From Amnibacterium flavum (lineage in GTDB: Bacteria > Actinomycetota > Actinomycetes > Actinomycetales > Microbacteriaceae), in assembly GCF_003097495.1 (NCBI RefSeq), contig NZ_QEOP01000001.1, positions 1,116,001-1,180,000 on the forward strand: a stretch of 64,000 nt of DNA. The letters run 5' to 3'. Position numbers and translations under genes: made by a program. Of this stretch, positions 1 through 64,000 are shown one piece after another. The notes below the pieces were generated by a model that was not told the DNA's origin, made no database searches, and saw only the letters and a program-made list of their open reading frames with translations. Each line of letters opens with the position of its first letter. The first letter of the stretch is position 1.

Positions 1-888
1 GCGAAGGATCTCGCGCATCCGCGTCTCGCCGACGTCACGCCCATGGAGAGCAAGCGGACCCTCGTGACCGGCGCGGGTGGGCAGCTCGGCCGCGCACTCC
101 GCGAAGTCCTCCCCGACGCGCACTTCGTGACCCGCTCCGAGCTCGATCTGACGGATTCCGCAGCGGTCGACGCCTGGCCCTGGCGCGATTACGACCGGGT
201 GATCAACGCCGCCGCGTACACGAAGGTCGACGAGGCCGAGACTCCCGCCGGGCGCCTCGGAGCCTGGGCGGCCAACGCGACCGCCGTGGGTCGCCTCGCC
301 CGCGTCTCGGCTGAGAATCAGATCACCCTCGTGCACGTCTCGAGCGACTACGTGTTCGACGGCACCCACGAGGTGCACACCGAGGAGGAGGCGCTCGCGC
401 CGCTGGGTGTCTACGGGCAGTCGAAGGCCGCGGGCGACGTCGCCGTCGCAACGGTCCCGCGGCACTATCTGCTGCGCACGAGCTGGGTCGTCGGCGACGG
501 AGGCAACTTCGTGAAGACCATGGCGAGCCTCGCCGAGCGCGGCATCGACCCGTCGGTCGTCGACGACCAGGTCGGGCGCCTCACCTTCACCGCCGACCTC
601 GCGGCCGCCATCGTGCACCTGTTGTCGACGGACTCGCCGTACGGCACCTACAACGTGTCGAACTCCGGCGCGCCTCGCACCTGGGCCGACATCGCGAGCC
701 GCGTGTTCGAGATCCTCGGCCACGACGCGAACCGGGTCACGGGAGTCTCGACCGAGGAGTTCTTCGCGGGGAAGTCCGCCGCGCCGCGTCCTCGGAACAG
801 CGTGTTCGATCTCTCCAAGATCGAGGCGACCGGTTTCTCGCCGCGCGACGGCGACGTCGCCCTCGTCGACTATCTCGGTGCCCGCTGA
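1..888 (+). CDS. rmlD: RmlD domain (dTDP-4-dehydrorhamnose reductase), probably the 3' part of an RmlC-RmlD fusion; 5' end outside window
   Basis: Reduces dTDP-4-dehydrorhamnose to dTDP-L-rhamnose in the cytoplasm. The domain starts near base 58 with the NAD(P)-binding motif GAGGQLGRAL, then VSSDYVFDG and the YGQSK catalytic Tyr/Lys motif. An ATG at 43 is possible, but no Shine-Dalgarno or -10 box precedes it. The frame is open from base 1, and the residues before the ATG (KDLAHPRLADVTP) look like the end of an RmlC 3,5-epimerase. Actinobacteria, including Microbacteriaceae, are known to have fused bifunctional RmlC/RmlD proteins, so I treat the gene as truncated by the window edge. The reductase function is well supported; the fusion is inferred from 14 codons. 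Confidence 0.85.
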   Translation, partial: AKDLAHPRLADVTPMESKRTLVTGAGGQLGRALREVLPDAHFVTRSELDLTDSAAVDAWPWRDYDRVINAAAYTKVDEAETPAGRLGAWAANATAVGRLARVSAENQITLVHVSSDYVFDGTHEVHTEEEALAPLGVYGQSKAAGDVAVATVPRHYLLRTSWVVGDGGNFVKTMASLAERGIDPSVVDDQVGRLTFTADLAAAIVHLLSTDSPYGTYNVSNSGAPRTWADIASRVFEILGHDANRVTGVSTEEFFAGKSAAPRPRNSVFDLSKIEATGFSPRDGDVALVDYLGAR

Positions 889-941
889 CGCCCGACGGCC
901 GGTGAGACCGGGGGAACGTCCTCCCCAGTAGGAGGGGAACC

Positions 942-958
942 ACCCGGTCAGACCGGGT
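942..958 (+). terminator. Small hairpin after rmlD
   Basis: ACCCGGT and ACCGGGT arms (7 bp) are separated by CAG and followed by TT. It lies between the rmlD stop and the next promoter, so a weak terminator or an operator are both possible. Confidence 0.35.
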
Positions 959-977
959 TTCCGCAGTGCCGCGCCGC

Positions 978-983
978 TATCGT
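978..983 (+). promoter_or_regulatory. -10 box TATCGT for a leaderless DUF4012 gene
   Basis: TATCGT ends 6 nt before the GTG at 990, the spacing expected when transcription starts at or next to the start codon. This is why the GTG at 990 is preferred over the GTG at 966. Confidence 0.5.
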
Positions 984-989
984 GTCAAC

Positions 990-2795
990 GTGAGCGCAGC
1001 CGAACCCGTGTCCTCAGGCGCGCCCGCCGGGGTCATCGCCGGCGCCGAGGGCCGAGGCGGACGTCGTCGACGGCGTCGTCTGATCCTGCTCATCATCGGC
1101 ATCGTGCTGCTCGTCCTGGTCGCCGCCGTCGCGTGGCTCGGGTTCCGGGTGATCCAGGTCAAGGACTCCCTCGAGCGCGCGCAGGGGCTCATCGGCGATC
1201 TGCAGTCGCAGGTGGCATCCGACCCGGGGAGCCTCGTCGGCACGGTCGGCGAGATCACCGACGCGACCGACCAGGCGCGAGCCGGATCGAGCGATCCCGT
1301 GTGGCGGGTCGCGGAGATCGTGCCGGTCCTCGGCCGCAACCTCACCGTCGTGCGCGAACTCGTCGGAACCGTCGACGATCTGGCCGACAACGCGCTCGAA
1401 CCGCTCGCAACGGTCGCCGGTCAGCTCGACTCGAGCGCTTTCAGTCCGGTGAACGGACGCATCGACCTCGCGCCGATCGCCGACGCCGCCGTCTCGGTCG
1501 CGGCAGCGGACGACGCCGTGCAGACCGCGCGGACGACGGTGAACGGGATCGACGCCGACGGCACCCTCGAACCTGTGGCATCGGCGCGCGACCAGCTCGT
1601 CGGGGTCCTCGGCGACGCCGCCTCCCTGACCTCGGGCCTTCGCGCCGCCACCCAGCTGCTCCCTCCGATGCTGGGTGCAGACGGCCCGCGCAACTACGTG
1701 CTCATGATCCAGAACAACGCCGAGGCGCGCGCGCTGGGCGGCAACCCGGCGGCTCTCGTGCTGCTGACGGTCGACGACGGCGCCATCTCGATCACCGGGC
1801 AGGGGTCGAGTCCCGACTTCCGCGCGGACCGTTCGCTGGTCCCCGATCCCGCGATCTACGACGCCTACTACCCGCATTTCCCGAGCTTCATCACCGACAT
1901 CACCACCCGCCCCGACTTCCCGACCGCAGCCTCGCTCGCGAAGTCGTTCTGGGAGAAGTACAAGGGCGGGACGGTGGACGGGGTCCTCTCGCTCGACCCG
2001 GTAGCGCTGTCCTACCTTCTGAAGGCGACCGGCCCGGTCGCCCTCATCACCGGGGATCAGCTCACCAGCGACAACGCGATCTCGCTCCTGCTTTCCGACG
2101 TCTACGCCCGCTATGAGGATCCGAGGCTGCAGGACGCGTTCTTCGCATCCGCGGCGGCGGAGGTGTTCTCCGCCATCACGTCGGGGAACGTCGACGCGTC
2201 AGCGCTCCTCGCCGGTCTGCAGAAGGCGGGAGCCGAACGTCGGCTGCTGCTCTGGAGCGACCGCGAGGACGAGCAGAGCATCATCGCGACGACACCGATC
2301 GCCGGCATCCTGCCCACCAGCAATGACGAGACCACCGCCGTCGGCGTCTACTTCATGGACCGGTCGATCTCGAAGATGGACTACTACCTGGACACCTCCG
2401 TCACCTCGGCCTCCGACCAGTGCACCGCGGATCAGCCCACGTTCACCGTCTCCGTGACGCTCACCTCCGCGATCGATCAGGCGACCGCGGATTCGCTGCC
2501 CTCGTACGTGGCGAGTGAAACCTTCGGAGGCGGGACCTTCCAGACCGACGTCTACACGCTGGGTCCGGTCGGGTCGACCTTCGAGGCGACGGACTCGCCG
2601 GACGCGGTGATCTCGGGCGGTACCGACCTCGGACGCCCTGTGGTCGGTCTGAACGTGCTGCTGGCCCCGGGCGAGTCGCGGACGGTGGAGCTGACGTTCC
2701 GCGGGGAGCCGGGTGCCGAATACGGCCCGCTCGCGACCTGGACCACGCCGATGGTGCGACCGACGCTCGTCAGCGAGTCGACGCCCGGCTGCTGA
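990..2795 (+). CDS. DUF4012 domain membrane-anchored protein
   Basis: About 601 residues. A short Arg-rich cytoplasmic stretch is followed by one transmembrane segment (about residues 30-52, LILLIIGIVLLVLVAAVAWL), then a large outer region. The outer part matches the actinobacterial DUF4012 family as I recall it, with a conserved NYVLMIQNNAEARALGG stretch near residue 235. The biochemical role of the family is unknown, although it is often found in exopolysaccharide clusters. The gene converges on the polymerase-like gene downstream with a 10-base gap. An upstream GTG at 966 would add 8 residues and overlap the -10 box. Confidence 0.8.
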   Translation: MSAAEPVSSGAPAGVIAGAEGRGGRRRRRRLILLIIGIVLLVLVAAVAWLGFRVIQVKDSLERAQGLIGDLQSQVASDPGSLVGTVGEITDATDQARAGSSDPVWRVAEIVPVLGRNLTVVRELVGTVDDLADNALEPLATVAGQLDSSAFSPVNGRIDLAPIADAAVSVAAADDAVQTARTTVNGIDADGTLEPVASARDQLVGVLGDAASLTSGLRAATQLLPPMLGADGPRNYVLMIQNNAEARALGGNPAALVLLTVDDGAISITGQGSSPDFRADRSLVPDPAIYDAYYPHFPSFITDITTRPDFPTAASLAKSFWEKYKGGTVDGVLSLDPVALSYLLKATGPVALITGDQLTSDNAISLLLSDVYARYEDPRLQDAFFASAAAEVFSAITSGNVDASALLAGLQKAGAERRLLLWSDREDEQSIIATTPIAGILPTSNDETTAVGVYFMDRSISKMDYYLDTSVTSASDQCTADQPTFTVSVTLTSAIDQATADSLPSYVASETFGGGTFQTDVYTLGPVGSTFEATDSPDAVISGGTDLGRPVVGLNVLLAPGESRTVELTFRGEPGAEYGPLATWTTPMVRPTLVSESTPGC

Positions 2796-2805
2796 CGGCG
2801 GAACC

Positions 2806-4101
2806 TCAGCCGACCTCGGTCCGGCGCAGTCCGCGACGCCAGCTCAGCTCCTGGGCGGCCTTGACCGCGCAGACCACGAACAGGAACCAGCCCCATTCCG
2901 TGAGGATGGCGCTCTCCGCAGCCGACACGAACGCGAGTGCGACCAGCACCAGCGCCGGCCAGACGTGGGCGACGTTGCGTCGGTTGGATGCGACGATCCA
3001 GGAACGGGTCAGGGCGAGGCCGAGGAACGCGACGAAGATGACCAGCCCGATGAGACCGAGCTGGAACCAGACGTCGATGTAGGCATCGAGCGCCGACGTC
3101 GGGATGCGGCCGTTGGTGGTCCGGATCGCGAGGAACGGCAGGACGTCGGGGCGCCAGCTGCCCGCCCACCCCCACCCCTCGGTGAAGTGCAGCTGGGTGA
3201 GCGCCCAGGTCTGCCGCCAGAGAGACAGTCGGACCTGCAGCTCTCCGCCCGCGTTGAAGAGGCCGACGATGGGACCGCGGGCGAAGTAGGCGACCGCCGC
3301 CGCGACGACGGCGAGGATCCCGAACCCGATCTGCGTACCCTGACGACGCTCCGCTGGCGTGCGCCTGATCAGCAGGAGCGCGACAGCGGCCAGCGCGACG
3401 ACGAGACCGGCGAACGAGGCGACGGGGGACCGGGTGAGCACGAAGACGACCCCCGCCAGCACCAGGGAAGCGATCGTCGTCTCCCGGCGGACGGACCGCG
3501 TGCCCGACTCGACCGCGAAGGTGATGACAGCGATCAGCGTGATGAGGCCGAGCATGTTGCGCGACCCCATCAGGCCCTGGATCGGGCCGCCGATCGCGAT
3601 GTTGCCCAGAACCCCGAGGAACTTGATCGGCACGTCGAAGATGATGCCGGAGAGGATCTCGACGGCGAGAGAGACCCCGAGCACGAGGCGGAACACATCG
3701 CCGAACGCCCGCACGATCTGGATCAGATCGCGACCGATCGCGACGAACACCGCGAGCAGTCCGACGACCACCTGGTAGAGGACTCCCGACACCGTCGTCC
3801 ACTGGTACTGACTCCAGAGTGTCGAGACGATGCTCCAGCCCACGAATGCCAGCAGGGTGACGGGCAGGATCCCGAGCCACTCGAACTGGTCCCGCCGCAC
3901 GTAGAGGACCGCACCTGCCATCACCGCGAGCGTCGCCAGGGCGGCGATCAGGCCGGGCCATCCGATCATGCTGCGCACGGCATGCGTGAGCAGCACCGTT
4001 CCGATCGACACCGTGGCCAGGACGGCGGAGAACCTCGGGGATTCGAGCACGTCGACGACGGCCCGCAGGTGCGGGTGGCGCGGTGCTCGAGCGGAGTTCA
4101 T
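2806..4101 (-). CDS. O-antigen ligase/polymerase family membrane protein
   Basis: About 431 residues, strongly hydrophobic, with around ten predicted membrane segments. A long extracytoplasmic loop near the middle contains the GWGWAGSW stretch typical of Wzy/WaaL-family proteins. Such proteins polymerise or ligate lipid-linked repeat units outside the membrane. The start is taken at the ATG at 4101 because TAGCGT (4115-4110) lies 8 nt before it; a longer in-frame start at 4146 has no signal. It is a paralogue of the next leftward gene (4162-5508), which has the same GWGWTGYW loop motif. Ligase and polymerase cannot be told apart here. Confidence 0.85.
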   Translation of the reverse strand: MNSARAPRHPHLRAVVDVLESPRFSAVLATVSIGTVLLTHAVRSMIGWPGLIAALATLAVMAGAVLYVRRDQFEWLGILPVTLLAFVGWSIVSTLWSQYQWTTVSGVLYQVVVGLLAVFVAIGRDLIQIVRAFGDVFRLVLGVSLAVEILSGIIFDVPIKFLGVLGNIAIGGPIQGLMGSRNMLGLITLIAVITFAVESGTRSVRRETTIASLVLAGVVFVLTRSPVASFAGLVVALAAVALLLIRRTPAERRQGTQIGFGILAVVAAAVAYFARGPIVGLFNAGGELQVRLSLWRQTWALTQLHFTEGWGWAGSWRPDVLPFLAIRTTNGRIPTSALDAYIDVWFQLGLIGLVIFVAFLGLALTRSWIVASNRRNVAHVWPALVLVALAFVSAAESAILTEWGWFLFVVCAVKAAQELSWRRGLRRTEVG

Positions 4102-4161
4102 GGGGCCCAACGCTACCGAAGGAGGCCAGCGGCGGCGGTTGCGCAACGGCCCGTGGCCCGC

Positions 4162-5508
4162 TTACTGGGGCGGAGTCGTCCGCTTTGCTTCATCAGCTCC
4201 GTCGGGCTGGCGTTCGCCCTCATGTTCGCGCCCGACGGTGAGCGCGAGGATCAGCAGCAGCGCCCAGTTGCCCTCGTAGAGCAGCCGACTCTCGGCGATG
4301 CTCTGGGCCAGCAGGGCCACGAGCAGCAGGATCGGCAGGACCGCGCGCACCCGGATCGCCCTGACCAGGGTCGTGACGAGCAGCCCGACGAAGAGGATCA
4401 GACCGATCACTCCCAGCTGGAACGCCACGTCGAGCAGCGCATTGTGCGCCTGCAGGTAGATGACCCCATTGCGCGGCGCGAGGTCGGCGAAGAGCGGGAT
4501 CCAGGGCTGCCAGTACCCCGTCCATCCCCAGCCAGCGACGGGGCGCTCGCCGAAGAGGCCCAGGACGGTGGTCCAGATGTCGACGCGTCCGGTCAGGTCC
4601 GGGCTCTTTCCCAGCAGATCGAGCAGAGCGCCGCGCAGCGCGAACACCAGCGCGACCGCGGCGAGGACCCCTGCCGCCATCACGATGCGCGCGATCAGAC
4701 CGGAACGGAGGCGCTCGCCACCGGGGGTGCTGCGCACGGGCCAGCGCGCACCGATCGCGAGCGCGATCGCCACGACGGTGACGAGCACCGCGGCGACCAG
4801 GACGGTCGAGGAACGGGTGAGGGCGAGCACGACCACCCCGAGGGCCAGCGACATCAGGGCAGCGTCCCGGGAGACGACGGAGCCGCGCAGAACGGTCGCG
4901 GAGATGATGACGACGAGAAGGGCCACGAACCCGAGCAGGTTCGCGTTGCCGAGGATGCCCTGGATAGGACCGCCCTGGAACAGGAGGTCGCGGCTCCAGT
5001 AGAACGCCTGCGGGATCTTCTCGCCCGGCACGACGTCGATCGGGAAGACCGGGAGCACGGGTCTGCGCACGAACAGCGACACCACGAGTTCGAAGAGGAG
5101 CGAGAGCACCAGCGTGCCGGTCAGCGCGAGCAGCAGGGCCCTCAGGATCCTCGCCCTGTCGAGTCGGACCAGGAGGGCGATCGACGCGACGGTGGGTGCG
5201 GCGAGCACGACGATGCCGACGACGGTCCCGCCCGGGTAGGCGCTCCAGGCGAGCGAGGCGACGACCCAGACCAGGAAGGCGACAAGGTAGGTGCGCGGTT
5301 CGGTGAGCGCGCCGACGAGCGAGGTCGGTCGCCTCGGCAGGTCGCGCCGACGGGGCGCCGTCACCAGGGCGATGATCGACAGCACGAGCAGGACGAGCGC
5401 CCAGGCGGCGAAGCCGTACCAGCTCAGCGTGTTCCGGATCGCCTCACCGGCGAAGAGGGTGAAGAACACGGCGACGGCGAGCACGAAGTACCTCGTCTGA
5501 GCCGCCAT
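4162..5508 (-). CDS. O-antigen ligase/polymerase family membrane protein
   Basis: About 448 residues with many hydrophobic helices starting at residue 5. The loop motif GWGWTGYWQPW lies before the last third and matches the Wzy/WaaL superfamily. The ATG at 5508 is preceded by TACTCT (5521-5516) with a 7-nt gap, which suggests a leaderless message. It lies upstream of the polymerase-like gene at 2806-4101 but seems to have its own promoter, as does that gene. Two adjacent paralogues could be one polymerase and one ligase, or polymerases for different repeat units (inference). Confidence 0.85.
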   Translation of the reverse strand: MAAQTRYFVLAVAVFFTLFAGEAIRNTLSWYGFAAWALVLLVLSIIALVTAPRRRDLPRRPTSLVGALTEPRTYLVAFLVWVVASLAWSAYPGGTVVGIVVLAAPTVASIALLVRLDRARILRALLLALTGTLVLSLLFELVVSLFVRRPVLPVFPIDVVPGEKIPQAFYWSRDLLFQGGPIQGILGNANLLGFVALLVVIISATVLRGSVVSRDAALMSLALGVVVLALTRSSTVLVAAVLVTVVAIALAIGARWPVRSTPGGERLRSGLIARIVMAAGVLAAVALVFALRGALLDLLGKSPDLTGRVDIWTTVLGLFGERPVAGWGWTGYWQPWIPLFADLAPRNGVIYLQAHNALLDVAFQLGVIGLILFVGLLVTTLVRAIRVRAVLPILLLVALLAQSIAESRLLYEGNWALLLILALTVGREHEGERQPDGADEAKRTTPPQ

Positions 5509-5515
5509 GCCCCTA

Positions 5516-5555
5516 AGAGTAGGAGCACACCGCTTCCGCACTCCCCATTGAGGGC
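5516..5555 (-). promoter_or_regulatory. Leaderless promoter with -10 TACTCT and an upstream GCCC-N5-GGGG element
   Basis: On the minus strand GCCC-TCAAT-GGGG (5555-5543) is followed after 21 nt by TACTCT (5521-5516), then 7 nt to the ATG at 5508. The box resembles the CCCC-N5-GGGG elements elsewhere in the window, but the spacing is 21 rather than 25. Confidence 0.4.
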
Positions 5556-5687
5556 GGCGGACGGCGCGGTCTCCGCCGGCGGAGACCGCAGGAGGGGAGC
5601 GGATCGGGACCCACCCGCCCCGCCCGACCTCGAGCGATCCGGAGGGCCGGTCCGTCGGGTGGCCGGTCCTGCGGCAATATGGAGGAC

Positions 5688-6509
5688 ATGTCTGAACCAG
5701 TCGCCCCTGAGACCACCGGAACCGATGTCTGGAGCGGTGACTGGCAGCCCCGACTCGTCGCCTTCGATCTCGACGACACCCTGGCGCCCTCGAAGTCGCC
5801 CGTCGATCCCCGCATGCTCTCCCTGCTCGTCGACCTGCTCGATGTCGCCGAGGTGTGCGTGATCTCGGGCGGCCAGATCGCGCAGTTCCGCAGCCAGCTC
5901 GTCGACCGGCTCGACGCCGTCGAGTCTCTCGATCCGGCGAAGCTCACGCGCCTGCACCTCATGCCGACGTGCGGAACCCAGTACTGGCGCAACGAGGGAG
6001 GCGACTGGGTCGAGGTATACGCCGAGAACCTGTCCCCCGAGCAGATCCAGGAGGCGTTCGACTCCCTCGAGACGCGCGCCAAGGAGCTCGGTCTCTGGGA
6101 GAGCGAGACCTGGGGCCCCATCCTCGAGGACCGCGGATCGCAGGTGACCTTCTCAGCCCTCGGCCAGGCGGCGCCCGTCGACGCCAAGCGCGCCTGGGAC
6201 TCGTCCGGTGAGCGCAAGAACGCGCTCCGCGCCGCCGTCGCCGCCGACCTGCCCGACCTCGAGGTGCGTTCGGGTGGATCGACCTCGGTCGACATCACCC
6301 GGCGCGGCATCGACAAGGCGTACGGCATGCGCAAACTGGTCGAGATCGTCGGGATCCCGATCGAGGAGATGCTCTTCGTCGGCGACCGGCTCGACCCCGA
6401 CGGCAACGACTACCCGGTGAAGGCGACGGGCGTCCGCGCGCACGCCGTCGAAGGGTGGGAGGACACGGCGTCGCTCATCGAGCGCGTCATCGCCTCCGCG
6501 CACCACTGA
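5688..6509 (+). CDS. HAD-IIB family protein, phosphomannomutase-like
   Basis: 273 residues. HAD motif I is FDLDDTLAPS (about residues 23-32). The C-terminal half has SGGSTSVDI and GIDKAYGMRKL (motif III Lys), then GDRLDPDGNDYP (motif IV acidic residues). The order QVTFSALGQ, KR..WD, then K-Y and GNDYP is like that of the eukaryote-type alpha-phosphomannomutases, which interconvert mannose-6-P and mannose-1-P. The position next to gmd and fcl fits supply of GDP-mannose. A plain sugar-phosphate phosphatase is the main alternative. The ATG at 5688 follows CAATAT (5675-5680) by 7 nt; another ATG at 5679 overlaps that box. Confidence 0.75.
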   Translation: MSEPVAPETTGTDVWSGDWQPRLVAFDLDDTLAPSKSPVDPRMLSLLVDLLDVAEVCVISGGQIAQFRSQLVDRLDAVESLDPAKLTRLHLMPTCGTQYWRNEGGDWVEVYAENLSPEQIQEAFDSLETRAKELGLWESETWGPILEDRGSQVTFSALGQAAPVDAKRAWDSSGERKNALRAAVAADLPDLEVRSGGSTSVDITRRGIDKAYGMRKLVEIVGIPIEEMLFVGDRLDPDGNDYPVKATGVRAHAVEGWEDTASLIERVIASAHH

Positions 6510-6514
6510 ATCGA

Positions 6515-6528
6515 CCGCTGATCAGCGG
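6515..6528. repeat. 14-bp perfect palindrome
   Basis: CCGCTGATCAGCGG lies just after the HAD gene stop (6509) and 68 bases upstream of the gmd -10 box. It has no T-tract. It could be an operator or part of a transcription stop. Confidence 0.35.
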
Positions 6529-6557
6529 CTGACGACGGGTCGGCTCGTCGGTTCGGC

Positions 6558-6601
6558 CCCCGTTCCGGGGACTGGGCAGCGTCGGGGTGCTCCCGTAGAT
6601 T
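6558..6601 (+). promoter_or_regulatory. gmd promoter: CCCC-N5-GGGG box 25 nt before -10 TAGATT
   Basis: CCCC-GTTCC-GGGG occupies 6558-6570 and TAGATT 6596-6601, with exactly 25 nt between. The same architecture is seen at 12661, 15617, 24141 (minus) and 29352 (minus). The box would be centred near -44 relative to transcription start, a usual activator position. Confidence 0.6.
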
Positions 6602-6707
6602 GACGGGGCACACCGTCCGTGCCACCCGCTCGAATGCGCCTCGGCACCCGTGCCGCGCGCGCTCGAGGATGTGGCACCGCAATCACCCGAAGGGCCACCC
6701 ACCCACC

Positions 6708-7760
6708 ATGACTCCCCGCCGCGCTTTCATCTCCGGTATCACCGGACAAGACGGGTCCTATCTCGCTGAACTCCTCCTCTCCAAGGGGTACGAGGTGCAC
6801 GGTCTCATCCGCCGCGCCTCCACGTTCAACACCTCGCGGATCGACCACCTCTACGTCGACCCGCACAACCCCGACGCCAAGCTGTTCCTCCACTACGGAG
6901 ACCTCAGCGACGGTGCGCGCCTGGTGACGCTGCTCGCCGATATCAAGCCCGACGAGGTCTACAACCTCGGCGCGCAGTCGCACGTCCGCGTCTCGTTCGA
7001 CGAGCCCGAGCACACCGGTGACACGACGGGCGTCGGTGCCATGCGCTTCCTCGAAGCCGTCCGCCTCGCCGGCGTCAACTGCCGCTTCTACCAGGCGTCG
7101 TCGTCTGAGATGTTCGGCGCGACCCCGCCGCCGCAGAACGAGGACACCCCGTTCTACCCGCGCTCGCCGTACGGGGCCGCGAAGGTCTACGCGTACTGGG
7201 TGACCAAGAACTACCGCGAGGCGTACGACATGTTCGCCGTCAACGGGATCCTCTTCAACCACGAGTCGCCCCGCCGCGGTGAGACCTTCGTGACCCGCAA
7301 GATCACCCGTGCGGTCGCCGCCATCAAGGCCGGCAAACAGGACAGCCTGTACATGGGAAACCTCGACTCGATCCGCGACTGGGGCTACGCCGCCGAGTAC
7401 GTCGAGGGCATGTGGCGCATGCTGCAGGTCGACGAGCCCGAGGACTTCGTGCTCGCCACCGGCGTCGGCTACACCGTCCGCGACTTCCTCGAGACCTCGT
7501 TCTCGCACGTGGGACTCGACTGGCAGGAGTACGTCAAGTTCGACGAGCGCTACCTGCGCCCGACCGAGGTCGACTCGCTCATCGGCGACGCCTCGAAGGC
7601 GGAGTCGAAGCTGGGCTGGAAGGCTCAGGTCGACGGCCTCGAACTGGCTCGCCTCATGGTCGACGCCGACGTGGAAGCACTCGAGCATCAGGGCAGCCCG
7701 TGGATCGACAAGGTCGATCTGCCGTCCTGGTCGGTGCAGCGCTCCATCAAATTCGCATGA
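6708..7760 (+). CDS. gmd: GDP-mannose 4,6-dehydratase
   Basis: Converts GDP-D-mannose to GDP-4-keto-6-deoxy-D-mannose using bound NADP. 350 residues, the normal length. The nucleotide motif [14 protein letters not shown] is at residues 9-22; SSSEMFG and the catalytic YGAAK ([12 protein letters not shown]) follow near residues 125-160; [16 protein letters not shown] is typical of Gmd. The ATG at 6708 is chosen because the GITGQDG motif begins eight residues later; an earlier in-frame ATG at 6600 would add an unrelated tail. The stop overlaps the start of fcl (ATGA), so the two enzymes of the GDP-fucose pathway are translationally coupled. Confidence 0.96.
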
Positions 7761-8752
7761 GCGCCGCAGAATCCGCAGTGTCGGACGGCGTCGAGTACAC
7801 GCCGACGGCACTCGATCGCGACGCCGTCACCTATGTCGCCGGCCATCGCGGCCTCGTCGGCTCCGCCATCTGGCGTCACTTCGAAGCGCAGGGGTTCACG
7901 AACCTGATCGGCCGGCGTTCCGCCGAGCTCGACCTGCGCAACCGTGAGGCGACGTTCGCGTTCTTCGAGGAGACCAAGCCCCGCTACGTCGTGCTCGCCG
8001 CGGCGAAGGTGGGCGGGATCCTCGCGAACAACACCTACCCGCACGAGTTCCTCGCAGAGAACCTGGCGATCCAGCTCAACGTCCTCGAGGCGGCGCTCGC
8101 GCAGAAGGTCGAGCGCGTCCTCTTCCTCGGCTCGTCGTGCATCTACCCGAAGTTCGCCGAGCAGCCCATCCGCGAGGACGCGCTGCTCACCGGGCACCTC
8201 GAGACGACCAACGACGCATACGCGATCGCCAAGATCGCGGGGATCTTCCAGATCCGCTCGATCCGACGCGAGTTCGGTCTGCCGTGGATCTCGGCGATGC
8301 CGACGAACCTCTACGGACCCAACGACAACTTCTCGCCCAAGGGCTCGCACGTGCTGCCGGCGCTCATCCGCCGTTACGAGGAGGCTCGGCTGACCGGGGC
8401 TCCGACCGTGACGAACTGGGGCACGGGCACACCGCGCCGCGAGTTCCTGCACGTCGACGACATGGCCGCGGCCTGCCTGCACCTGCTCGAGAACTACGAC
8501 GGACCCGAACAGGTCAACGTCGGCACCGGCGAGGACAGCACCATCGCGACCATCGCGGCGGCTGTCGCCGAGGCTGTCGGCTACGAGGGCGAGACCCTCT
8601 GGGACACCACGAAGCCCGACGGCACACCGCAGAAGCTGCTCGATGTCAGCAAGCTGGCCGACGCCGGATGGACCTCGAGCATCGGGCTCACCGACGGCAT
8701 CAGGTCGACCGTCGACTGGTACCGCGAGCACATCGCCTCCGTCCGCGAATAG
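7757..8752 (+). CDS. fcl: GDP-L-fucose synthase
   Basis: NADPH-dependent epimerase/reductase that turns the Gmd product into GDP-L-fucose. 331 residues. An N-terminal extension of about 27 residues precedes [19 protein letters not shown] (Rossmann motif). The catalytic Ser is in LGSSCIYPK and the Tyr/Lys pair is in [11 protein letters not shown]. The start overlaps the gmd stop by the ATGA arrangement. Presence of gmd and fcl together implies that a polymer made here contains L-fucose. Confidence 0.95.
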
Positions 8753-8758
8753 ATCTCA

Positions 8759-8764
8759 TACGCT
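8759..8764 (+). promoter_or_regulatory. -10 box TACGCT for the beta-helix lipoprotein
   Basis: TACGCT begins 7 nt after the fcl stop and ends 7 nt before the GTG at 8772. It suggests a separate leaderless transcript as well as read-through from gmd-fcl. Confidence 0.4.
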
Positions 8765-8771
8765 GAGCGGG

Positions 8772-10664
8772 GTGAGCGCCGTGCGAAACCGTCGCGTGCT
8801 CACCTCCGCTCTGGCGTGCCTCGCCCTGCTGGCCTCACTCGCAGGGTGCGCGATACCGCGGCCGGCACCGCAGCCCGAGCCGAGTCCGTCGCACGTGCCG
8901 TCGCGCGTCATTCACGTCGCCCCCGACGGATCCGGAGCGGAGTGCACCGCCGCCGCGCCCTGTTCGCTCGACGGCGGGCAGCAGCAGGCACGGTCGGCGA
9001 TCGCGTCGTCGACCCGCGATGTCATCGTCTCCCTCGCGGACGGCGTGTACGAGCTCGAGAGCCCGTTCACTCTGACCGCCGCTGACTCCGGCCAGGGCGG
9101 ACACCGGGTGGTCTACCGGGCTGCCGACGGAGCCCGGCCCCTGCTGTCGGGCGGGCGGCACATCGCCGGTTGGCAGCTCGTCGACCCCGGAAACGGTATC
9201 TATCGCGCGTCCGTGCCGATAGGGACGCAGTCGCGTCAGTTCTACGTCGACGGACGACGTGCCGTCCGTGCGCGGAGCGAGGACAACCCGGCCGGCTGGT
9301 CCCTCTCTTCGCGCGGCTTCGAACTCGACGCATCGCAGCCCGCGCCCTCGTTCGCGCGCCCGGCCGACCTGGAGTTCGTCGGCGTCGCGGAGTGGCGGCA
9401 CTTCCGCTGCCCCGTCTCGGCCATCGCGGATCACTCCGTGATGCTCGCCGATCCGTGCGTGGATAACAGCCGAATCCAGGACCTGGCTGCGTTCCGCAGC
9501 GTCGCGTGGATCGAGAACGCCCGCGAACTGCTCGACGAACCAGGGGAGTGGTACCTCGACGCCGCGGAGTCGGCGATCTACTACCTGCCCCGTCCGGGCG
9601 AGGACCTCGCGACCGCCGATGCCGTCCTGCCCATCCTCGAGACACTCGTCCAGGTGGAGGGAACCTCGGCCGAGCCGCTGCACGACATCGCCTTCGAGGG
9701 CATCGGATTCGCCTATGCGACGTGGCTGCGTCCGAGCACCGGCGAGGGGTACGCGCCGGTGCAGGCCGGGTACCTGTTCCACGGCGACGCGGCGCTCGCC
9801 GACGCGACAACCGACACGGAGAAGGTGCCCGGCAACATCCGCATCGCGCACGCGGCGGGGATCGAGTTCGCCGACTCCCGATTCGAGCATCTCGGGGCTG
9901 CGGCGGTAACGATCGGCGAAGGAGCCCGCGATGTCCGCATCACCCGCAGCAGCATCGACGACGTCTCCGCGAGCGGCATCGCGGTGGGCGACGCCCTGCT
10001 GCATCACCCCGCGGAGCCCGACCAGGCTCCCACCCGCGTGACGATCAGCGACAACAGCATCACCCGCATCGGCGTCGAGTACTTCGACGCGGTCGGGATC
10101 TCGGACGTGTACTCGGACAGCACCGTGATCTCGCACAACGGCGTGTTCCAGGTGCCCTACAGCGGCATCTCGCTCGGGTGGGGGTGGGGTGTCACCGACT
10201 CCGGAGGCGCCGCCGGATTCGACGCGCCGACACCCGCGCACGCCGCTCTCGTCGAAGGCAACGAGATCGGCGCCTACCTGCAGCAACTCCGTGACGGCGG
10301 CGGGATCTACACCCTCGGCGACCTGTCGGGCGCGGTGGTGTGGGGCAACCACATCCACTCCGGCAACCGCGACGGAAGCGCCTATGTGCGTCCCGACGCG
10401 TCGGGGGCGCTGTATCTCGACGAGGCGACCCGCGGCGTGACCGTCACGGGCAACGTGGTCGAGGGTGCGGCGAACTGGTTGTTCCTGTGGACGCCGAGCA
10501 TTCGGGGCAACCTGGTCGCGGAGAACTTCTCCGACACCGGGTCGCTGGTTGACCGCGCGCCCGACAATGCGGTCCGCGACAACTGGTCATCCGGCGGCCC
10601 CTGGCCGGCGGGCGCAGAAGCGGTCATGGCCGCAGCGGGCCCCCGCCCGTCGCCCGCCCATTGA
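8772..10664 (+). CDS. Right-handed parallel beta-helix lipoprotein, possible polysaccharide hydrolase or lyase
   Basis: 630 residues. The GTG at 8772 gives a lipoprotein signal ending in LASLAGC (Cys about residue 26), so the protein should sit on the outer face of the membrane. After a Pro-rich linker comes a pectate-lyase-like fold: an early SGGRHIAGW stretch, then the insert QFYVDGRRAVRAR, and later repeated rungs rich in N/S/V (for example IRITRSSIDDVSASGIAVGD). This layout resembles beta-helix glycoside hydrolases such as the GH141 type, which includes alpha-L-fucosidases; that match is from memory and tentative. Its place directly after the GDP-fucose genes would suit an enzyme acting on a fucose-containing polymer. 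Confidence 0.75.
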   Translation: MSAVRNRRVLTSALACLALLASLAGCAIPRPAPQPEPSPSHVPSRVIHVAPDGSGAECTAAAPCSLDGGQQQARSAIASSTRDVIVSLADGVYELESPFTLTAADSGQGGHRVVYRAADGARPLLSGGRHIAGWQLVDPGNGIYRASVPIGTQSRQFYVDGRRAVRARSEDNPAGWSLSSRGFELDASQPAPSFARPADLEFVGVAEWRHFRCPVSAIADHSVMLADPCVDNSRIQDLAAFRSVAWIENARELLDEPGEWYLDAAESAIYYLPRPGEDLATADAVLPILETLVQVEGTSAEPLHDIAFEGIGFAYATWLRPSTGEGYAPVQAGYLFHGDAALADATTDTEKVPGNIRIAHAAGIEFADSRFEHLGAAAVTIGEGARDVRITRSSIDDVSASGIAVGDALLHHPAEPDQAPTRVTISDNSITRIGVEYFDAVGISDVYSDSTVISHNGVFQVPYSGISLGWGWGVTDSGGAAGFDAPTPAHAALVEGNEIGAYLQQLRDGGGIYTLGDLSGAVVWGNHIHSGNRDGSAYVRPDASGALYLDEATRGVTVTGNVVEGAANWLFLWTPSIRGNLVAENFSDTGSLVDRAPDNAVRDNWSSGGPWPAGAEAVMAAAGPRPSPAH

Positions 10665-11030
10665 GCTTGTCGAAATGAAGGGACGGCCGCTCACTGAGCC
10701 CGTCGAAGTGAAGGCCTGCGCGTCCCCCGCCCATTGAGCGCAGCGAAATGAAGGGGAAGGTCCGAGGGGAGTGGCCTCTTCGTTTCGACGAGCTCAACGG
10801 GCGGGCCGCTCACTGAGTCCATCGAAGTTGGGGCCTGCGCGTCCCCCGCCCATTGAGCGGAGCGAAATGAAGGGGAAGGTCCGAGGGGAGTGGGCTCTTC
10901 GTTTCGACGGGCTCAACGGGCGGGCCGCTCACTGAGCCCGTCGAAGTGGAGGCTTCGCTCTGCGGGCGGCGGCCCCGCTCACTGAGCCCGTCGAAGTGGA
11001 GGCCTGCGCGTCGCTTCGCTCTGCGGGCGG
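10654..11030. repeat. Tandem REP-like repeat array at a convergent gene end, ~119-bp period
   Basis: The 426 bases between the converging genes ending at 10664 and 11091 are almost filled by this array. The core is a 17-20-base motif in both orientations: CACTGAGCCCGTCGAAGTG on one strand and TTTCGACGGGCTCAACGGG on the other. A longer unit beginning GGCCTGCGCG occurs at 10713 and 10832 (period 119), with a degenerate copy at 11001. Short copies of CTTCGCTCTGCGGGCGGCGG occur twice at the right end. The same core and nearly the same period recur at 36984-37215. Confidence 0.85.
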
Positions 11031-11042
11031 CGGCTCAGACGG

Positions 11043-11078
11043 CGAAAGGGCCGGGCTCCGAGGAGACCGGCCCTTTCG
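11043..11078 (-). terminator. 12-bp perfect stem terminator
   Basis: Arms CGAAAGGGCCGG (11043-11054) and CCGGCCCTTTCG (11067-11078) with a 12-nt loop lie directly after the stop of the leftward cytidylyltransferase gene. There is no U-tract, as is common in actinobacteria. Confidence 0.7.
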
Positions 11079-11090
11079 ACGAGCTGGGTG

Positions 11091-11537
11091 TCAGGACGCG
11101 AGTGCGGCGGGGGCGGAGATGCCCGAGTTGATCGCGGCGAGGGCGCGACGCAGCGTCGTGCTCGACGTGGAGGCGGTGTACGGGAAGTAGACGACCTCGA
11201 CACCGACCTCGGCGAACTCGATCTCGAGGCGGCGGCCCTTCTCGGTGCCGCGCCAGTCGTCGCCCTTGAAGAAGATGTCGAAGCGGAGCTCCTCCCACAT
11301 CTGCATCTTCGTGGGCAGGTCCTCGGCGACGGCACGGTCGACGTAGCGGCTGTTGCCGACGATCTCGAGGCGCTCCTCGAGTCCGATGACGGGGGTGATG
11401 CCCTTGTTGATCTGGAGCATCTCATCGGAGACGACACCTGCGATGAGGAAGTCGCACTGGCTCTTCGCGCGCTTCAGCAGGTTGAGGTGGCCGATGTGGA
11501 AGAGGTCGAAGGCGCCGGCGGCGTACCCGACCTTCAT
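11091..11537 (-). CDS. Cytidylyltransferase family protein, TagD (glycerol-3-phosphate cytidylyltransferase)-like
   Basis: 148 residues, close to TagD length. The HxGH nucleotidyltransferase motif is in GAFDLFHIGHLN (residues 8-19). FFKGDDWRGT (near residue 94) matches the TagD KGDDW motif, and STSSTTLRR takes the place of the usual RxxGISTT motif. It would activate a phospho-alcohol such as glycerol-3-P with CTP. A possible user of the product is the CDP-alcohol phosphatidyltransferase at 29487. The exact substrate is not shown by the sequence. Confidence 0.85.
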   Translation of the reverse strand: MKVGYAAGAFDLFHIGHLNLLKRAKSQCDFLIAGVVSDEMLQINKGITPVIGLEERLEIVGNSRYVDRAVAEDLPTKMQMWEELRFDIFFKGDDWRGTEKGRRLEIEFAEVGVEVVYFPYTASTSSTTLRRALAAINSGISAPAALAS

Positions 11538-11805
11538 CGGGCGATCACCGCAAGGGTGGAGGGGTTGACGGGGTGCTTGAGGGTTCCGTTGGGTAGACGG
11601 AACGCCAAAAGAGGCGTGGTCACGATGATCCTGTTCGGGTGTACAGGTGATGCTGCGGGTGGGGGGACACTCCCGCGAACGAGTGACGGCGCAGAGCGCT
11701 GGGTAGGCGCTCCAGTGGGGTGGCTTGATCAGCTCCCGCGGGGGATTCCGTCAGACTAGCGAGATCAGCCGTCCAGGATCAAGGCCGGAAAGCCCCGATT
11801 CCGCC

Positions 11806-11818
11806 CCCCGTGAGGGGG
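11806..11818 (-). terminator. GC-rich hairpin after the SGNH gene
   Basis: CCCC-GTGA-GGGG with an extra G lies 8 bases beyond the stop of the leftward SGNH gene and can form a short hairpin. No -10 box lies at the 25-nt spacing on either side, so I read it as a terminator rather than as one of the promoter boxes. Confidence 0.4.
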
Positions 11819-11825
11819 ACAGGGG

Positions 11826-12575
11826 TCACAGGGTCAGTCGTTCCTTGATGCGATCCGCGATGGCCTGATGGCCCGCATCGCCGACGTGGGCGCCGTCGGG
11901 CAGCACCAGTGACGGCTCGACGACGGCGGGGAACAGCAGGCTGATGTACTGGGCGCCGACCGAGGCGGCCGCGGCCTGGACGGCGGCGTCGAAGTCGACG
12001 ACGGTGTCGGTCTCGCCGCCGGGGCTCGAGGGGCCGACGGCGATGATCGGGATGTCGGGGAAGGCGGCACGGGCATCCGCGTACACCTGGTCGATGGCTG
12101 CGGTGACGGTCACGGGGTCGGCGACGAATGCTCCGAAGTCGTTCTGCCCGCCGGCGATGACCAGGATGTCCGGCTTCTGCTCGGCTGCCGCGGCGAGCAT
12201 CTCGCCGTAGCTGGGGCAGTAGTCGAGGCCGCAGCCTGTCACCGAGGCGGTGGTCACGAACCCGGTACCGCCACGGCCCAGGTTGATCTCGGTCCAGCCT
12301 TCGGCCGCGCTGAGGAGGCTGGTCCACCGTGCGGCGGGCGCGCTGGCGCCGACGCCCTGCGTGTACGAGTCGCCGAGGAACACCACGCGTTCGGGCTCGT
12401 CGGTCGCCGGGGTGTCGGTCGGGGTGGGCAGAGTCCACGTCGGAGGTGCGGACGGTGTCAGTGCGGCCGCGGAGAGCGCTGCCGCGCCGACGGCGAGGAG
12501 CGCCACGACGACGACTCCGATGACGCCGCGTGACGAGAAGAAGGCGCGTCGCGGACTGCGCTCCCGGGCTGGCAT
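11826..12575 (-). CDS. Membrane-anchored SGNH/GDSL hydrolase
   Basis: 249 residues. The N-terminus is basic, followed by one membrane helix (about residues 16-38) and a Pro/Thr linker, so the enzyme faces outward. Catalytic blocks are intact: GDSYTQG (Ser), NLGRGGTG, GGQNDFG (oxyanion Asn) and DGAHVGDAGH (Asp/His). SGNH enzymes in such clusters are esterases or acetyltransferases that remove or place O-acetyl groups on glycans; which one applies is unknown. The ATG at 12575 is 7 nt after TAGACT (12588-12583). An alternative start at 12848 would give a basic unstructured tail and is rejected. Confidence 0.85.
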   Translation of the reverse strand: MPARERSPRRAFFSSRGVIGVVVVALLAVGAAALSAAALTPSAPPTWTLPTPTDTPATDEPERVVFLGDSYTQGVGASAPAARWTSLLSAAEGWTEINLGRGGTGFVTTASVTGCGLDYCPSYGEMLAAAAEQKPDILVIAGGQNDFGAFVADPVTVTAAIDQVYADARAAFPDIPIIAVGPSSPGGETDTVVDFDAAVQAAAASVGAQYISLLFPAVVEPSLVLPDGAHVGDAGHQAIADRIKERLTL

Positions 12576-12582
12576 GCCGGGA

Positions 12583-12622
12583 AGTCTATTCCGCGCGGGT
12601 CGCGGCCGTCCCCTGACCGGGC
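12583..12622 (-). promoter_or_regulatory. Leaderless promoter for SGNH gene with GCCC-N5-GGGG upstream
   Basis: TAGACT (12588-12583) ends 7 nt before the ATG. GCCC-GGTCA-GGGG (12622-12610) lies 21 nt upstream of it, the same 21-nt spacing as at 5516-5555. Confidence 0.4.
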
Positions 12623-12660
12623 CGACCGCCCCGATACGGGTCGTCACCCTCGTCCATGCC

Positions 12661-12704
12661 CCCCGTTTCGGGGCTCTCGTCGGAAGGCCTCCTTTGGATA
12701 GGCT
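12661..12704 (+). promoter_or_regulatory. CCCC-N5-GGGG box 25 nt before -10 TAGGCT, upstream of the first sugar-phosphotransferase
   Basis: CCCC-GTTTC-GGGG (12661-12673), 25 nt, then TAGGCT (12699-12704). The predicted transcript has a 5' leader of about 140 nt before the GTG at 12849. Confidence 0.6.
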
Positions 12705-12848
12705 CGCCGACTGAGGGACTACCCATCCCTCGAAGAGATCACCCCTCTCTTCGTACCTCTCGCATCCCCGAACCCGAAACGGTGGAACGCGCTCGAGTGC
12801 CCTCGCGCACCCGGAAGCGGTCGCCCCTTCTACCCGAGAAGGCGTCAC

Positions 12849-14339
12849 GTGCTAGCAACGACCCTTGACCCCCGCCGCGCCCTTTCGCGCACCCGGAACT
12901 CGCTTCCGGCCGATTGGCGCGCCACCTACACCCAGCGCCTCATCCTGTCCGACACCCTCGCGGTGATCTGGGCGGTCGCCGGAACCCAGCTGCTGTGGTT
13001 CGGCCTGGGGCAGGAGCCCCTCGCCACGCGGACGACCGAGCCGGTGGCCGTCAGCTACTTCGTCGTGTCCGTCATCGTCGCGCTGCTCTGGACGCTGATC
13101 CTGCACATGTCGGGATCCCGCGACCACCGAGTCATCGGCGCGGAGTTCACCGAGTACCGTCGCGTCATCAACGCGAGCCTCGCCCTCTTCGGCGGCCTGG
13201 CACTCATCGCGTACCTGTTCCAGATCGACCTCGCCCGCGGCTACTTCCTCACCGCTCTGCCGCTCGGCCTCATCGCGCTGCTGGCCACCCGGTGGTCGTG
13301 GCGTCAATGGCTCAACCTGCAGCGCCGCACCGGTGCGTTCAGCTTCCGCGTGGTGCTCGTCGGTTCGCAGGCCAGTGTCGTGCATCTCGCCGCGGAGCTC
13401 GCGCGGGAACCCTCTGCCGGGTACCACGTCGTCGGCGCGCTCATCCCCGACTCCGATCCGCCCAAGATCATCCCCGGCACCCATATCCGCGTCTGGTCGG
13501 ACCTCGACGAGATCCACTCGGCCATGGACGAGGTGGGTGCCGACACCGTCGCGATCACCGGCAACGCCGACATCTCGCCCGAGCGCCTCCGCCAGCTGTC
13601 GTGGAGCCTCGAGCCCGCGCGTCGCCACCTCGTGGTCGCGCCGAGTCTCACCGACATCGCCGGTCCGCGCATCCACACGCGCCCGGTCGCCGGTCTGCCC
13701 CTCATCCACGTCGAGACCCCGCGCTTCGACGGCAGCAAGGTCGTTCGCAAGCGCATCTTCGACGTGCTCGGTTCCGGCGCCCTGGTGCTGGCGCTCTCGC
13801 CGCTCCTCCTCGGCATCGCGCTGCTCGTGAAGCTCTCGAGCCCCGGACCCGTCTTCTACCGTCAGGAGCGGATCGGTCTGAACGGCGTTCCGTTCGGCAT
13901 GCTCAAGTTCCGCTCGATGCGTCCCGGTGCCGATGCCGAGCTGGCCGCCCTCCTCGCCGCGCAGGGCACGAGCGACAAGCCGCTGTTCAAGGTCAAGAAC
14001 GACCCGCGCATCACCCCCATCGGACGCATCCTGCGCAAGTACTCGCTCGATGAACTGCCCCAGCTCCTCAACGTGGTTCTCGGCGACATGAGCCTCGTGG
14101 GCCCGCGCCCGCAGATCGCCGGCGAGGTGGCGCTCTACGACTCGTCCGCCGAGCGCCGTCTGCTACTCAAGCCCGGCATGAGCGGACTCTGGCAGGTCAG
14201 CGGCCGCTCGTCGCTGTCGTGGGAGGACGCGATCCGCCTCGACCTCTACTACGTGGAGAACTGGTCCATCACGGGAGACGTCATCATCCTCTGGCGCACG
14301 GCACGCGCGGTCGTCGCACCTGGCGAAGACGCGCACTGA
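12849..14339 (+). CDS. Polyprenyl-phosphate sugar-1-phosphate transferase (WbaP/CpsE type)
   Basis: 496 residues. It starts repeat-unit synthesis by moving a hexose-1-phosphate from a UDP-sugar to undecaprenyl phosphate. Four membrane helices lie in residues 30-160, then a Rossmann-like domain. The catalytic domain starts with KRIFDVLGSG and a fifth helix; the hallmark SSPGPVFYRQERIG, LKFRSM, DELPQLLNV, GPRPQ, and KPGMSGLWQVSGRS follow. It is a paralogue of the protein at 41518 with the same architecture. The GTG at 12849 is the first codon giving the full N-terminal helix bundle. It ends before a shared hairpin terminator. Confidence 0.93.
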   Translation: MLATTLDPRRALSRTRNSLPADWRATYTQRLILSDTLAVIWAVAGTQLLWFGLGQEPLATRTTEPVAVSYFVVSVIVALLWTLILHMSGSRDHRVIGAEFTEYRRVINASLALFGGLALIAYLFQIDLARGYFLTALPLGLIALLATRWSWRQWLNLQRRTGAFSFRVVLVGSQASVVHLAAELAREPSAGYHVVGALIPDSDPPKIIPGTHIRVWSDLDEIHSAMDEVGADTVAITGNADISPERLRQLSWSLEPARRHLVVAPSLTDIAGPRIHTRPVAGLPLIHVETPRFDGSKVVRKRIFDVLGSGALVLALSPLLLGIALLVKLSSPGPVFYRQERIGLNGVPFGMLKFRSMRPGADAELAALLAAQGTSDKPLFKVKNDPRITPIGRILRKYSLDELPQLLNVVLGDMSLVGPRPQIAGEVALYDSSAERRLLLKPGMSGLWQVSGRSSLSWEDAIRLDLYYVENWSITGDVIILWRTARAVVAPGEDAH

Positions 14340-14378
14340 CCTCTCGAGGGGGCGCCTCGCCTGCGAACCCCTCGCTCA

Positions 14379-14414
14379 CGAAGAAGGGCCCGGTTTTCCC
14401 GGGGCCCTTCTTCG
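14379..14414. terminator. Bidirectional hairpin terminator, 13-bp stem
   Basis: CGAAGAAGGGCCC (14379-14391) pairs with GGGCCCTTCTTCG (14402-14414). It sits between converging genes ending at 14339 and 14439 and can serve both. Confidence 0.8.
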
Positions 14415-14438
14415 CGTGCGGGCGGGATTCCGCCGCGA

Positions 14439-15017
14439 TCAGACGTCGGAGGTTCGGAAACGCTGGCCGGAGACGGTGAGCGGATTGCCCCCGGCGATCA
14501 CGTTGGCGGGGATGTCGCCCTTGATGACGGAGAGCGGGGTGATCAGCGACGACCGGCCCACGTGCGCGCCGCCCAGGACGACGCAGCGGCTCGTGATCCA
14601 TGCCCCGTCCTCGATCGTGATGGGGCTCGTGATGAGTGCCATGTCGCGACGGTGCGCGTGGCTGCCGGTGGTCAGGAACGTGTCCTGGGAGACGACGGCG
14701 TCGGACCCGATGTAGACGTGATCCTGGTTGTGGAACCAGACGCCTTCGCCGATCCAGCTGCGGTCGCCGATGTGGAGCTTCCAGGGGAACTTCACCCGGG
14801 TCCGCGGGCGGAAGAGGACGCCGTCGCCGATCTCGGCGCCGAAGAGCCGGAGCACCTTCACGCGCAGCGATGAACTCACCTGCCAGGGGTTGTAGACGAC
14901 CAGCAATTCGAGCGCGGACCACAGGTAGATGACCGATTTGGGGCGGTCCCACGCGGCGTGTTCTCCGGGCGCTGCGGACAGGTCGACGACTGGCACATCA
15001 CCGTCAGACGGCTCCAT
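14439..15017 (-). CDS. WcaF-like left-handed beta-helix acetyltransferase
   Basis: 192 residues. Hexapeptide repeats (IGDGVLFRP, IGDRSWIGEG, IGSDAVVS, IEDGAWITS, VGRSSLI) follow an N-terminal region with the AWDRPKSVIYLW and YNPWQVSSSLRVKVLRLFGAEIG pattern typical of the colanic-acid acetyltransferase WcaF. It would transfer acetyl groups from acetyl-CoA to a sugar of the lipid-linked repeat unit at the cytoplasmic face. A good -10 candidate is TAGGGT at 15048-15043, giving a leader of about 20 nt with GGGAGG before the ATG. Confidence 0.88.
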   Translation of the reverse strand: MEPSDGDVPVVDLSAAPGEHAAWDRPKSVIYLWSALELLVVYNPWQVSSSLRVKVLRLFGAEIGDGVLFRPRTRVKFPWKLHIGDRSWIGEGVWFHNQDHVYIGSDAVVSQDTFLTTGSHAHRRDMALITSPITIEDGAWITSRCVVLGGAHVGRSSLITPLSVIKGDIPANVIAGGNPLTVSGQRFRTSDV

Positions 15018-15094
15018 CTCGTTCCTCCCGTCGCGTCATTCCACCCTAGCGGGCCGATCCGCGTCATTCCGGGGGAGAGGGGGCCATGAACGCC

Positions 15095-15107
15095 CCCCAT
15101 TTTGGGT
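15095..15107. promoter_or_regulatory. Imperfect CCCC-N5-GGGT box in a divergent spacer
   Basis: CCCC-ATTTT-GGGT lies between the WcaF-like gene (leftward) and the small membrane protein gene (rightward). A weak inverted repeat (CGAG...CTCG, 15109-15126) lies just to its right. No TANNNT box sits 25 nt away on either strand, so its role is uncertain. Confidence 0.3.
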
Positions 15108-15250
15108 ACGAGAATTTACATACTCGAGACGAACAGGCACTGATCCGAAGGTGAACAACCGGTATCGTTGTAGTACCCCAAATTGCTCGGCCCGGCGTTA
15201 CCCCGAACGCCTCACCCCAAGGTCGAGCAGCCAGAAACGGATACCCGACC

Positions 15251-15553
15251 GTGAGCCTTAAAGCCCTGCCCATTTACGCCCTTCTCCTCGTCGCCCTCAT
15301 CGGCGTTCCCGCCATCGCCGCGTTCGCCGTCAGCTTCGGCACGTCGGCCTCGGCAGGCGCCGATGTCGTCTCCGTGATTCCCGCGATCGCCGTCTGGGCG
15401 GTCGTCGGAATCGGCGCCCTCGTCACCGGGACGGTGCTCGCGACATCGAGTCGCCGACGTCCGGTCCTGTCGCCGATCTCGACGCCTGTCGCGGCTCCCG
15501 TGACCGTCGTCGAGACTGCACCCGCCGAGGCCGGAGTCGTCACCTACGCCTGA
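15251..15553 (+). CDS. Small two-helix membrane protein, unknown function
   Basis: 100 residues from a GTG start. Two hydrophobic segments (about residues 7-28 and 41-65) are joined by a Ser/Ala-rich loop and followed by a basic SRRR stretch and a Pro/Val/Ala-rich tail. I recognise no family. TATCGT (15163-15168) is a possible -10 box and would give a leader of about 75 nt. The next gene is a glycosyltransferase with its own promoter, so no operon link is shown. Confidence 0.6.
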   Translation: MSLKALPIYALLLVALIGVPAIAAFAVSFGTSASAGADVVSVIPAIAVWAVVGIGALVTGTVLATSSRRRPVLSPISTPVAAPVTVVETAPAEAGVVTYA

Positions 15554-15616
15554 ACGCCGACCGCGCTTCCGCGGCGTCGTTCCGCGGTGCATCGCCCCCT
15601 GGGTGGTCGATCCGAC

Positions 15617-15660
15617 CCCCGAAGAGGTGAACGCGCCGCGAGGGTGATGCCGCCTAGCGT
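15617..15660 (+). promoter_or_regulatory. CCCC-N5-GGTG box 25 nt before -10 TAGCGT, upstream of the WcaI-like GT
   Basis: CCCC-GAAGA-GGTG (15617-15629, one mismatch in the right arm), 25 nt, then TAGCGT (15655-15660). The exact spacing supports this weaker copy. Confidence 0.5.
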
Positions 15661-15716
15661 TGAGTGGTGGGCCAGCGCAGCGCGCGCGAGCCCGCCGGGG
15701 GAGTGAACAACTGACT

Positions 15717-17009
15717 ATGCAGGACACCGACAGCCGCGATCTGCCGACCGACCCGACGGGACTCCGCGTCACCGTCGTCGGCCTCCACTTCGCCCCCGAG
15801 CCCTCCGGCAACGCGCCCTACACGACCGGGCTCGTCCGCGGTCTCAGCAAGCGCGGCCACCGCGTTCACGCCATCGTCGGCTACCCGCACTACCCGCAGT
15901 GGCGTGTGCTCGACGGCTACACGGGCTGGTCGATGGACGAGACCCTCGACGGGGCGAGCATCCGCCGACTCCGTCACTATGTGCCCGCCGATCCGTCTCT
16001 TCTCCGTCGTCTCGTCATGGAGGCCTCGTTCGGCCTCCGCGCGGCGTTCGCGGACTGGAAGCGTCCCGACGCCGTTGTGCTCGTGAGCCCCGGCCTCCTC
16101 GCCACGGCGATCGCCTCGGTGCGCGCCAAAGTCACCCGGACCCCGTACGTGGTGTGGGTCCAGGACATCTACACGCTCGGCCTCTCCGAGTCGGGTCGCG
16201 GCGGTCGCCTGCTGGCCTCGACCGCGGGCACGCTCGAGCGGTCGGTGCTGCAGTCCGGTGGCGGCGTCATCGCCATCCACGAACGCTTCAAGCGCTACCT
16301 GCGAGACAGTCTCGGGGTGCGGCGCGCGCCCATCTCGGTGGTCCGCAACTGGTCGCACGTCGAGATCCCGTCCGTCGACCGTGCTGCGGTGCGCCGCCGT
16401 CAGGGCTGGGCCGAGGATGACGTCGTCGTGCTCCACGCCGGCAACATGGGCGTCAAGCAGGCTCTCGACAACGTGGTGCTCGCCTCGCGGGTCGCCTCCG
16501 AGCGGGGCAGTCGTGTGCGGTTCGTGCTGCTCGGCGACGGCAACCAGCGTGCCGCGCTGCAGGCCATGGGCAGCAACGACCGACTCGAGTTCCTGTCGAC
16601 GCTGCCCGATGGCGCCTTCGAGGAGGTGCTCGCTTCAGCGGACATCCTTCTCGTGAACGAGCAGCCCGGCGCTGCTGAGGCGGCCGTGCCCAGCAAGCTG
16701 ACCACGTACTTCTCCACCGGACTTCCGGTGGTCGCCGCGACGGATGCGCAGAGCATCACGGCCGAGGAGCTGCAGCTGTCGGGTGGTGGCGTCCGCGTGG
16801 ATCCCGCCGACCCCGCCGCACTCGTCGACGCCGCTGAAGCCCTCGGCTCCGACCCCGAGCTCGGGCGTCGCCTCGGGCAGGCGGGCAAGCGGTTCCGCAC
16901 CGAGTTCCAGAGCGAGGACAATTCGCTCGACGCGATGGCCTCGATCCTGCGAGGCCTGGCGGGCAAGTCGGCGGCCGCGCCAGCTGAGCTCCCGACCTCC
17001 GCCCGCTGA
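15717..17009 (+). CDS. WcaI-like GT4 glycosyltransferase
   Basis: 430 residues. The opening VGLHFAPEPSGNAPYTTGL and the early YPHYPQW motif are typical of the colanic-acid WcaI group (GT4, GT-B fold). VWVQDIYTLG and SVVRNWSHVE lie between the two domains; the donor-site region is NEQPGAAEAAVPSKLTTYFSTGLPVV, with an acidic residue and PSK motif in place of the more usual E-x7-E. It is expected to add a sugar to a lipid-linked intermediate at the inner membrane. The ATG at 15717 follows a GGGGGAG stretch by 13 nt, a loose spacing. Confidence 0.88.
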   Translation: MQDTDSRDLPTDPTGLRVTVVGLHFAPEPSGNAPYTTGLVRGLSKRGHRVHAIVGYPHYPQWRVLDGYTGWSMDETLDGASIRRLRHYVPADPSLLRRLVMEASFGLRAAFADWKRPDAVVLVSPGLLATAIASVRAKVTRTPYVVWVQDIYTLGLSESGRGGRLLASTAGTLERSVLQSGGGVIAIHERFKRYLRDSLGVRRAPISVVRNWSHVEIPSVDRAAVRRRQGWAEDDVVVLHAGNMGVKQALDNVVLASRVASERGSRVRFVLLGDGNQRAALQAMGSNDRLEFLSTLPDGAFEEVLASADILLVNEQPGAAEAAVPSKLTTYFSTGLPVVAATDAQSITAEELQLSGGGVRVDPADPAALVDAAEALGSDPELGRRLGQAGKRFRTEFQSEDNSLDAMASILRGLAGKSAAAPAELPTSAR

Positions 17010-17044
17010 CCTGCCCCCTTCAGGCAGTCCAGAGCGCCGAACAC

Positions 17045-17089
17045 TGCCCGAACCGGGCAACTCGGCGGCACCGCGAATTGCCCAATTCG
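17045..17089. repeat. Two adjacent short inverted repeats
   Basis: TGCCCG-AAC-CGGGCA (17045-17059) and CGAATT-GCCC-AATTCG (17074-17089) follow the WcaI-like gene stop. The motif ACTGGGCAACTCGAG recurs at about 17118. They may end the upstream transcript or act as operators for the next gene. Confidence 0.45.
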
Positions 17090-17226
17090 GCCCGCTAGAT
17101 GGGCTGGGAGTGGGCGGAACTGGGCAACTCGAGCTGAGTGCGCTTGTGCCACTGGGATTCATGGCTGCGAAGATGTGCTCGAATGGGCCGCCGGCCCGCT
17201 CGCGGTTTCGGGTCACGCGTCGGTGG

Positions 17227-17703
17227 ATGGTCCTGTTGAAATCACGCTCAGCGCTGTACGGCGTGCTGTTTCTCGCCGCAACAGGCTCGCTTACCGGATG
17301 TGACACCAACCTGGGGCAGGGCCCCACTGCTGTTCGCAACGTGGACGGCAATCTGCAGATCGCCATGTGCGAGTCGGTCGAGGTGAGTCGGATATCGGCG
17401 AGCTACCGCGAGAAGCGGTTCATCGCGTACCTTCCCCGTGTCGAGTTCCTGGACCTTGTAGGCCGGAAGACGCTGGAGCCTGGGCAACTACTCGAGGTGG
17501 GGCGCGCCGTGGAGGGCTTTGATGCCAAGCTCAGCGAGAATCCCGCGCTCGACATAGAAGGGGACATGGAGATCCTTTTATGGGTTGCAGGGAGTGACGA
17601 CGTCAGCACCTCCGCATTTCTTATGCCCAGTGGAGGCGTCCCGGTCGACGGGTGGTTGCAGCCGGATGGTGACGTGACCGACGAACCCTGCCCGACGGAG
17701 TAG
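17227..17703 (+). CDS. Small lipoprotein, unknown function
   Basis: 158 residues from the ATG at 17227, which gives a clean lipoprotein signal with lipobox LTGC (Cys about residue 25). The mature part has no family I recognise. It contains two further Cys (AMCES and DEPCPTE), which could form a disulfide. Base use is less GC-biased than in the neighbours (codons such as ATA, TTA and CTT appear), and inverted repeats flank the gene, which may mean it was acquired by transfer. An upstream in-frame ATG at 17161 is possible but would put 22 extra residues before the signal peptide. Confidence 0.6.
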   Translation: MVLLKSRSALYGVLFLAATGSLTGCDTNLGQGPTAVRNVDGNLQIAMCESVEVSRISASYREKRFIAYLPRVEFLDLVGRKTLEPGQLLEVGRAVEGFDAKLSENPALDIEGDMEILLWVAGSDDVSTSAFLMPSGGVPVDGWLQPDGDVTDEPCPTE

Positions 17704-17738
17704 AAGTGGACCGGTTATCGCTGGCTCACGAGCGGCTG

Positions 17739-17779
17739 CGCGCACGTTCCGGCAGGCGGGGCCGGCCGGAACGTGCGCG
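17739..17779. repeat. 15-bp perfect inverted repeat with related GCCGGAACGTGCG copies
   Basis: CGCGCACGTTCCGGC (17739-17753) pairs with GCCGGAACGTGCGCG (17765-17779). A further GCCGGAACGTGCG lies at about 17834-17846, and TCCGGA occurs at about 17818 and 17853. The cluster fills the spacer between the odd lipoprotein and the giant surface protein gene and may be a dispersed repeat. Confidence 0.6.
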
Positions 17780-17881
17780 TTTGCCCGGAACGCCCAGGTC
17801 TGGTGGAGGGACGCACTCCGGACATTTTCGTATGCCGGAACGTGCGGTTCTGTCCGGAATATCCACGTCGCGCATACAGAA

Positions 17882-17923
17882 AAGGAGTGAGGCGCCTCCC
17901 CTTCGGGAAGCGCCTCACTCCTT
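17882..17923 (-). terminator. Rho-independent terminator of the giant surface protein gene
   Basis: AAGGAGTGAGGCGC (17882-17895) pairs with GCGCCTCACTCCTT (17910-17923), a 14-bp perfect stem. Read leftward it is followed by TTTCTG, giving a short U-tract. Confidence 0.85.
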
Positions 17924-17935
17924 GTTGCTGTGTGC

Positions 17936-20900
17936 CTAGCCGAAGGTGAGGACCAGGGTCGGGCGGTACGCGGCGTTCGCTGCGTTGTTCGACCAGAGGC
18001 GCACGTTGTCGGTGCCGGTGCTGGTCAGAGCGAACGAAGCGGTGGTGCCGAGCAGACCCTGCAGGGCGGCCGCGTCGAGCTGCACCGTGTAGTTGGTGTT
18101 CAGCGCGGTCGCACCGGTCAGGGCGCCGAGGCGGACGCCGATCCCGGTCGGACGGTTGGTCCAGGTGACCGTGTTCTCCGCCCAGTCGCCCGAGAGGAGC
18201 GATACGACGTGCTCGTCGGCCGAAGCCGCAGAGGCGTCATCCGAGGTGCGGACCTGCAGGGTCGCGCCGGTCAGAGTCGTTCCGGCCGGAGCTGCGGGCA
18301 GCGCCACCTTCAGGTAGGACTCGATCGCCGAACCGCTCGCGGGGCCCCTCGACGAGATCTGGTTCGTCAGCCCGTACGGGTTGTTCGCGTTGACCGCGGC
18401 GACCATCGAGTCCTCCGAGACCTGCACGGTGACCGTCTGTCCACCGGTCGCCGGAGGCGTCGCCGCCACCGTCGCCGAGGCCGAGCCGCTCGCGGCGCTG
18501 CGGTTGCCCGCGGCGTCGGCCGCGTCGACGCGGTAGAACCAGGTTCCGGCCGGACGTGCCGAGTCGGTGTACGAGGTTCCGTTCACATCGGCGATCTTCG
18601 ACGAACCGTCGGCGGCGAAGTCACTGGTCGTTCCGCGGTAGACCGCGTAGGAGGTGACTCCGACCGCGTCGCTCGCGGCAGCCCAGCTGACGGACACGTT
18701 CTGTCCGCTCGCCGATGCCGCGACCGAGGCCGGGACCGTGGGCGCCGTGGTGTCGGCGACCGGGGTCGGCGTCGTTCCGCTGGTCGGCGTGTAGGTGAGC
18801 GTCAGGACGGGGCGGAACGCCGCGTTCGTCTGCTCCTTCGACCAGAAGCGCGCGTTGTCCGTACCGGTACCGGTGAGCGCGAGCGACACGGTGCCCGAGG
18901 TCGCGAGACCTGCGGGGTTCAGATCAGCCGTGTAGTTCGTGTTCAGGGCGGGGACCGAGTTGAAGCGTCCCAGCTCGGCGCCGACACCCGTCGGGCGGTT
19001 CGTCCACGTGGTGGTCGCTTCCGACCACGATCCGGTGAGCGAGCGCACGACCTGTGCTTCGGTCGACGTCGCCGTCGCATCCGAGGAGGACCGGAGCTGG
19101 AGCGTCGCCTTGGTCAGCGTCGTTCCGGCCGGGGTGGCGGGCAGAGCGAAGTCGAGGTAGGACTCGATCGCGCTCGAACCGCCACGCGAGGACAGCTGGT
19201 TGGTGGCGCCGTACGGGTTGTTCGGGTTCACCTGGGCGGCCATCGTGTCCTGCGACGGCGAGAGGGTCACGATGACCGGCTCGGCGGCGGGGGCGGCGAT
19301 GGTGACCGACGACGCGGCGCTGGCGGCGCTGCGGTTGCCCGCGGCGTCGACGGCGTCGACCTTGTAGAAGTACGTGCCGAGGGCCAGGCCCTGGTCGGTG
19401 TACGTCGTGCCGGTCACGTCGGCGATCTTCGACGAGCTGTCAGCGGTGAAGCCGGCAGTCGTTCCACGGTAGACGCTGTAGCCCGTCACACCGGTCGCGT
19501 CGGTCGACGCGGTCCAGCTGAGAGCGGCACTCGTCGCGCCGGCGACACCGGTCAGACCCGCGGGCACCGTGGGTGCCGTGGTGTCAGCGACCGGGGGAGT
19601 CGTCGTGGTGGGCGAGTAGGTGAGCGTCAGCTGCGGACGGTACGCCGCGTTCGTCTGCTCGTTCGACCAGAAGCGGGAGTTGTCCGATCCGGTCGCCGTC
19701 AGAGCGATCGAGGTGCTGCCGGTGAGCGAGCGCAGTGCCGTCGCGTCGAGCGCCACGTTGTAGGTGGTGTTCATCGCGGGGACGCCGGCGATCGAACCGA
19801 TCTGCGCGCCGAGACCCGTGGGGCGGGTGTTCCAGGTGCTGTCATCCGACCAGCTGCCCGTGAGCAGTCGCACGTTCTGCGCATCCGTCGAAGCCGAGGT
19901 GGCATCCGAGGAGGTGCGCAGGCGGAGCGAGGCACCGGTCAGCGTGGTGCCGGCCGGAGCCGACGGCAGCGTGAAGGCGAGGTACGACTCGATGGGAGTC
20001 GTGCCGCGGGCCGACAGCTGGTTCGTCGTGCCGTAGACACCGTTCGCGTTGACCTGCGCCACCATCGTGTCCGAGGTCGGCGACAGGGTCACCGTGACGG
20101 GCTCGACAGCCGGCTGCTGGATCTGGGCGGACACCGCACTGCTCGAGGCACTCACGTTGCCGGCGGCGTCGGACGCCGTGACCCGGTAGTAGTAGGTGCC
20201 CGGTGCGAGCCCGCTGTCGACGTAGCCGGTGGTCGCGGTCTGGGCGATCACGGTCGACTGGTCGGCGACGAAGCTGCTCGAGCTGCCGCGGTAGACGGTG
20301 TAGCCCGTCGTACCGAAGGTGTCGTTCGACGCCGACCAGGCCAGGTTCACGCTCGACGTGCCCGCTGTCGCGGTCAGGTTCGCGGGAACGGTCGGGGCGG
20401 TCGTGTCGGCGACGATCTCAGCCGAGACGGTGCTGCTCGCGGCACTCACGTTGCCGGCGGCGTCGGACGCCGTGACCCGGTAGTAGTAGGTGCCCGGTGC
20501 GAGCGAGCCGTCGAGGTAGCTGGCGGTCGTGGTCTGGGCGATCACGGTCGACGCGTCGGCGACGAAGTCGCTCGAGCTGCCGCGGTAGACGGTGTAGCCC
20601 GTCGTCGCGACGTTGTCGGCCGAGGCCGTCCATGCCAGGTTCACGCTCGTCGTTCCCGCAGCCGCGGTCACTCCGGCGGGAACCGCCGGTGCGCTCGTGT
20701 CGGTGACGACGGCCTCCGCCGAAGCCGCCGGTCCGGCGTTGCCTGCCGCGTCGACCGCGAGCACCTTGTAGTAGTAGGTGCCCAGGGTGGCGGGGGTGTC
20801 GGCGTAGACCAGCTCGGTCGTCGTCTGCCCGATGAGGGTGCTGGCGTCGGCCGTGAAGTCGGCGCTGCTCCCGCGGTAGACGCGGTAGCCGGCGATCGCG

Positions 20901-23900
20901 TGATCGTCGGTCGCCGCGGTCCAGGCGAGCGACACGGTGCCGTCGGCGACGGTCGCGCTCAGCGGGGCGACACCCGAGGGGGCGGCCACGTCGGAGACGC
21001 CGATCGCGTAGTGGCGGGCGACCTGCTCGGCCGTCAGCGACTGGCTGTAGACGGCGACCTCATCGAACTTCGCCGAGACGTAGTCGGAGGAGGGGCGGTT
21101 CGGCCATCCGGAGATGTTGCCGCCGCCGATGCGCCAGTAGCCGGAGAAGGTCTCGCTCTGCGTCGTCGGGTTGGTTCCGATGAGGATCCCGTCGACGTAG
21201 AAGCGCATTCCCTGGGCGTCCTGCGTGGCGACCACGTGGTGCCACGCGCCGTCGTTGTAGGAACGCGGGGTCTGGATCGCCTGGACGGAGCCGTTGTACA
21301 CACCGAAGGTGAGTCGGCCGTCGTTGCTCAGGTAGACCTGCTTGTCGTAGCCGCTGCTGCTGCCGGTCGGCTGGTTCTCCCAACCGATCAGCTTGCCGCC
21401 GCGGTTCGTGGTGCTGCTGAACCACAGCTCGGCCGCGAAGGCTCCGACGCGTCCGGCCTGGGGGCTGGTGACCGTGGAGTTCTGCGAACCGTTGGTCTCG
21501 AAGGCCGACGAGTTCTGCACGGCTCCCGTGCGTCCCATCTGGACCTGCGGTCCGACGGTGCCCGGGTTCGCCTTGGCGAACGTCGAGTCGGCCGCGACCG
21601 ATCCGGACGTCTCGTTGAGGCGCCAGAACAGGTTCGGGTCGTCGTTGAAGACGGCCGCGCCGTAGCTGTCGCTCGGGACGGTGTTGACGTCGGGGGTTCC
21701 GCCGCCAGCCGTGTAGTGCGCGGCGACCTGCTGGGCGTTCAGAGCCTTGTCGTAGATGGCGGTCTCATCGATCGAGCCGGCGAAGAACGAGCTGGAGGGC
21801 TGGTTCGGCCATCCGCCGATGCTGTCGCCACCGACCCGCCAGACGCCCTTGTAGGAGTCGCCCGACGTGGTGCCGTTGCGTCCGACGAGGACACCGTCGA
21901 CATAGAACTTCATGCCGGTCCCGTCCATGGTCGCGGCGACGTGGTGCCATTGGCCGTCGTTGTAGGACTTCGAGGTGCGGATCGTCTGCGTGCCGCCCTT
22001 GTAGACGCCGAAGGTCAGGCGACCCGAGTTGTCCATGTAGACGTGGTTGTCGTAGTTGCCGCTGCCGACCTGCTGGCTGTTGTCGGTGCGCGGGCGTCCG
22101 TTGCCGAAGCCGATGATCTTGCCGCCGCTGGTCGTGGTGGTGTTGATCCAGCTCTCGACGGTGAAGACGTCGGGACGTGTCTCGTACTTGTCGTCCCACA
22201 TGTAGTCGTTCGAGCCGTCGAAGGTGGCCGAGCCGCTGCCGGCGATCGCGCCGGTCGAGGTCGTGGTGGCCCCGTCCATCAGCTGGCCGACACGACCGGT
22301 GGTCGAGGGGCCGGCGGAGTCGTCGACGATCGTGTTCGTGGTGTCGTAGCGCCAGAACGTCTGCGGTGAGTCGGCCAGGACGGCCGCTGCGTAGGCGTTG
22401 CTGGTGGTGGCGACGGTGACGCTCACCCGGGTGGAGAGGGGGGAGACGCGAACGCTGTCCTCCGCGGTCACGCGGTAGGTGTGGGTGGTGCCGGGGGCGA
22501 CTCCGGAGTCGACGACCGTCACGCCGGGGCGGGTCCACCAGAGGGACTTCGCGGTTCCGGTCCAGAACGGGGTCGCCGAGCTGTCGCGGTAGACCTTGTA
22601 GGTCAGGACGTCGTCATCCTCGTCGACGACGGTGCGGAAGCTGATTCGCACCTGACCGGCGACGGCCGAGGTCGCCGTGGCGACAGGCGTGGGGATGGTT
22701 CCGCTGTCGGTCGTGCCGAATCGGGTCAGACCGTTCTGCAGGACGCCGTTGATGCGGGTGAACTCGCCGGCGGCCCAGAGGTACTTGGCCCCGTTGGAGG
22801 CGGTGGCGACGGTCAGTGCGCGCGGGCCGATGCCCTCGCCCCATCCGTCGTTGGCCTGCGGGAACCAGCCGAACTGCTCGCCCGTGGTCGTCGACTGCGC
22901 GGTGAAGTAGTGGCGCGAGCCGTCCTGGTAGGTGCCGAGGTCGGTGCAGTCGTGGGTGTGGTGTCCCGCGTAGAGCGCGTTGTTGTAGACGGCGAGCGCC
23001 TGGGTGGCGCCGAAGCAGCCGTCGCGCCAGACCTGGTCGTAGCTGTTCCAGTCGATCGCGAAGCGGCCGTCGAAGACGTGTCCGCCGGTTCCCTCGTTGC
23101 CGACGAACAGGGTGGTGCTGTTCGAGGCGAAGACGTGGGTCCACGAGGTGACGGGGATACCGAGCTCGGAGATCTGGCCGGCCTGCGCGTCGGAGATGAT
23201 GAACGACTTCGGCCAGGTGCGTACCGGAGCGCCGGAGACGGCGTCGACGATCGCGAACGAGTAGGCGTTGTCGGCGCCGGCGAGAGCGGTGAACTCCCCA
23301 CCGATCGCGACGCGCGTTCCGTCGGGCGAGACCTGCACGGCGCGGCCGATGCCGTTCGCGTTCGGGTTCCAGTCGAGGGTGGCGCCGGTCGCGGGGTTCA
23401 CCGCGGCGAACCGGTTGCGGGTCGTGCTTCCGAGGGAGGTGAACTGGCCGGCAAGGTAGACGGCCGAGTTCGTGGCCGTGACGCCCCACACGATGGCGGA
23501 GGGGCTGGCGACCTTGAAGTTCGTGTCGAGCGTGCACGCGATCGGGTCGATCTTGGCCACGCGCTGCATCGACACCCCGTTCACCGAGGTGAAGTTGCCC
23601 GCGATGTAGACCGAGTTGCCGTCGGGCGAGACCGCGATGGAGCGCACGGAGGGCGACGCGCTCGGCATCGCGACCGTGAACTGGCAGTTCGTCGGGGCGC
23701 CGGTCGCGGCGTCGAAGATGGCGAGAGCGGCCTGCGGACGGGCGGCGCCGCCCTGCGAGTCCGGCGGCCGGATGGTGGTGAAGCTTCCGCCGGCGATGAC
23801 GACACCCTTGGTGGCGCCGATGGCCCACGCGGTGTTGTCGGTCTGCCAGGTGGAGAGGTCGTCAGCACTGAAGTCGACACCCTCCGAGAGAGCGGAGGCC

Positions 23901-23974
23901 GATGTGAGAGGCATGGCCACGAGGAGGCCTGCCAGGACTGTGGTCGCCAGAGCGAGGCCAGTGAATTTGCGCAC
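17936..23974 (-). CDS. Giant secreted multidomain protein (propeller-like, FN3, LamG, DNRLRE domains)
   Basis: 2012 residues from the GTG at 23974, which has GAGGGA 9 nt upstream and gives a Sec signal ending near residue 29 (TSASA). Approximate layout: 30-425 repeated GGEFT/GNFTS propeller-like blades with VSPDG motifs; 428-521 FN3; 526-765 LamG; 768-988 second LamG; 998-1291 three FN3; 1292-1453, 1566-1726 and 1848-2012 three DNRLRE (CBM96-like) domains, with an FN3 between successive copies. The conserved DNRLRE words are TNQLS.RG, ESYL and W.NRPTG. No LPXTG motif or C-terminal helix is seen, so it is probably released or held by sugar binding. It is a longer paralogue of the protein at 25693-29163. 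A matrix or adhesin role is inferred. Confidence 0.85.
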   Translation of the reverse strand: MRKFTGLALATTVLAGLLVAMPLTSASALSEGVDFSADDLSTWQTDNTAWAIGATKGVVIAGGSFTTIRPPDSQGGAARPQAALAIFDAATGAPTNCQFTVAMPSASPSVRSIAVSPDGNSVYIAGNFTSVNGVSMQRVAKIDPIACTLDTNFKVASPSAIVWGVTATNSAVYLAGQFTSLGSTTRNRFAAVNPATGATLDWNPNANGIGRAVQVSPDGTRVAIGGEFTALAGADNAYSFAIVDAVSGAPVRTWPKSFIISDAQAGQISELGIPVTSWTHVFASNSTTLFVGNEGTGGHVFDGRFAIDWNSYDQVWRDGCFGATQALAVYNNALYAGHHTHDCTDLGTYQDGSRHYFTAQSTTTGEQFGWFPQANDGWGEGIGPRALTVATASNGAKYLWAAGEFTRINGVLQNGLTRFGTTDSGTIPTPVATATSAVAGQVRISFRTVVDEDDDVLTYKVYRDSSATPFWTGTAKSLWWTRPGVTVVDSGVAPGTTHTYRVTAEDSVRVSPLSTRVSVTVATTSNAYAAAVLADSPQTFWRYDTTNTIVDDSAGPSTTGRVGQLMDGATTTSTGAIAGSGSATFDGSNDYMWDDKYETRPDVFTVESWINTTTTSGGKIIGFGNGRPRTDNSQQVGSGNYDNHVYMDNSGRLTFGVYKGGTQTIRTSKSYNDGQWHHVAATMDGTGMKFYVDGVLVGRNGTTSGDSYKGVWRVGGDSIGGWPNQPSSSFFAGSIDETAIYDKALNAQQVAAHYTAGGGTPDVNTVPSDSYGAAVFNDDPNLFWRLNETSGSVAADSTFAKANPGTVGPQVQMGRTGAVQNSSAFETNGSQNSTVTSPQAGRVGAFAAELWFSSTTNRGGKLIGWENQPTGSSSGYDKQVYLSNDGRLTFGVYNGSVQAIQTPRSYNDGAWHHVVATQDAQGMRFYVDGILIGTNPTTQSETFSGYWRIGGGNISGWPNRPSSDYVSAKFDEVAVYSQSLTAEQVARHYAIGVSDVAAPSGVAPLSATVADGTVSLAWTAATDDHAIAGYRVYRGSSADFTADASTLIGQTTTELVYADTPATLGTYYYKVLAVDAAGNAGPAASAEAVVTDTSAPAVPAGVTAAAGTTSVNLAWTASADNVATTGYTVYRGSSSDFVADASTVIAQTTTASYLDGSLAPGTYYYRVTASDAAGNVSAASSTVSAEIVADTTAPTVPANLTATAGTSSVNLAWSASNDTFGTTGYTVYRGSSSSFVADQSTVIAQTATTGYVDSGLAPGTYYYRVTASDAAGNVSASSSAVSAQIQQPAVEPVTVTLSPTSDTMVAQVNANGVYGTTNQLSARGTTPIESYLAFTLPSAPAGTTLTGASLRLRTSSDATSASTDAQNVRLLTGSWSDDSTWNTRPTGLGAQIGSIAGVPAMNTTYNVALDATALRSLTGSTSIALTATGSDNSRFWSNEQTNAAYRPQLTLTYSPTTTTPPVADTTAPTVPAGLTGVAGATSAALSWTASTDATGVTGYSVYRGTTAGFTADSSSKIADVTGTTYTDQGLALGTYFYKVDAVDAAGNRSAASAASSVTIAAPAAEPVIVTLSPSQDTMAAQVNPNNPYGATNQLSSRGGSSAIESYLDFALPATPAGTTLTKATLQLRSSSDATATSTEAQVVRSLTGSWSEATTTWTNRPTGVGAELGRFNSVPALNTNYTADLNPAGLATSGTVSLALTGTGTDNARFWSKEQTNAAFRPVLTLTYTPTSGTTPTPVADTTAPTVPASVAASASGQNVSVSWAAASDAVGVTSYAVYRGTTSDFAADGSSKIADVNGTSYTDSARPAGTWFYRVDAADAAGNRSAASGSASATVAATPPATGGQTVTVQVSEDSMVAAVNANNPYGLTNQISSRGPASGSAIESYLKVALPAAPAGTTLTGATLQVRTSDDASAASADEHVVSLLSGDWAENTVTWTNRPTGIGVRLGALTGATALNTNYTVQLDAAALQGLLGTTASFALTSTGTDNVRLWSNNAANAAYRPTLVLTFG

Positions 23975-24097
23975 GTTACTAAGTCCCTCGGGTATGCACG
24001 GCGCGGGTAACAACGCGCGGTGCGGGTGTCGGGTGGGGTGGGATTCCGCGGTGCGCCGGGGTGAGGCGCATGGGGTACCGCTGGTATTCCGTGTCCG

Positions 24098-24141
24098 AGG
24101 CTACTGGGACGGGGTACCCCCCGTCTGTCCCCAGTAGGGGG
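24098..24141 (-). promoter_or_regulatory. CCCC-N5-GGGG box 25 nt before -10 TAGCCT for the giant surface protein
   Basis: On the minus strand CCCC-CTACT-GGGG (24141-24129), 25 nt, then TAGCCT (24103-24098). The leader to the GTG at 23974 is about 115 nt and ends in GCATACCCGAGGGAC, which also precedes the paralogue at 29163. Confidence 0.6.
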
Positions 24142-24206
24142 GCACCCGCTCGGGGCCGCCCCGGTCGGCTTTTCCCCTGGTCAAGCAGACTTTGTCGACA
24201 GGTGTC

Positions 24207-25667
24207 CTAGACGACCGACACGCGTCGGAACTCGACGGCCGGATCGGAGGGGGCGGAGCGCAGGAGGCTGACGTAACCGAGTTCGCTCGCGATTCCTGGC
24301 GCGGTCACGGACTTCGAGCTGTCGCTGTCCCGCGTGAGCGTCGCGCCGCCTCCGAAGAGTGCCACGGTGAGGCCGATCCACTCACCCGCGCGGGGAGCGG
24401 AGGACTCGAGTGCGGCGAGGGTTCTGCCGCCCTGCGCGACGGAGACGGTGCCGGAGGCGCCGACCAGCACGGTGACCGCGTCGGGAGAGCCCGCCGGGCG
24501 CGGGTTGTCGTCGCCGGCGCCGAACGAGAATCCCGCCGCGGCACCGCCGGACGGACCGGCATCGGGCCAGCGCAGCTCGAGCGAGACCTTGGTCGCATCC
24601 GCTGCCGCGGGGCTGAGGGAACCCAGCACGTAGGTGGCGGTCTGACCGGGACTCATGCGCAGCGTCGCCGAAGCGGGATCGATGTACGGCTGCTGCGACC
24701 AGTCCGAGCCGATGACATCCGGCAGGTCTCCCGCCGACCTGAGACCGGACGCGAACGCATCCGCGTCGGAAGCGGGCTCCTCCGTGAAGAGGTAGGGGAT
24801 GTCAGCGCACATCATTCCGACGACGCCGAGGGACACCAGTCGGTCCCGTTGCGATCGGCGGCGCACCTCCCAGGCGATGACGGGCTTGCCGATCGCCGCG
24901 AATGCGCTCATGTCGGCGTCGCTCGCGTCGACGGGGATGCCCAGCATGTCGAACCGCGGAGCCAGCTCCGCGAGCCGGCCGAGACTGTCGGGGGTGAAGT
25001 AGCCCCAGGTACGGAATCCGCGCTTCGCAACGGCCTGGTACTGCTGTGCGCCGGCCCACTGCTTCCAGACGAAGCGGATGTGGTCGGGGTCCCACTGCTC
25101 CATCAGATCGAGCAGCTCGGCGGTGTTCGTGCCCTGCTTGTCCTCGAGGAAGATGACGTGCGTGCTCGCGAACGCCGCGAGAACGTCGTCGAGCCGGGGG
25201 ATGGGCTGCAGTGCCGCCAGAGGCCCGAGCCACGGGCGGGCGTCGTTCTGCAGCGTCGACAGCTGCTCCCAGGTCGCATCGCCGATGTCGAGGTCGACCC
25301 CGGTGAGTCGGGCCAGGTTCTTGTCGTGGTGGCACACGAAGACGCCGTCGCTCGTGCGGCTCACCGAGACTTCGATCGCCTTCGCGCCGGCGATGACGGA
25401 GTTGGCGTACGCGTCGTAGGTGTGCTCGACCCAGTTGTCGCCGGATCCGCGGTGCGCGATGAAGAAGGGCGAGGTCTCGAGCAGGGAGTCGATCGTGTAG
25501 GGCCCGCCCGTCGGGGCCGGCGGAGGAGTGGGCGACGCCGCGGTAGGGCTGGGCCGAGGAGGCGCTGGCGTCGGCGCGCAGGCCGCGAGCAGAAGGGTGC
25601 TGCCGCCGATCAGGAGGAAGCCGCGGCGCGAGAACGCGGAACGGGACGCCGACGGTCGCTGTGCCAT
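24207..25667 (-). CDS. Tat-exported lipoprotein of the glycerophosphodiester phosphodiesterase (GDPD) family
   Basis: 486 residues. The N-terminus has SRRGFLLIGG (Tat-like twin Arg) and a lipobox LAAC near residue 30, then a Pro/Thr linker. The GDPD barrel spans about residues 55-310: IAHRGSGDNWVEHT with the catalytic His/Arg, a conserved Glu in AIEVSVSRTSDG, and VCHHD. The usual metal-binding Asp two residues after that Glu is Ser here. The remaining ~170 residues look like a beta-rich jelly-roll/LamG-like domain. It could cleave glycerophosphodiesters from wall polymers or lipids. It lies between the two giant paralogues in the same orientation. Confidence 0.85.
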   Translation of the reverse strand: MAQRPSASRSAFSRRGFLLIGGSTLLLAACAPTPAPPRPSPTAASPTPPPAPTGGPYTIDSLLETSPFFIAHRGSGDNWVEHTYDAYANSVIAGAKAIEVSVSRTSDGVFVCHHDKNLARLTGVDLDIGDATWEQLSTLQNDARPWLGPLAALQPIPRLDDVLAAFASTHVIFLEDKQGTNTAELLDLMEQWDPDHIRFVWKQWAGAQQYQAVAKRGFRTWGYFTPDSLGRLAELAPRFDMLGIPVDASDADMSAFAAIGKPVIAWEVRRRSQRDRLVSLGVVGMMCADIPYLFTEEPASDADAFASGLRSAGDLPDVIGSDWSQQPYIDPASATLRMSPGQTATYVLGSLSPAAADATKVSLELRWPDAGPSGGAAAGFSFGAGDDNPRPAGSPDAVTVLVGASGTVSVAQGGRTLAALESSAPRAGEWIGLTVALFGGGATLTRDSDSSKSVTAPGIASELGYVSLLRSAPSDPAVEFRRVSVV

Positions 25668-25692
25668 CGGTCGCCCCGTTCCTCGTGTCGTA

Positions 25693-28600
25693 TTACTGGG
25701 TGAAGGTGAGGGTCAGCGACGGACGGTACGTCGCCGAGGCCTCCTTCGACCAGATGCGGATGTTATCGCCGCCGGTGCTCGTGATGGCGACCGACGCGGT
25801 GGTTCCCAGCAGACCCGCCAGCTGGGCGGGGTCCAGCTGCACGTTGTACGCCGTGTTGAGGGAGGTCGCACCGGTGATCGTCCCGACCGTCGCGCCGAGG
25901 CCCGTCGGACGGTTGTTCCACGTCGTGCTCGCCTCGGACCAGCTGCCGTTCAGCAGTCGGATGAGGTGACTGTCCGCGGACGCGGCGGTGCCGTCGTCGG
26001 AGGTGCGGACCGTCAGCGTGGCCCCGGTGAGGGTGGCGCCGGCGGGCAGCGACGGGAGAGCGAACTTCAGGTAGCTCTCGAGCGGGACCGTGCCGCGTGA
26101 CGACAGCTGGTTGGTGCCGCCGTAGACGAACGCCGCGTTGTTCGAGGCGACCATCGTGTCCTCGATGGGGGCGACGGTCTGCGTGGTCGTCGACCCGCCG
26201 CCGCCGGCCACCGTGGCGCTCGCCGCAGCGGATGCCGCGCTCGCATTGCCGGCCGCGTCGACCGCGATCACCTTGTAGTAATAGGTACCCGCTGCGAGTC
26301 CCGTGTTGGCGAACGTCGTGCCGGTCACGGTACCGACCAGAGAGCCGGCCGAGGTCGTGAAGCCGGCGGACGTTCCCCGGTGCACCTGGTATCCGGTCAC
26401 CCCGACGTTGTCCGTCGCCGCAGCCCAGCCCACATTCACCGTGCTGCCCGCTGCGCTCGCCGTGACCGATCCCGGCACCGACGGAGCGGTGCTGTCGGCG
26501 GCCTGGGCGACGGTCGCCGTGCCCGAGCCCGAGGCGCTGCTCGAGTTGTTCGCCCCGTCGAACGCGACCACCTTGTAGAACCAGGTGCCCGCGGCGACGC
26601 CGCTGTCGGTGTACGAGTTGGTCGTGACGGTTCCGATGAGGTTGCCGGCCGTCGGCGTGAAGCCGGTGGTGGTTCCCCGGTAGACCCGGTAGCCGGTGAC
26701 TCCGACCGCGTCGGTCGACGCCGTCCACCCGAGCGCCACCGAGCTGCCGGTGACGGTCGCCGTGGGTGTGCCCGGCGTGGTCGGTGCGACGGTGTCGGGT
26801 GCGACGCTCCCGCCGCTGCCGACCGCGTAGTGGTTCGCGACCTGGGCTGCGCTGAGCTGCGTCGGGTACACGGCGGTCTCGTCGATGGAGCCGGCGAAGT
26901 ACGGGCTCGTCGGCGCGACGGCCCAGAACGGGCGGCGCGAGTTGCCGACACCGTCGAAGCCGACATGCCAGACGCCGTTGAAGTCGCGACTGTTGCTGGT
27001 CACCTGAGCGTTCGACCCGGCGAGAGCGCCGTCGACGTACAACTGCATCCCACCCGCGCCGAGGGAGGCGACGACGTGGTGCCAGCGGTTGTCGTTGTAG
27101 GAGGCGCTCGTCTGCAGTGTCCGGGCCGACCCGCTGAAGACGCCGTAGTTCAGCCGGCCGTCGTCGCTCATGAAGACCTGGTGATCGAACGTGAAGCTCT
27201 GCATCAGGTTGCCGGTGTCGATGTACTGGCGCTGGTTGCCGTAGCTGATGAGCACACCACCTCGCGTGGTGCTGGTGCGGAACCAGGTCTCGGTCGTGTA
27301 GGTGCTGGGATCACGCGTGAACTGGTCCTCCCAGACGTAGCCGGTGCTGCCGTCGAAGGTGGCCGAGGTGCTGGAGTCGCCGGCGATGGCGCCGCTCTGG
27401 GAGCGGGTCACACCGCCGCCGTAGAGCCCGTTGATGCCGGTGGTCGTCGCACCCGACTTGTCCTGCAGCCAGGCGCCCGAAGCCTCGTCGTACCTCCAGT
27501 AGAGGCTCGGAGAGTTCGCGAGGACCGCCGAGGCGTAGGCGCTGCCGGTGGCGGACGCTGTGGCGGATACGGCGCCCGACAGGGCCGACACGTTGCCGGT
27601 CGCGTCGGTGGCCGTCACCCGATAGGAGTAGTTCGTCCCCGCTGTGACGGAGGAGTCGACGACGGTCACCTGGGGCCGCGTCCAGAAGACGGAGCTCGCG
27701 GTGCCGGTCCACATCGGAGTGGAGGAGCCGTTCCGGTAGACGCGGTAGGTGAGCAGGCTGTCGTCCGAGTCGACGACGGTGCGGAACCGGATCTGGATCT
27801 GACCGGCGACGAGCGCCTGCGCCGTCGCGCTCGGTGCGGCGGGTGCGTTCGAGTCGGTCGTGCCGAATCGGGTGATCGCCTGCTGGTTCGCGCCGTTCAC
27901 CTTGGTGAACTCGCCGACGGCCCAGAACCAGCGGTTGCCTGAGCTGCCGGTGGCCACGTCGATTCCGCGCGGTCCGATGCCCTCACCGGTGCCCTCGTTG
28001 GTGTCGGGGAACCAGCCGTAGAACTTGTTGAAGTTCGCGGCGTCGGTGGGCTGGGCGGTGAAGTGCTGACGCTCGTCGCCCTGCCATCCGCCGATCGAGG
28101 AGCAGTCGTGTGCGTGGCTCGCGCCGTAGAGCACGTTGTTGTAGAGCAGGATGTCCTGCGTCGCGCCGTTGCAGGTGTCCTTCCAACGCAGGTTGAGGCT
28201 CGACCAGTCGAGGGCCGCACGGCCGTCCCATGAGCCGACGCCGGCACCTTCGCTTCCGATGTAGAAGCCGCTGGCGTCGGAGGTCACGGTCTTGATCGCG
28301 TCGTTGTTGTTGAAGAAACCCGACGGGTTGGCGACGCGGTCGTACTTCGGGTAGCTCTTCTTCAGGGCCCCGGTCGTCGGGTCGAGGACCGCCAGCGCGT
28401 GCGAGTCGGTCTCGTTGACGTAGTCAAACTCGCCGCCCATCACGAGGTTGCTGCCGTCGGGGGAGAGGGCGAAGCCGAGTGCCGCGGTGACCGGGAGGAC
28501 GGTGATCCTGGGATTGTTCGGGTCGAGTACGTCGTCCGAGCGCAGAACCGGGTTGAACGGCGTCAGTGCGCCGGTCGAGGCGTTCACCGCGGCGACCCGA

Positions 28601-29163
28601 TACCGGGTGCTGCCCGCGACGCTGCCGAATTCTCCACCGAAGTAGAGGGTGCCGTTCGGCGCCGGGAAGATGCTGCGCACCATGCCGCCGACGTTCGGGT
28701 TGAACGTGCTGACGAGGGTGCAGGTCACGGGGTTGATGGCGGCGAGGCGGTTGCGCGTGGTGCCGTTGATCGCCGTGAAGTTGCCGCCGATGTAGAGCAC
28801 GTTGCCCGACGTCGCCGGGGTGATCGCGCGGATCGAGGCCGTCCCGCTCGACGCGGTGACCGTGAACTGGCAGCTCGTGGGGTTACCGGTGTCGGCGTTG
28901 AACAGGGCGAGAGCCGTCCGGTTCTGGGCTGTTCCACTGCCTCCGGCCGGCGGCGAGATCCGGGTGAAGCTGCCTCCCACGGCGACGACGCCTCCCGTGG
29001 ACGCGACCGCGTAGGCCAGGTTGTTGGCCTGCCAGGTCGGTGATGCTTCTGCTGCGAACGGGATTCCCGCCGAGAGCGCCGACGCTGGCGCTGCGGCAGA
29101 GATGCCGACGAAAGTCGAGACGGCGACCGCGAAGATGGCGGTCATCGCAATGGGCTTGCGCAT
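25693..29163 (-). CDS. Large secreted multidomain protein (propeller-like, FN3, LamG, DNRLRE)
   Basis: 1156 residues from the ATG at 29163, which has GAGGGA 10 nt upstream and gives a Sec signal ending near PASA. Approximate layout: 30-440 propeller-like region with GGSFT, GGNFTA and GGEFG blades; 441-538 FN3; 540-780 LamG; 788-990 two FN3; 991-1155 one DNRLRE domain ending the protein (TYRPSLTLTF). This is the same plan as the 2012-residue paralogue with fewer C-terminal modules, so one probably arose from the other by duplication and module gain or loss. Both share promoter architecture and leader sequence. The stop is 26 bases before the GDPD start. Confidence 0.85.
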   Translation of the reverse strand: MRKPIAMTAIFAVAVSTFVGISAAAPASALSAGIPFAAEASPTWQANNLAYAVASTGGVVAVGGSFTRISPPAGGSGTAQNRTALALFNADTGNPTSCQFTVTASSGTASIRAITPATSGNVLYIGGNFTAINGTTRNRLAAINPVTCTLVSTFNPNVGGMVRSIFPAPNGTLYFGGEFGSVAGSTRYRVAAVNASTGALTPFNPVLRSDDVLDPNNPRITVLPVTAALGFALSPDGSNLVMGGEFDYVNETDSHALAVLDPTTGALKKSYPKYDRVANPSGFFNNNDAIKTVTSDASGFYIGSEGAGVGSWDGRAALDWSSLNLRWKDTCNGATQDILLYNNVLYGASHAHDCSSIGGWQGDERQHFTAQPTDAANFNKFYGWFPDTNEGTGEGIGPRGIDVATGSSGNRWFWAVGEFTKVNGANQQAITRFGTTDSNAPAAPSATAQALVAGQIQIRFRTVVDSDDSLLTYRVYRNGSSTPMWTGTASSVFWTRPQVTVVDSSVTAGTNYSYRVTATDATGNVSALSGAVSATASATGSAYASAVLANSPSLYWRYDEASGAWLQDKSGATTTGINGLYGGGVTRSQSGAIAGDSSTSATFDGSTGYVWEDQFTRDPSTYTTETWFRTSTTRGGVLISYGNQRQYIDTGNLMQSFTFDHQVFMSDDGRLNYGVFSGSARTLQTSASYNDNRWHHVVASLGAGGMQLYVDGALAGSNAQVTSNSRDFNGVWHVGFDGVGNSRRPFWAVAPTSPYFAGSIDETAVYPTQLSAAQVANHYAVGSGGSVAPDTVAPTTPGTPTATVTGSSVALGWTASTDAVGVTGYRVYRGTTTGFTPTAGNLIGTVTTNSYTDSGVAAGTWFYKVVAFDGANNSSSASGSGTATVAQAADSTAPSVPGSVTASAAGSTVNVGWAAATDNVGVTGYQVHRGTSAGFTTSAGSLVGTVTGTTFANTGLAAGTYYYKVIAVDAAGNASAASAAASATVAGGGGSTTTQTVAPIEDTMVASNNAAFVYGGTNQLSSRGTVPLESYLKFALPSLPAGATLTGATLTVRTSDDGTAASADSHLIRLLNGSWSEASTTWNNRPTGLGATVGTITGATSLNTAYNVQLDPAQLAGLLGTTASVAITSTGGDNIRIWSKEASATYRPSLTLTFTQ

Positions 29164-29308
29164 GGAAACCTTGTCCCTCGGGTATGCGAACGAAGGCAAG
29201 GGCACCTTTGTCCGCGGGAATGATGACGACGATCCGGGTGCGATGAGGACGCCGATTTCGGGTGGGCGGCCCGGTGCGCACGTCGGAGGACGACGAATGG
29301 GTGTCTGC

Positions 29309-29352
29309 AACATAGCGCACCCCAAGGTTGGGGCGTTGGCCCCAGAATGGGG
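29309..29352 (-). promoter_or_regulatory. CCCC-N5-GGGG box 25 nt before -10 TATGTT for the second surface protein
   Basis: On the minus strand CCCC-ATTCT-GGGG (29352-29340), 25 nt, then TATGTT (29314-29309). A second GGGG/CCCC repeat (CCCCAACCTTGGGG on the minus strand) lies within the 25-nt spacer, overlapping the -35 region. Confidence 0.6.
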
Positions 29353-29474
29353 GGCGCTCGAGGAGCGGTCGAACACCGTCGATCGCCGGCCGTCGGGGCG
29401 GCGGCGCGGCGGCATTGCACCCAATAGAGGGGTGAATTATCGGGACCGGGCCGCGCCGATACCGACGCTCCGGA

Positions 29475-29480
29475 TAATCT
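29475..29480 (+). promoter_or_regulatory. -10 box TAATCT for the CDP-alcohol phosphatidyltransferase
   Basis: TAATCT ends 6 nt before the ATG at 29487, consistent with a leaderless message. Confidence 0.45.
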
Positions 29481-29486
29481 CCGATC

Positions 29487-30191
29487 ATGTCTACCGTCAC
29501 GGATTCCCTGAGAGCGCTGGGTGCTGCCCAGAAGTCGAGCAAGGGCGTCTCGCTGTATTCGCGGTACATCAACCGTCCTTTCGGGCGGGTGCTCGCCGCG
29601 CTGGCGCATAGCGCGGGCCTCACGCCGAACGCGGTGACGGCCGTCTCCGCGATCGTGACCGCGGGCGGGATCGCGGTCCTCGCACTCGTCCCGCCGACCT
29701 GGTGGAGCGGAATCCTCGTCGCGGCACTGCTGGTCGTCGGCTTCGCGCTCGACTCCGCCGATGGTCAGGTGGCGCGCCTGCGCGGTGGGGGATCCGCCGC
29801 CGGCGAATGGCTCGACCACGTGGTCGACGCGGGGAAGATGGTCGCCCTGCACGCGGCCGTCCTCATCGGGTTCGCGCGGTTCACCGACCTCGATGCCGCA
29901 GCGCTCCTGGTACCCCTGGGCTACCAGTTCGTCGCGGTCGTCATGTTCGCCGGCGGAACTCTGGCCCTGGTCCTGAAGCACAAGGCACCGGCGGGTGCTC
30001 CCGCGGCCGCGCCGTCGACCGTGCGGGCCGTGGGACTGCTGCCCGCCGACTACGGCGTTCTCGCCTTCTCGTTCGTGTTCTGGGGGATCCCGGCGCTCTA
30101 CTTCGTGCTCTACACGATCCTCTTCATCGTCAACGCGCTGATCGGCGCCGCTCTGCTCGTCAAGGCCTTCCGGGAGCTGAGCCGCCAGTAG
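29487..30191 (+). CDS. CDP-alcohol phosphatidyltransferase family membrane protein
   Basis: 234 residues with about six membrane helices. The family signature D-x2-DG-x2-AR-x8-G-x3-D-x3-D is intact in DSADGQVARLRGGG and GEWLDHVVDAGK (about residues 90-116). It transfers a phospho-alcohol from a CDP-alcohol to an acceptor in the membrane. The CDP donor could be made by the TagD-like enzyme at 11091 (inference). Acceptor and product are unknown; a phospholipid or a glycopolymer decoration are both possible. Its last 32 bases overlap the end of the convergent flippase gene. Confidence 0.87.
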   Translation: MSTVTDSLRALGAAQKSSKGVSLYSRYINRPFGRVLAALAHSAGLTPNAVTAVSAIVTAGGIAVLALVPPTWWSGILVAALLVVGFALDSADGQVARLRGGGSAAGEWLDHVVDAGKMVALHAAVLIGFARFTDLDAAALLVPLGYQFVAVVMFAGGTLALVLKHKAPAGAPAAAPSTVRAVGLLPADYGVLAFSFVFWGIPALYFVLYTILFIVNALIGAALLVKAFRELSRQ

Positions 30192-31539
30192 GCGGATCGT
30201 CCTCGAGGTCGTCGCTCTCGAGTCCCTCGGAGCCGTCCGTGGGCTCCTGTTCGTCCGCTCCGGTCGGCGACTGCGCGAGCGCATCGATCTCGGCCGCGGC
30301 TTCCGCCTCGAGCCTGCTGTCGTCCTCCTCTTTCAGCAGACGGCGGTAGAGCCGCTCGCCCGGGATCGAGAAGACCAGAGGGGTGACGACCGCCGCGGCG
30401 AGGAAGCCCGCGATGAGGCTCGCATCGATGCCGCCGAGCAGATAGCCGAGCGCGAACGCGACGAGTGACGCCACGACGAGCACCGTGCGGCCCACCGTCG
30501 CGAGCTCGTGCCGGCCGAGCAGACGCATGAGAACCGCGTGCACGGTCGCCCCGCGAGAGCCGATCGTGTAGATGCCGACCAGGATCAGACCGGCGAGGAG
30601 GGGCGTGTTCGCGACGCCGTTCAGGTCGATCCTGCTCAGCCAGACCACGAGCGCGAGCACGAGCACGATGCCGATGGACAGGAAGCCGAGACGACGGCTG
30701 ACCGCCTTGCCGCGCGATACCAGCGAGCCGACGCCGGCGTGCGTCGTGCGGGTTGCGCCGTCGGCGATGAGGCCCGTCGTGCTCGCCGTGAACACGAGAT
30801 TCAGAGGACCGAGCAGCGTCTGCGCGAGCCGGATCCCCGCCAGCAGAGGCGTGCTTCCGAGCACCCCGAGGACGAGCAGTGGAACGGTCGAGGTGAACTG
30901 GCCGACGACGTACTCGGTGAGCTGGAGCGAGGCGGCTCGGCGATAGTCCGCGAAGCGCGCGAACACCGTGAGCACGGGCAGGCGCACCCTCAGGTAGAGG
31001 AAGGGAAGCGCGGTGCTCAGCCCGAGGAATACCTGATAGATCGCGGCATTCGGTGCTGCAATCAGTACGAGGGGCGAGAGGAGGACGAGTGCGAGTCTGA
31101 TGCCGTCGGCGACGGCCGGCTCCCAGCGGCGATCGATTCCGATCGCCCGGAAGCGCAGCCAGTCGTGCAGGGTCGGGAACAGTGCGCTGACCCCGATGAG
31201 GACGAGGAGGAGCGGGTCGACGACACCGAATGCCGCGGCGGCCCCGGCGAGGGCGGCGGCGGCGCCGGCGCACGCGATGATCGCGTAGCGGAAGGGTACG
31301 AGCGCGGTCGGGTCCCTCCTCTGCTCGATGAGCGCGGGCTGGTACAGCGCGGCGCGGACGAGTCCGACGAGCGTGGTCGACGCGAGAGCGATCAGGGTGA
31401 AGAGGGCGAACTCTCCCGGATCGAGGTAGGCGGCCGCGAAGATCATCGAACCGGCACCCGCCGCGCTCGCGAACCCCTGCGAGACGAAGAGCGGCCGGGA
31501 CATCGCGCGTCGGAAGAGCCTGCCGATCCTTCCGCGCAT
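30160..31539 (-). CDS. Wzx-like flippase, polysaccharide transporter (MATE/MVF-like superfamily)
   Basis: 459 residues with about twelve hydrophobic helices and the loop pattern of polysaccharide exporters. It should flip lipid-linked repeat units across the membrane. The C-terminal 45 residues are acidic (EEDDSRLEAEAAAEID and later D/E-rich), cytoplasmic and unusual. The ATG at 31539 is 9 nt after TACACT (31554-31549); an upstream frame to 31671 would overlap the divergent GT gene and is rejected. The end overlaps the CDP-alcohol enzyme gene by 32 bases. Confidence 0.8.
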   Translation of the reverse strand: MRGRIGRLFRRAMSRPLFVSQGFASAAGAGSMIFAAAYLDPGEFALFTLIALASTTLVGLVRAALYQPALIEQRRDPTALVPFRYAIIACAGAAAALAGAAAAFGVVDPLLLVLIGVSALFPTLHDWLRFRAIGIDRRWEPAVADGIRLALVLLSPLVLIAAPNAAIYQVFLGLSTALPFLYLRVRLPVLTVFARFADYRRAASLQLTEYVVGQFTSTVPLLVLGVLGSTPLLAGIRLAQTLLGPLNLVFTASTTGLIADGATRTTHAGVGSLVSRGKAVSRRLGFLSIGIVLVLALVVWLSRIDLNGVANTPLLAGLILVGIYTIGSRGATVHAVLMRLLGRHELATVGRTVLVVASLVAFALGYLLGGIDASLIAGFLAAAVVTPLVFSIPGERLYRRLLKEEDDSRLEAEAAAEIDALAQSPTGADEQEPTDGSEGLESDDLEDDPPTGGSAPGRP

Positions 31540-31548
31540 GATCCCCGA

Positions 31549-31573
31549 GTGTATTGCCCGCGCCGCATAGAAT
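31549..31573. promoter_or_regulatory. Divergent promoter pair
   Basis: In the 58-base spacer TACACT (31554-31549, minus) serves the flippase, and TAGAAT (31568-31573, plus) serves the glycosyltransferase. The two boxes are 13 bases apart, so the promoters should compete or be co-regulated. Confidence 0.5.
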
Positions 31574-31597
31574 CGGTGTCGGAGAGGGGAGGTCCGG

Positions 31598-32731
31598 TTG
31601 AGGATCCTCTCCGTGGTGACCCTCGTCACGCCGACCGGGGACTTCGGCGGCCCCGTCCGCGTCGCCGTCAATCAGGCCGCGGCGTTGCGGGCGCAGGGCC
31701 ACGAGGTCGTCGTCATCGCTGCGGCGCGCGGCTACGAGGGCGAGTTCCCGACTGATGTGGAAGGCGTGCCCGTCCGCCTCTTCCCCGCCCGGACGGCGCT
31801 TCCCGGAACCGGCTTCGCGGGGCTGCGGGCAGCGGGAATGCGACGCTGGATCCGCGAGCACCGGAACGATTTCGACGTCGCGCACATCCACATCGCACGA
31901 GATCTGGTGACGCTTCCGGCCGCCGACCTGGTAAGACGGCTCGGTCTGCCCTACGTGCTGCAACCGCACGGCATGATCGACCCGTCGAGCAACCCGCTCG
32001 CCGCCCCGCTCGATGCGGCCCTGACACGACGTGTGCTGCGCGACGCGGCCGCCGTCTTCTACCTCACGCCCGTCGAGAAGGAGGGGCTCGCCGCGGTCGG
32101 CGGCGGAGACCTCGACCTGATGTTCCTCGGCAACGGGGTGCCCGAGCAGCCTGCGGCGGGGACCGGACCCACCTCGGGCGAGCTCGAGGTCCTCTTCCTG
32201 GCCCGCATCGCTCCGCGCAAGCGACCGACCGCATTCGTCGATGCGGCGGCGGCCCTCGCGCCCGCCCACCCCGATGTGCGTTTCCGGCTGGTCGGCCCCG
32301 ACGAGGGCGAGGGTGGTGCAGTCACCGCGGCGATCGCCGCTGCCGGTCTCGGCGACCGGCTCGAGTGGGAGGGGCCGATCGCTCCCGAACTCAGTGTCGG
32401 ACGGCTTGCTCGGGCGTCGGTCTACGTGCTGCCCTCGGTCGACGAGCCGTTCCCGATGTCCGTGCTCGAGGCCATGTCGCTCGGCAAGCCCGTGGTCATC
32501 ACCGACACCTGCGGACTCGCCCCGTTCGTCGCCGAGACCGGCAGCGGGATCGTGGTCGACGACAGCATCGAGCAGCTCACCGCCGCGATCGACGCCTTGA
32601 TCTCGGATCCCACCATGACCCGTTCGATGGGAAACGCGGCGGCCGAGGCGACGCGGGAGCGGATGTCGATGGCTGCGGTGGCGCGATCCCTTGCGGAGAC
32701 GTATTCGGCGGCGGGTTCGTCCCGCCGCTGA
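31598..32731 (+). CDS. GT4 glycosyltransferase
   Basis: 377 residues, GT-B fold. The N-terminal glycine loop is in TPTGDFGGPVRVAVNQAA, VLQPHGMIDP ends the first domain, and FLARIAPRKRP begins the second. The donor motif E-x7-E is in DEPFPMSVLEAMSLGKPVV. The start is TTG at 31598, supported by GGGGAGG 8 nt upstream and the -10 TAGAAT. The 3' end overlaps the opposing polymerase gene by 155 bases. Sugar specificity is unknown. Confidence 0.88.
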   Translation: MRILSVVTLVTPTGDFGGPVRVAVNQAAALRAQGHEVVVIAAARGYEGEFPTDVEGVPVRLFPARTALPGTGFAGLRAAGMRRWIREHRNDFDVAHIHIARDLVTLPAADLVRRLGLPYVLQPHGMIDPSSNPLAAPLDAALTRRVLRDAAAVFYLTPVEKEGLAAVGGGDLDLMFLGNGVPEQPAAGTGPTSGELEVLFLARIAPRKRPTAFVDAAAALAPAHPDVRFRLVGPDEGEGGAVTAAIAAAGLGDRLEWEGPIAPELSVGRLARASVYVLPSVDEPFPMSVLEAMSLGKPVVITDTCGLAPFVAETGSGIVVDDSIEQLTAAIDALISDPTMTRSMGNAAAEATRERMSMAAVARSLAETYSAAGSSRR

Positions 32732-34187
32732 CCTTCGCCCGCCTCGCCCGGATGAAGAGGAGGCTGGCCACCGCGACGGCGACGTAACCGGTCGCCTGCA
32801 GCAGCGAGCCGCGGAGCAGGATCGTCATGTAGACGGGGAAGATCGCCCCGACGACGGCCCAGAGGCCCGTCTGGGAGAAGGCGGGCAGCAGGCGTGAGTC
32901 CATCCGGCGGAGCGCGTACCCCACGATGAGGAATCCGATGATGAGTGCCGGGATGCCGCCGTTGATGAGGAACTCGGCCCAGAGCGGTGCCGACAGGTTC
33001 TCGAAGTTGTAGCCGCGGAACTGGGCCAGCACGACGCCCGTATCGTTCGGCTTGTCGGCCCAGATCGACCTGGGCAGCCAGAACAGCAGACTGCCGAGCA
33101 GCTGCCGGCCCGGTTCCATCAGTCCGCTGAGGATGAACGAGTACGAGTTGGCGATCTGCCAGAACGCGTCGTAGTCGCCGTTGCCGGCGTATTCGTCGAA
33201 GAAGCCCGCCCGGGTGAAGTTCCCCTCCGTGCTGCGCCGAAAGGCGTCCGCGATCGGGAACAGGAAGATCAGGCCGGCCAGTGCGGCGATCATCGTGATC
33301 CTGGTGCGGAAGCGGGTCGCGGTGGCGCCGGCGTAGACAGCGAGGGCGAAGAGCACCGTGGCGAAGTTGTATCGGGCCGTTCCGAGGGGGTTGACGACGA
33401 CGAGCAGGACGCCTGCGGCCACGAGGATGACGGCGAGGAGGATGAAGCGGTGCTTGCGGGCGAGGGCCCGCACCTGCACGAGCCCGCCGACCGCGACGAC
33501 GAGCGGATAGATCGCGAGCGAGTAGACGATGCCGCGGACGGAGGAGTCCGCCCAGCGCGCCTCGCGGGCCGCCCCCGCCGCTTCGCGGCTCTCGAGCAGC
33601 GGGCCGAGTCCGACCGAGACGATGAAGTAGGCGGAGAACAGAACGGCGAAGGTGACGAGCAGCCCGACACGAGCGGGGGACACTCCGACGGGCGCGAGCT
33701 CGGCCTCGGGGCCGCGACGGCGCTCGAGCGCGATCGCGACGACCCGTCCGATCTCGTAGCAGGCGATGCCCAGCGCGGCGAACAGGGCAACGGGCAGGTC
33801 GAATCCGGGATCGATGTCGGGAGTCGTGGTCGCGATCAGGTTGCTGCGGATCTGCACCGTCGGGGCGATCCCCATGAAGAGGTAGCAGAACATCCAGAAG
33901 AAGAAGTCGAACAGTCGTGGGCGGCCGTCGGCGATCAGGGCGGACAGCCGGAGACCCGACCAGATGGCGATGACCAGGGTGATCGGCCATGCCGCGCTGC
34001 GACCCGTGTCCGGAACCTCGGCGACGAGCGCGAGGGGCACCACGCCGGACAGGATGACCGCGACGATCGCGAGCCGCAGCCCGAAGAGCAGCGACTCGTG
34101 CCCGTTGCCGGCGCCGTCGGCCGCGAGACCGGTCGAGGTCGGCGCGGCGTCGTCGGCGTTCGCGACCGCGTCGACGGGTGAGGTCAC
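32577..34187 (-). CDS. Wzy-type oligosaccharide repeat-unit polymerase
   Basis: 536 residues with around twelve membrane helices. A long outer loop near residues 325-400 contains FRGYNFENLSAPLWAEFLINGG, which is typical of O-antigen polymerases. It should join repeat units on the outer face. The last ~55 residues after the final helix are Pro/Ser/Arg-rich and are encoded antisense to the end of the GT4 gene (155-base overlap); a frameshift or readthrough of a lost stop would explain this tail. The GTG at 34187 overlaps the stop of the upstream SGNH-like gene (GTGA), so the two are coupled. Confidence 0.82.
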   Translation of the reverse strand: MTSPVDAVANADDAAPTSTGLAADGAGNGHESLLFGLRLAIVAVILSGVVPLALVAEVPDTGRSAAWPITLVIAIWSGLRLSALIADGRPRLFDFFFWMFCYLFMGIAPTVQIRSNLIATTTPDIDPGFDLPVALFAALGIACYEIGRVVAIALERRRGPEAELAPVGVSPARVGLLVTFAVLFSAYFIVSVGLGPLLESREAAGAAREARWADSSVRGIVYSLAIYPLVVAVGGLVQVRALARKHRFILLAVILVAAGVLLVVVNPLGTARYNFATVLFALAVYAGATATRFRTRITMIAALAGLIFLFPIADAFRRSTEGNFTRAGFFDEYAGNGDYDAFWQIANSYSFILSGLMEPGRQLLGSLLFWLPRSIWADKPNDTGVVLAQFRGYNFENLSAPLWAEFLINGGIPALIIGFLIVGYALRRMDSRLLPAFSQTGLWAVVGAIFPVYMTILLRGSLLQATGYVAVAVASLLFIRARRAKVSGGTNPPPNTSPQGIAPPQPSTSAPASPRPPRFPSNGSWWDPRSRRRSRR

Positions 34188-34855
34188 GGCAGCGCCGCCG
34201 CCACCCGCGACGCAACATCGGCGGCGCCGCCGGCGTCGAGCGCGGGCGGAACGGCGGAATCGGGCGCCAGGACGACCGGCGGGGCGCTGAGGCTGACGTA
34301 GGAGAGGCCCAGATCAGCGGTGACCTGGCGGATGACGCCGTCGAGATAGGTCGCCCCGGTCTGGTCGGCCGCGTCGGGGAGCGGACCGGCGGCGAGGATC
34401 GTGGCGTCGGGCAGACCGACCCTGAGGCCCGCGAGCGTGGAGCGGACGATGCTGAGGATGGTCGACTGGTCGACCCCGGCGACGCTCGCGCCACCGGCGA
34501 CCACCACGTAGTCCGGGTCGAGGGCGATCGCCTCGGTGACGAGGTCCGCATACGTCCTGCAGGCGTCGCCCGAGCATCCGGCCGCGGGCAGATAGCTCGA
34601 GTCGCTCGTCAGCAGCGCGACGACCTCGAAGCCGCGTGCGTTGGCGAGCTGGCCCGGCCAGCCGCCGGGGTCGGAGGTCGGGGACTGGCCGATGACGACC
34701 ACCCGCGGGGCGGCGTCGTCCGGGCGAGCGGACGGTGTCGGCTCGATGGGCGCGCCCGCGACGGGGGCGAGCGAGAGGGCGACGAGCACGACGGCCACGG
34801 CGGCGATGGCGACGAGGGCGAGCCAACGCGCCCAGACCCACCCCACCCCGTTCAC
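34184..34855 (-). CDS. Membrane-anchored degenerate SGNH-like protein
   Basis: About 223 residues from the GTG at 34855 (a GTG at 34846 is also possible). One membrane helix (WLALVAIAAVAVVLVALSL, about residues 8-26) is followed by an outer domain with an SGNH-like layout. Block I reads VVVIGQSPTSDPGG instead of GDSxTxG, the GxND block is VVVAGGASVAG without Asn, and the C-terminal DxxH is not seen. It is therefore probably not a standard hydrolase; a binding or scaffold role is possible. It is translationally coupled to the Wzy-type polymerase. The start is uncertain. Confidence 0.65.
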   Translation of the reverse strand: MNGVGWVWARWLALVAIAAVAVVLVALSLAPVAGAPIEPTPSARPDDAAPRVVVIGQSPTSDPGGWPGQLANARGFEVVALLTSDSSYLPAAGCSGDACRTYADLVTEAIALDPDYVVVAGGASVAGVDQSTILSIVRSTLAGLRVGLPDATILAAGPLPDAADQTGATYLDGVIRQVTADLGLSYVSLSAPPVVLAPDSAVPPALDAGGAADVASRVAAALP

Positions 34856-34935
34856 CCCGTCATGATGGCACACGTCCCCCTTTTTGGGCGGGCCCCGAGC
34901 GGGGCGCCGCCGCCTGCGACCGACAGGGGGTGCGA

Positions 34936-34941
34936 TAACCT
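34936..34941 (+). promoter_or_regulatory. -10 box TAACCT and strong RBS for the tyrosine autokinase gene
   Basis: TAACCT would start transcription near 34948. GAGGGGA at 34976-34982 is 6 nt before the GTG at 34989, which decides the start. CCCC-TTTTT-GGGC (34877-34889) and CCCC-GAGC-GGGG (34893-34904) lie upstream but not at the 25-nt spacing. Confidence 0.5.
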
Positions 34942-34988
34942 CCAGTAGCGGCATGATGCGGCGATTTGTCCGTTCGAGGGGACGTCTG

Positions 34989-36389
34989 GTGGACCAACGC
35001 GGTTTCTGGGGGGTGGTTCGCGCCCACTGGCTCGCCATCGTCGCGTGCGGCCTCCTGGGCGTCATCGGAGGCTCCTCCCTCGCGCTGGTCTCGACTCCCG
35101 AGTACTCGGCCGAGACCGAGCTGTTCGTGACCGCCGAAGCGAGCGACAGCACCAGCGACCTCGCTCAGGGCAGCAACTTCTCGCAGCAGCAGGCCCGCAA
35201 CTACAGCGTCGTCGCCACTCGCGAGGCGGTACTCGCCCCCGTGATCGTGGCGCTCGGACTCGACATGACGACGAGTCAGCTCGCCCGCCAGGTGTCGGCC
35301 TCCGTTCCGCTCAACACCTCTCTCATCTCGATCTCCGTCACCGACGAATCGCCGGCCCGGGCGGCGGCCATCGCCAACGCGGTCGCGCGCAGCCTCAACG
35401 ACACCGTGCTCGAACTCGTCCCCAAGCGGAGCGACGGAACCTCGCCGATCCGCATGGAGGCGATCCAGTCGGCCACCGCCCCCGATGAGCCGTCGGCGCC
35501 CAACGTCAACCTGCTGCTCGCGCTGGGTCTGCTGCTGGGGCTGGCCGTCGGCATCGCGGGATCCGTCCTCCTCGAACTCGTCAGCGGCAAGGTCCGGACG
35601 GTCGAGCAGGTCAAGCAGTTCGCAGGACTCACGATCGTCGGCACCGTCGTCCAGGACAGGAACGCGGCGACCATGCCGGTGCTCACTCCCGCCGAGTCGC
35701 TGTCGACCCGCGCTGAGGAGTTCCGGCAGATCCGCACAAACCTCCGCTACCTGCAGGCGGGGGAGGGGCACAAGGTCTTCGTCGTCACCTCCTCCATCCC
35801 CGGTGAGGGCAAGAGCACCACGGCGGCCAACATGGCCGCGACGCTCGCCTCCAACGGCACGAAGGTCTGTCTCGTCGAGGCGGATCTCCGCAAGCCCTCG
35901 CTCGCCCGCTACCTCGACCTCGAGGGAGCCGTCGGGCTCACCACCGTGCTCGCGCACGATGCGCGGCTCGACGAAGCACTCCAGAGCTGGGGTCCCGACG
36001 ACATGCAGGTGCTGCTGTCGGGCCAGGTCCCGCCGAACCCCAGCGAGCTCCTCGGGTCGAAAGAGGCACTCAACCTGATCAACACGCTGCGCAAACGCTT
36101 CGATGTCGTGATCCTCGACTGCCCGCCCCTGGTCCCGGTGACCGATGCGGCGATCCTCGGCCGCGCATTCGGCGGCGTCCTCCTCGTCGTGGGCGCGGGG
36201 CGCGTGCAGACGAAGGAGCTGCGCAAATCTCTCGACACTCTCGCCGCCTCCGGTTCGCCCGTGCTCGGCGCGATCGTGAACCGGGCGTCCGTCAGTTCGA
36301 TGGGGCGGTACAGCCAGGCCTACCGTATCGACGAGGCGCCGAAGAAGCGGTCGCGGATGCTGCGCCGCGAGCCGGCGACTCAGGAGTGA
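34989..36389 (+). CDS. Chain-length regulator fused to tyrosine autokinase (Wzz/Wzc-type BY-kinase)
   Basis: 466 residues from the GTG at 34989; ATGs at 34953 and 34956 would add about 12 basic residues. The N-terminal half is a Wzz domain: helix 1 about residues 11-32, outer loop, helix 2 about 175-195. The kinase domain follows, with Walker A SSIPGEGKSTTAANMA, Walker A' VEADLRKPS and Walker B VVILDCPPLVP. The C-terminal tail is short with only two Tyr (GRYSQAYRID), fewer than the usual cluster. It controls polymer length and activity of the Wzx/Wzy pathway by autophosphorylation. It is coupled to the phosphatase gene downstream (GTGA). Confidence 0.92.
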   Translation: MDQRGFWGVVRAHWLAIVACGLLGVIGGSSLALVSTPEYSAETELFVTAEASDSTSDLAQGSNFSQQQARNYSVVATREAVLAPVIVALGLDMTTSQLARQVSASVPLNTSLISISVTDESPARAAAIANAVARSLNDTVLELVPKRSDGTSPIRMEAIQSATAPDEPSAPNVNLLLALGLLLGLAVGIAGSVLLELVSGKVRTVEQVKQFAGLTIVGTVVQDRNAATMPVLTPAESLSTRAEEFRQIRTNLRYLQAGEGHKVFVVTSSIPGEGKSTTAANMAATLASNGTKVCLVEADLRKPSLARYLDLEGAVGLTTVLAHDARLDEALQSWGPDDMQVLLSGQVPPNPSELLGSKEALNLINTLRKRFDVVILDCPPLVPVTDAAILGRAFGGVLLVVGAGRVQTKELRKSLDTLAASGSPVLGAIVNRASVSSMGRYSQAYRIDEAPKKRSRMLRREPATQE

Positions 36390-36979
36390 GCGGCCTGACC
36401 GGAGACGTGCCCGGTCGGGTCCTGATCGTCTGCACCGGGAACATCTGCCGTTCGCCCTACATCGAGCGGGCCCTGCGGCAGCGCTTCGCGTCTCTCGGCT
36501 CGGATGTCGTCGTCGAGTCGGCGGGCACGGGAGCGCTGGTCGGGCATCCCATCGCCGAGCCGATGGCACGGTTGATGGAGTCGGCGGGCATCGACGCCGC
36601 GGACGGCGCCGGCCGTCGACTCACCCGCGATATGGTCACCGATGCCGATCTGATCCTCACCGCGGAGCGCGAGCACCGCAGCGCCGTCGTCTCGCTGCTG
36701 CCGGGAGCCCTCCGACGCACGTTCAGCGTCCGCCAGTTCGCGCGTCTGCTCGGGCAGTTGGAGCCCGGCGCGGAGCAGCTGACGCTCCCCGACCTCGTCG
36801 CGGTCGCGGCAGCGTCACGAGGGGCGACGCCGTCACAGGGAGCCGACGACGACGTTCCCGACCCGTGGCAGAGGCCCGATGCCGAGTACCAGCGCGTGAT
36901 CGACCTGCTCGAGGCCCCTCTCGAGGTCATCGCGACGCGCGTCGGAGCGACCCGAGCGCGTCCCACCGACGACGCCTAG
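36386..36979 (+). CDS. Low-molecular-weight protein-tyrosine phosphatase (Wzb-like)
   Basis: 197 residues. The active-site loop is CTGNICRSP (Cys-x5-Arg, about residues 16-24). The general-acid Asp is probably in the late VPDPW motif (about residue 160), which is the DP motif of the family. It is longer than the usual 150 residues, with an Arg/Gln-rich stretch in the middle. The GTG start overlaps the kinase stop, so kinase and phosphatase are made together, as in capsule and EPS systems where the phosphatase resets the kinase. Confidence 0.92.
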   Translation: MSGLTGDVPGRVLIVCTGNICRSPYIERALRQRFASLGSDVVVESAGTGALVGHPIAEPMARLMESAGIDAADGAGRRLTRDMVTDADLILTAEREHRSAVVSLLPGALRRTFSVRQFARLLGQLEPGAEQLTLPDLVAVAAASRGATPSQGADDDVPDPWQRPDAEYQRVIDLLEAPLEVIATRVGATRARPTDDA

Positions 36980-36983
36980 CGTC

Positions 36984-37215
36984 GCCACCCGCCCGCTCGC
37001 TGAGCTCGTCGAAGCGCTGGGAGGTCTTGAAGCTGGAGCCGCTCATTTCGACGGGCTCAATGGGCGGCTCGCTCGCTGAGCTCGTCGAAGCGCAGGGACT
37101 GGCCACCCGCCCGCTCGCTGAGCTCGTCGAAGCGCAGGGAGGTCACGAAGCTGGAGCCGCTCATTTCGACGGGCTCAATGGGCGGCTCGCCCGCTGAGCT
37201 CGTCGAAGCGCAGGA
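36984..37215. repeat. Tandem REP-like repeat array, ~118-bp period
   Basis: A unit beginning GCCACCCGCCCGCTCGCTGA occurs at 36984 and 37102 (period 118). Each carries the core CTGAGCTCGTCGAAGCGC and the opposite-facing TTTCGACGGGCTCAATGGG. It fills the spacer between converging genes (36979 and 37220), as does the related array at 10654-11030. Confidence 0.85.
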
Positions 37216-37219
37216 AGGT

Positions 37220-37792
37220 TCAGGCGGCGGGCTGCTGCTGGTCGGCCGCAACGGGACGGACCGCGAACGCGGGCTCGTCGTCCCCGCAGTCGAAGGCGGA
37301 GATCGCGAGATCGCCCACCGTGTACTCGGCACCCGACTCGAGCGTGACCCGCAGTCCGGCGATGGGCAGCGGAGCGCACCCGCCCAGATCGTTGCCCTGG
37401 TAGGTGACGAGGGAGAAGCCCTGCGATCCGGGATTCACCTCGACCGCCGACGCGGCACCGGGATCCGAACCGTCATCCGTGACCGCGGCACTCGGGAGAC
37501 CGATGTCCGACCCGTCAGCGGCGAGGGCCTGCACCGACGGAGCGCCGGACAGCGTGCAGTAGCTGGAGGCCTCGTTCGTGAAGGCGAGGTGGAAGAAGAA
37601 GAGCTCCTCGTCCGGCAGGACCGACACGGAGAGCGCGTCGGCGTCGCAGGGCTGCGCCGGTTCCGGAGTGGATTCGGCCTGCTCGGTCGGCGTCGCCGAG
37701 GCGTCGGGCGTGGGCGAGGACGTGCATCCGCTCAGCGCCGCGAGGGCGGCGATGGTCGTGCCGACGGCGAGCAGAAGAGGCCTGTGCGTCAT
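37220..37792 (-). CDS. DUF4232-like lipoprotein
   Basis: 190 residues. Lipoprotein signal with lipobox LSGC (Cys near residue 23), then a Thr/Pro/Glu linker and a beta-rich domain with conserved CDADALSV, NEASSYCTLSG, and late CAPLPI and AFDC cysteines. This is the plan of DUF4232 proteins, common secreted or lipid-anchored actinobacterial proteins of unknown function. TACGGT (37804-37799) ends 6 nt before the ATG, indicating a leaderless message. Confidence 0.78.
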   Translation of the reverse strand: MTHRPLLLAVGTTIAALAALSGCTSSPTPDASATPTEQAESTPEPAQPCDADALSVSVLPDEELFFFHLAFTNEASSYCTLSGAPSVQALAADGSDIGLPSAAVTDDGSDPGAASAVEVNPGSQGFSLVTYQGNDLGGCAPLPIAGLRVTLESGAEYTVGDLAISAFDCGDDEPAFAVRPVAADQQQPAA

Positions 37793-38138
37793 GCGAGAAC
37801 CGTATGTCGGGCGGATTTCCGGGGCCAGCCCCGCTTCGAGGGGCGCATCAGTCCAACGACCCCCAACCCCGATCCGGGGCGAATCCTGTCCGCCTTAAGG
37901 AGGACCCGCAAGGCCGGATCGGCCGCGCGCCGCCTCCAGTTCGGGGGCGATCGGTTGTGTCTCGGGAGATCGTCGGTTCTACTGAAGTAACGGCGACGAA
38001 GGCTCCTCATCAGGGGAGTGGGTTCCGGGGGGTTCCCTCGCCGAGGCTGCAACGTCTGCGGCCGATCTGCTGGGGGGCGAACGTCGCTCCCTGCATCAAC
38101 GGGGGGTATTCGTCGTGATTTCGACGCTGGAAGTTTCG
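37793..38138. other. Divergent intergenic region (346 bases)
   Basis: It contains the lipoprotein -10 box, CCCC-TCGAAGC-GGGG on the minus strand (37843-37829) 24 nt before that box, CCCC-GATCC-GGGG (37867-37879), the palindrome CCTTAAGG (37893-37900), and the unresolved promoter of the rightward beta-helix gene. I see no coding sequence. Confidence 0.5.
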
Positions 38139-39716
38139 GTGAGCAGGAAGAAGCTCACAATCCTGGCAACTCTGGGGGCCGCAGCCATCGCTGTCGCCTC
38201 CGTCCTGGCGGCGGCGCCGGTGTTCGCCGCCTCGGAGACCGACGTCGCCGCGTACGCGTCGGTCACGGGATCGGGCACCGACTGCATCGAGTCGAACCCG
38301 TGTCTGCTGCCCACCGCGCTGGAGAAGGCGGCGAAGGGTGGAACGGTCTCGCTCGCCGCAGGTGACTACGGCGACCAGGCACTCAAGACCCGCGGCGCGA
38401 ACCGCGGACAGGTCACCGTCGCCCCCGCAGAGGGCGCGAACGTCACCTTCAACCGTCTCGACACCTACATCCCGAACGTCACGTGGCGGAACGTCACCGT
38501 GAAGAAGGTGCTGTACGTCTACCCCGCGGCGAGCTACACCCGCATCGACGGCGTTCACGTTGACGGTGCCGGCACCTTCATCCGCTCGAACAACGTGAGC
38601 GTGCTCAACTCGACCTTCGAGAACGGCTCCTCGATCGACGGAATCCAGGTCAAGGACTCCCGCGACGTCTACATCGCCGGCAACACGATCAGGAACTTCG
38701 ACCAGCTCGGTTCGTCCGGCCTGCACGCGGACTGCATCCAGGTCTTCGACAGCGCGAACGTGACGATCAAGTCGAACACGATCTACAACTGCCACAACAC
38801 GGGCATCATCGTCTCCGGTGGAGCCAACAAGGGCGTCTCGAATCTCGTGATCGAGTCGAACTTCATCCAGGGCTGCATCGTGAAGACCCAGGCATGCTAC
38901 GGCGGAACGATCATCGACTCGCGCTTCGCCGGCACCAACGGCGTGGTGATCCGCAACAACACGCTGCTCAACGGCTCGGTCCGCCTCGCCGCGGTCCCCG
39001 GTGCCGTCTACGACCGCAACGTCATCGACTACCTCTCCGACTGCAACGCACCGATCACCAACTCGGTCGTCCAGCGCTGGAACTTCGGCGCCTGCAAGTC
39101 GCCGGCGGGTCTCGTCAGCGGCGGCAACCGTCAGGGCAACGTCGAGGTCGTCAATGCCGCGAGCGGTGACCTGCACGCCGTGTACGCCGACGACGTGACC
39201 ATCGCACCCGTCGGGGGTGCCGGAGCCGCCTCGAGCGACTTCGACGGTGAGGCGATCGGTGCGGATGTCGCCGGCGCCGACGTCACCACCGCGCGACGCC
39301 CCGTCGTCGAGGCACCGGCACCGGCTCCCGTCGAGTCCGCGCCCGTCACGGCACCCGCACCCGCAGCTCCGGCTGCACCCGCCGCTCCCGCGCCCAGCGT
39401 GGGCGCCAGCGGGGGAAGCACCCGCGACTCCGCAGCTCCGTCGGTCACGATCGTGTCGCCGACCTCGGGAAGCGTCGTCTCGGGCACCGCGACACTCGTC
39501 GCGTCGGCATCGGATGACGTCGCGGTCGCGGCCGTCGGGTTCTTCTTCAAGGGGACGCTGCTCGGCCAGGCCATCAAGGCCGCGGACGGCACGTACACGC
39601 TGACAGTCCCGCTGAACAAGATCCCGGCAGGCACCTACGGGATCACCGCGAAGGCGGCTGACACCGCAGGCAACATCGGGACGAGCCCGGAGGTGTCGCT
39701 CACCGCGACCCGCTGA
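38139..39716 (+). CDS. Secreted beta-helix protein with C-terminal Ig-like domain
   Basis: 525 residues from the GTG at 38139 (GGAAG 5 nt upstream); a GTG at 38115 would add 8 residues. Sec signal ends near residue 28 (PVFAAS). Residues ~35-370 form a right-handed parallel beta-helix; the centre carries GSGTFIRS/GAGTFIRS, NGSSIDGIQVKDS, SGLHADCIQVFDS, NTGIIVSGGANKG and SNFIQGC, all shared with the proteins at 44878 and 61657. An Ala/Pro linker leads to a bacterial Ig-like domain (about 435-525, SGSVVSGTATLVASASDD). The role is unknown; the fold and location suggest a polysaccharide lyase, epimerase or binding protein acting outside the cell. Confidence 0.8.
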   Translation: MSRKKLTILATLGAAAIAVASVLAAAPVFAASETDVAAYASVTGSGTDCIESNPCLLPTALEKAAKGGTVSLAAGDYGDQALKTRGANRGQVTVAPAEGANVTFNRLDTYIPNVTWRNVTVKKVLYVYPAASYTRIDGVHVDGAGTFIRSNNVSVLNSTFENGSSIDGIQVKDSRDVYIAGNTIRNFDQLGSSGLHADCIQVFDSANVTIKSNTIYNCHNTGIIVSGGANKGVSNLVIESNFIQGCIVKTQACYGGTIIDSRFAGTNGVVIRNNTLLNGSVRLAAVPGAVYDRNVIDYLSDCNAPITNSVVQRWNFGACKSPAGLVSGGNRQGNVEVVNAASGDLHAVYADDVTIAPVGGAGAASSDFDGEAIGADVAGADVTTARRPVVEAPAPAPVESAPVTAPAPAAPAAPAAPAPSVGASGGSTRDSAAPSVTIVSPTSGSVVSGTATLVASASDDVAVAAVGFFFKGTLLGQAIKAADGTYTLTVPLNKIPAGTYGITAKAADTAGNIGTSPEVSLTATR

Positions 39717-39732
39717 CAGACCGTCCACGTCA

Positions 39733-39768
39733 ACGGAAGGGACCCGGCTTCGGCCGGGTCCCTTCCGT
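39733..39768 (+). terminator. Strong hairpin terminator with TTCG tetraloop
   Basis: ACGGAAGGGACCCGGC (39733-39748) pairs with GCCGGGTCCCTTCCGT (39753-39768): a 16-bp perfect stem closed by TTCG, just after the beta-helix gene. Confidence 0.9.
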
Positions 39769-39903
39769 CGTTCGCGGCGCCGACCCCGAGCCCCGCGCAG
39801 GACGGGGCCGCCGCGCCGTGCCACCCGGTCCGAAACACGCGTCTGCTATGAATAGGGGGTCCGCACAATGTTGTGACTCTGCCTCTCATCGAAGGTTTCA
39901 TCC

Positions 39904-41217
39904 ATGAGAATTTCCGTCATCGGTTGCGGTTATCTGGGAGCCGTCCATGCCGCGAGCATGGCCGAGCTCGGGCACGACGTCATCGGAATCGATGTCGACC
40001 CCGGCAAGATCCAGGCGCTCTCGGCAGCGCAGGCCCCGTTCTTCGAACCCGGGCTCACCGACATCCTCAAGTCCGCCATCGCGTCCGGCCGGCTCACCTT
40101 CTCGACGAACCCCGCCGATGCGCGCTCGTCCCAGGTCCACTTCATCGCCGTGGGAACGCCCCAGAAGAAGGGCGAGAACGCGGCGGACCTGCGCTTCGTC
40201 GACGCCGCCATCGACGGCCTCATCCCGCACCTGTCCGAGGGCGACCTCGTCGTCGGCAAGTCGACGGTCCCCGTCGGCACCGCAGCCCGTCTGGCGCAGA
40301 AGATCGCCGATTCCGGAAGCGGTGCGAGCCTGGCCTGGAACCCGGAGTTCCTCCGCGAGGGCTTCGCGGTCAAGGACACCCTGACCCCTGACCGTCTGGT
40401 CTACGGGGTGCCCTCCGGTGAGGCGGGCGAGGCAGCCAAGCGCCTGCTCGACGAGGTCTACGCCTCGGCTATCGCTGCGGAGACGCCCCTCGTCGTGACC
40501 GATTACGCCACCGCCGAGCTCGTGAAGGTGTCGGCCAACGCGTTCCTCGCCACCAAGATCTCCTTCATCAACGCGATGGCCGAGATCTCCGAGGTCGCGG
40601 GAGCCGATGTCACCGCCCTCGCCGACGCGATCGGCTTCGACGCCCGCATCGGCCGTCGCTTCCTCAACGCCGGTATCGGGTTCGGCGGCGGCTGCCTTCC
40701 CAAGGACATCCGCGCGTTCAGCGCTCGCGCCGAGGAGCTCGGGCGCGGCGAGTCAGTCCGGTTCCTCCTCGAGATCGACGCCATCAACATGCGCCGGCGC
40801 GACCGCGCGGTGGACATGGTCGTCGAGGCGCTCGGGGGTCAGGTCTACAAGAAGAAGGTCGCCGTCCTCGGTCTGGCCTTCAAGCCCGACTCCGACGACG
40901 TTCGCGACTCGCCCGCCCTCGACGTGGCCGTCCGCCTGAACGGGCTCGGCGCTCACGTGATCGCCACCGACCCCGAGGCCATCCCGAACTCGATCCGTCT
41001 GCAGCCGCAGCTCGGCTTCGCGACCGACACCCACGACGCCCTCCACGGCGCGGACGTCGTGGTGCTCGTCACGGAGTGGAAGGAATACCGCGAGCTCGAC
41101 CCGGTCACGGTCGGCGACCTCGTGCGCGAGAAGGTCATCATCGACGGCCGCAACGTCCTCGACCCGGGGCGCTGGCGCGACGCGGGGTGGACCTACCGCG
41201 GAATGGGTCGTCCCTGA
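39904..41217 (+). CDS. ugd: UDP-glucose 6-dehydrogenase
   Basis: 437 residues. Oxidises UDP-glucose to UDP-glucuronate with two NAD. The NAD motif VIGCGYLGAVHA is at residues 4-15; NPEFLREG and SANAFLATKISFINA carry family residues; the catalytic Cys is in GFGGGCLPKD (about residue 264). The C-terminal domain has LAFKPDSDDVRDSPA. GAAGG lies 8 nt before the ATG. A hairpin terminator follows. The gene implies glucuronic acid (or a sugar derived from it) in the polymer, as in colanic acid. Confidence 0.95.
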   Translation: MRISVIGCGYLGAVHAASMAELGHDVIGIDVDPGKIQALSAAQAPFFEPGLTDILKSAIASGRLTFSTNPADARSSQVHFIAVGTPQKKGENAADLRFVDAAIDGLIPHLSEGDLVVGKSTVPVGTAARLAQKIADSGSGASLAWNPEFLREGFAVKDTLTPDRLVYGVPSGEAGEAAKRLLDEVYASAIAAETPLVVTDYATAELVKVSANAFLATKISFINAMAEISEVAGADVTALADAIGFDARIGRRFLNAGIGFGGGCLPKDIRAFSARAEELGRGESVRFLLEIDAINMRRRDRAVDMVVEALGGQVYKKKVAVLGLAFKPDSDDVRDSPALDVAVRLNGLGAHVIATDPEAIPNSIRLQPQLGFATDTHDALHGADVVVLVTEWKEYRELDPVTVGDLVREKVIIDGRNVLDPGRWRDAGWTYRGMGRP

Positions 41218-41228
41218 CCCACCTCGCG

Positions 41229-41249
41229 CGCGGCGTTCCCAGCGCCGCG
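41229..41249 (+). terminator. Terminator of ugd
   Basis: CGCGGCG (41229-41235) pairs with CGCCGCG (41243-41249), followed by the T-rich TTCCTTTCCTTA. Confidence 0.65.
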
Positions 41250-41381
41250 TTCCTTTCCTTACCCTGACCAGGGCTTCGTCTTCGACGCTGCGTAGAATTG
41301 CACCGTTGTAGTTACGCGCAGATTAATAGCGCATAACAAGTGCGAAACGACTCTGCGAAATTCCGGGACGGCGCGCCGCGC

Positions 41382-41394
41382 CCCCTTGTGGGGG
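41382..41394 (+). promoter_or_regulatory. Perfect CCCC-N5-GGGG box before the second phosphotransferase gene
   Basis: CCCC-TTGTG-GGGG has the same form as the 25-nt-spaced boxes, but the nearest -10-like sequence, CAAAAT (41409-41414), is only 14 nt away, roughly one helical turn closer. It could act differently, or the promoter may have been misidentified. Confidence 0.4.
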
Positions 41395-41517
41395 AGCGGC
41401 TGGCACAGCAAAATGGGAGACCTGGACGAGGCACCCCCCGCCTCGCTGTTTCGTCGACGTTGACGTGACCGTCTGCAACATCCCCCCATCGGTCCAGTCG
41501 ACGTCAGGAGTCTGTAC

Positions 41518-43020
41518 ATGCTCAATCTGGGTCTTGTCGGCGAGCTTGCCCCTCTCCGTCCGCTGGAAGGCTTCCAGCCCGCGGTCGTCTCAACCCCCCG
41601 CCGCTTCGGCTGGACTCAGAAGTATCGTCTGAGCACCGGCGTGGTCGACCTCCTCGTCGTTGCGGCGGCTCTCGTGGTCGCCCACGTCGCGCGCTTCGGT
41701 CTCGAGAACCGCGAGCTCACCTCCTCGACGATCGAGTACACGACCCTCGGCATCGGGATCGGCGTCGTCTGGGCGGTCGCCCTCTCGGTCTCCCGTTCGC
41801 GTGAGGCGCGCATCGTCGGAGTCGGCAACGCCGAGTACCAGCGGGTCGCGAACGCCACCCTCGCCACCTTCGGTGTCCTCGCGGTGCTCGCTCTGCTGCT
41901 CAAGCTCGACGTCGCGCGCGGCTACCTCATCGTCGCTCTTCCCCTCGGCCTCGCGTTCCTGCTGCTCAACCGCTTCCTCTGGCGGTCGTGGCTGATCAGG
42001 CGCCGCCGCGAAGGGCGCTGCCTCACGGGCGCCGTCGTCGTGGGCCCCCAGGCCGACGTGTCGCGCGTCGTCGGAGAACTGGTTCGCAACCACTCGGCCG
42101 GCTACAAGCCTGTCGGCATCGCCTTCACCGACAGCTCCGACTCCAGCACCGCGGCCGCGATCGGCAAGCTCGTCATCCCCGTGCTGCCCTGGGAGTCGGT
42201 GGCCACCATGGCTCGCGCCACCCGCACCCGCGCCGTCATCATCGCCGGCGAGCTTCCCGGCGGGCGCGACCAGATCAAGGATCTGGGCTGGCAGCTCGAG
42301 AACGCCAACGCCGAGCTGATCCTCGTCTCACGACTCACCGACGTCGCCGGCCCCCGCATCCACCTGCGTCAGGTCGAAGGCCTGCCCATGGTGCACGTCG
42401 ACCTCCCGCAGTTCTCGGGCACGGCCCACACGGTCAAGCGCCTTTTCGACGTGGTCGGCTCGTCGCTGGCCCTCCTGCTGCTGGCACCGGTCCTGATCGG
42501 CCTGGCCCTTTGGGTCAAGCTCGACTCCCCGGGCCCCGTCCTCTTCCGCCAGAAGCGCATCGGCGTCTCGGGCGAGCCGTTCGAGATGCTCAAGTTCCGC
42601 TCGATGGTGGTCGACGCCGAGGCACGCCTGCACGACATCGCGGCCGCCAACGAGGGTGCGGGCCTGCTCTTCAAGATGCGCGATGACCCGCGCGTCACCC
42701 GGGCCGGCAAGATCATGCGTCGATACAGCCTCGACGAGCTCCCCCAGTTCTGGAACGTGCTCAACGGGTCGATGAGCCTCATCGGTCCTCGACCTCCACT
42801 GCCTCGCGAGGTCGAGCAGTACGAGGCCCGCGTGACGCGGAGACTTCTCATCAAGCCGGGCATCACCGGACTGTGGCAGGTCAGCGGACGCTCCAATCTC
42901 TCGTGGGAGGACAGCGTCAAGCTCGACCTCTACTATGTGGAGAACTGGTCCGTCACCGGCGACTTCCTGATCCTTGCCCGAACCCTCCGCGCGGTCCTCA
43001 GACGCGACGGCGCCTACTGA
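41518..43020 (+). CDS. Polyprenyl-phosphate sugar-1-phosphate transferase (second copy)
   Basis: 500 residues, same architecture as the protein at 12849: four N-terminal helices, Rossmann-like domain, then KRLFDVVGSS with a membrane helix, DSPGPVLFRQKRIG, LKFRSM, DELPQFWNVL, GPRPPLPREV and KPGITGLWQVSGRS. It should load the first sugar phosphate on undecaprenyl phosphate. A second initiating enzyme in one locus suggests two polymers or alternative first sugars. It heads a three-gene unit with the GTs at 43031 and 44008. Confidence 0.93.
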   Translation: MLNLGLVGELAPLRPLEGFQPAVVSTPRRFGWTQKYRLSTGVVDLLVVAAALVVAHVARFGLENRELTSSTIEYTTLGIGIGVVWAVALSVSRSREARIVGVGNAEYQRVANATLATFGVLAVLALLLKLDVARGYLIVALPLGLAFLLLNRFLWRSWLIRRRREGRCLTGAVVVGPQADVSRVVGELVRNHSAGYKPVGIAFTDSSDSSTAAAIGKLVIPVLPWESVATMARATRTRAVIIAGELPGGRDQIKDLGWQLENANAELILVSRLTDVAGPRIHLRQVEGLPMVHVDLPQFSGTAHTVKRLFDVVGSSLALLLLAPVLIGLALWVKLDSPGPVLFRQKRIGVSGEPFEMLKFRSMVVDAEARLHDIAAANEGAGLLFKMRDDPRVTRAGKIMRRYSLDELPQFWNVLNGSMSLIGPRPPLPREVEQYEARVTRRLLIKPGITGLWQVSGRSNLSWEDSVKLDLYYVENWSVTGDFLILARTLRAVLRRDGAY

Positions 43021-43030
43021 GAGGACGCCC

Positions 43031-43999
43031 GTGGCGCGTGCCCTACTCGTCTGCTCCGGCGGCGGACATCTCAAACAGCTCTCCATCCTGGCGCAGCGCA
43101 TCGGAATCCCGAACGACGAACAGCTCTGGGTCACCTTCGACACCGGCTTGAGCCGCAGTCTGCTCGCAGACCGCGAGGTCATCTACGCGCGGTACGCGGC
43201 CCCTCGTGACGGCGTGAACATCGTCCGCAACGCCATCCAGGCGCGCAAGGTGCTCAAGGGTCAGTCCTTCGACCTCGCGATCAGCACCGGCGCGAGCCTG
43301 GCCGTGTCGTACCTGCCGCTCGCGGCGCGTCGGGGCATCTCCAGCCACTACATCGAGAGCGCGGCTCGTGCTGCGGGCCCGTCGGTCACGGGCAAGATCA
43401 TCGCCCGCGACCGCAAGGTGCAGACCTACACGCAGTACCCTGCGTGGTCGTCCGACCGGTGGAAGTACCGCGGCTCGATCTTCGATCAGTACGCCGCGGG
43501 CGACGACATCCCCGACCGTCCGATCACGCGCGTGGTCGTGACCGTCGGAACGACGGAGTCCTACGGATTCACTCGACTCTTCGACTCGATCGTCCCGCTC
43601 CTCTCGGGGCGCGAGGTCCTCTGGCAGACGGGCACGACCGATATGACGCCGTACGGAGTCACAGGTCGCACGACGGTCCCGCACGCCGAGCTCGATGCCG
43701 CCGTCGCCGAGGCCGACGTGGTCATCGCGCACGCGGGAACCGGAGCAGCCCTGACGGCCATCGAGCACGGCAAGTGCCCGATCCTCGTACCGCGGCTCTC
43801 CGAGCACGGCGAGCACATCGATGATCACCAGATCCAGATCGCGGGAGAGCTGGCTCGTCGCGGGCTCGCCATCTCGGCCGCCCCCGATCAGATCGATGAA
43901 GAGCTTCTGCGCGCCGCCGCGCGGCGCACCAACCGTCCCGAGACCGAGCCGCCGCGGTTCGTCCTCGACGGTCCCGCACTCGATCCCGTCCGCGTCTAG
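43031..43999 (+). CDS. Single-chain Alg14/Alg13-type (GT28) glycosyltransferase
   Basis: 322 residues from the GTG at 43031, with GAGAGGAC upstream. The N-terminal half has the Alg14/PssD-like start ALLVCSGGGHLKQL and STGASLAVSYLP; the C-terminal half is Alg13/PssE-like with VVVTVGTTESYGF, DVVIAHAGTGAALTAIEHGK and PRLSEHGEHIDDHQ (the nucleotide-sugar site). In many bacteria these halves are two separate proteins that pair at the membrane; here they are fused. It probably adds the second sugar, often GlcA, to the lipid-linked first sugar made by the gene upstream (inferred). Confidence 0.87.
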   Translation: MARALLVCSGGGHLKQLSILAQRIGIPNDEQLWVTFDTGLSRSLLADREVIYARYAAPRDGVNIVRNAIQARKVLKGQSFDLAISTGASLAVSYLPLAARRGISSHYIESAARAAGPSVTGKIIARDRKVQTYTQYPAWSSDRWKYRGSIFDQYAAGDDIPDRPITRVVVTVGTTESYGFTRLFDSIVPLLSGREVLWQTGTTDMTPYGVTGRTTVPHAELDAAVAEADVVIAHAGTGAALTAIEHGKCPILVPRLSEHGEHIDDHQIQIAGELARRGLAISAAPDQIDEELLRAAARRTNRPETEPPRFVLDGPALDPVRV

Positions 44000-44007
44000 G
44001 AGCGAAA

Positions 44008-44838
44008 ATGCCCGAACCCCGTGAGGTGTCCGTCGTCATCACGCACTACAAGGCGCCCGACGAGCTCGAAGCCTGCCTGACCGCACTGCGCGTCCAGGAT
44101 CCCTCGCTGTCGCTCGATGTCGTCGTCGCCGACTCGGAGGCGCAGCCGGGTGTCGGTGCTCTGGTCGAACGCACCTACCCCGGAGCGCGCTACCTCGCAT
44201 TCGAGGACAACGTCGGGTACGCCAAGCTCGTCAACGCGGGGCTCGCCGCTACGGACTCCGAGTACGTTCTGGTCCTCAACGCCGACGTCGAAATCGAGCA
44301 GGGCGCGATCGTGTCGCTTGCCGCGTTCCTCGACGAGAACCCGGCCGTAGGAATCGTCGGTCCCGAGCTCACCTACAAGAGCGGCGACCACCAGACCACG
44401 GCGTTCGGGTTCTACCGGCCCTTCACCGTGCTGTGCCGCAGGACGCCGATCGGACGCACCGCGCTGGGTCGACGCGAACTCGCTCGCTTCGAGATGAAGG
44501 ACGAGGTCGAGTCGTCGCTGCGCGAGCGTTCACCGCTCGACGTCGATTGGCTGATGGGGGCCGCCATGCTCGTGCGCCGCACCGCCATCGCCGACATGGG
44601 CCCGATCGAGGAGCGCTACTTCCTCTACTTCGAAGACGTCGACTGGTGCCTCCGCGCCTGGCAGACGGGGTGGCGGGTCGTCTACCTGCCCTCCGTGCGC
44701 GCCGTGCACGGTTGGGCGCGCGCGTCGAAGAAGGGCGGACTGGCCGCTCTCTTCACCAACCCCTTGACCCGGCGTCACGTGGTCTCGTCGATCACGTTCT
44801 TCCGCCTGCACGGCATCAGCGTCACCCGCGCAGCCTGA
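44008..44838 (+). CDS. GT2 glycosyltransferase, rhamnosyltransferase-like
   Basis: 276 residues, GT-A fold. VVITHYKAPDELEACL opens the domain; ENVGYAKLVNAG and the metal motif NADVE follow; GAAMLVRR and FLYFEDVDWCLR are typical of the WbbL/RfbF-type rhamnosyltransferases. AGGAG lies 6 nt before the ATG. It could use the dTDP-rhamnose supplied by the rml genes at the left end of the window. Confidence 0.88.
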   Translation: MPEPREVSVVITHYKAPDELEACLTALRVQDPSLSLDVVVADSEAQPGVGALVERTYPGARYLAFEDNVGYAKLVNAGLAATDSEYVLVLNADVEIEQGAIVSLAAFLDENPAVGIVGPELTYKSGDHQTTAFGFYRPFTVLCRRTPIGRTALGRRELARFEMKDEVESSLRERSPLDVDWLMGAAMLVRRTAIADMGPIEERYFLYFEDVDWCLRAWQTGWRVVYLPSVRAVHGWARASKKGGLAALFTNPLTRRHVVSSITFFRLHGISVTRAA

Positions 44839-44842
44839 GCCT

Positions 44843-44864
44843 GCTGCCCCGCGTCGGGGCCAGC
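44843..44864. terminator. Hairpin between converging operons
   Basis: GCTG-CCCCG-CGT-CGGGG-C-CAGC has a 9-bp stem with one bulge. It lies in the 39-base gap between the converging genes ending at 44838 and 44878. Confidence 0.55.
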
Positions 44865-44877
44865 ATGCTTCGCTCGA

Positions 44878-46038
44878 TCAGTTCGACGCGCCCGCGAGCG
44901 TCGGATCCATCGGTGATCCGTCGTGCGCGAGAGGCGCAGGGCCCCAGTCGCCGACCGGCTGGATCCGGGCGGACTCCGTGTCGGTGAGGGTGAAATCGCC
45001 GGCGTAGCGATCCGCTACCTGCACCTCGCCCTGACGGTTGCCGTCGTGGCCGATCGCATCGGGCGTCTCGCAGTTCCCGCGGTTCCACTGCTGCACGATC
45101 GAGTTCGTCATCGGCGTATCGCAGTTCGACAGATAGTCGAAGACATTGCGGTCGACGACGAGCTCGGGCAGCGGCGAGATCCGGACGGAACCACCGAGCA
45201 TGGTGTTGTTGCGCAAGGTCACACGAGTGGCGGACGGTTCGCGGAGATCGATGAGAGTGCCATACGCGCAGGTGTCGTTCTTATCGCGACAGCCCTGCAC
45301 GAAGTTCCCCTCGATCAGCACATCCGACAGACCCTTCTGCGCACCGCCGGAGAAGATGATGCTGGCGTTGTAGCAGTTGCCCAGGTAGTTGCCACGCAGG
45401 ACGACGTTCTTGCTGTCGAAGATCTGCACGCAGTCAGCGTGGTAGTCCTTCTCGCCGCTCTGGTTGTAGTTGCGGACGATGGAGTTCTCGACCAGAACGT
45501 TCTCGGCGCCCGCGATCTGCAGCCCGTCGAGTGAAGCCCCGTTCTCGAACACCGAGTCGACCACGGTGATGTCGCTCGACTTCAGGAAGGTGCCCGAGCC
45601 GTTCTGGTGCACCTTCTCAAGACGGGTGCCGTGACCGTCGGGCTTCACGTAGAAGACGGAACCCAGCTGGAAGTCCCGCCAGGTGATGTTCGGCGCGAAC
45701 GTCTCGATCTTGCCCATCACGACCGACGCCGGATCGACCGGCCGCACGACGACGTTCTCCTCGTAGGAGGAGTACGAGCCGGGCGCACGCACCTGCATGT
45801 CGGGATACTCGCCCGGGAGGACGAGGATCTCCGCACCCGCCTGCGCCGCGTCGATACCCGACGAGAAAGCGCACGGCGATTCCTCGGTGCATTCGCCCCC
45901 GCTGCCGTCGGGGGAGACGTAGATCGAGCGGACGGTGCCGTCGTCGTTGCGCTCCGGAAGGGTGGTCGTGCAGCCCGAGAGGAGCAGCGCGGCGATCGCC
46001 GCAACCGCGAGGACGCCCCGAGGAGACCGCCGGATCAT
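44878..46038 (-). CDS. Beta-helix lipoprotein, paralogue of 38139 and 61657
   Basis: 386 residues from the ATG at 46038. Lipobox LLSGC puts the Cys near residue 22. The beta-helix region aligns along its length with the two secreted paralogues: ITWRDFQLGSVFYV, GSGTFLKSSD, NGASLDGLQI, YHADCVQIFDS, NASIIFSGGAQKG, GNFVQGC and FDYLSNCDTPMTNSIVQQWN. Unlike those it has no C-terminal Ig-like domain and is lipid-anchored. It is the last gene of the leftward six-gene operon, overlapping the SGNH gene by ATGA, so it is likely made with the polymerase and flippase. Confidence 0.82.
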   Translation of the reverse strand: MIRRSPRGVLAVAAIAALLLSGCTTTLPERNDDGTVRSIYVSPDGSGGECTEESPCAFSSGIDAAQAGAEILVLPGEYPDMQVRAPGSYSSYEENVVVRPVDPASVVMGKIETFAPNITWRDFQLGSVFYVKPDGHGTRLEKVHQNGSGTFLKSSDITVVDSVFENGASLDGLQIAGAENVLVENSIVRNYNQSGEKDYHADCVQIFDSKNVVLRGNYLGNCYNASIIFSGGAQKGLSDVLIEGNFVQGCRDKNDTCAYGTLIDLREPSATRVTLRNNTMLGGSVRISPLPELVVDRNVFDYLSNCDTPMTNSIVQQWNRGNCETPDAIGHDGNRQGEVQVADRYAGDFTLTDTESARIQPVGDWGPAPLAHDGSPMDPTLAGASN

Positions 46039-46892
46039 AGGCGTCCCGAGGACGTCGCCAGGGCGGGTTCGAGGGCGCCCCACGCGATCGCCGCGATCTC
46101 ATGCTGACCCGACTTGCTGACGTGGAAGTAGTCGATCGTCGAGATGTCCTCCGCGGTGGGCTGGAAGTCGAACAGGGCGCCGTCGTCGAACACGCAGTTC
46201 GAGTACTGGGAGCAGAGTTCGGAGAGAGCGGCGTTGTAGCCCTCGATCCGCTCCGACACCGCCGACACCGGAGCGTCGGCCCCGGTCACGGTCGCACACC
46301 CGTTGCCGCGGGCCCAGACGGCCTGCGCCGCGCTGTCGGAGCGCATCAGATCGGTCAGCTTGGCCAGATCCGGCACGGAGGAGATGTAGATGACCGAACT
46401 GGGCAAGCCTCCCGCGAGCGCCTTCAAACCGCTCGCGGCGGCCGCGCGGTACGCCTCGACCGAGGTCATCTCATCGGTCGAGCTTCCGCATACGTCGTTG
46501 TTCCCGACGAGAACCGTGACGAGGTCGGGCGCCTCCTTGATGGCTGCCGAGACCTGCCCGCCCATCTGGGAGATCTTCACTCCGGTCTTGGCGAGGTTGT
46601 CGACCGAGGGTGCGGTGCCGGTGGCCTCCTCGATGCGTTGGGCGATGCTGTCCAGGCCGCTCTCACTGCCCGTCGACCAGGACGCCTTGGTGCACGGGGT
46701 GGGCTCGCCGCACGCATTCACCCCGAGCGTCATCGAGTCGCCGAGCGCCGCCATCGTCTCGATGGGGATGAGGTCGGCCTGTGCCTCGGCGGATGCCGAG
46801 GGGGTCGGCTCGACCGTGTCGGTCGGGCCCGAGCACGCACCGAGTGCGACGACCGCCGCGAGTGCAGCGACCGTCGAGATCAGCCGCTTCAC
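46035..46892 (-). CDS. SGNH/GDSL hydrolase lipoprotein
   Basis: 285 residues from the GTG at 46892. Lipobox ALGAC (Cys near residue 20) then a Thr/Pro/Ala linker. All catalytic blocks are present: LGDSMTLGVNACG (Ser), a Gly block in NLAKTGVKISQMGG, VGNNDVCG (Asn), and DYFHVSKSGQHEIA (Asp/His). Several extra Cys suggest disulfides. It should be an esterase acting on an acylated glycan outside the membrane. It overlaps both neighbours by 4 bases, in the operon with wzx and wzy. Confidence 0.87.
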   Translation of the reverse strand: MKRLISTVAALAAVVALGACSGPTDTVEPTPSASAEAQADLIPIETMAALGDSMTLGVNACGEPTPCTKASWSTGSESGLDSIAQRIEEATGTAPSVDNLAKTGVKISQMGGQVSAAIKEAPDLVTVLVGNNDVCGSSTDEMTSVEAYRAAAASGLKALAGGLPSSVIYISSVPDLAKLTDLMRSDSAAQAVWARGNGCATVTGADAPVSAVSERIEGYNAALSELCSQYSNCVFDDGALFDFQPTAEDISTIDYFHVSKSGQHEIAAIAWGALEPALATSSGRL

Positions 46893-48460
46893 TTGATGGC
46901 CGCCTTGGGCTTGCGCATGGTGCGGACGAAGTCGACGAGCCGGCCGACGTCGCGCCGGTACGGGCGCAGTGCGAGCGAAATTCCAAGGGGCACGAGACCC
47001 ACGAGACCTCCGATGACGAGGAGCAGGATGTCGGGGAGGGGAACGTAGTTCGCAACGACCCAGCACCCGATGAACGACAGGGGAGCGAGGACCAGCGGAC
47101 GCACGAGCGGACCGAAGACATCGGCTCCCGTGACGAAGGTACCCCGGATCGCGAACATGAATCCGGGAACGAGGAGCAGGATCGACACGATGCCGTAGAC
47201 GAGGGCCAATCCCTGCACGCCGCCCCACCAGATGCCGAGGAAGAACGAGCCGATGACGATCGGGCGTGTCACGGCGTAGTAGACCAGCTGCCGGTGCGCT
47301 CGCCCGAGCGAGATGTACAGCCAGCCCTGGACGTTACCGACGGTCTGGGCGATCCCCGCCAGCGCGAGGATCGTGAAGATGACCGCCGCCTGGTCCCAGT
47401 TGGGGCCCAGTAGGAGCGCGATGAGGGGTGCGGCGAGGCCGCCGGCGATGGCGAACACGTGCAGCGACACGTAGCCGAGCACGAGCATCGCGCTGCGCAC
47501 GTACTTCCGGTAGCGCTCGGGGTCGTCCTGCAGCTGACTGAGCACCGGAAGCGCCACCCGAGCGAGGGGACCGTTGAGCTGGGAGATCGGCAGAGTGAGG
47601 AGCGCGTAGGCGCGGGAGTACTGACCCAGCACGCCCGCCCCGAGGAAGCGACCGATGATGACGTTATCGAGGTTGCGGGCGGCGTAGTTGAGGATCTGGA
47701 CGCCGAAGATGCTGCCGCCGGTCGTGACGAGAGGGAGCACCTCGCGGCGGATGCGAGGACGGCCGAACTTCGGGCGCACGGCGATGAGAAGAGCGATGAG
47801 CCGGTAGATGACTCCCGCGCCGTTGAGCAGGACGAGAGACCAGACGCCCCAGCCGAGGAACGCCGCGACGATGGACGCCACCACTCCCACGCCCATCGAG
47901 ACGACGTCGATCTTCGCGAGAGTGCCGAATCGGAGTTCGCGCTGCAATTTGGTCTGCAGGGGCATGCAGAGCCCGTTGACCAGCAGGCCGGGTGCAAGTG
48001 CGAGGGTGAGGAGCACGAGCCGGTCGTCGCCGTAGAGGGCGGCGATCAGGGGCGCGCTCGCGGCGACGAGGCCGGTGAGCACCACGCCGAGTACGACCGA
48101 GAGCCAGAGGAGCGAGCGCCAGAGGGAGTCGCCGATGGTCTTGACCTGGACGATTGCGCCGCTCAGACCGAAGTCGCGCAGCAGGTCGGCGACACCGATG
48201 ATCGCGGTCACCATGGCGAGCAGACCGAAGTCCTGGGGCAAGAGGAGTCGGGCGAGGACGATCGTCGACGCTGTCTGCAGGAGAGTGCGCCCCCACTGGC
48301 CGCCGAGAGTGACCGCGATGCCCCGCGACGTCTTGTGCCCGAGCCCACCACCCGCTGCGGTGATGGTCGGGGCGGGTGGCTCCTGATCGACCGTGACCTC
48401 GTCGAGCGCGAGCTCGCCCTCGACGTCGGGGCCGGGCGGCCTGCTGTCGCGGCGCCTCAT
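46889..48460 (-). CDS. Wzx-like lipopolysaccharide/exopolysaccharide flippase
   Basis: 523 residues, about twelve to fourteen membrane helices. GGQWGRTLLQTASTIVLARLLLPQDFGLLAMVTAI is split over helix 1-2 and typical of the PST/WzxC group, as is LRDFGLSGAIVQ. The first ~40 residues are acidic and cytoplasmic. It should flip the lipid-linked repeat unit built by the GT genes nearby. The ATG at 48460 overlaps the GT2 stop by ATGA. It is a second flippase for the window, distinct in sequence from that at 30160. Confidence 0.88.
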   Translation of the reverse strand: MRRRDSRPPGPDVEGELALDEVTVDQEPPAPTITAAGGGLGHKTSRGIAVTLGGQWGRTLLQTASTIVLARLLLPQDFGLLAMVTAIIGVADLLRDFGLSGAIVQVKTIGDSLWRSLLWLSVVLGVVLTGLVAASAPLIAALYGDDRLVLLTLALAPGLLVNGLCMPLQTKLQRELRFGTLAKIDVVSMGVGVVASIVAAFLGWGVWSLVLLNGAGVIYRLIALLIAVRPKFGRPRIRREVLPLVTTGGSIFGVQILNYAARNLDNVIIGRFLGAGVLGQYSRAYALLTLPISQLNGPLARVALPVLSQLQDDPERYRKYVRSAMLVLGYVSLHVFAIAGGLAAPLIALLLGPNWDQAAVIFTILALAGIAQTVGNVQGWLYISLGRAHRQLVYYAVTRPIVIGSFFLGIWWGGVQGLALVYGIVSILLLVPGFMFAIRGTFVTGADVFGPLVRPLVLAPLSFIGCWVVANYVPLPDILLLVIGGLVGLVPLGISLALRPYRRDVGRLVDFVRTMRKPKAAIK

Positions 48461-49314
48461 ACCCGGCTCGTCTCGTCGCGATCCCAGACGAGAGCACTGG
48501 CGGACGACAGTTTGCGCCGGGCCATCACGCGGGGGACGACGTACCCCACCGCATAGACCGCGAACGACGGCCACAGGGCGGGTTTGCCCATGACCCGCTT
48601 GAGCAGCGCCTTCGGTCCACCTCGGGCGGGCGCGGGGTCACCGGCGAGACCGCGATCCACGAGCTGCCGGTTGCCCGCGGCCGCACGGACCGAGCGCTTG
48701 AGAAGAGAGGAGAAGGTGCGCGGGGCGCGCACCGTGAAAGTGCTCGCCGCCGTGTTCCGACGCTCGTCGGCCGCGAAGAGCTGCTGGACGTAGCGGTCGT
48801 CGGCGATGACCTCGGGAAACGTCCCGAACCTCTCGCGACCGGACCGGTTCAGCGCGTAGACCCCTGATCCGACGTGTCCCCGGCGGACGTAGTCGCTGAG
48901 ATCCCAGATCCGGTAGTGGGCTCGGACCGCCCAGCTCGACCGGGATGCGTCGACGACGAGGTGGGGCGCCGCGATGAGGGGGGCCGACTCCTCGCGGAGC
49001 AGGTCGGCGAGTTCGCGCACGGTCGCCGATCCGATCTCGATGTCGGCGTCGATGTAGAGGCGCGGGAACGCGGTGGCCGCTTCGTCACCCGCGTTCAGTG
49101 CCGCGATCTTCGACGGGGTCGCGATGTCGAGCACGGTGATCGGGTAGTCGACCGATCGCGCGCGGGCGACCGTGTCATCGGTGCAGCCGTTCGCGACGAC
49201 CACGATCTCGAATTCGCCGGGAGACGCGTCCCGTGTGATCGCCTCGAGGGCGCGCGCGATGACCGCGGCCTCGTCATGAGCGGGCATGACGATGCTGAGG
49301 GTAGGACCTGTCAC
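48457..49314 (-). CDS. GT2 glycosyltransferase
   Basis: 285 residues. LSIVMPAHDEAAVIARAL opens the GT-A domain; VVANGCTDDT and the metal motif DADIEIG (about residue 92) follow; EVIADDRYVQQLF is the acceptor-side acidic motif. Two hydrophobic stretches near the C-terminus may touch the membrane. The GTG at 49314 overlaps the stop of the polymerase gene by GTGA, in the middle of the leftward operon. Confidence 0.87.
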   Translation of the reverse strand: MTGPTLSIVMPAHDEAAVIARALEAITRDASPGEFEIVVVANGCTDDTVARARSVDYPITVLDIATPSKIAALNAGDEAATAFPRLYIDADIEIGSATVRELADLLREESAPLIAAPHLVVDASRSSWAVRAHYRIWDLSDYVRRGHVGSGVYALNRSGRERFGTFPEVIADDRYVQQLFAADERRNTAASTFTVRAPRTFSSLLKRSVRAAAGNRQLVDRGLAGDPAPARGGPKALLKRVMGKPALWPSFAVYAVGYVVPRVMARRKLSSASALVWDRDETSRV

Positions 49315-50915
49315 GATCCGACTCGTGCCCCGGCGTTCTCGCGCCGCGCGATCTCACGCATGAACTTGCGCCGGTCCGCCAGAGCCCGATCCGCGACCGC
49401 GGTGGGCGACTCGGTGAGGAGCCAGGCGCCGAGCGCGAGGAGGACGAAGAACATCATGAGCGTCTGCAGGAAGCCGAAACCGTCGAAGAAGAACAGCGAC
49501 AGGAAGTAGCCGGCGATCGAGGCCGCCAGTGCCAATCCGAGGTCGCGGTACTTCGAGCCGGCGACCTGGCGCCGAGCGAAGACCAGGAGGGTGATGGTCG
49601 GGACGACGAGGAGCAGGATGGCCGCGATGCTTCCGACGATGCCGCCTTCGAGGAGGGTGCCCAGCATCTGGTTGTCGAGGATGAACGCGTTCGCTTCGGG
49701 ACCCGTGACGATGCGACTACCCGGACCGGTGCCGAACCAGGGCGTTCGTGCCGCTTCAGTCAGCGACGGGCCGAGGTCGGCGAGACGGCCGCTTCCCGTC
49801 CAGCCGGCGGATGCGTACTGCGACTCGATGAGCGACTTGGGGTCGAGGAAGGAGCGCAGCGACGACAGAACGGCCTGAGGAGCGGCGAGCGAGGCGAGGG
49901 CCGCCATCGGAGCTCCGATGATGACGAGCTTGTAGAGGAAGCCGGGGCGCCAGATGATCGCGATGAGGGCCATGAGAGCCAGCACGAGGTAGGCGGTCCG
50001 CGAGACGGTGCAGATCACGCCGACGCCCATCAGCGCGGCGCAGACGATCCAGAACAGCTTCTTGTTCTTCTGCGGCCACTCGGCATGACGCGCTTGATAG
50101 ATCGCGAGCGGGATCAGCATGCAGAGAAGCACGCCGAGCGCGATGGGGTGCTGTGCGGAGCCGAATGCTCGGGCGCCTCCGCTGCGGAAGTCCTCGGATG
50201 CCTCGGTCAGGCGCTGGAAGCCGGGGATGCTGCCGATGAGAAGGAAGATGTTCGTGTGCGTGAGGCGCTCGATCGCCGCGCCGATGCCGATGATGGCGCC
50301 GCCCACCGACAGCAGGGCGATGACGCCGTCGACGACCTTGACCGAGCTGAGCAGCAGACGGACGAGGAAGAAGGGGGAGGAGAGCAGGACGAAGTTGAGG
50401 ATGGCACCGATCGAACCGCCCGCGAGCGCCTGCTCGGTCAGCGGGGCCGCGTTCGCGCCCAACGACAGGATCATCGTGCCGAGCATCAGCCCGATGAGCC
50501 ACTGGAACTTCATCTCCCGCATGCGGAACTTCGGATCGACGAGGAGCGAGACGACGACGGCCAGGATCAGCCCGACGAGGACGACACGATAGACCTCGAG
50601 GTCGAACGGCAGCGGGATCGCGATGGCCACCCGCTTGGCTGGGATGAAGAGGACCACCAGCAGGAAGATGTTGAGCAGTCCCTGCCAGCTGAACAGGACG
50701 CCCCGGAAGATGTAGGCGAGCGAGAAGACGACGAGGATCGCCCCGACCGGAGCGCCGGGGAGGGTGATCGACGCGGTGAGGCACACCGCGGCGAGCACGG
50801 CCGCCCCGACGATGCCCCAGACGACCGAGCGGTCGCGCTCGCGTCGGTCGATGATCCGTCGGTCCTTGCGGGTGACGGTCGACGCCAGATCCGGCTCGTT
50901 GAGAGTCGCGGTCAT
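49311..50915 (-). CDS. O-antigen ligase/polymerase family membrane protein
   Basis: 534 residues, about twelve helices, with a long outer loop (about residues 330-410) containing GSGRLADLGPSLTEAARTPWFGTGPGSRI; the WFGTGPG stretch is the loop motif of Wzy/WaaL-type enzymes. Basic DRRERDR residues precede helix 1. It is the second gene of the leftward operon after the chain-length protein, which suggests it is the polymerase for that polymer. Confidence 0.87.
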   Translation of the reverse strand: MTATLNEPDLASTVTRKDRRIIDRRERDRSVVWGIVGAAVLAAVCLTASITLPGAPVGAILVVFSLAYIFRGVLFSWQGLLNIFLLVVLFIPAKRVAIAIPLPFDLEVYRVVLVGLILAVVVSLLVDPKFRMREMKFQWLIGLMLGTMILSLGANAAPLTEQALAGGSIGAILNFVLLSSPFFLVRLLLSSVKVVDGVIALLSVGGAIIGIGAAIERLTHTNIFLLIGSIPGFQRLTEASEDFRSGGARAFGSAQHPIALGVLLCMLIPLAIYQARHAEWPQKNKKLFWIVCAALMGVGVICTVSRTAYLVLALMALIAIIWRPGFLYKLVIIGAPMAALASLAAPQAVLSSLRSFLDPKSLIESQYASAGWTGSGRLADLGPSLTEAARTPWFGTGPGSRIVTGPEANAFILDNQMLGTLLEGGIVGSIAAILLLVVPTITLLVFARRQVAGSKYRDLGLALAASIAGYFLSLFFFDGFGFLQTLMMFFVLLALGAWLLTESPTAVADRALADRRKFMREIARRENAGARVGS

Positions 50916-50979
50916 TGTGTCAGTCCCACTTCGATTCGAGGGCGCCGGAGACCCGACGCCCGACCGCGGAGCGGCAATG

Positions 50980-51774
50980 TCAGGACAGGCGCGACTCGGT
51001 CACACGCGGCATGGTGACCCAGGTCTCGGGGACCGTCGTCTCGACCGGGCCCGTCTCCGCCGCCGCAACGGCGCGTTCGGTGCGACGCATGCGGACGTTG
51101 AAGAGGATGAGGGACAGTGCGGTGAAGGCGAACAGCACGCCGGCGCCGACGGCGACGATCGGGATGAGCGGGTTGCTCGAGTCGACGGCCTCGGCCTTGG
51201 CGGTGATCAGCGGGGTCATCTGCACACGCTCTGCAGGAGGGATTCCCGCGGTGTTCTGCTCGTTGACCGCGAAGTCGAGGAATGCGGAGGTCGCGGCGCT
51301 CGAGATCTCCTCGGCCCGCTCGGGGCTGAGCGCGGAGCCGCGGACGTCGATGATGGGCAGGTTCAGTCGGCCCGGGTTCGCCTCGGATCCTGCGGGCTGC
51401 GTGGTCCGCTGGACCGCGGTGATCGATTCGGCATCGCTGAGGGGGCCGACCTGCTGCTCGACGAGGTCGCGGATGACGTTGCCCGAGATGAGGTAGGCGT
51501 AGATGACGGCGGTGCTCGAAAGGTCGCGCGCCTGCGGGGCGGTGACGTTCGGGTCGATGACCTGACCGGGGACCTCGGCCTGGAACACCGAGGTCTGCGC
51601 GTTGCTCAGCAGAACGGTGGTCGCCGCGTTGTACTGCGTCTCAGCGCGGTAGTCGAGGCTTCCGGTCTCGACCTTGAACCCGGCGAACAGCGCCGCGGCC
51701 AGCGCGACCAGCACGCCGAAGATCATGAGCCATTTGTAGGTCCAGAGGGCTTTGAAGAAAAGGGCTGCGTCCAT
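50980..51774 (-). CDS. Wzz-type chain-length determinant / BY-kinase activator-like protein without kinase
   Basis: 264 residues. Helix 1 (residues ~14-31) and helix 2 (~205-226) flank an outer loop with FQAEVPGQVIDPNVTAPQARDLS and a PAERVQMTPLITAKA stretch near helix 2. This is the plan of Wzz/YveK/CapA-like polysaccharide copolymerases that lack a fused kinase. AGGAGG lies 8 nt before the ATG. It leads the leftward operon. The tyrosine kinase partner might be the fused protein at 34989, or it may act without one. Confidence 0.82.
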   Translation of the reverse strand: MDAALFFKALWTYKWLMIFGVLVALAAALFAGFKVETGSLDYRAETQYNAATTVLLSNAQTSVFQAEVPGQVIDPNVTAPQARDLSSTAVIYAYLISGNVIRDLVEQQVGPLSDAESITAVQRTTQPAGSEANPGRLNLPIIDVRGSALSPERAEEISSAATSAFLDFAVNEQNTAGIPPAERVQMTPLITAKAEAVDSSNPLIPIVAVGAGVLFAFTALSLILFNVRMRRTERAVAAAETGPVETTVPETWVTMPRVTESRLS

Positions 51775-52046
51775 TGGGGGGCCTCCTGCTTGTCGTCTCT
51801 GCGGACGAGTGTCGTAGTTTCCGGCGTCGGCGCCAAGAGGGGTGGGGGATGCCCGCGGGTGAGGAAACACCGTTCGGCGGGCTCCTTCTATGGTGCACTG
51901 CGAAGAGCGATATGACCAGAGCCGGATGTTGCGGGCGTGTAACCGTTTCGGGACGCCCGTGTAGCATTCGGGCACGGGCCCTGCAAGAGCGCGAAAGGCG
52001 GTAGACCCCGGCCCGCTCACCCCGCCATCCGACCCGATGGAGCCGT
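51775..52046. promoter_or_regulatory. Divergent promoter region of the two main EPS operons
   Basis: 272 bases separate the leftward wzz-wzy-wzx operon and the rightward GT operon. TAGCAT (51962-51967, plus) is a candidate -10 box for the rightward genes, with a leader of about 70 nt; TACGAC (51816-51811, minus) is a weaker one leftward. CCCCTCTTGG (minus, 51842-51833) resembles half of the CCCC-N5-GGGG box. Confidence 0.4.
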
Positions 52047-53318
52047 ATGTCACGCCGCTCACCCCACGGCGATCCTCTTGCCGACCCAGGACCCCTCCGG
52101 GTCCTCTATAGCTTTCCCCATGCCCTGGGCTCCTCCGGCATCGGCTTCACCGCCTGGAATCAGGTGAAGGGACTGGCCGATCTCGGCCACGAGGTCACCG
52201 TCGTCGCTGCAAGCATCGCGAAGCCCCTCCCGCCGCAGGTCGAGGTCATCACCACGCTGTCGGTAGCCGGACGCAGAGTCCCGCATCGACTGTTCGGCCA
52301 CCGCGACCGCGCCCTCGCCTGGCACGACTCCCGTGCCGCCCGCGTCCTGCGCGCGCGTCATGACGATTTCGATGTCGTGCACGGCTGGCCGCTCGGATCG
52401 CTGAAGACCCTCGAGGCCGCCGCCGCCCTCGGTATCGCCGGAGTCCGCGAGGCGCCGAACACGCACACCGAGAACGCCTACGAGGTCGTCGCGCGCGAGA
52501 ACGAGCGGCTCGGCATCTCGCTGCACGACGAGAACCCCCATCACTTCAACGCGGAACGGCTCGAGACGGAGCGCCGTGAATGGGGCGCGGCGACCGCCGT
52601 ACTCGTTCCGTCGGAAGCGGTGGCCGAGACCTTCCTCGCCCGCGGGTTCACGCCCGATCGCCTCATCCGACACCAGTACGGCGCGCTCCTCGGACCGGCT
52701 CCGACGGGTCCGCGCGACCCCGATCGGCCGTTCACCGCCGCCTTCGTCGGCCGGTGCGAACCCCGCAAAGGTCTGCACTTCGCTCTCCGCGCATGGCTCG
52801 ACTCGGCGGCGTCGCAGACCGGCCGGCTCATCATCTGCGGCGACTTCGCGCCGGGTTACCAGGAACTGCTCGCGAACGATCTGCGCCACCCCAGCATCGA
52901 GATCCGGGGCTTCGTGAAAGACACGGCCGTGGTCTACCGTGAAGCAGACATACTGCTCGCGCCGTCGATCGAAGAGGGGAGCGCGCTCGTGTCCTACGAA
53001 GCCCAGGCCAACGGCTGCGTGCCTCTCGTCTCGCATGAGACGGGCGCTCTGCTCACCGATGGAGTCCAGGGCTTCGTCCACTCCGCCGGCGACATCAGCA
53101 CTCTCCGCCGACAGATCGATATGCTCGCTGGCGACCGACGGCTGCTGTCGTCGATGCGGGATGCGGACATTGCCCACCGCCCTGCACTTTCCTGGTCCGC
53201 GGCGGCCGAAGTACTCGCAACCTCCTACCGGACCGCAATGGCGCGGCACACCAGTTCCCCTGGGACTGCTGGTGTCACGCCGCGATCCGCGAGGGGGTTC
53301 CATGGTCGACCCGACTGA
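52047..53318 (+). CDS. GT4 glycosyltransferase
   Basis: 423 residues, GT-B fold. SFPHALGSSGIGFTAWNQ is the N-terminal loop, AFVGRCEPRKGLHFAL begins the second domain, and IEEGSALVSYEAQANGCVPLVS carries the E-x7-E-like donor motif. GGAG lies about 6 nt before the ATG. It is the first gene of the rightward operon; its end overlaps the next start by 17 bases. Sugar specificity is unknown. Confidence 0.87.
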   Translation: MSRRSPHGDPLADPGPLRVLYSFPHALGSSGIGFTAWNQVKGLADLGHEVTVVAASIAKPLPPQVEVITTLSVAGRRVPHRLFGHRDRALAWHDSRAARVLRARHDDFDVVHGWPLGSLKTLEAAAALGIAGVREAPNTHTENAYEVVARENERLGISLHDENPHHFNAERLETERREWGAATAVLVPSEAVAETFLARGFTPDRLIRHQYGALLGPAPTGPRDPDRPFTAAFVGRCEPRKGLHFALRAWLDSAASQTGRLIICGDFAPGYQELLANDLRHPSIEIRGFVKDTAVVYREADILLAPSIEEGSALVSYEAQANGCVPLVSHETGALLTDGVQGFVHSAGDISTLRRQIDMLAGDRRLLSSMRDADIAHRPALSWSAAAEVLATSYRTAMARHTSSPGTAGVTPRSARGFHGRPD

Positions 53319-55473
53319 CCTGACGATCATCATCTGCAGCCGCAACAGGCCGCAGATGCTCGAACAGGCTCTCGCCTCCGTGCTGCGCCACTCGCCGGCC
53401 GAGTGCGAGATCCTCGTGGTCGACTCCGCGTCGGACGGTCCGCGGACCGAGGAGGTCAGTCGCGCCGCGGGGGTGTCCTACGTCCGCGCCGACCGTCCGG
53501 GGCTGTCGATCGCCCGCAACGTCGGGCTCGAGACGAGCACCCGGCCCCTCGTCCTCTTCACCGACGACGACTGCGAGGCAACGCCCGATTGGATCCCGAC
53601 CCTGCTCGCCCACTTCGAGGATCCGCAGGTGGCTTCCGTCACCGGGCGGATGCTCCAGGAGGACGAGGCCGCGGTCGTCGGGGCTCCCCTGGTCGTGTAC
53701 CGCTCGACGGAACAGGGCATCGACGCCGGTCACGGCGCGCTCATGGCGTTCCGCCGTAGCGAGGTGCTGCTGCTCGGTGGCTTCGACCCGCTGCTCGGCG
53801 CGGGCCGTCGCCTGTCGGGTGCCGAGGACCTCGACATCTTCTGCCGCCTGCTGGGCGCGGGATGGGCCATCGTGCACGACCCGGCGATAGCCATCCGGCA
53901 CCGCCACACCCGCATCGGCGACGAGTACAACGCCCTGATGGAGGGCTACGGTCGCGGCCTCGGCGGATTGGCACTCAAGTTCGTCCGGCTCGAACCGATG
54001 GTCGGTCTGCGGATCACCGCCATCATCGTCCGGCGCACCGTCAACCGGCTCATCACCCGAGTCCTGAAAGGCCGGCTGCGCGACGCGTTGGCCGACGGCC
54101 ACATGCTCTGGGGCATCGGCGAGGGCATGGTGATCGGCCGCCGTCTCCCGCTGAACGGCCAGGTGTTCGGCGAGCCCGCCTCCGTTCCGCGCGCAGGGCG
54201 TCCGCCGGCGGCGGAAGCTATGCGCGGACTCGACGAGCGCTTCATCACCTCCGACGTCGTGTCCGCGATGTTCCGCCCCGCCGTCGCCGTCCGCCTGCCC
54301 GGCGAGCACCTGCGACTGCCCGACGGAAGCGTCGACCTCGCCGCGATCAAGACCGAGTTCGTCAGCTTCGCCAACGGCATCCCGCGCCTCACCCAGGTGC
54401 TGAAGCCCGCGCCGCTCGGCCTCGCGACCCCCGCCTGGGTCGCCGGTCCGCCCCTCGACGTCGACCGGCACGTCCGGCTCTGGGAGCGGCGCGAGTCGCC
54501 CGACAGCCTCGACGAGACGCTGCTGGGCGGCTACAGCAACGGCGAGATGGACAAGCGGTACCCGCTGTGGAACGCGCTCGTGATCGACCTGACCGACGGC
54601 GACGTCATCGTCGTTCTCCGCGTCCACCACGCCATCACCGACGGCGTCTTCGGCATCCGCATCCTCACCGCGCTCCTGGCGCCCGACCCCGGCGCGCGGA
54701 CCCCGGTCAAGCGGTCCGGTCCGAAGGCTCCGCGCGGCGCCGTCCGAACCTGGGGGATCATCTTCCGCACCTGGCTGAGCGAGCAGGACGGCCTGAAGGG
54801 CGCCTGGCGCGAGTACTGGCGAAAGCCGCTCGTCGGCCGAGCACGGCGCACGGCCGGCCGGATCCTCCGAGAGCCGCGCAACCGCGCGGCCCGCCGGAAC
54901 GGAGCGGCCGATCGACTCCCCGTCCGTCGGGGGCGGCTGATCGAGTTCGACAACGCGGTCTTCCGTCGCACGGCGCGCGAGATGGGCGGTTCGCCCACCG
55001 AGCTCGTGATCACCCTCACCGGTTTCGCCGCCGCCTCCTCGGAGGCCGAGTCCGCCTCAGTGCTGGTCCCCATCTCCGCCCGGGGCCGGCGTGACGACTC
55101 GGCGGGCAACCAGGTCCGGCTGACCGTCGTGCAGGTACCGCTCGCCGGCGGTGTCGCCGCAGCGCTCGTGGCCGTCCGCGACCAGCTCGCCGCCGCCGTC
55201 GAATCCACCGAGACGCCGACCTTCGGTGCCGACGACTTCGATGCCCTCGCCACTTTCCTACCGTTCTCGCCTCGCCAGCGATTCCTCCTCGGCGCGGCGG
55301 CGGAGTCGGTCAGCTTCTGGCCGAGCCTGAATCCGGGTGAACGTCTGGGTGTGTTCGCACTGTCGTACGCGCGGCGCCTCGCTTTCGGCATCACCTCCGA
55401 CGACACTGTCGACATCGACGCGGTAGCGAGACGATTCGAACGCCTCCGCGCGGAGATTGGAGCCGACCTGTGA
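53302..55473 (+). CDS. GT2 glycosyltransferase fused to a WS/DGAT-like acyltransferase
   Basis: 723 residues. The N-terminal domain (about 1-300) is GT2: [29 protein letters not shown], metal motif FTDDDCEA, and [13 protein letters not shown]. The C-terminal domain (about 315-720) resembles wax ester synthase/diacylglycerol acyltransferases, with the active-site VHHAITDG (HHxxxDG, about residue 445), an earlier DVDRHVRLW, and a late [10 protein letters not shown]. Such domains move an acyl group from acyl-CoA to an alcohol. Both domains look intact and no stop or frameshift separates them. The ATG at 53302 follows GAGGGGG by 4-5 nt. The likely product is an acylated sugar on the lipid-linked intermediate (inference). 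Confidence 0.82.
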
Positions 55474-56003
55474 GCCGACTCAGCCGGGGGATCTCCTCCG
55501 CCGTGCAATGGCGCAATCTCGCCCACTTCTTCCGCATCGCCCACTTCTACGGGTACAGCCACGTGTCGGTGAAGCGACGGATGAAGCTCGACGGCGTCTC
55601 GTTCGCCCCTAACGTCTCGTTCCGCAACGGCGAGCGCATCACGATCGGCGCCGGCTCGCACATCGGCGAACGGTCGATCCTCTGGGCGGGCAACTCGACG
55701 GGCCGGATCGTGCTCGGCACGAAGTGCCTGCTGGCACCGGGAGTCGTCATCACGGCATCGAACTACGGCATCATCCGCGGCACCCCGCCGATGGACCAGC
55801 CGAAGATCGAGAAGGACATCGTCATCGGGGACGGTGTCTGGTTGGGCGCATACGCGGTCGTCACAGCAGGCGTGACGATCGGTGCCGGCGCGATCGTCGG
55901 CGCGGGCGCAGTCGTGACGAAGGACGTCCCGCCGGACGCCATCGTCGGCGGGGTTCCCGCCAAGATCATCGGAACGCGTCCCGACGCGGCGGAGGTCGTC
56001 TGA
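55470..56003 (+). CDS. Left-handed beta-helix O-acetyltransferase (maltose/nodulation acetyltransferase type)
   Basis: 177 residues. Hexapeptide repeats run from about residue 45 (IGAGSHIGE) to 165 ([26 protein letters not shown], the classic end motif). The first 40 residues are basic and may bind the membrane or acceptor. It transfers acetyl from acetyl-CoA to a sugar hydroxyl. The GTG start overlaps the stop of the fused acyltransferase gene. Confidence 0.87.
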
Positions 56004-56005
56004 TC

Positions 56006-56983
56006 GTGGTCGATGGATCCCCTGCCCTGTCTGTCATCATCGTCAGCTTCAACACCCGGGATTCCACCGTGGAGTGCGTCCGATCGGTGATCGACGACGC
56101 CGGCGTCGCCGATGTCGAGATCGTCGTCGTGGACAACGGATCGACCGATGGCAGCGTCGAGGCGCTCCGGACCGCGTTCCCGCAGATCGTCGTCGACGAC
56201 ACAGGCGAGAACCTCGGGTTCGCCCGCGCTGTCAACCGGGGAGTGCATCAGGCGACGGGGGAGCTCGTCGTACTGCTGAACCCCGACACCGTCGCGCTCC
56301 CCGGATCGCTCCGTGCGCTCGTCGACTTCGAGGCCGCGCATCCGGAATACGGCGTCTACGGCGGGCGAACCCTCACCCCGGCGGGGGCACTCGACCCGTC
56401 GTCCTGCTGGGGCGAGCCCACCCTGTGGTCGATGTTCTGCTTCGCGACGATGCTGTCGACGGTGTTCCACGGCTCGAAGACCTTCGACCCCGAGTCCCTC
56501 GGACGCTGGCAGCGTGACTCGGTCCGGGAGGTGCCGATCGTCACCGGCTGTCTTCTCCTCATCCGCCGCGACTCCTACGAATCCCTGGGCGGGCTGGACG
56601 AGAGGTTCTTCCTCTACGGCGAGGACGCCGAGTTCTCGATCCGCGCCCGCCGACAGGGACTGCGCCCCGTCATCGTCCCCGAAGCTGAGATTGTTCACGA
56701 GAACGGCGGGTCGACGAGCGGGTCCCATCGCAAGATGGCGATGATCATGGCAGGCAAGACGACGATGTTCCGCCTCATCTGGCCTCGTGGGCGCGCCCGC
56801 GTCGCGATCGGACTGCTCCTGGTGGGGGTCTTCGTCCGAGCGGCTCTGGAAACGGCGACGAGGCGGCCACGTCGGACGTGGAGTGTCGCCTGGGCGACGC
56901 GCGCCGACTGGTTACCGGGCTATCCGCACGCAGAATCAGCGATCTTTGGACGTCCGTCCATCAGGGAGGAAATCGCGCCATGA
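56006..56983 (+). CDS. GT2 glycosyltransferase, rhamnosyltransferase-like
   Basis: 325 residues from the GTG at 56006 with GGAGG 10 nt upstream. LSVIIVSFNTRDSTVECV, VVDNGSTDGSVE, ENLGFARAVNRG and metal motif LNPDT define a GT-A GT2; TGCLLLIRRDSYESLGGLDERFFLYGEDAEFSIRARR is split acceptor-side sequence typical of rhamnosyltransferases. A C-terminal hydrophobic helix (near 265-285) may anchor it. The stop overlaps the next start (ATGA). Confidence 0.88.
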   Translation: MVDGSPALSVIIVSFNTRDSTVECVRSVIDDAGVADVEIVVVDNGSTDGSVEALRTAFPQIVVDDTGENLGFARAVNRGVHQATGELVVLLNPDTVALPGSLRALVDFEAAHPEYGVYGGRTLTPAGALDPSSCWGEPTLWSMFCFATMLSTVFHGSKTFDPESLGRWQRDSVREVPIVTGCLLLIRRDSYESLGGLDERFFLYGEDAEFSIRARRQGLRPVIVPEAEIVHENGGSTSGSHRKMAMIMAGKTTMFRLIWPRGRARVAIGLLLVGVFVRAALETATRRPRRTWSVAWATRADWLPGYPHAESAIFGRPSIREEIAP

Positions 56984-58152
56984 CCTCTTCGCCGACGACA
57001 ACGCGAGCCGCCGACGTGGTCTTCACGTTCACGTTCGAGACCTTCAGCGACGCGGTCCACCGCGGCATGAACCGGCCGCCGGACCGGCTGCTCCAGACGC
57101 TCCTCGAATCGGACAGGGCGGACCGGGTACTCGTCGCGAATCCTTGGCGCAGCGGGCCCGCGAGACTTGCGAGGTACGCGCTCGGTCGGCCCGACCAGCC
57201 GTTCCCGACCACGGAGAAGCACTCCCTCGTGACTCCTCTCCGGTTGTTCCGCGAGGAGCCGGCCGACGTCCCTCGCCTGCGCGCCCTCTACGAGCGCTAC
57301 GACGAACAGCTCCGCGCCGCCGCATCGCGTCGGGGCATGGAGCGCCCCGCCGTCATCACGGCGAATCCCCTTGTCGCCGGCTTCAGCAGATTCGGCTGGG
57401 CCAGCGCCACCACGTTCTACGCTCGCGACGACTGGGCTGAGCTTCCGGCCCGCCAGCGGCACTGGCCGGCGATCCGCGCGGCCTACCGTGAGATGGCCGA
57501 TTCTGGCATCGCCGTCATCGCGGTCTCCGAGCGCATCCTCGACAGGATCGGTCCCACCGGCCCGTCGGGCGTCGTCCCCAACGGTGTCGAGCCGGCCGAA
57601 TGGGCGGGACCGATGCCGGAGCGGCCCGCGCTGTACGACGGCATCGAGGGCCCCATCGCCCTCTACGTCGGCACTCTCGACACCCGCCTCGACCTCGAGG
57701 GTCTCAAGGTGCTGGCCGCCGCACGCCCCGAGCTGCAGATCGTGCTCCTCGGCGCGCTCGGCGACGCGGGCTACCTCGCCGGCATCCACGAGACCCCGAA
57801 CGTCCACGTTCGCCCTCAGGTCTCGCGGGATCTGCTCGTCGCGGCCATCCGCCACTCGGACCTGTGCCTCGTGTCGCATCGGCGCACCGCGCTGACCGAG
57901 GCGATGAGTCCTCTCAAGATCTACGAATACCTCGCGGGCGGCAAGCCGGTTCTCTCGATCGATCTGCCGCCGGTGCGCGGCATCGACCGCAGAGTGCTGC
58001 TGGCCGACTCGGTCGCCGACTTCCCCGAGCTGGTCGACGAGGCTCTCACCCTGGGGACGGCGGGGGAGGACGAGCGGTTGCAGTTCGTCGCCGACAACTC
58101 CTGGAAGAAGCGGCACTCCGACATCCTCGACGTGGCGCTGCGCAACCGATGA
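56980..58152 (+). CDS. GT-B glycosyltransferase (GT4/TuaH-like)
   Basis: 390 residues. FTFTFETFSDAVHRGMNRPPDR begins the first domain, FYARDDWAELP and AVSERILDRIGPTGPSGVVPNGVE cover the domain junction, and IALYVGTLDTRLDLEGLKVL begins the second. MSPLKIYEYLAGGKPVLS carries the donor-binding K-x3-Y-x-AGKP pattern seen in TuaH-like enzymes. GGAGGA precedes the ATG. It is in the rightward operon, overlapping both neighbours by 4 bases. Confidence 0.83.
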   Translation: MTSSPTTTRAADVVFTFTFETFSDAVHRGMNRPPDRLLQTLLESDRADRVLVANPWRSGPARLARYALGRPDQPFPTTEKHSLVTPLRLFREEPADVPRLRALYERYDEQLRAAASRRGMERPAVITANPLVAGFSRFGWASATTFYARDDWAELPARQRHWPAIRAAYREMADSGIAVIAVSERILDRIGPTGPSGVVPNGVEPAEWAGPMPERPALYDGIEGPIALYVGTLDTRLDLEGLKVLAAARPELQIVLLGALGDAGYLAGIHETPNVHVRPQVSRDLLVAAIRHSDLCLVSHRRTALTEAMSPLKIYEYLAGGKPVLSIDLPPVRGIDRRVLLADSVADFPELVDEALTLGTAGEDERLQFVADNSWKKRHSDILDVALRNR

Positions 58153-59231
58153 CGAGACGGGTGCTCATCTATGGTGAGCCCGCGTTCCGGACCGAGCACG
58201 CCAACCCCTACAACGCCGCGCTGTACCGGGCGATGATGGCGAACGGGGATGTGGTCGTGCGCGACCTCAACTATCTCGGCCTCGCGTTCCTCGCCCCCAA
58301 GGTCGTCCACCTGCACTGGCCCGAGCTCACCTTCCTGTCCGGCCATCGACGCTGGCGCGTCTTCGCGCGACTGGTCCTCTTCTACAGCTTCCTCGCCATG
58401 GCCCGCCCCCGTGGGACGAAGCTCGTCTGGACCGTGCACAACGTGACCGCGCACGAGACACGGTCGACGCCGTACCTCCGTCGCCTGTACCGGCGCCTCC
58501 TCATGCGCAACGTCGACGCGGTCATCGTGCTGACCGAGTCGGGCATCGCTGCCGTGCGCCGCGAGTACCCCGAGCTGCGTCGCCGGCCGATCTCAGTGGT
58601 CCCGCACGGGCACTACAAGGATCTCTACGACCTCACCAAGCCCCGCGACCTCGCGCGCGCCGAGCTCGCGGTTCCCGCCGATTCGCTGTTCGTCGTCTCC
58701 GCCGGGCAGATCCGGGCCTACAAGAACGTGCCGATGCTCATCGAGGCCGTCGGGGACCTCGCGGACGATCGGGTTGTGCTCGGTGTCGCCGGGAAATCGT
58801 CCGACCCTCAGCTGCGTGCAGAGATAGAGGAGGGCGCCGCCGAGCTTCCGCGTGCGATCCTCGAGCTCGACTACCTCGAGGACGCGCGGATGGCGACCTG
58901 GCTGCGAGCAGCCGATCTCGTCGTCCTCCCGTACCGCAACATCCAGAACTCGGGTTCTGCGATCCTCGCCCTCTCGGCGGGTCGGCCGGTCGTCGTTCCG
59001 GCGATCGGCGCGATGGAGGAGCTCCGTGAGATGGTCGGGGACGAGTGGGTCTTCACCTACCGAGGCGACCTCACCGGTGACGTCCTGGGTGAGGCCGTCG
59101 CATGGACGACCTCGGTGCAGCGCGACCCGGACGGACCCGACCTCACGCAGCTCGAGTGGCGGAAAGTTGCGGAATCGACGCTTACGGCATTCCGGCGAGC
59201 GGTAGCGCTTCCGTCACGTCGTACCCCATAA
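58149..59231 (+). CDS. GT4 glycosyltransferase
   Basis: 360 residues. FRTEHANPYNAALYRAM and HLHWPELTFLSG open the first domain, WTVHNVTAHE follows, VSAGQIRAYKNVPMLIEA starts the second, and LPYRNIQNSGSAILALSAGRPVV gives the donor site. The HANPYN and HLHWPE words are typical of a GT4 subgroup that includes mannosyl- and glucosyltransferases of EPS clusters. Last gene of the coupled GT operon; no clear terminator follows. Confidence 0.85.
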   Translation: MTRRVLIYGEPAFRTEHANPYNAALYRAMMANGDVVVRDLNYLGLAFLAPKVVHLHWPELTFLSGHRRWRVFARLVLFYSFLAMARPRGTKLVWTVHNVTAHETRSTPYLRRLYRRLLMRNVDAVIVLTESGIAAVRREYPELRRRPISVVPHGHYKDLYDLTKPRDLARAELAVPADSLFVVSAGQIRAYKNVPMLIEAVGDLADDRVVLGVAGKSSDPQLRAEIEEGAAELPRAILELDYLEDARMATWLRAADLVVLPYRNIQNSGSAILALSAGRPVVVPAIGAMEELREMVGDEWVFTYRGDLTGDVLGEAVAWTTSVQRDPDGPDLTQLEWRKVAESTLTAFRRAVALPSRRTP

Positions 59232-59236
59232 TGGGC
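59224..59236 (+). promoter_or_regulatory. CCCC-N5-GGGC box before the subtilase gene
   Basis: CCCC-ATAAT-GGGC overlaps the stop of the GT4 gene. Possible -10 sequences (AATAGT 59247-59252, TAGTAG from 59249) lie only 10-12 nt downstream, so the 25-nt rule is not met. Its function is uncertain. Confidence 0.3.
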
Positions 59237-59326
59237 ACACTGCCCGAATAGTAGGTCAACGACGACCATTTCCGGAATACCCGAACCCGGAACACCGGCT
59301 CCTCTTCCCCCCAGCCCAGGAGAACC

Positions 59327-61657
59327 ATGGCATCGCCGTCGCTTCGCACGACCACACGACCCTCACGCATGCGCTCGCTCGTCGTCTTCGGCAGCATCCT
59401 CGGCCTCATCGTGTCGGGTCTCGCTGTGCAGTCGGCGAGTGCTGCCTACCAGACCGTTCCGAACGGGGTCCTGGGCACCGAGGCGAACAAGGCCCCGGTC
59501 CTCGCGGGCAGTGGCCGCGCGTGGGACGGCGGCGCGGTAGCCGTCGTCGACTCCGGTGTCGAAGCGCACCGCGACCTCAACATCCTCGGCGGCGTCGACT
59601 GCGTCGGCGAGGGCGGATCTCCTGCCTACACGGACTTCAACGGCCACGGCACCGCCATCGCCGGCCAGATCGCCGCCCTGGACAACGACACGGGCGTCGT
59701 GGGTGTTGCGCCCGGCGCTCCGATCTACGCGGTCAAGATCATGAACCAGAACAACAAGGGCGGCACCGAGTCGGTGACCTGCGGCCTGCGCTGGCTGCGT
59801 GACAACGCGAAGAGTCTGGGCATCACCGTCGCCAACATGTCGTTCGCCACCTACGGTTCCGACGACAGCAACTGCGGCTACACCAACAACGACCCGATCC
59901 ACCAGCTCGTCTGCGACATCGTCGCCGAGGGTGTCGTCGTCGTCGCCTCAGCCGGCAACACCGCAGAGGACATGGCAGCTTGGGTCCCCGCCCAGTACGA
60001 CGAGGTCCTGACCGCAACCAACCACGCGGACTTCGATGGGCTGCCGGGCGGGCTCTCCGCCAGCCCGTGCTCCGACCCGGCCACGGACGACACCCCCGCT
60101 CCCAAGTCGAACTTCGCCGTCTCAGCGGCCGACCGTGCGCACACCGTCTCGGCGCCCGGCGTCTGCGCCTACACCCTCAAGAAGGGCAACCAGGCGAGTT
60201 ACGTCCAGTCCGGCACCAGCATCTCGGCCGCCCTCACCTCGGGTGTCGTCCTCGACTGCCTTCGTCCGGGCGGCGCTTGCGTCGGACAGACCCCCGCCCA
60301 GGTCCGTGCGACCGTGATGGGTCAGGCGCAGGCTGCAGCAGAGCGCGGTCGTGTGTTCCAGGGCGACCCGCTGACCAACCCGACGCCCGGCAAGTACTTC
60401 GGGTTCGCCGTCTCGACGGTTCCCGGCAAGCCGAGCGGTCCGGTGCCGACTCCCACGCCGACACCCACCCCGACCCCGACGGTCACGCCTACTCCGACCA
60501 CGACTCCGAAGCCGACGGTCACCCCGACCCCGACCCCGACCTCGGGAGCCGACACCACGCCCCCGACCGTGAGCATCAGCTCGCCGACGGCTAACTCGGT
60601 GCTGTCCGGCACCGTGCAGTTCAGGGCCGTCGCCTCCGACAACGTGGGTGTGACCGGCGTGACCTTCTGGTCGGGCTCGACGAAGCTCGGTGACGGTGTC
60701 AAGCAGTCCGACGCCTCGTGGACGCTCGATGTCGACACGAGGGCCTACCCGAACGCTCGTTACGGACTCGTGGCCAAGGCGAAGGACGCGGCCGGCAACA
60801 CCGCCAGCTCGACGTCGTTCTACGTGTCGGTGAGCAACACCGCGACGCCGACTCCGACGCCGACCGCGACTCCGACGCCCACCGCGACTCCGACGCCGAC
60901 CGCGACTCCGACGCCGACCGCGACTCCGACGCCGACCGCGACTCCGACGCCGACCCCCACCCCGACGCCGGGTCCGGACACGACGGGGCCGACCGTGCGG
61001 GTGACGAGTCCGACGCCTAATTCGACCATCTCTGGTGTCGTCCAGCTCGTCGCCGAGGCGAGTGACGACACCGCGGTCACCGCGGTCTCGTTCTGGTCCG
61101 GCACCACCCTGCTGGGCGACGGGGTGCAGCGCGCCGACGGCACCTGGGCGGTTCCGTTCGACAGTCGCGACTACCCGAACGGACGCTACGGCCTCCTGGC
61201 TCGCGCAAGCGATGCAGCCGGTAACACCACGAGCACGAGCCAGTTCTACGTCGACGTAGAGAACACCGCGACGCCGTCGCCGACTGCGACGCCGACGCCG
61301 ACGCCCACCGCGACGTCCACGCCCACCGCGACGCCGACACCCACGCCGACTGCGACCCCGGGTCCTGACACGACTGCTCCGACAGTGAAGGTCACCTCGC
61401 CGGCAGCGAATGCAGTGATCGGCGGAACCGTCACCCTGGTAGCGGACGCGAGTGACAACGTCGGGGTGACGGGAGTCACCTTCTGGTCCGGTTCGACGCA
61501 GCTCGGAGTCGGCGAGAAGCAACCCGGCGGCGCCTGGACGATGAGTCTGCCGACCAATCTGTACAAGAACGGCAAATACGGTCTCACCGCCAAAGCGGAG
61601 GACGCGGCGGGCAACACCTCCACGAGCACCCAGTTCTACGTGACCATCCGCAACTGA
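59327..61657 (+). CDS. Secreted subtilisin-like (S8) protease with Pro-Thr linkers and three Ig-like domains
   Basis: 776 residues; AGGAG lies just before the ATG. Sec signal ends near residue 39 (SASA). The catalytic domain (about 60-360) keeps the triad: Asp in AVVDSGVEAH, His in FNGHGTAIAG, Ser in SGTSISAAL; the oxyanion Asn is likely in SAGNTAEDM. No separate I9 propeptide is seen; only about 30 residues precede the domain. Three Ig-like modules follow (about 415-500, 545-635, 685-776), each after a (PT)n or TPTPTA linker, with the words TFWSG/SFWSG and KAKDAAGNT. The stop overlaps the next start (ATGA), so it is coupled to a beta-helix protein. Confidence 0.87.
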   Translation: MASPSLRTTTRPSRMRSLVVFGSILGLIVSGLAVQSASAAYQTVPNGVLGTEANKAPVLAGSGRAWDGGAVAVVDSGVEAHRDLNILGGVDCVGEGGSPAYTDFNGHGTAIAGQIAALDNDTGVVGVAPGAPIYAVKIMNQNNKGGTESVTCGLRWLRDNAKSLGITVANMSFATYGSDDSNCGYTNNDPIHQLVCDIVAEGVVVVASAGNTAEDMAAWVPAQYDEVLTATNHADFDGLPGGLSASPCSDPATDDTPAPKSNFAVSAADRAHTVSAPGVCAYTLKKGNQASYVQSGTSISAALTSGVVLDCLRPGGACVGQTPAQVRATVMGQAQAAAERGRVFQGDPLTNPTPGKYFGFAVSTVPGKPSGPVPTPTPTPTPTPTVTPTPTTTPKPTVTPTPTPTSGADTTPPTVSISSPTANSVLSGTVQFRAVASDNVGVTGVTFWSGSTKLGDGVKQSDASWTLDVDTRAYPNARYGLVAKAKDAAGNTASSTSFYVSVSNTATPTPTPTATPTPTATPTPTATPTPTATPTPTATPTPTPTPTPGPDTTGPTVRVTSPTPNSTISGVVQLVAEASDDTAVTAVSFWSGTTLLGDGVQRADGTWAVPFDSRDYPNGRYGLLARASDAAGNTTSTSQFYVDVENTATPSPTATPTPTPTATSTPTATPTPTPTATPGPDTTAPTVKVTSPAANAVIGGTVTLVADASDNVGVTGVTFWSGSTQLGVGEKQPGGAWTMSLPTNLYKNGKYGLTAKAEDAAGNTSTSTQFYVTIRN
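60842..60972 (+). repeat. In-gene 18-bp tandem repeats encoding PTPTAT linkers
   Basis: The unit CGCGACTCCGACGCCGAC (18 bp) is repeated about five times at 60864-60955, with looser copies nearby. Related Pro-Thr linkers lie at about 60445-60545 and 61267-61360. These in-frame repeats can change length by slippage and would alter the spacing of the Ig-like domains. Confidence 0.8.
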
Positions 61658-63210
61658 TGCGCGGCATGGGGGGACTGAAGAAGGGCGCGTGGGGCGCCAG
61701 GTTCGGAATCGGCATCGTGATCGGTGCTCTGACCACGACGGCCGGAATGGCCGCCGCGGCGCCGGCGTTCGCCGTCGACTCCGGAAGCGTGGCCGGCTCG
61801 GCGTACTACGCCTCACCGTCCGGGTCGGGGGACACCTGCTCCGATACGGAGCCGTGCGCGCTCCAGTCGGCGATCGACTACACCGCGACGGGCGGCGAGA
61901 TCCGGCTTCTCCCCGGTGACTACGGGGTCCAGAAGCTGAAGTCCAAGGCTGCGATTCGCGGCGCGGTGACGATCAAGCCGCTGACGCCCGACACTGTCGT
62001 GTTCGGCCAGCTCCTCACCTACGTGCCGGGGGTGACCTGGACCGGCGTCGCCGTGAACGGCACCACCTACGTCTATCCCCCCGCGACGGGCACACGGCTC
62101 CGGGACATCCACGTCTCGGGCGGCGGAACCTTCATCCGGTCCACGGACGTGGGCGTCTACGACTCGCTGTTCGAGGGCGGCCACTCGATCGACGGGATCC
62201 AGGTCAAGGACTCGTCTCGAGTCACCCTGGAACGCAACGTCATCCGCGACTTCGACCAGAACGGATCGAGCGGGCTGCACGCGGACTGCGTGCAGGTGTT
62301 CGACTCGAACTCGGTGACGGTGCGCGCGAACTCGATCTCGAACTGCTACAACGCGGGGATCATCGTCTCGGGCGGTGGTGGCGTCGGAGTCGACGGGCTC
62401 CTCATCGAGTCCAACTTCATCCAGGGCTGCGTCGTGCGATCCAGCGACTGCGAGGTCGGCACCGTCATCGACGCGCGTCTCGACATCTCCCAAGACGTCG
62501 TGATCCGCAACAACATGCTGTTGAACGGTCCGGTGAGGATCGCCTCGACTCCCGGAGCGTCGTTCGACCGCAACGTGATCGACTACCTGTCGAGCTGCGA
62601 CTCGGCGATCACCAACTCGATCGTCGCCCGCTGGAACACGGGGATGTGCGCGACCCCCGACGCGATCGGCAGCAACGGCAACCGGGTCGGTACCGTCGAG
62701 GTCGTCGACGCGGCCGCCGGCGACCTGCACGTGGTCGACATCGCCCAAGTCAGCATCAACCCCAGTGGAGGAGTGCCGGCTGCGCGCGACTTCGACGGGC
62801 AGGCCATGCGCGGCGAGCTCGCCGGCGCCGATGATCCCGAGGGTGCCGGCCCCGCCCGGCCGCCCGTCGGCGGCGGCAGTGGCGGGGGAGTGGATGTGCC
62901 GTCCACACCGTCCGATCAGACGGGCCCGACCGTGGCGATCCTCGACGGCGAGAGCGTCGACTGGTCCCTCGCATCGACCGACCCCGTTTCGCTGTCCGTC
63001 GAGGCGAACGACGACTCCGGGGTGACGAGCGTCCGCCTGGCATGGGGACGTTTCAGCGCCCCCCTCGACGAGGGCGAGGACGGCATCTGGTCTCTGTCGG
63101 CCCCGATCACCGGCGTTCCCGAAGGCACCTACGAGGTGGTCGCCGTCGCCCGTGACAGCAACGGCAACGTATCGATCAGCGAACCGATCTCCGTCTCAGT
63201 AGGTCCTTGA
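61657..63210 (+). CDS. Secreted beta-helix protein with C-terminal Ig-like domain
   Basis: 517 residues. The Sec signal ends near residue 39 (PAFAVD). The beta-helix (about 45-370) aligns with the proteins at 38139 and 44878: GVTWTGVAVNGTTYVYP, GGGTFIRSTD, HSIDGIQVKDS, SGLHADCVQVFDS, NAGIIVSGGGG, SNFIQGC and DYLSSCDSAITNSIVARWN. A Gly/Ser/Pro linker leads to an Ig-like domain (about 420-517). It is made from the same message as the subtilase (ATGA) and the DUF218 gene (TTGA), so the three may act together outside the cell. Confidence 0.82.
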   Translation: MRGMGGLKKGAWGARFGIGIVIGALTTTAGMAAAAPAFAVDSGSVAGSAYYASPSGSGDTCSDTEPCALQSAIDYTATGGEIRLLPGDYGVQKLKSKAAIRGAVTIKPLTPDTVVFGQLLTYVPGVTWTGVAVNGTTYVYPPATGTRLRDIHVSGGGTFIRSTDVGVYDSLFEGGHSIDGIQVKDSSRVTLERNVIRDFDQNGSSGLHADCVQVFDSNSVTVRANSISNCYNAGIIVSGGGGVGVDGLLIESNFIQGCVVRSSDCEVGTVIDARLDISQDVVIRNNMLLNGPVRIASTPGASFDRNVIDYLSSCDSAITNSIVARWNTGMCATPDAIGSNGNRVGTVEVVDAAAGDLHVVDIAQVSINPSGGVPAARDFDGQAMRGELAGADDPEGAGPARPPVGGGSGGGVDVPSTPSDQTGPTVAILDGESVDWSLASTDPVSLSVEANDDSGVTSVRLAWGRFSAPLDEGEDGIWSLSAPITGVPEGTYEVVAVARDSNGNVSISEPISVSVGP

Positions 63211-63788
63211 GCCCGTCGCCCGTGTCCGCGGCGAGAACAGGGTCGCGGCGGGTCCGGACCCTCGCCCGGGTCGCGGTCGGGGCGCTCGGCGCGGTCCTCG
63301 TGTGGGTCATCGCGGGCCTGCCGGTCTTCGTGTTCCCCGTCGAGGAGAAGCCGGCGAAAGCCGATGTCGTGCTGGTGATCGGTCCGGTCGACCCGTGGCG
63401 GATGCGGATGGCCGATCAGCTGCTCGACGCCGACGTCTCGGACAACCTCCTCGTCTCCGCACCCACGGAGGGGATCCCCAAGATTCCCGAGTGCGTCGAC
63501 GACGGCCGGGAGGACACGGCCGTCCACTGCGAGCAGCCCGCACCCTTCACCACCCGCGGTGAGGCCAGATACCTGGCCCGCGAGATGGAGGAGAACGGCT
63601 GGTCGACGGCGATCGTGATCACCGCGACTCCGCACATCGCTCGGACACGGATGCTCATGGACCGCTGCGTTCCGGACGGAGTGTCGGTCATGGGGGATGA
63701 GCCGGGCTACGACCTCACCGATTGGGGTTTCGAGTACGTGTACCAGACGGCGGCGTTCGCCAAGGCAGCGGTTCTGCAGGGCTGCTGA
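63207..63788 (+). CDS. YdcF/SanA-like DUF218 membrane protein
   Basis: 193 residues. One N-terminal helix (about 22-44, VAVGALGAVLVWVIAGLPVFVF) is followed by an outer DUF218-like domain: ADVVLVIGPVDPWRMRMADQLL, VSAPTEGIP, TTRGEARYLAREMEENGWSTAIVITATPHIARTRMLMDRC. Family members (SanA, ElyC, YdcF) affect envelope integrity and polymer assembly in other bacteria; the reaction is unknown. The start is TTG at 63207, overlapping the upstream TGA; a GTG at 63222 is the alternative. Confidence 0.75.
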   Translation: MSPSPVSAARTGSRRVRTLARVAVGALGAVLVWVIAGLPVFVFPVEEKPAKADVVLVIGPVDPWRMRMADQLLDADVSDNLLVSAPTEGIPKIPECVDDGREDTAVHCEQPAPFTTRGEARYLAREMEENGWSTAIVITATPHIARTRMLMDRCVPDGVSVMGDEPGYDLTDWGFEYVYQTAAFAKAAVLQGC

Positions 63789-63792
63789 CCGG

Positions 63793-64000
63793 TCAGGCCC
63801 TGTTCGACCACAGGTCGTAGGGGAATGCGCCCAGCAGCGGCCCGGACGACCAGACGGGCGGACGCTCTCCGCCGAGTGCGATCGCCTCGTCCACCGACGA
63901 CGCAGTCCGGTAGTCGTCCCGGCCCGTTCCTGCGTAGTAGTCGTCGTACTTGAACGGCGGCTCGACCGTCGGCTTCACGAGACGTGCGGGCACCCCGTAC
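63793..64000 (-). CDS. C-terminal fragment of a larger protein, possibly a polysaccharide pyruvyl transferase; 5' end outside window
   Basis: The frame is open from the window edge: YGVPARLVKPTVEPPFKY, DDYYAGTGRDD, then ASSVDEAIALGGE and a PYDLW end. The VPAR...FKY.DYY..GR layout resembles the C-terminus of polysaccharide pyruvyl transferases as I recall them, which would fit a pyruvylated EPS. Only 69 residues are present, so the name is tentative. It converges on the DUF218 gene with a 4-base gap. Confidence 0.45.
   Translation of the reverse strand, partial: YGVPARLVKPTVEPPFKYDDYYAGTGRDDYRTASSVDEAIALGGERPPVWSSGPLLGAFPYDLWSNRA

Follow-up and report, generated by a model that had tools for sequence, protein, structure and literature searches.

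In the 64-kb stretch of DNA analysed here (the window), genes for exopolysaccharide synthesis and for matrix surface proteins probably form a regulon with two common layers of control. In the first layer, a dimeric activator would bind the pattern CCCC-N5-GGGG, centred near -44, and recruit RNA polymerase to promoters that carry a TANNNT -10 box and no -35 element; activation is suggested by the position of the box together with the missing -35 consensus. In the second layer, most of the transcripts are predicted to start with leaders bearing one to about nine ACCC(G) words. Many of these words would sit in hairpin loops, and one of them often lies near the start codon. Translation or stability would then be set by a trans-acting reader of ACCCG, for which a protein is likelier than a small RNA. 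The combination of this promoter with ACCCG leaders, in soil bacteria of the Microbacteriaceae, suggests an undescribed control system that acts on both DNA and RNA.

The spaced promoter site and its probable targets

A first-pass annotation had described five promoters in the window with CCCC-N5-GGGG placed 25 nt upstream of a TANNNT box, and motif counts bear this out. The motif is exact at 6558 (+), 12661 (+), 24141 (-), and 29352 (-), with the fixed 25-nt gap in all four cases, and the site at 15617 (+) has the one mismatch already reported, GGTG in place of GGGG (Table 1). The palindrome alone was found 10 times, at 8 distinct places, in the window compared with 2.9 expected, and TANNNT follows within the next 50 bases in only 4 of 20 strand-specific palindrome readings, which are the four exact sites, all at exactly 25. 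With up to one mismatch, the spaced motif has 7 matches in the window (0.54 expected), including two one-mismatch sites beyond those listed earlier, 11775-11818 (-), upstream of a TagD-like gene, and 41350-41393 (-). Since the GGTG variant of 15617 also occurs at TagD-like genes in three other Naasia genomes, this fifth site is probably real. With a transcription start about 7 nt past the -10 box, the geometry would put the box centre near -44, as proposed.

Scans of other DNA and of related genomes were in line with this annotation. On both strands of 400 kb of the same contig, no site was found at a spacing of 24-26 with up to one mismatch, a clean but modest control in which about 0.2 exact and about 2.7 one-mismatch sites would be expected, judged from other offsets. 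The top five matches of a whole-genome model search, which scored 150 of its 1547 first-look candidates, included four window sites that had been among the model's own 27 input sites; the remaining match, C2:212499, has the exact motif and lies outside these 27. Across 80 named Microbacteriaceae loci, 27 exact palindromes have a TANNNT at 25, and the counts at offsets 24/25/26 are 14/27/15 (1.49 Mb), with about one per offset elsewhere. One stray count of 7 was seen at offset 15 of the same loci. The clusters of Naasia and Frondihabitans (459 kb, window included) gave 3/12/3 at offsets 24/25/26. A fixed spacing of operator and -10 box across unrelated promoters, as found here, is a feature of activator-dependent promoters. 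A -35 consensus is absent from the 30 collected sites: at the 12 positions past the palindrome, and likewise at the 12 before the -10 box, the commonest base reaches at most 18 of 30. A functionless origin of the spaced palindrome, by chance or by inheritance, is hardly credible: high G+C makes CCCC and GGGG common, but the spacing histograms, with their sharp peak at unrelated promoters of several genera, already contradict chance, and the 400 kb of control DNA lacked any site.

In other Naasia and across Microbacteriaceae, the target classes comprise WbaP-type, Wzz/kinase-like, glycosyltransferase, DUF4012, TagD-like, and giant surface-protein genes, and inner and spacer bases differ among the sites. 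The orthologue of the phosphotransferase gene at 12661 in G003, another Naasia, has the same promoter spacing. Two observations count against the regulon model. Matches to the promoter model number 51, in 29 of 60 genomes; many of the 25 inspected model-match loci look like chance. One or both elements are missing from many homologues of the WbaP, giant, and TagD genes in genera further away. The earlier suggestion of a regulon joining exopolysaccharide synthesis with matrix proteins is supported by the recurrence of the same spaced site before such genes; absent from that suggestion were the ACCCG leaders as a second common element and the TagD-like gene, which is probably a target as well.

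Table 1. Promoter sites, predicted leaders, hairpins and a target gene in the window. The gmd start was set at ATG 6708, the point at which homology to GDP-mannose dehydratase sets in.
Feature	Position	Strand	Basis or remark
Promoter site CCCCGTTCCGGGG-N25-TAGATT of gmd-fcl	6558..6601	+	exact match
Predicted gmd leader, three ACCCG	6602..6707	+	ACCCG count
TagD-like cytidylyltransferase-fold protein, target gene	11094..11623	-	Pfam PF01467; orthologues
Predicted leader of TagD-like gene	11624..11774	-	
Hairpin CCUGU-ACACCCGA-ACAGG right before GTG start of TagD-like gene	11630..11647	-	
Hairpin GAGCGC-CUACCCA-GCGCUC in TagD-like leader; loop ACCCA, not ACCCG	11694..11712	-	
Weaker site of TagD-like nucleotidyltransferase gene, mismatch in -10 box	11775..11818	-	model match C1:1127772, E 1.8
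Site CCCCGTTTCGGGG-N25-TAGGCT, first polyprenyl glycosylphosphotransferase (WbaP type)	12661..12704	+	exact match
Predicted leader of first phosphotransferase, three ACCCG	12705..12848	+	
Hairpin CCUUCU-ACCCG-AGAAGG	12826..12842	+	also in G003 orthologue
GGTG-variant site of WcaI-like glycosyltransferase	15617..15660	+	one mismatch; leader without ACCCG
Predicted leader of first giant surface protein, four ACCCG	23975..24097	-	
Site CCCCCTACTGGGG-N25-TAGCCT, first giant surface protein (17939-23974)	24098..24141	-	exact match
Predicted leader of second giant surface protein, three ACCCG	29164..29308	-	
Site CCCCATTCTGGGG-N25-TATGTT, second giant surface protein (25696-29163)	29309..29352	-	exact match

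ACCCG words and hairpins in the leaders

Within 120 nt, sense ACCCG occurs in 35 of 42 non-redundant leaders chosen by promoter and antisense ACCCG in one; the 7 leaders without the word in this range count against the model, as does its absence from the leader at 15617. A control of 122 other genes of the same genome gave 34 sense and 24 antisense. For ACCCGA, the first 100 nt of the 42 leaders gave 41 sense versus 0 antisense. In 27 leaders, ACCCG occurs 54 times compared with 9.1 in shuffles, at a density of 24.6 per kb versus 2.1 in the background of the own genome, and some leaders contain up to nine copies. The bias is also present in TagD loci, which were chosen without regard to the promoter and with duplicates kept: 78 of 80 loci (L239 and L247 were left out as too near the contig end) contain 136 sense and 21 antisense ACCCG, and 78 and 5 ACCCGA, respectively. 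Start codons of TagD-like genes are overlapped by the word.

Two side observations concerning these words count against the model. Upstream of the palindromes, ACCCGA was found 2 times in sense versus 12 times in antisense. A longer form, TTACCCGA, is common in leaders of other Naasia and absent from the window. This form was discarded as a means of finding the regulon in the own genome, with 17 matches on both strands and none in the window; one of the 17 sits in an ACCCG array (L139).

The flanks of ACCCG pair in a stem of at least 5 in 34 of 174 cases compared with 11.6 with permuted flanks, and 0 of 1000 permutations were as high. The stem arms differ in sequence between hairpins, and the loops read ACCCG, ACCCGA, or ACCCGAA. 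In the same stem test, the overlapping word CACCC was also above expectation and ACCCC and CCACC were mildly so, a point against the model. Local structure prediction placed 38 of 61 ACCCG in a hairpin loop (21.4 expected), and the 23 outside any predicted loop likewise count against it; a strict hairpin test gave 14 of 60 versus 3.2. When pentamers in perfect hairpins were ranked over the 80 named loci, a ranking that mixes coding DNA and both strands, ACCCG was third among complementary pairs (95 versus 54). For the start-codon hairpin of TagD orthologues, the covariation/structure count was not above shuffles (78 of 500 as high), which also counts against the model. The pairing of ACCCG flanks into stems of varied sequence points to control at the RNA level by a putative factor reading ACCCG.

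This pairing via arms of unrelated sequence would not be needed by a DNA-binding protein, and ACCCG sits on the start codons of TagD-like genes. Both points make it unlikely that the words are directional DNA sites past the transcription start, such as half-sites for the first-layer protein or for a different DNA-binding protein, with the first layer alone being regulatory and acting at DNA, even though strand bias alone would fit oriented DNA sites as well and CCC is common to palindrome and ACCCG. The leaders could also be targets of a small RNA with CGGGU loops, since C-rich loops suit pairing with G-rich loops and Hfq-independent small RNAs exist in Actinobacteria; the recognised core of only about five bases with varying flanks renders this improbable. 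Very unlikely are rut sites for Rho-dependent attenuation: the 27 leaders do have much C (39%) and little G (26%), but of the pentamers compared ACCCG alone is enriched, the counts of TCCCG, GCCCG, ACCCA, ACCCC, and ACCCT staying close to those in shuffles, and hairpin display is not among the properties of rut sites. As the sole cause, rut sites were rejected on these pentamer counts.

Candidate regulators and known systems

In agreement with the first-pass annotation, which saw no regulator gene in the window, a domain scan found no DNA-binding domain among 27 window proteins (part of 30 proteins scanned, a subset of the window's open reading frames), of which 5 match no Pfam family. A regulator in or beside the cluster was rejected, as none was recognised among these 27 proteins and the conserved neighbours of the TagD-like gene, the latter judged by eye. 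The activator could be a NarL-type response regulator, though the lead is weak. The palindrome is found upstream of a REC-HTH gene of several Naasia; among nine Naasia genomes, the NarL-type gene has the palindrome with TANNNT at 23, 24, and 22 in G005, G007, and G001, respectively; in G004, G003, G006, and G008 the palindrome has no TANNNT in range, and no palindrome was seen in G002 and in the own genome (G000), where the gene lies near C2:311431. In G008, this palindrome lies within a terminator-like inverted repeat. Activators of the NarL/LuxR response-regulator type, among them DosR/DevR and VraR, use half-sites 9 bp apart with the box near -44. The site described here would resemble their operators in its half-site centres 9 bp apart and its box position; CCCC-N5-GGGG is not known as the operator of any named member of this type.

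At the RNA level, CsrA and Hfq were rejected, as the own genome (G000, 99.99% complete) has no match to PF02599 and PF17209, respectively; of 8 other Naasia genomes searched, 6 do have CsrA. CsrA/RsmA of Gammaproteobacteria and others bind a short motif present in several copies, often on leader hairpin loops and with one near the start codon, and their targets include matrix genes. The ACCCG leaders appear similar in the motif copies on hairpin loops, the copy near the start codon, and the matrix targets; in contrast, the enriched word is ACCCG/ACCCGA, not ANGGA, in a genome without CsrA match. ANTAR targets have two hairpins whose hexaloops carry A1 and G4. Tandem hairpins also occur in the leaders described here and the own genome has one ANTAR match (G000 C2:856164), but the loop ACCCG(A) has C at position 4 and departs from the hexaloop rule. 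Known Rfam leader families had no match at gathering score in the window, and among the 80 named loci, the 7 that were searched gave only three tRNA matches. In Beggiatoaceae, TAACTGA direct repeats before start codons have been proposed as the site of a post-transcriptional regulator, and no gene-function pattern was evident there (PMC4679880). The ACCCG leaders share with these repeats a short repeated word adjoining start codons and differ in the word itself, in the one functional set, in the common promoter, and in the hairpin display. No description of such an operator or leader was recognised in the open-access literature, as judged from abstracts.

Implications for matrix control in Microbacteriaceae

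The control of mRNA after transcription is little understood in Actinobacteria without Hfq. Tentatively, Microbacteriaceae may possess an undescribed global post-transcriptional regulator that reads ACCC(G) on the hairpin loops of multi-site leaders, is unlike CsrA, Hfq, and ANTAR, and is tied to a dedicated promoter class. The leader RNA would be a ready bait for finding such an RNA-reading regulator. The palindrome, the spacing of 25, and the ACCCG leader form a genome-readable signature, which would list the matrix regulon family-wide, including plant-associated genera, and by which uncharacterised giant surface proteins are tied to exopolysaccharide synthesis. If the model is true, the matrix would come under control twice, on the DNA and again on the RNA.

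Promoter motif in the window and in related genomes

The first-pass annotation had listed five promoters in which the palindrome CCCC-N5-GGGG precedes a TANNNT -10 box at a spacing of 25, and all five are present, four exactly and one with a single mismatch. The fixed spacing holds as well: only 4 of the 20 strand-specific palindrome readings in the window have a TANNNT within 50 bases downstream, always at exactly 25. With up to one mismatch, the window contains seven spaced motifs vs 0.54 expected from dinucleotide shuffles. As control DNA, twenty 20-kb pieces of the contig that carries the window were scanned on both strands; none has a site at spacing 24-26, even when one mismatch is allowed, the prediction from other offsets being about 0.2 exact sites and 2.7 with one mismatch. 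A promoter model was built on 27 sites, including four window sites, and places these four within its top five matches in the own genome (3.57 Mb, with the window at C1:1116001-1180000); the remaining one, on contig C2, is absent from the training sites. The weaker own-genome matches include one at a secreted protein and others that seem due to chance, which is probably also true of the one at locus L265.

The pattern extends to related genomes, with TANNNT offsets peaking at 25 in Naasia and Frondihabitans clusters and in named Microbacteriaceae loci. In the exopolysaccharide loci of the window and six relatives (459 kb), a TANNNT box follows an exact palindrome 2, 3, 12, 3, and 1 times at offsets 23-27, respectively, and rarely at others. 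Offsets 22-27 account for 3, 6, 14, 27, 15, and 4 cases in 80 named loci with TagD-like genes (1.49 Mb), with about one per offset away from the peak and one stray 7 at offset 15; the offset counts are not all independent, because a C5 or G5 run is scored in two registers, one site can recur among near relatives (as in several Cryobacterium), and about six named loci come from Naasia contigs of the earlier set. After removal of near copies, 27 distinct exact sites at spacing 25 remain. In 60 relatives, the model yields 51 matches at E up to 0.05, spread over 29 genomes. Many of the 25 new loci inspected look like chance; in the first 150 nt of all 25, ACCCG occurs 21 times sense vs 6 antisense.

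The spaced sites precede gmd-fcl and genes for glycosyltransferases, WbaP-type transferases, a DUF4012 homologue, a TagD-like nucleotidyltransferase, and giant proteins, target assignments in relatives being mostly by homology or by eye. The giant proteins of the window have LamG, FN3, and CBM96 domains and propeller-like N-termini, and of the 80 named loci, 51 have a homologue within their stretch. In the window, the Wzz/kinase gene has no canonical site; its homologues in three other Naasia genomes do carry one (CCCCTATCTGGGG).

Positions of promoter sites and leader features (window positions unless a contig is given)
Feature	Position	Strand	Context
Spaced site	6558	+
Spaced site	12661	+
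Spaced site	15617	+	No ACCCG found in leader
Spaced site	24141	-
Spaced site	29352	-
Hairpin CCUUCU-ACCCG-AGAAGG	12826-12842
Region upstream of Wzz/kinase gene	34600-34960		Only imperfect CCCC/GGGG repeats
Top-five model match	C2:212499		Predicted 50-residue membrane protein; one ACCCG and ACCC hairpins in leader
Weaker match (E 2.4)	C1:880744		Secreted protein; three ACCCG in leader
Weak match (E 1.4), L265	C1:166942		Upstream of SipW/archaeal-type signal peptidase
Strongly folded intergenic stretch, L139	C1, around 1469359	-	Several ACCCG, then a 25-codon reading frame

ACCCG repeats between promoter and start codon

The stretch from each -10 box to the start codon, the putative leader, contains repeated ACCCG on its sense strand. 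Among 30 hand-collected sites, of which three with leaders shorter than 15 nt were dropped, the 27 leaders hold 54 ACCCG vs 9.1 in shuffles, 11 of them in the five leaders of the window. The complement occurs once, and the pentamers ACCCA, ACCCC, ACCCT, TCCCG, and GCCCG occur about as often as in shuffles. Other Naasia leaders often have the long form TTACCCGA, which is absent from those of the window. A larger, non-redundant set of 42 exact sites, partly overlapping the hand-collected one, has ACCCG within 120 nt in sense at 35 sites and in antisense at 1, seven leaders having none; in the control, 122 other own-genome genes whose starts were assigned by a simple reading-frame criterion, it is present in sense at 34 and in antisense at 24. 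Upstream regions of TagD-like genes, chosen independently of the promoter, were obtained for 78 of the 80 loci and contain 136 sense (57 loci) vs 21 antisense ACCCG (19 loci). In more distant genera, homologues often lack the promoter site, the ACCCG leader, or both.

In the 200 bases upstream of the palindrome at the 42 promoter-selected loci, ACCCGA is found 12 times antisense vs 2 sense, perhaps owing to divergent genes. Many TagD-like genes (for example at loci L201, L212, L237, and L248) begin with ATG-ACC-CGA, which puts ACCCGA right at the start codon despite the rarity of CGA codons in genomes of this kind. L139, whose neighbours were identified by eye as a glycogen-branching-type gene and a convergent thioredoxin-like one, is possibly a sponge RNA or a leader peptide.

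Hairpin display and candidate factors

ACCCG would be read at the RNA level, because it often lies in hairpin loops whose stem differs each time, as in CUCCCGU-ACCCG-ACGGGAG and CGAGUCGU-ACCCGAAUC-ACGACUCG of Frondihabitans and GGCGGCC-ACCCGAA-GGCCGCC of Cryobacterium. Contiguous stems of five or more enclose 34 of 174 non-redundant ACCCG instances vs 11.6 with right flanks permuted (maximum 25 in 1000 permutations). Six other pentamers, GCGCC, CGGCG, GACCC, CGACC, CCGAC, and TCGGC, differ little from expectation; CACCC, a word overlapping ACCCG, is elevated too, and CCACC and ACCCC slightly so. Local folding places 38 of 61 ACCCG in hairpin loops vs 21.4 expected, and a strict global folding test 14 of 60 vs 3.2. 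The start-codon hairpin of the TagD-like genes, a single homologous hairpin, has one compensated pair and no excess of compensation over shuffles.

CsrA was found in 27 of 60 genomes searched, including six other Naasia genomes, and not in the own genome, G002, or the incomplete Naasia genome G005. Hfq was not found in the own genome. One ANTAR protein is encoded there; the leader loops do not follow the ANTAR loop rule. For the palindrome, a NarL-type REC-HTH protein is a candidate activator, an unlikely one but a lead: its gene is preceded by a palindrome with TANNNT at spacing 22-24 in the Naasia genomes G005, G007, and G001, and by a palindrome with no TANNNT in range in G004, G003, G006, and G008. 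No upstream palindrome was seen in G002 or in the own genome; the latter speaks against autoregulation.

Relation to known systems

At the level of listings, neither the operator nor the leader element was recognised in the literature searched, and no Rfam leader family matched the window or any of seven named loci. The nearest printed parallel found, in PMC4679880, is the TAACTGA repeat of Beggiatoaceae. The promoter is rated as a putative further member of a known promoter kind, itself new, and the ACCCG leaders as what would be a new form of multi-site leader control.
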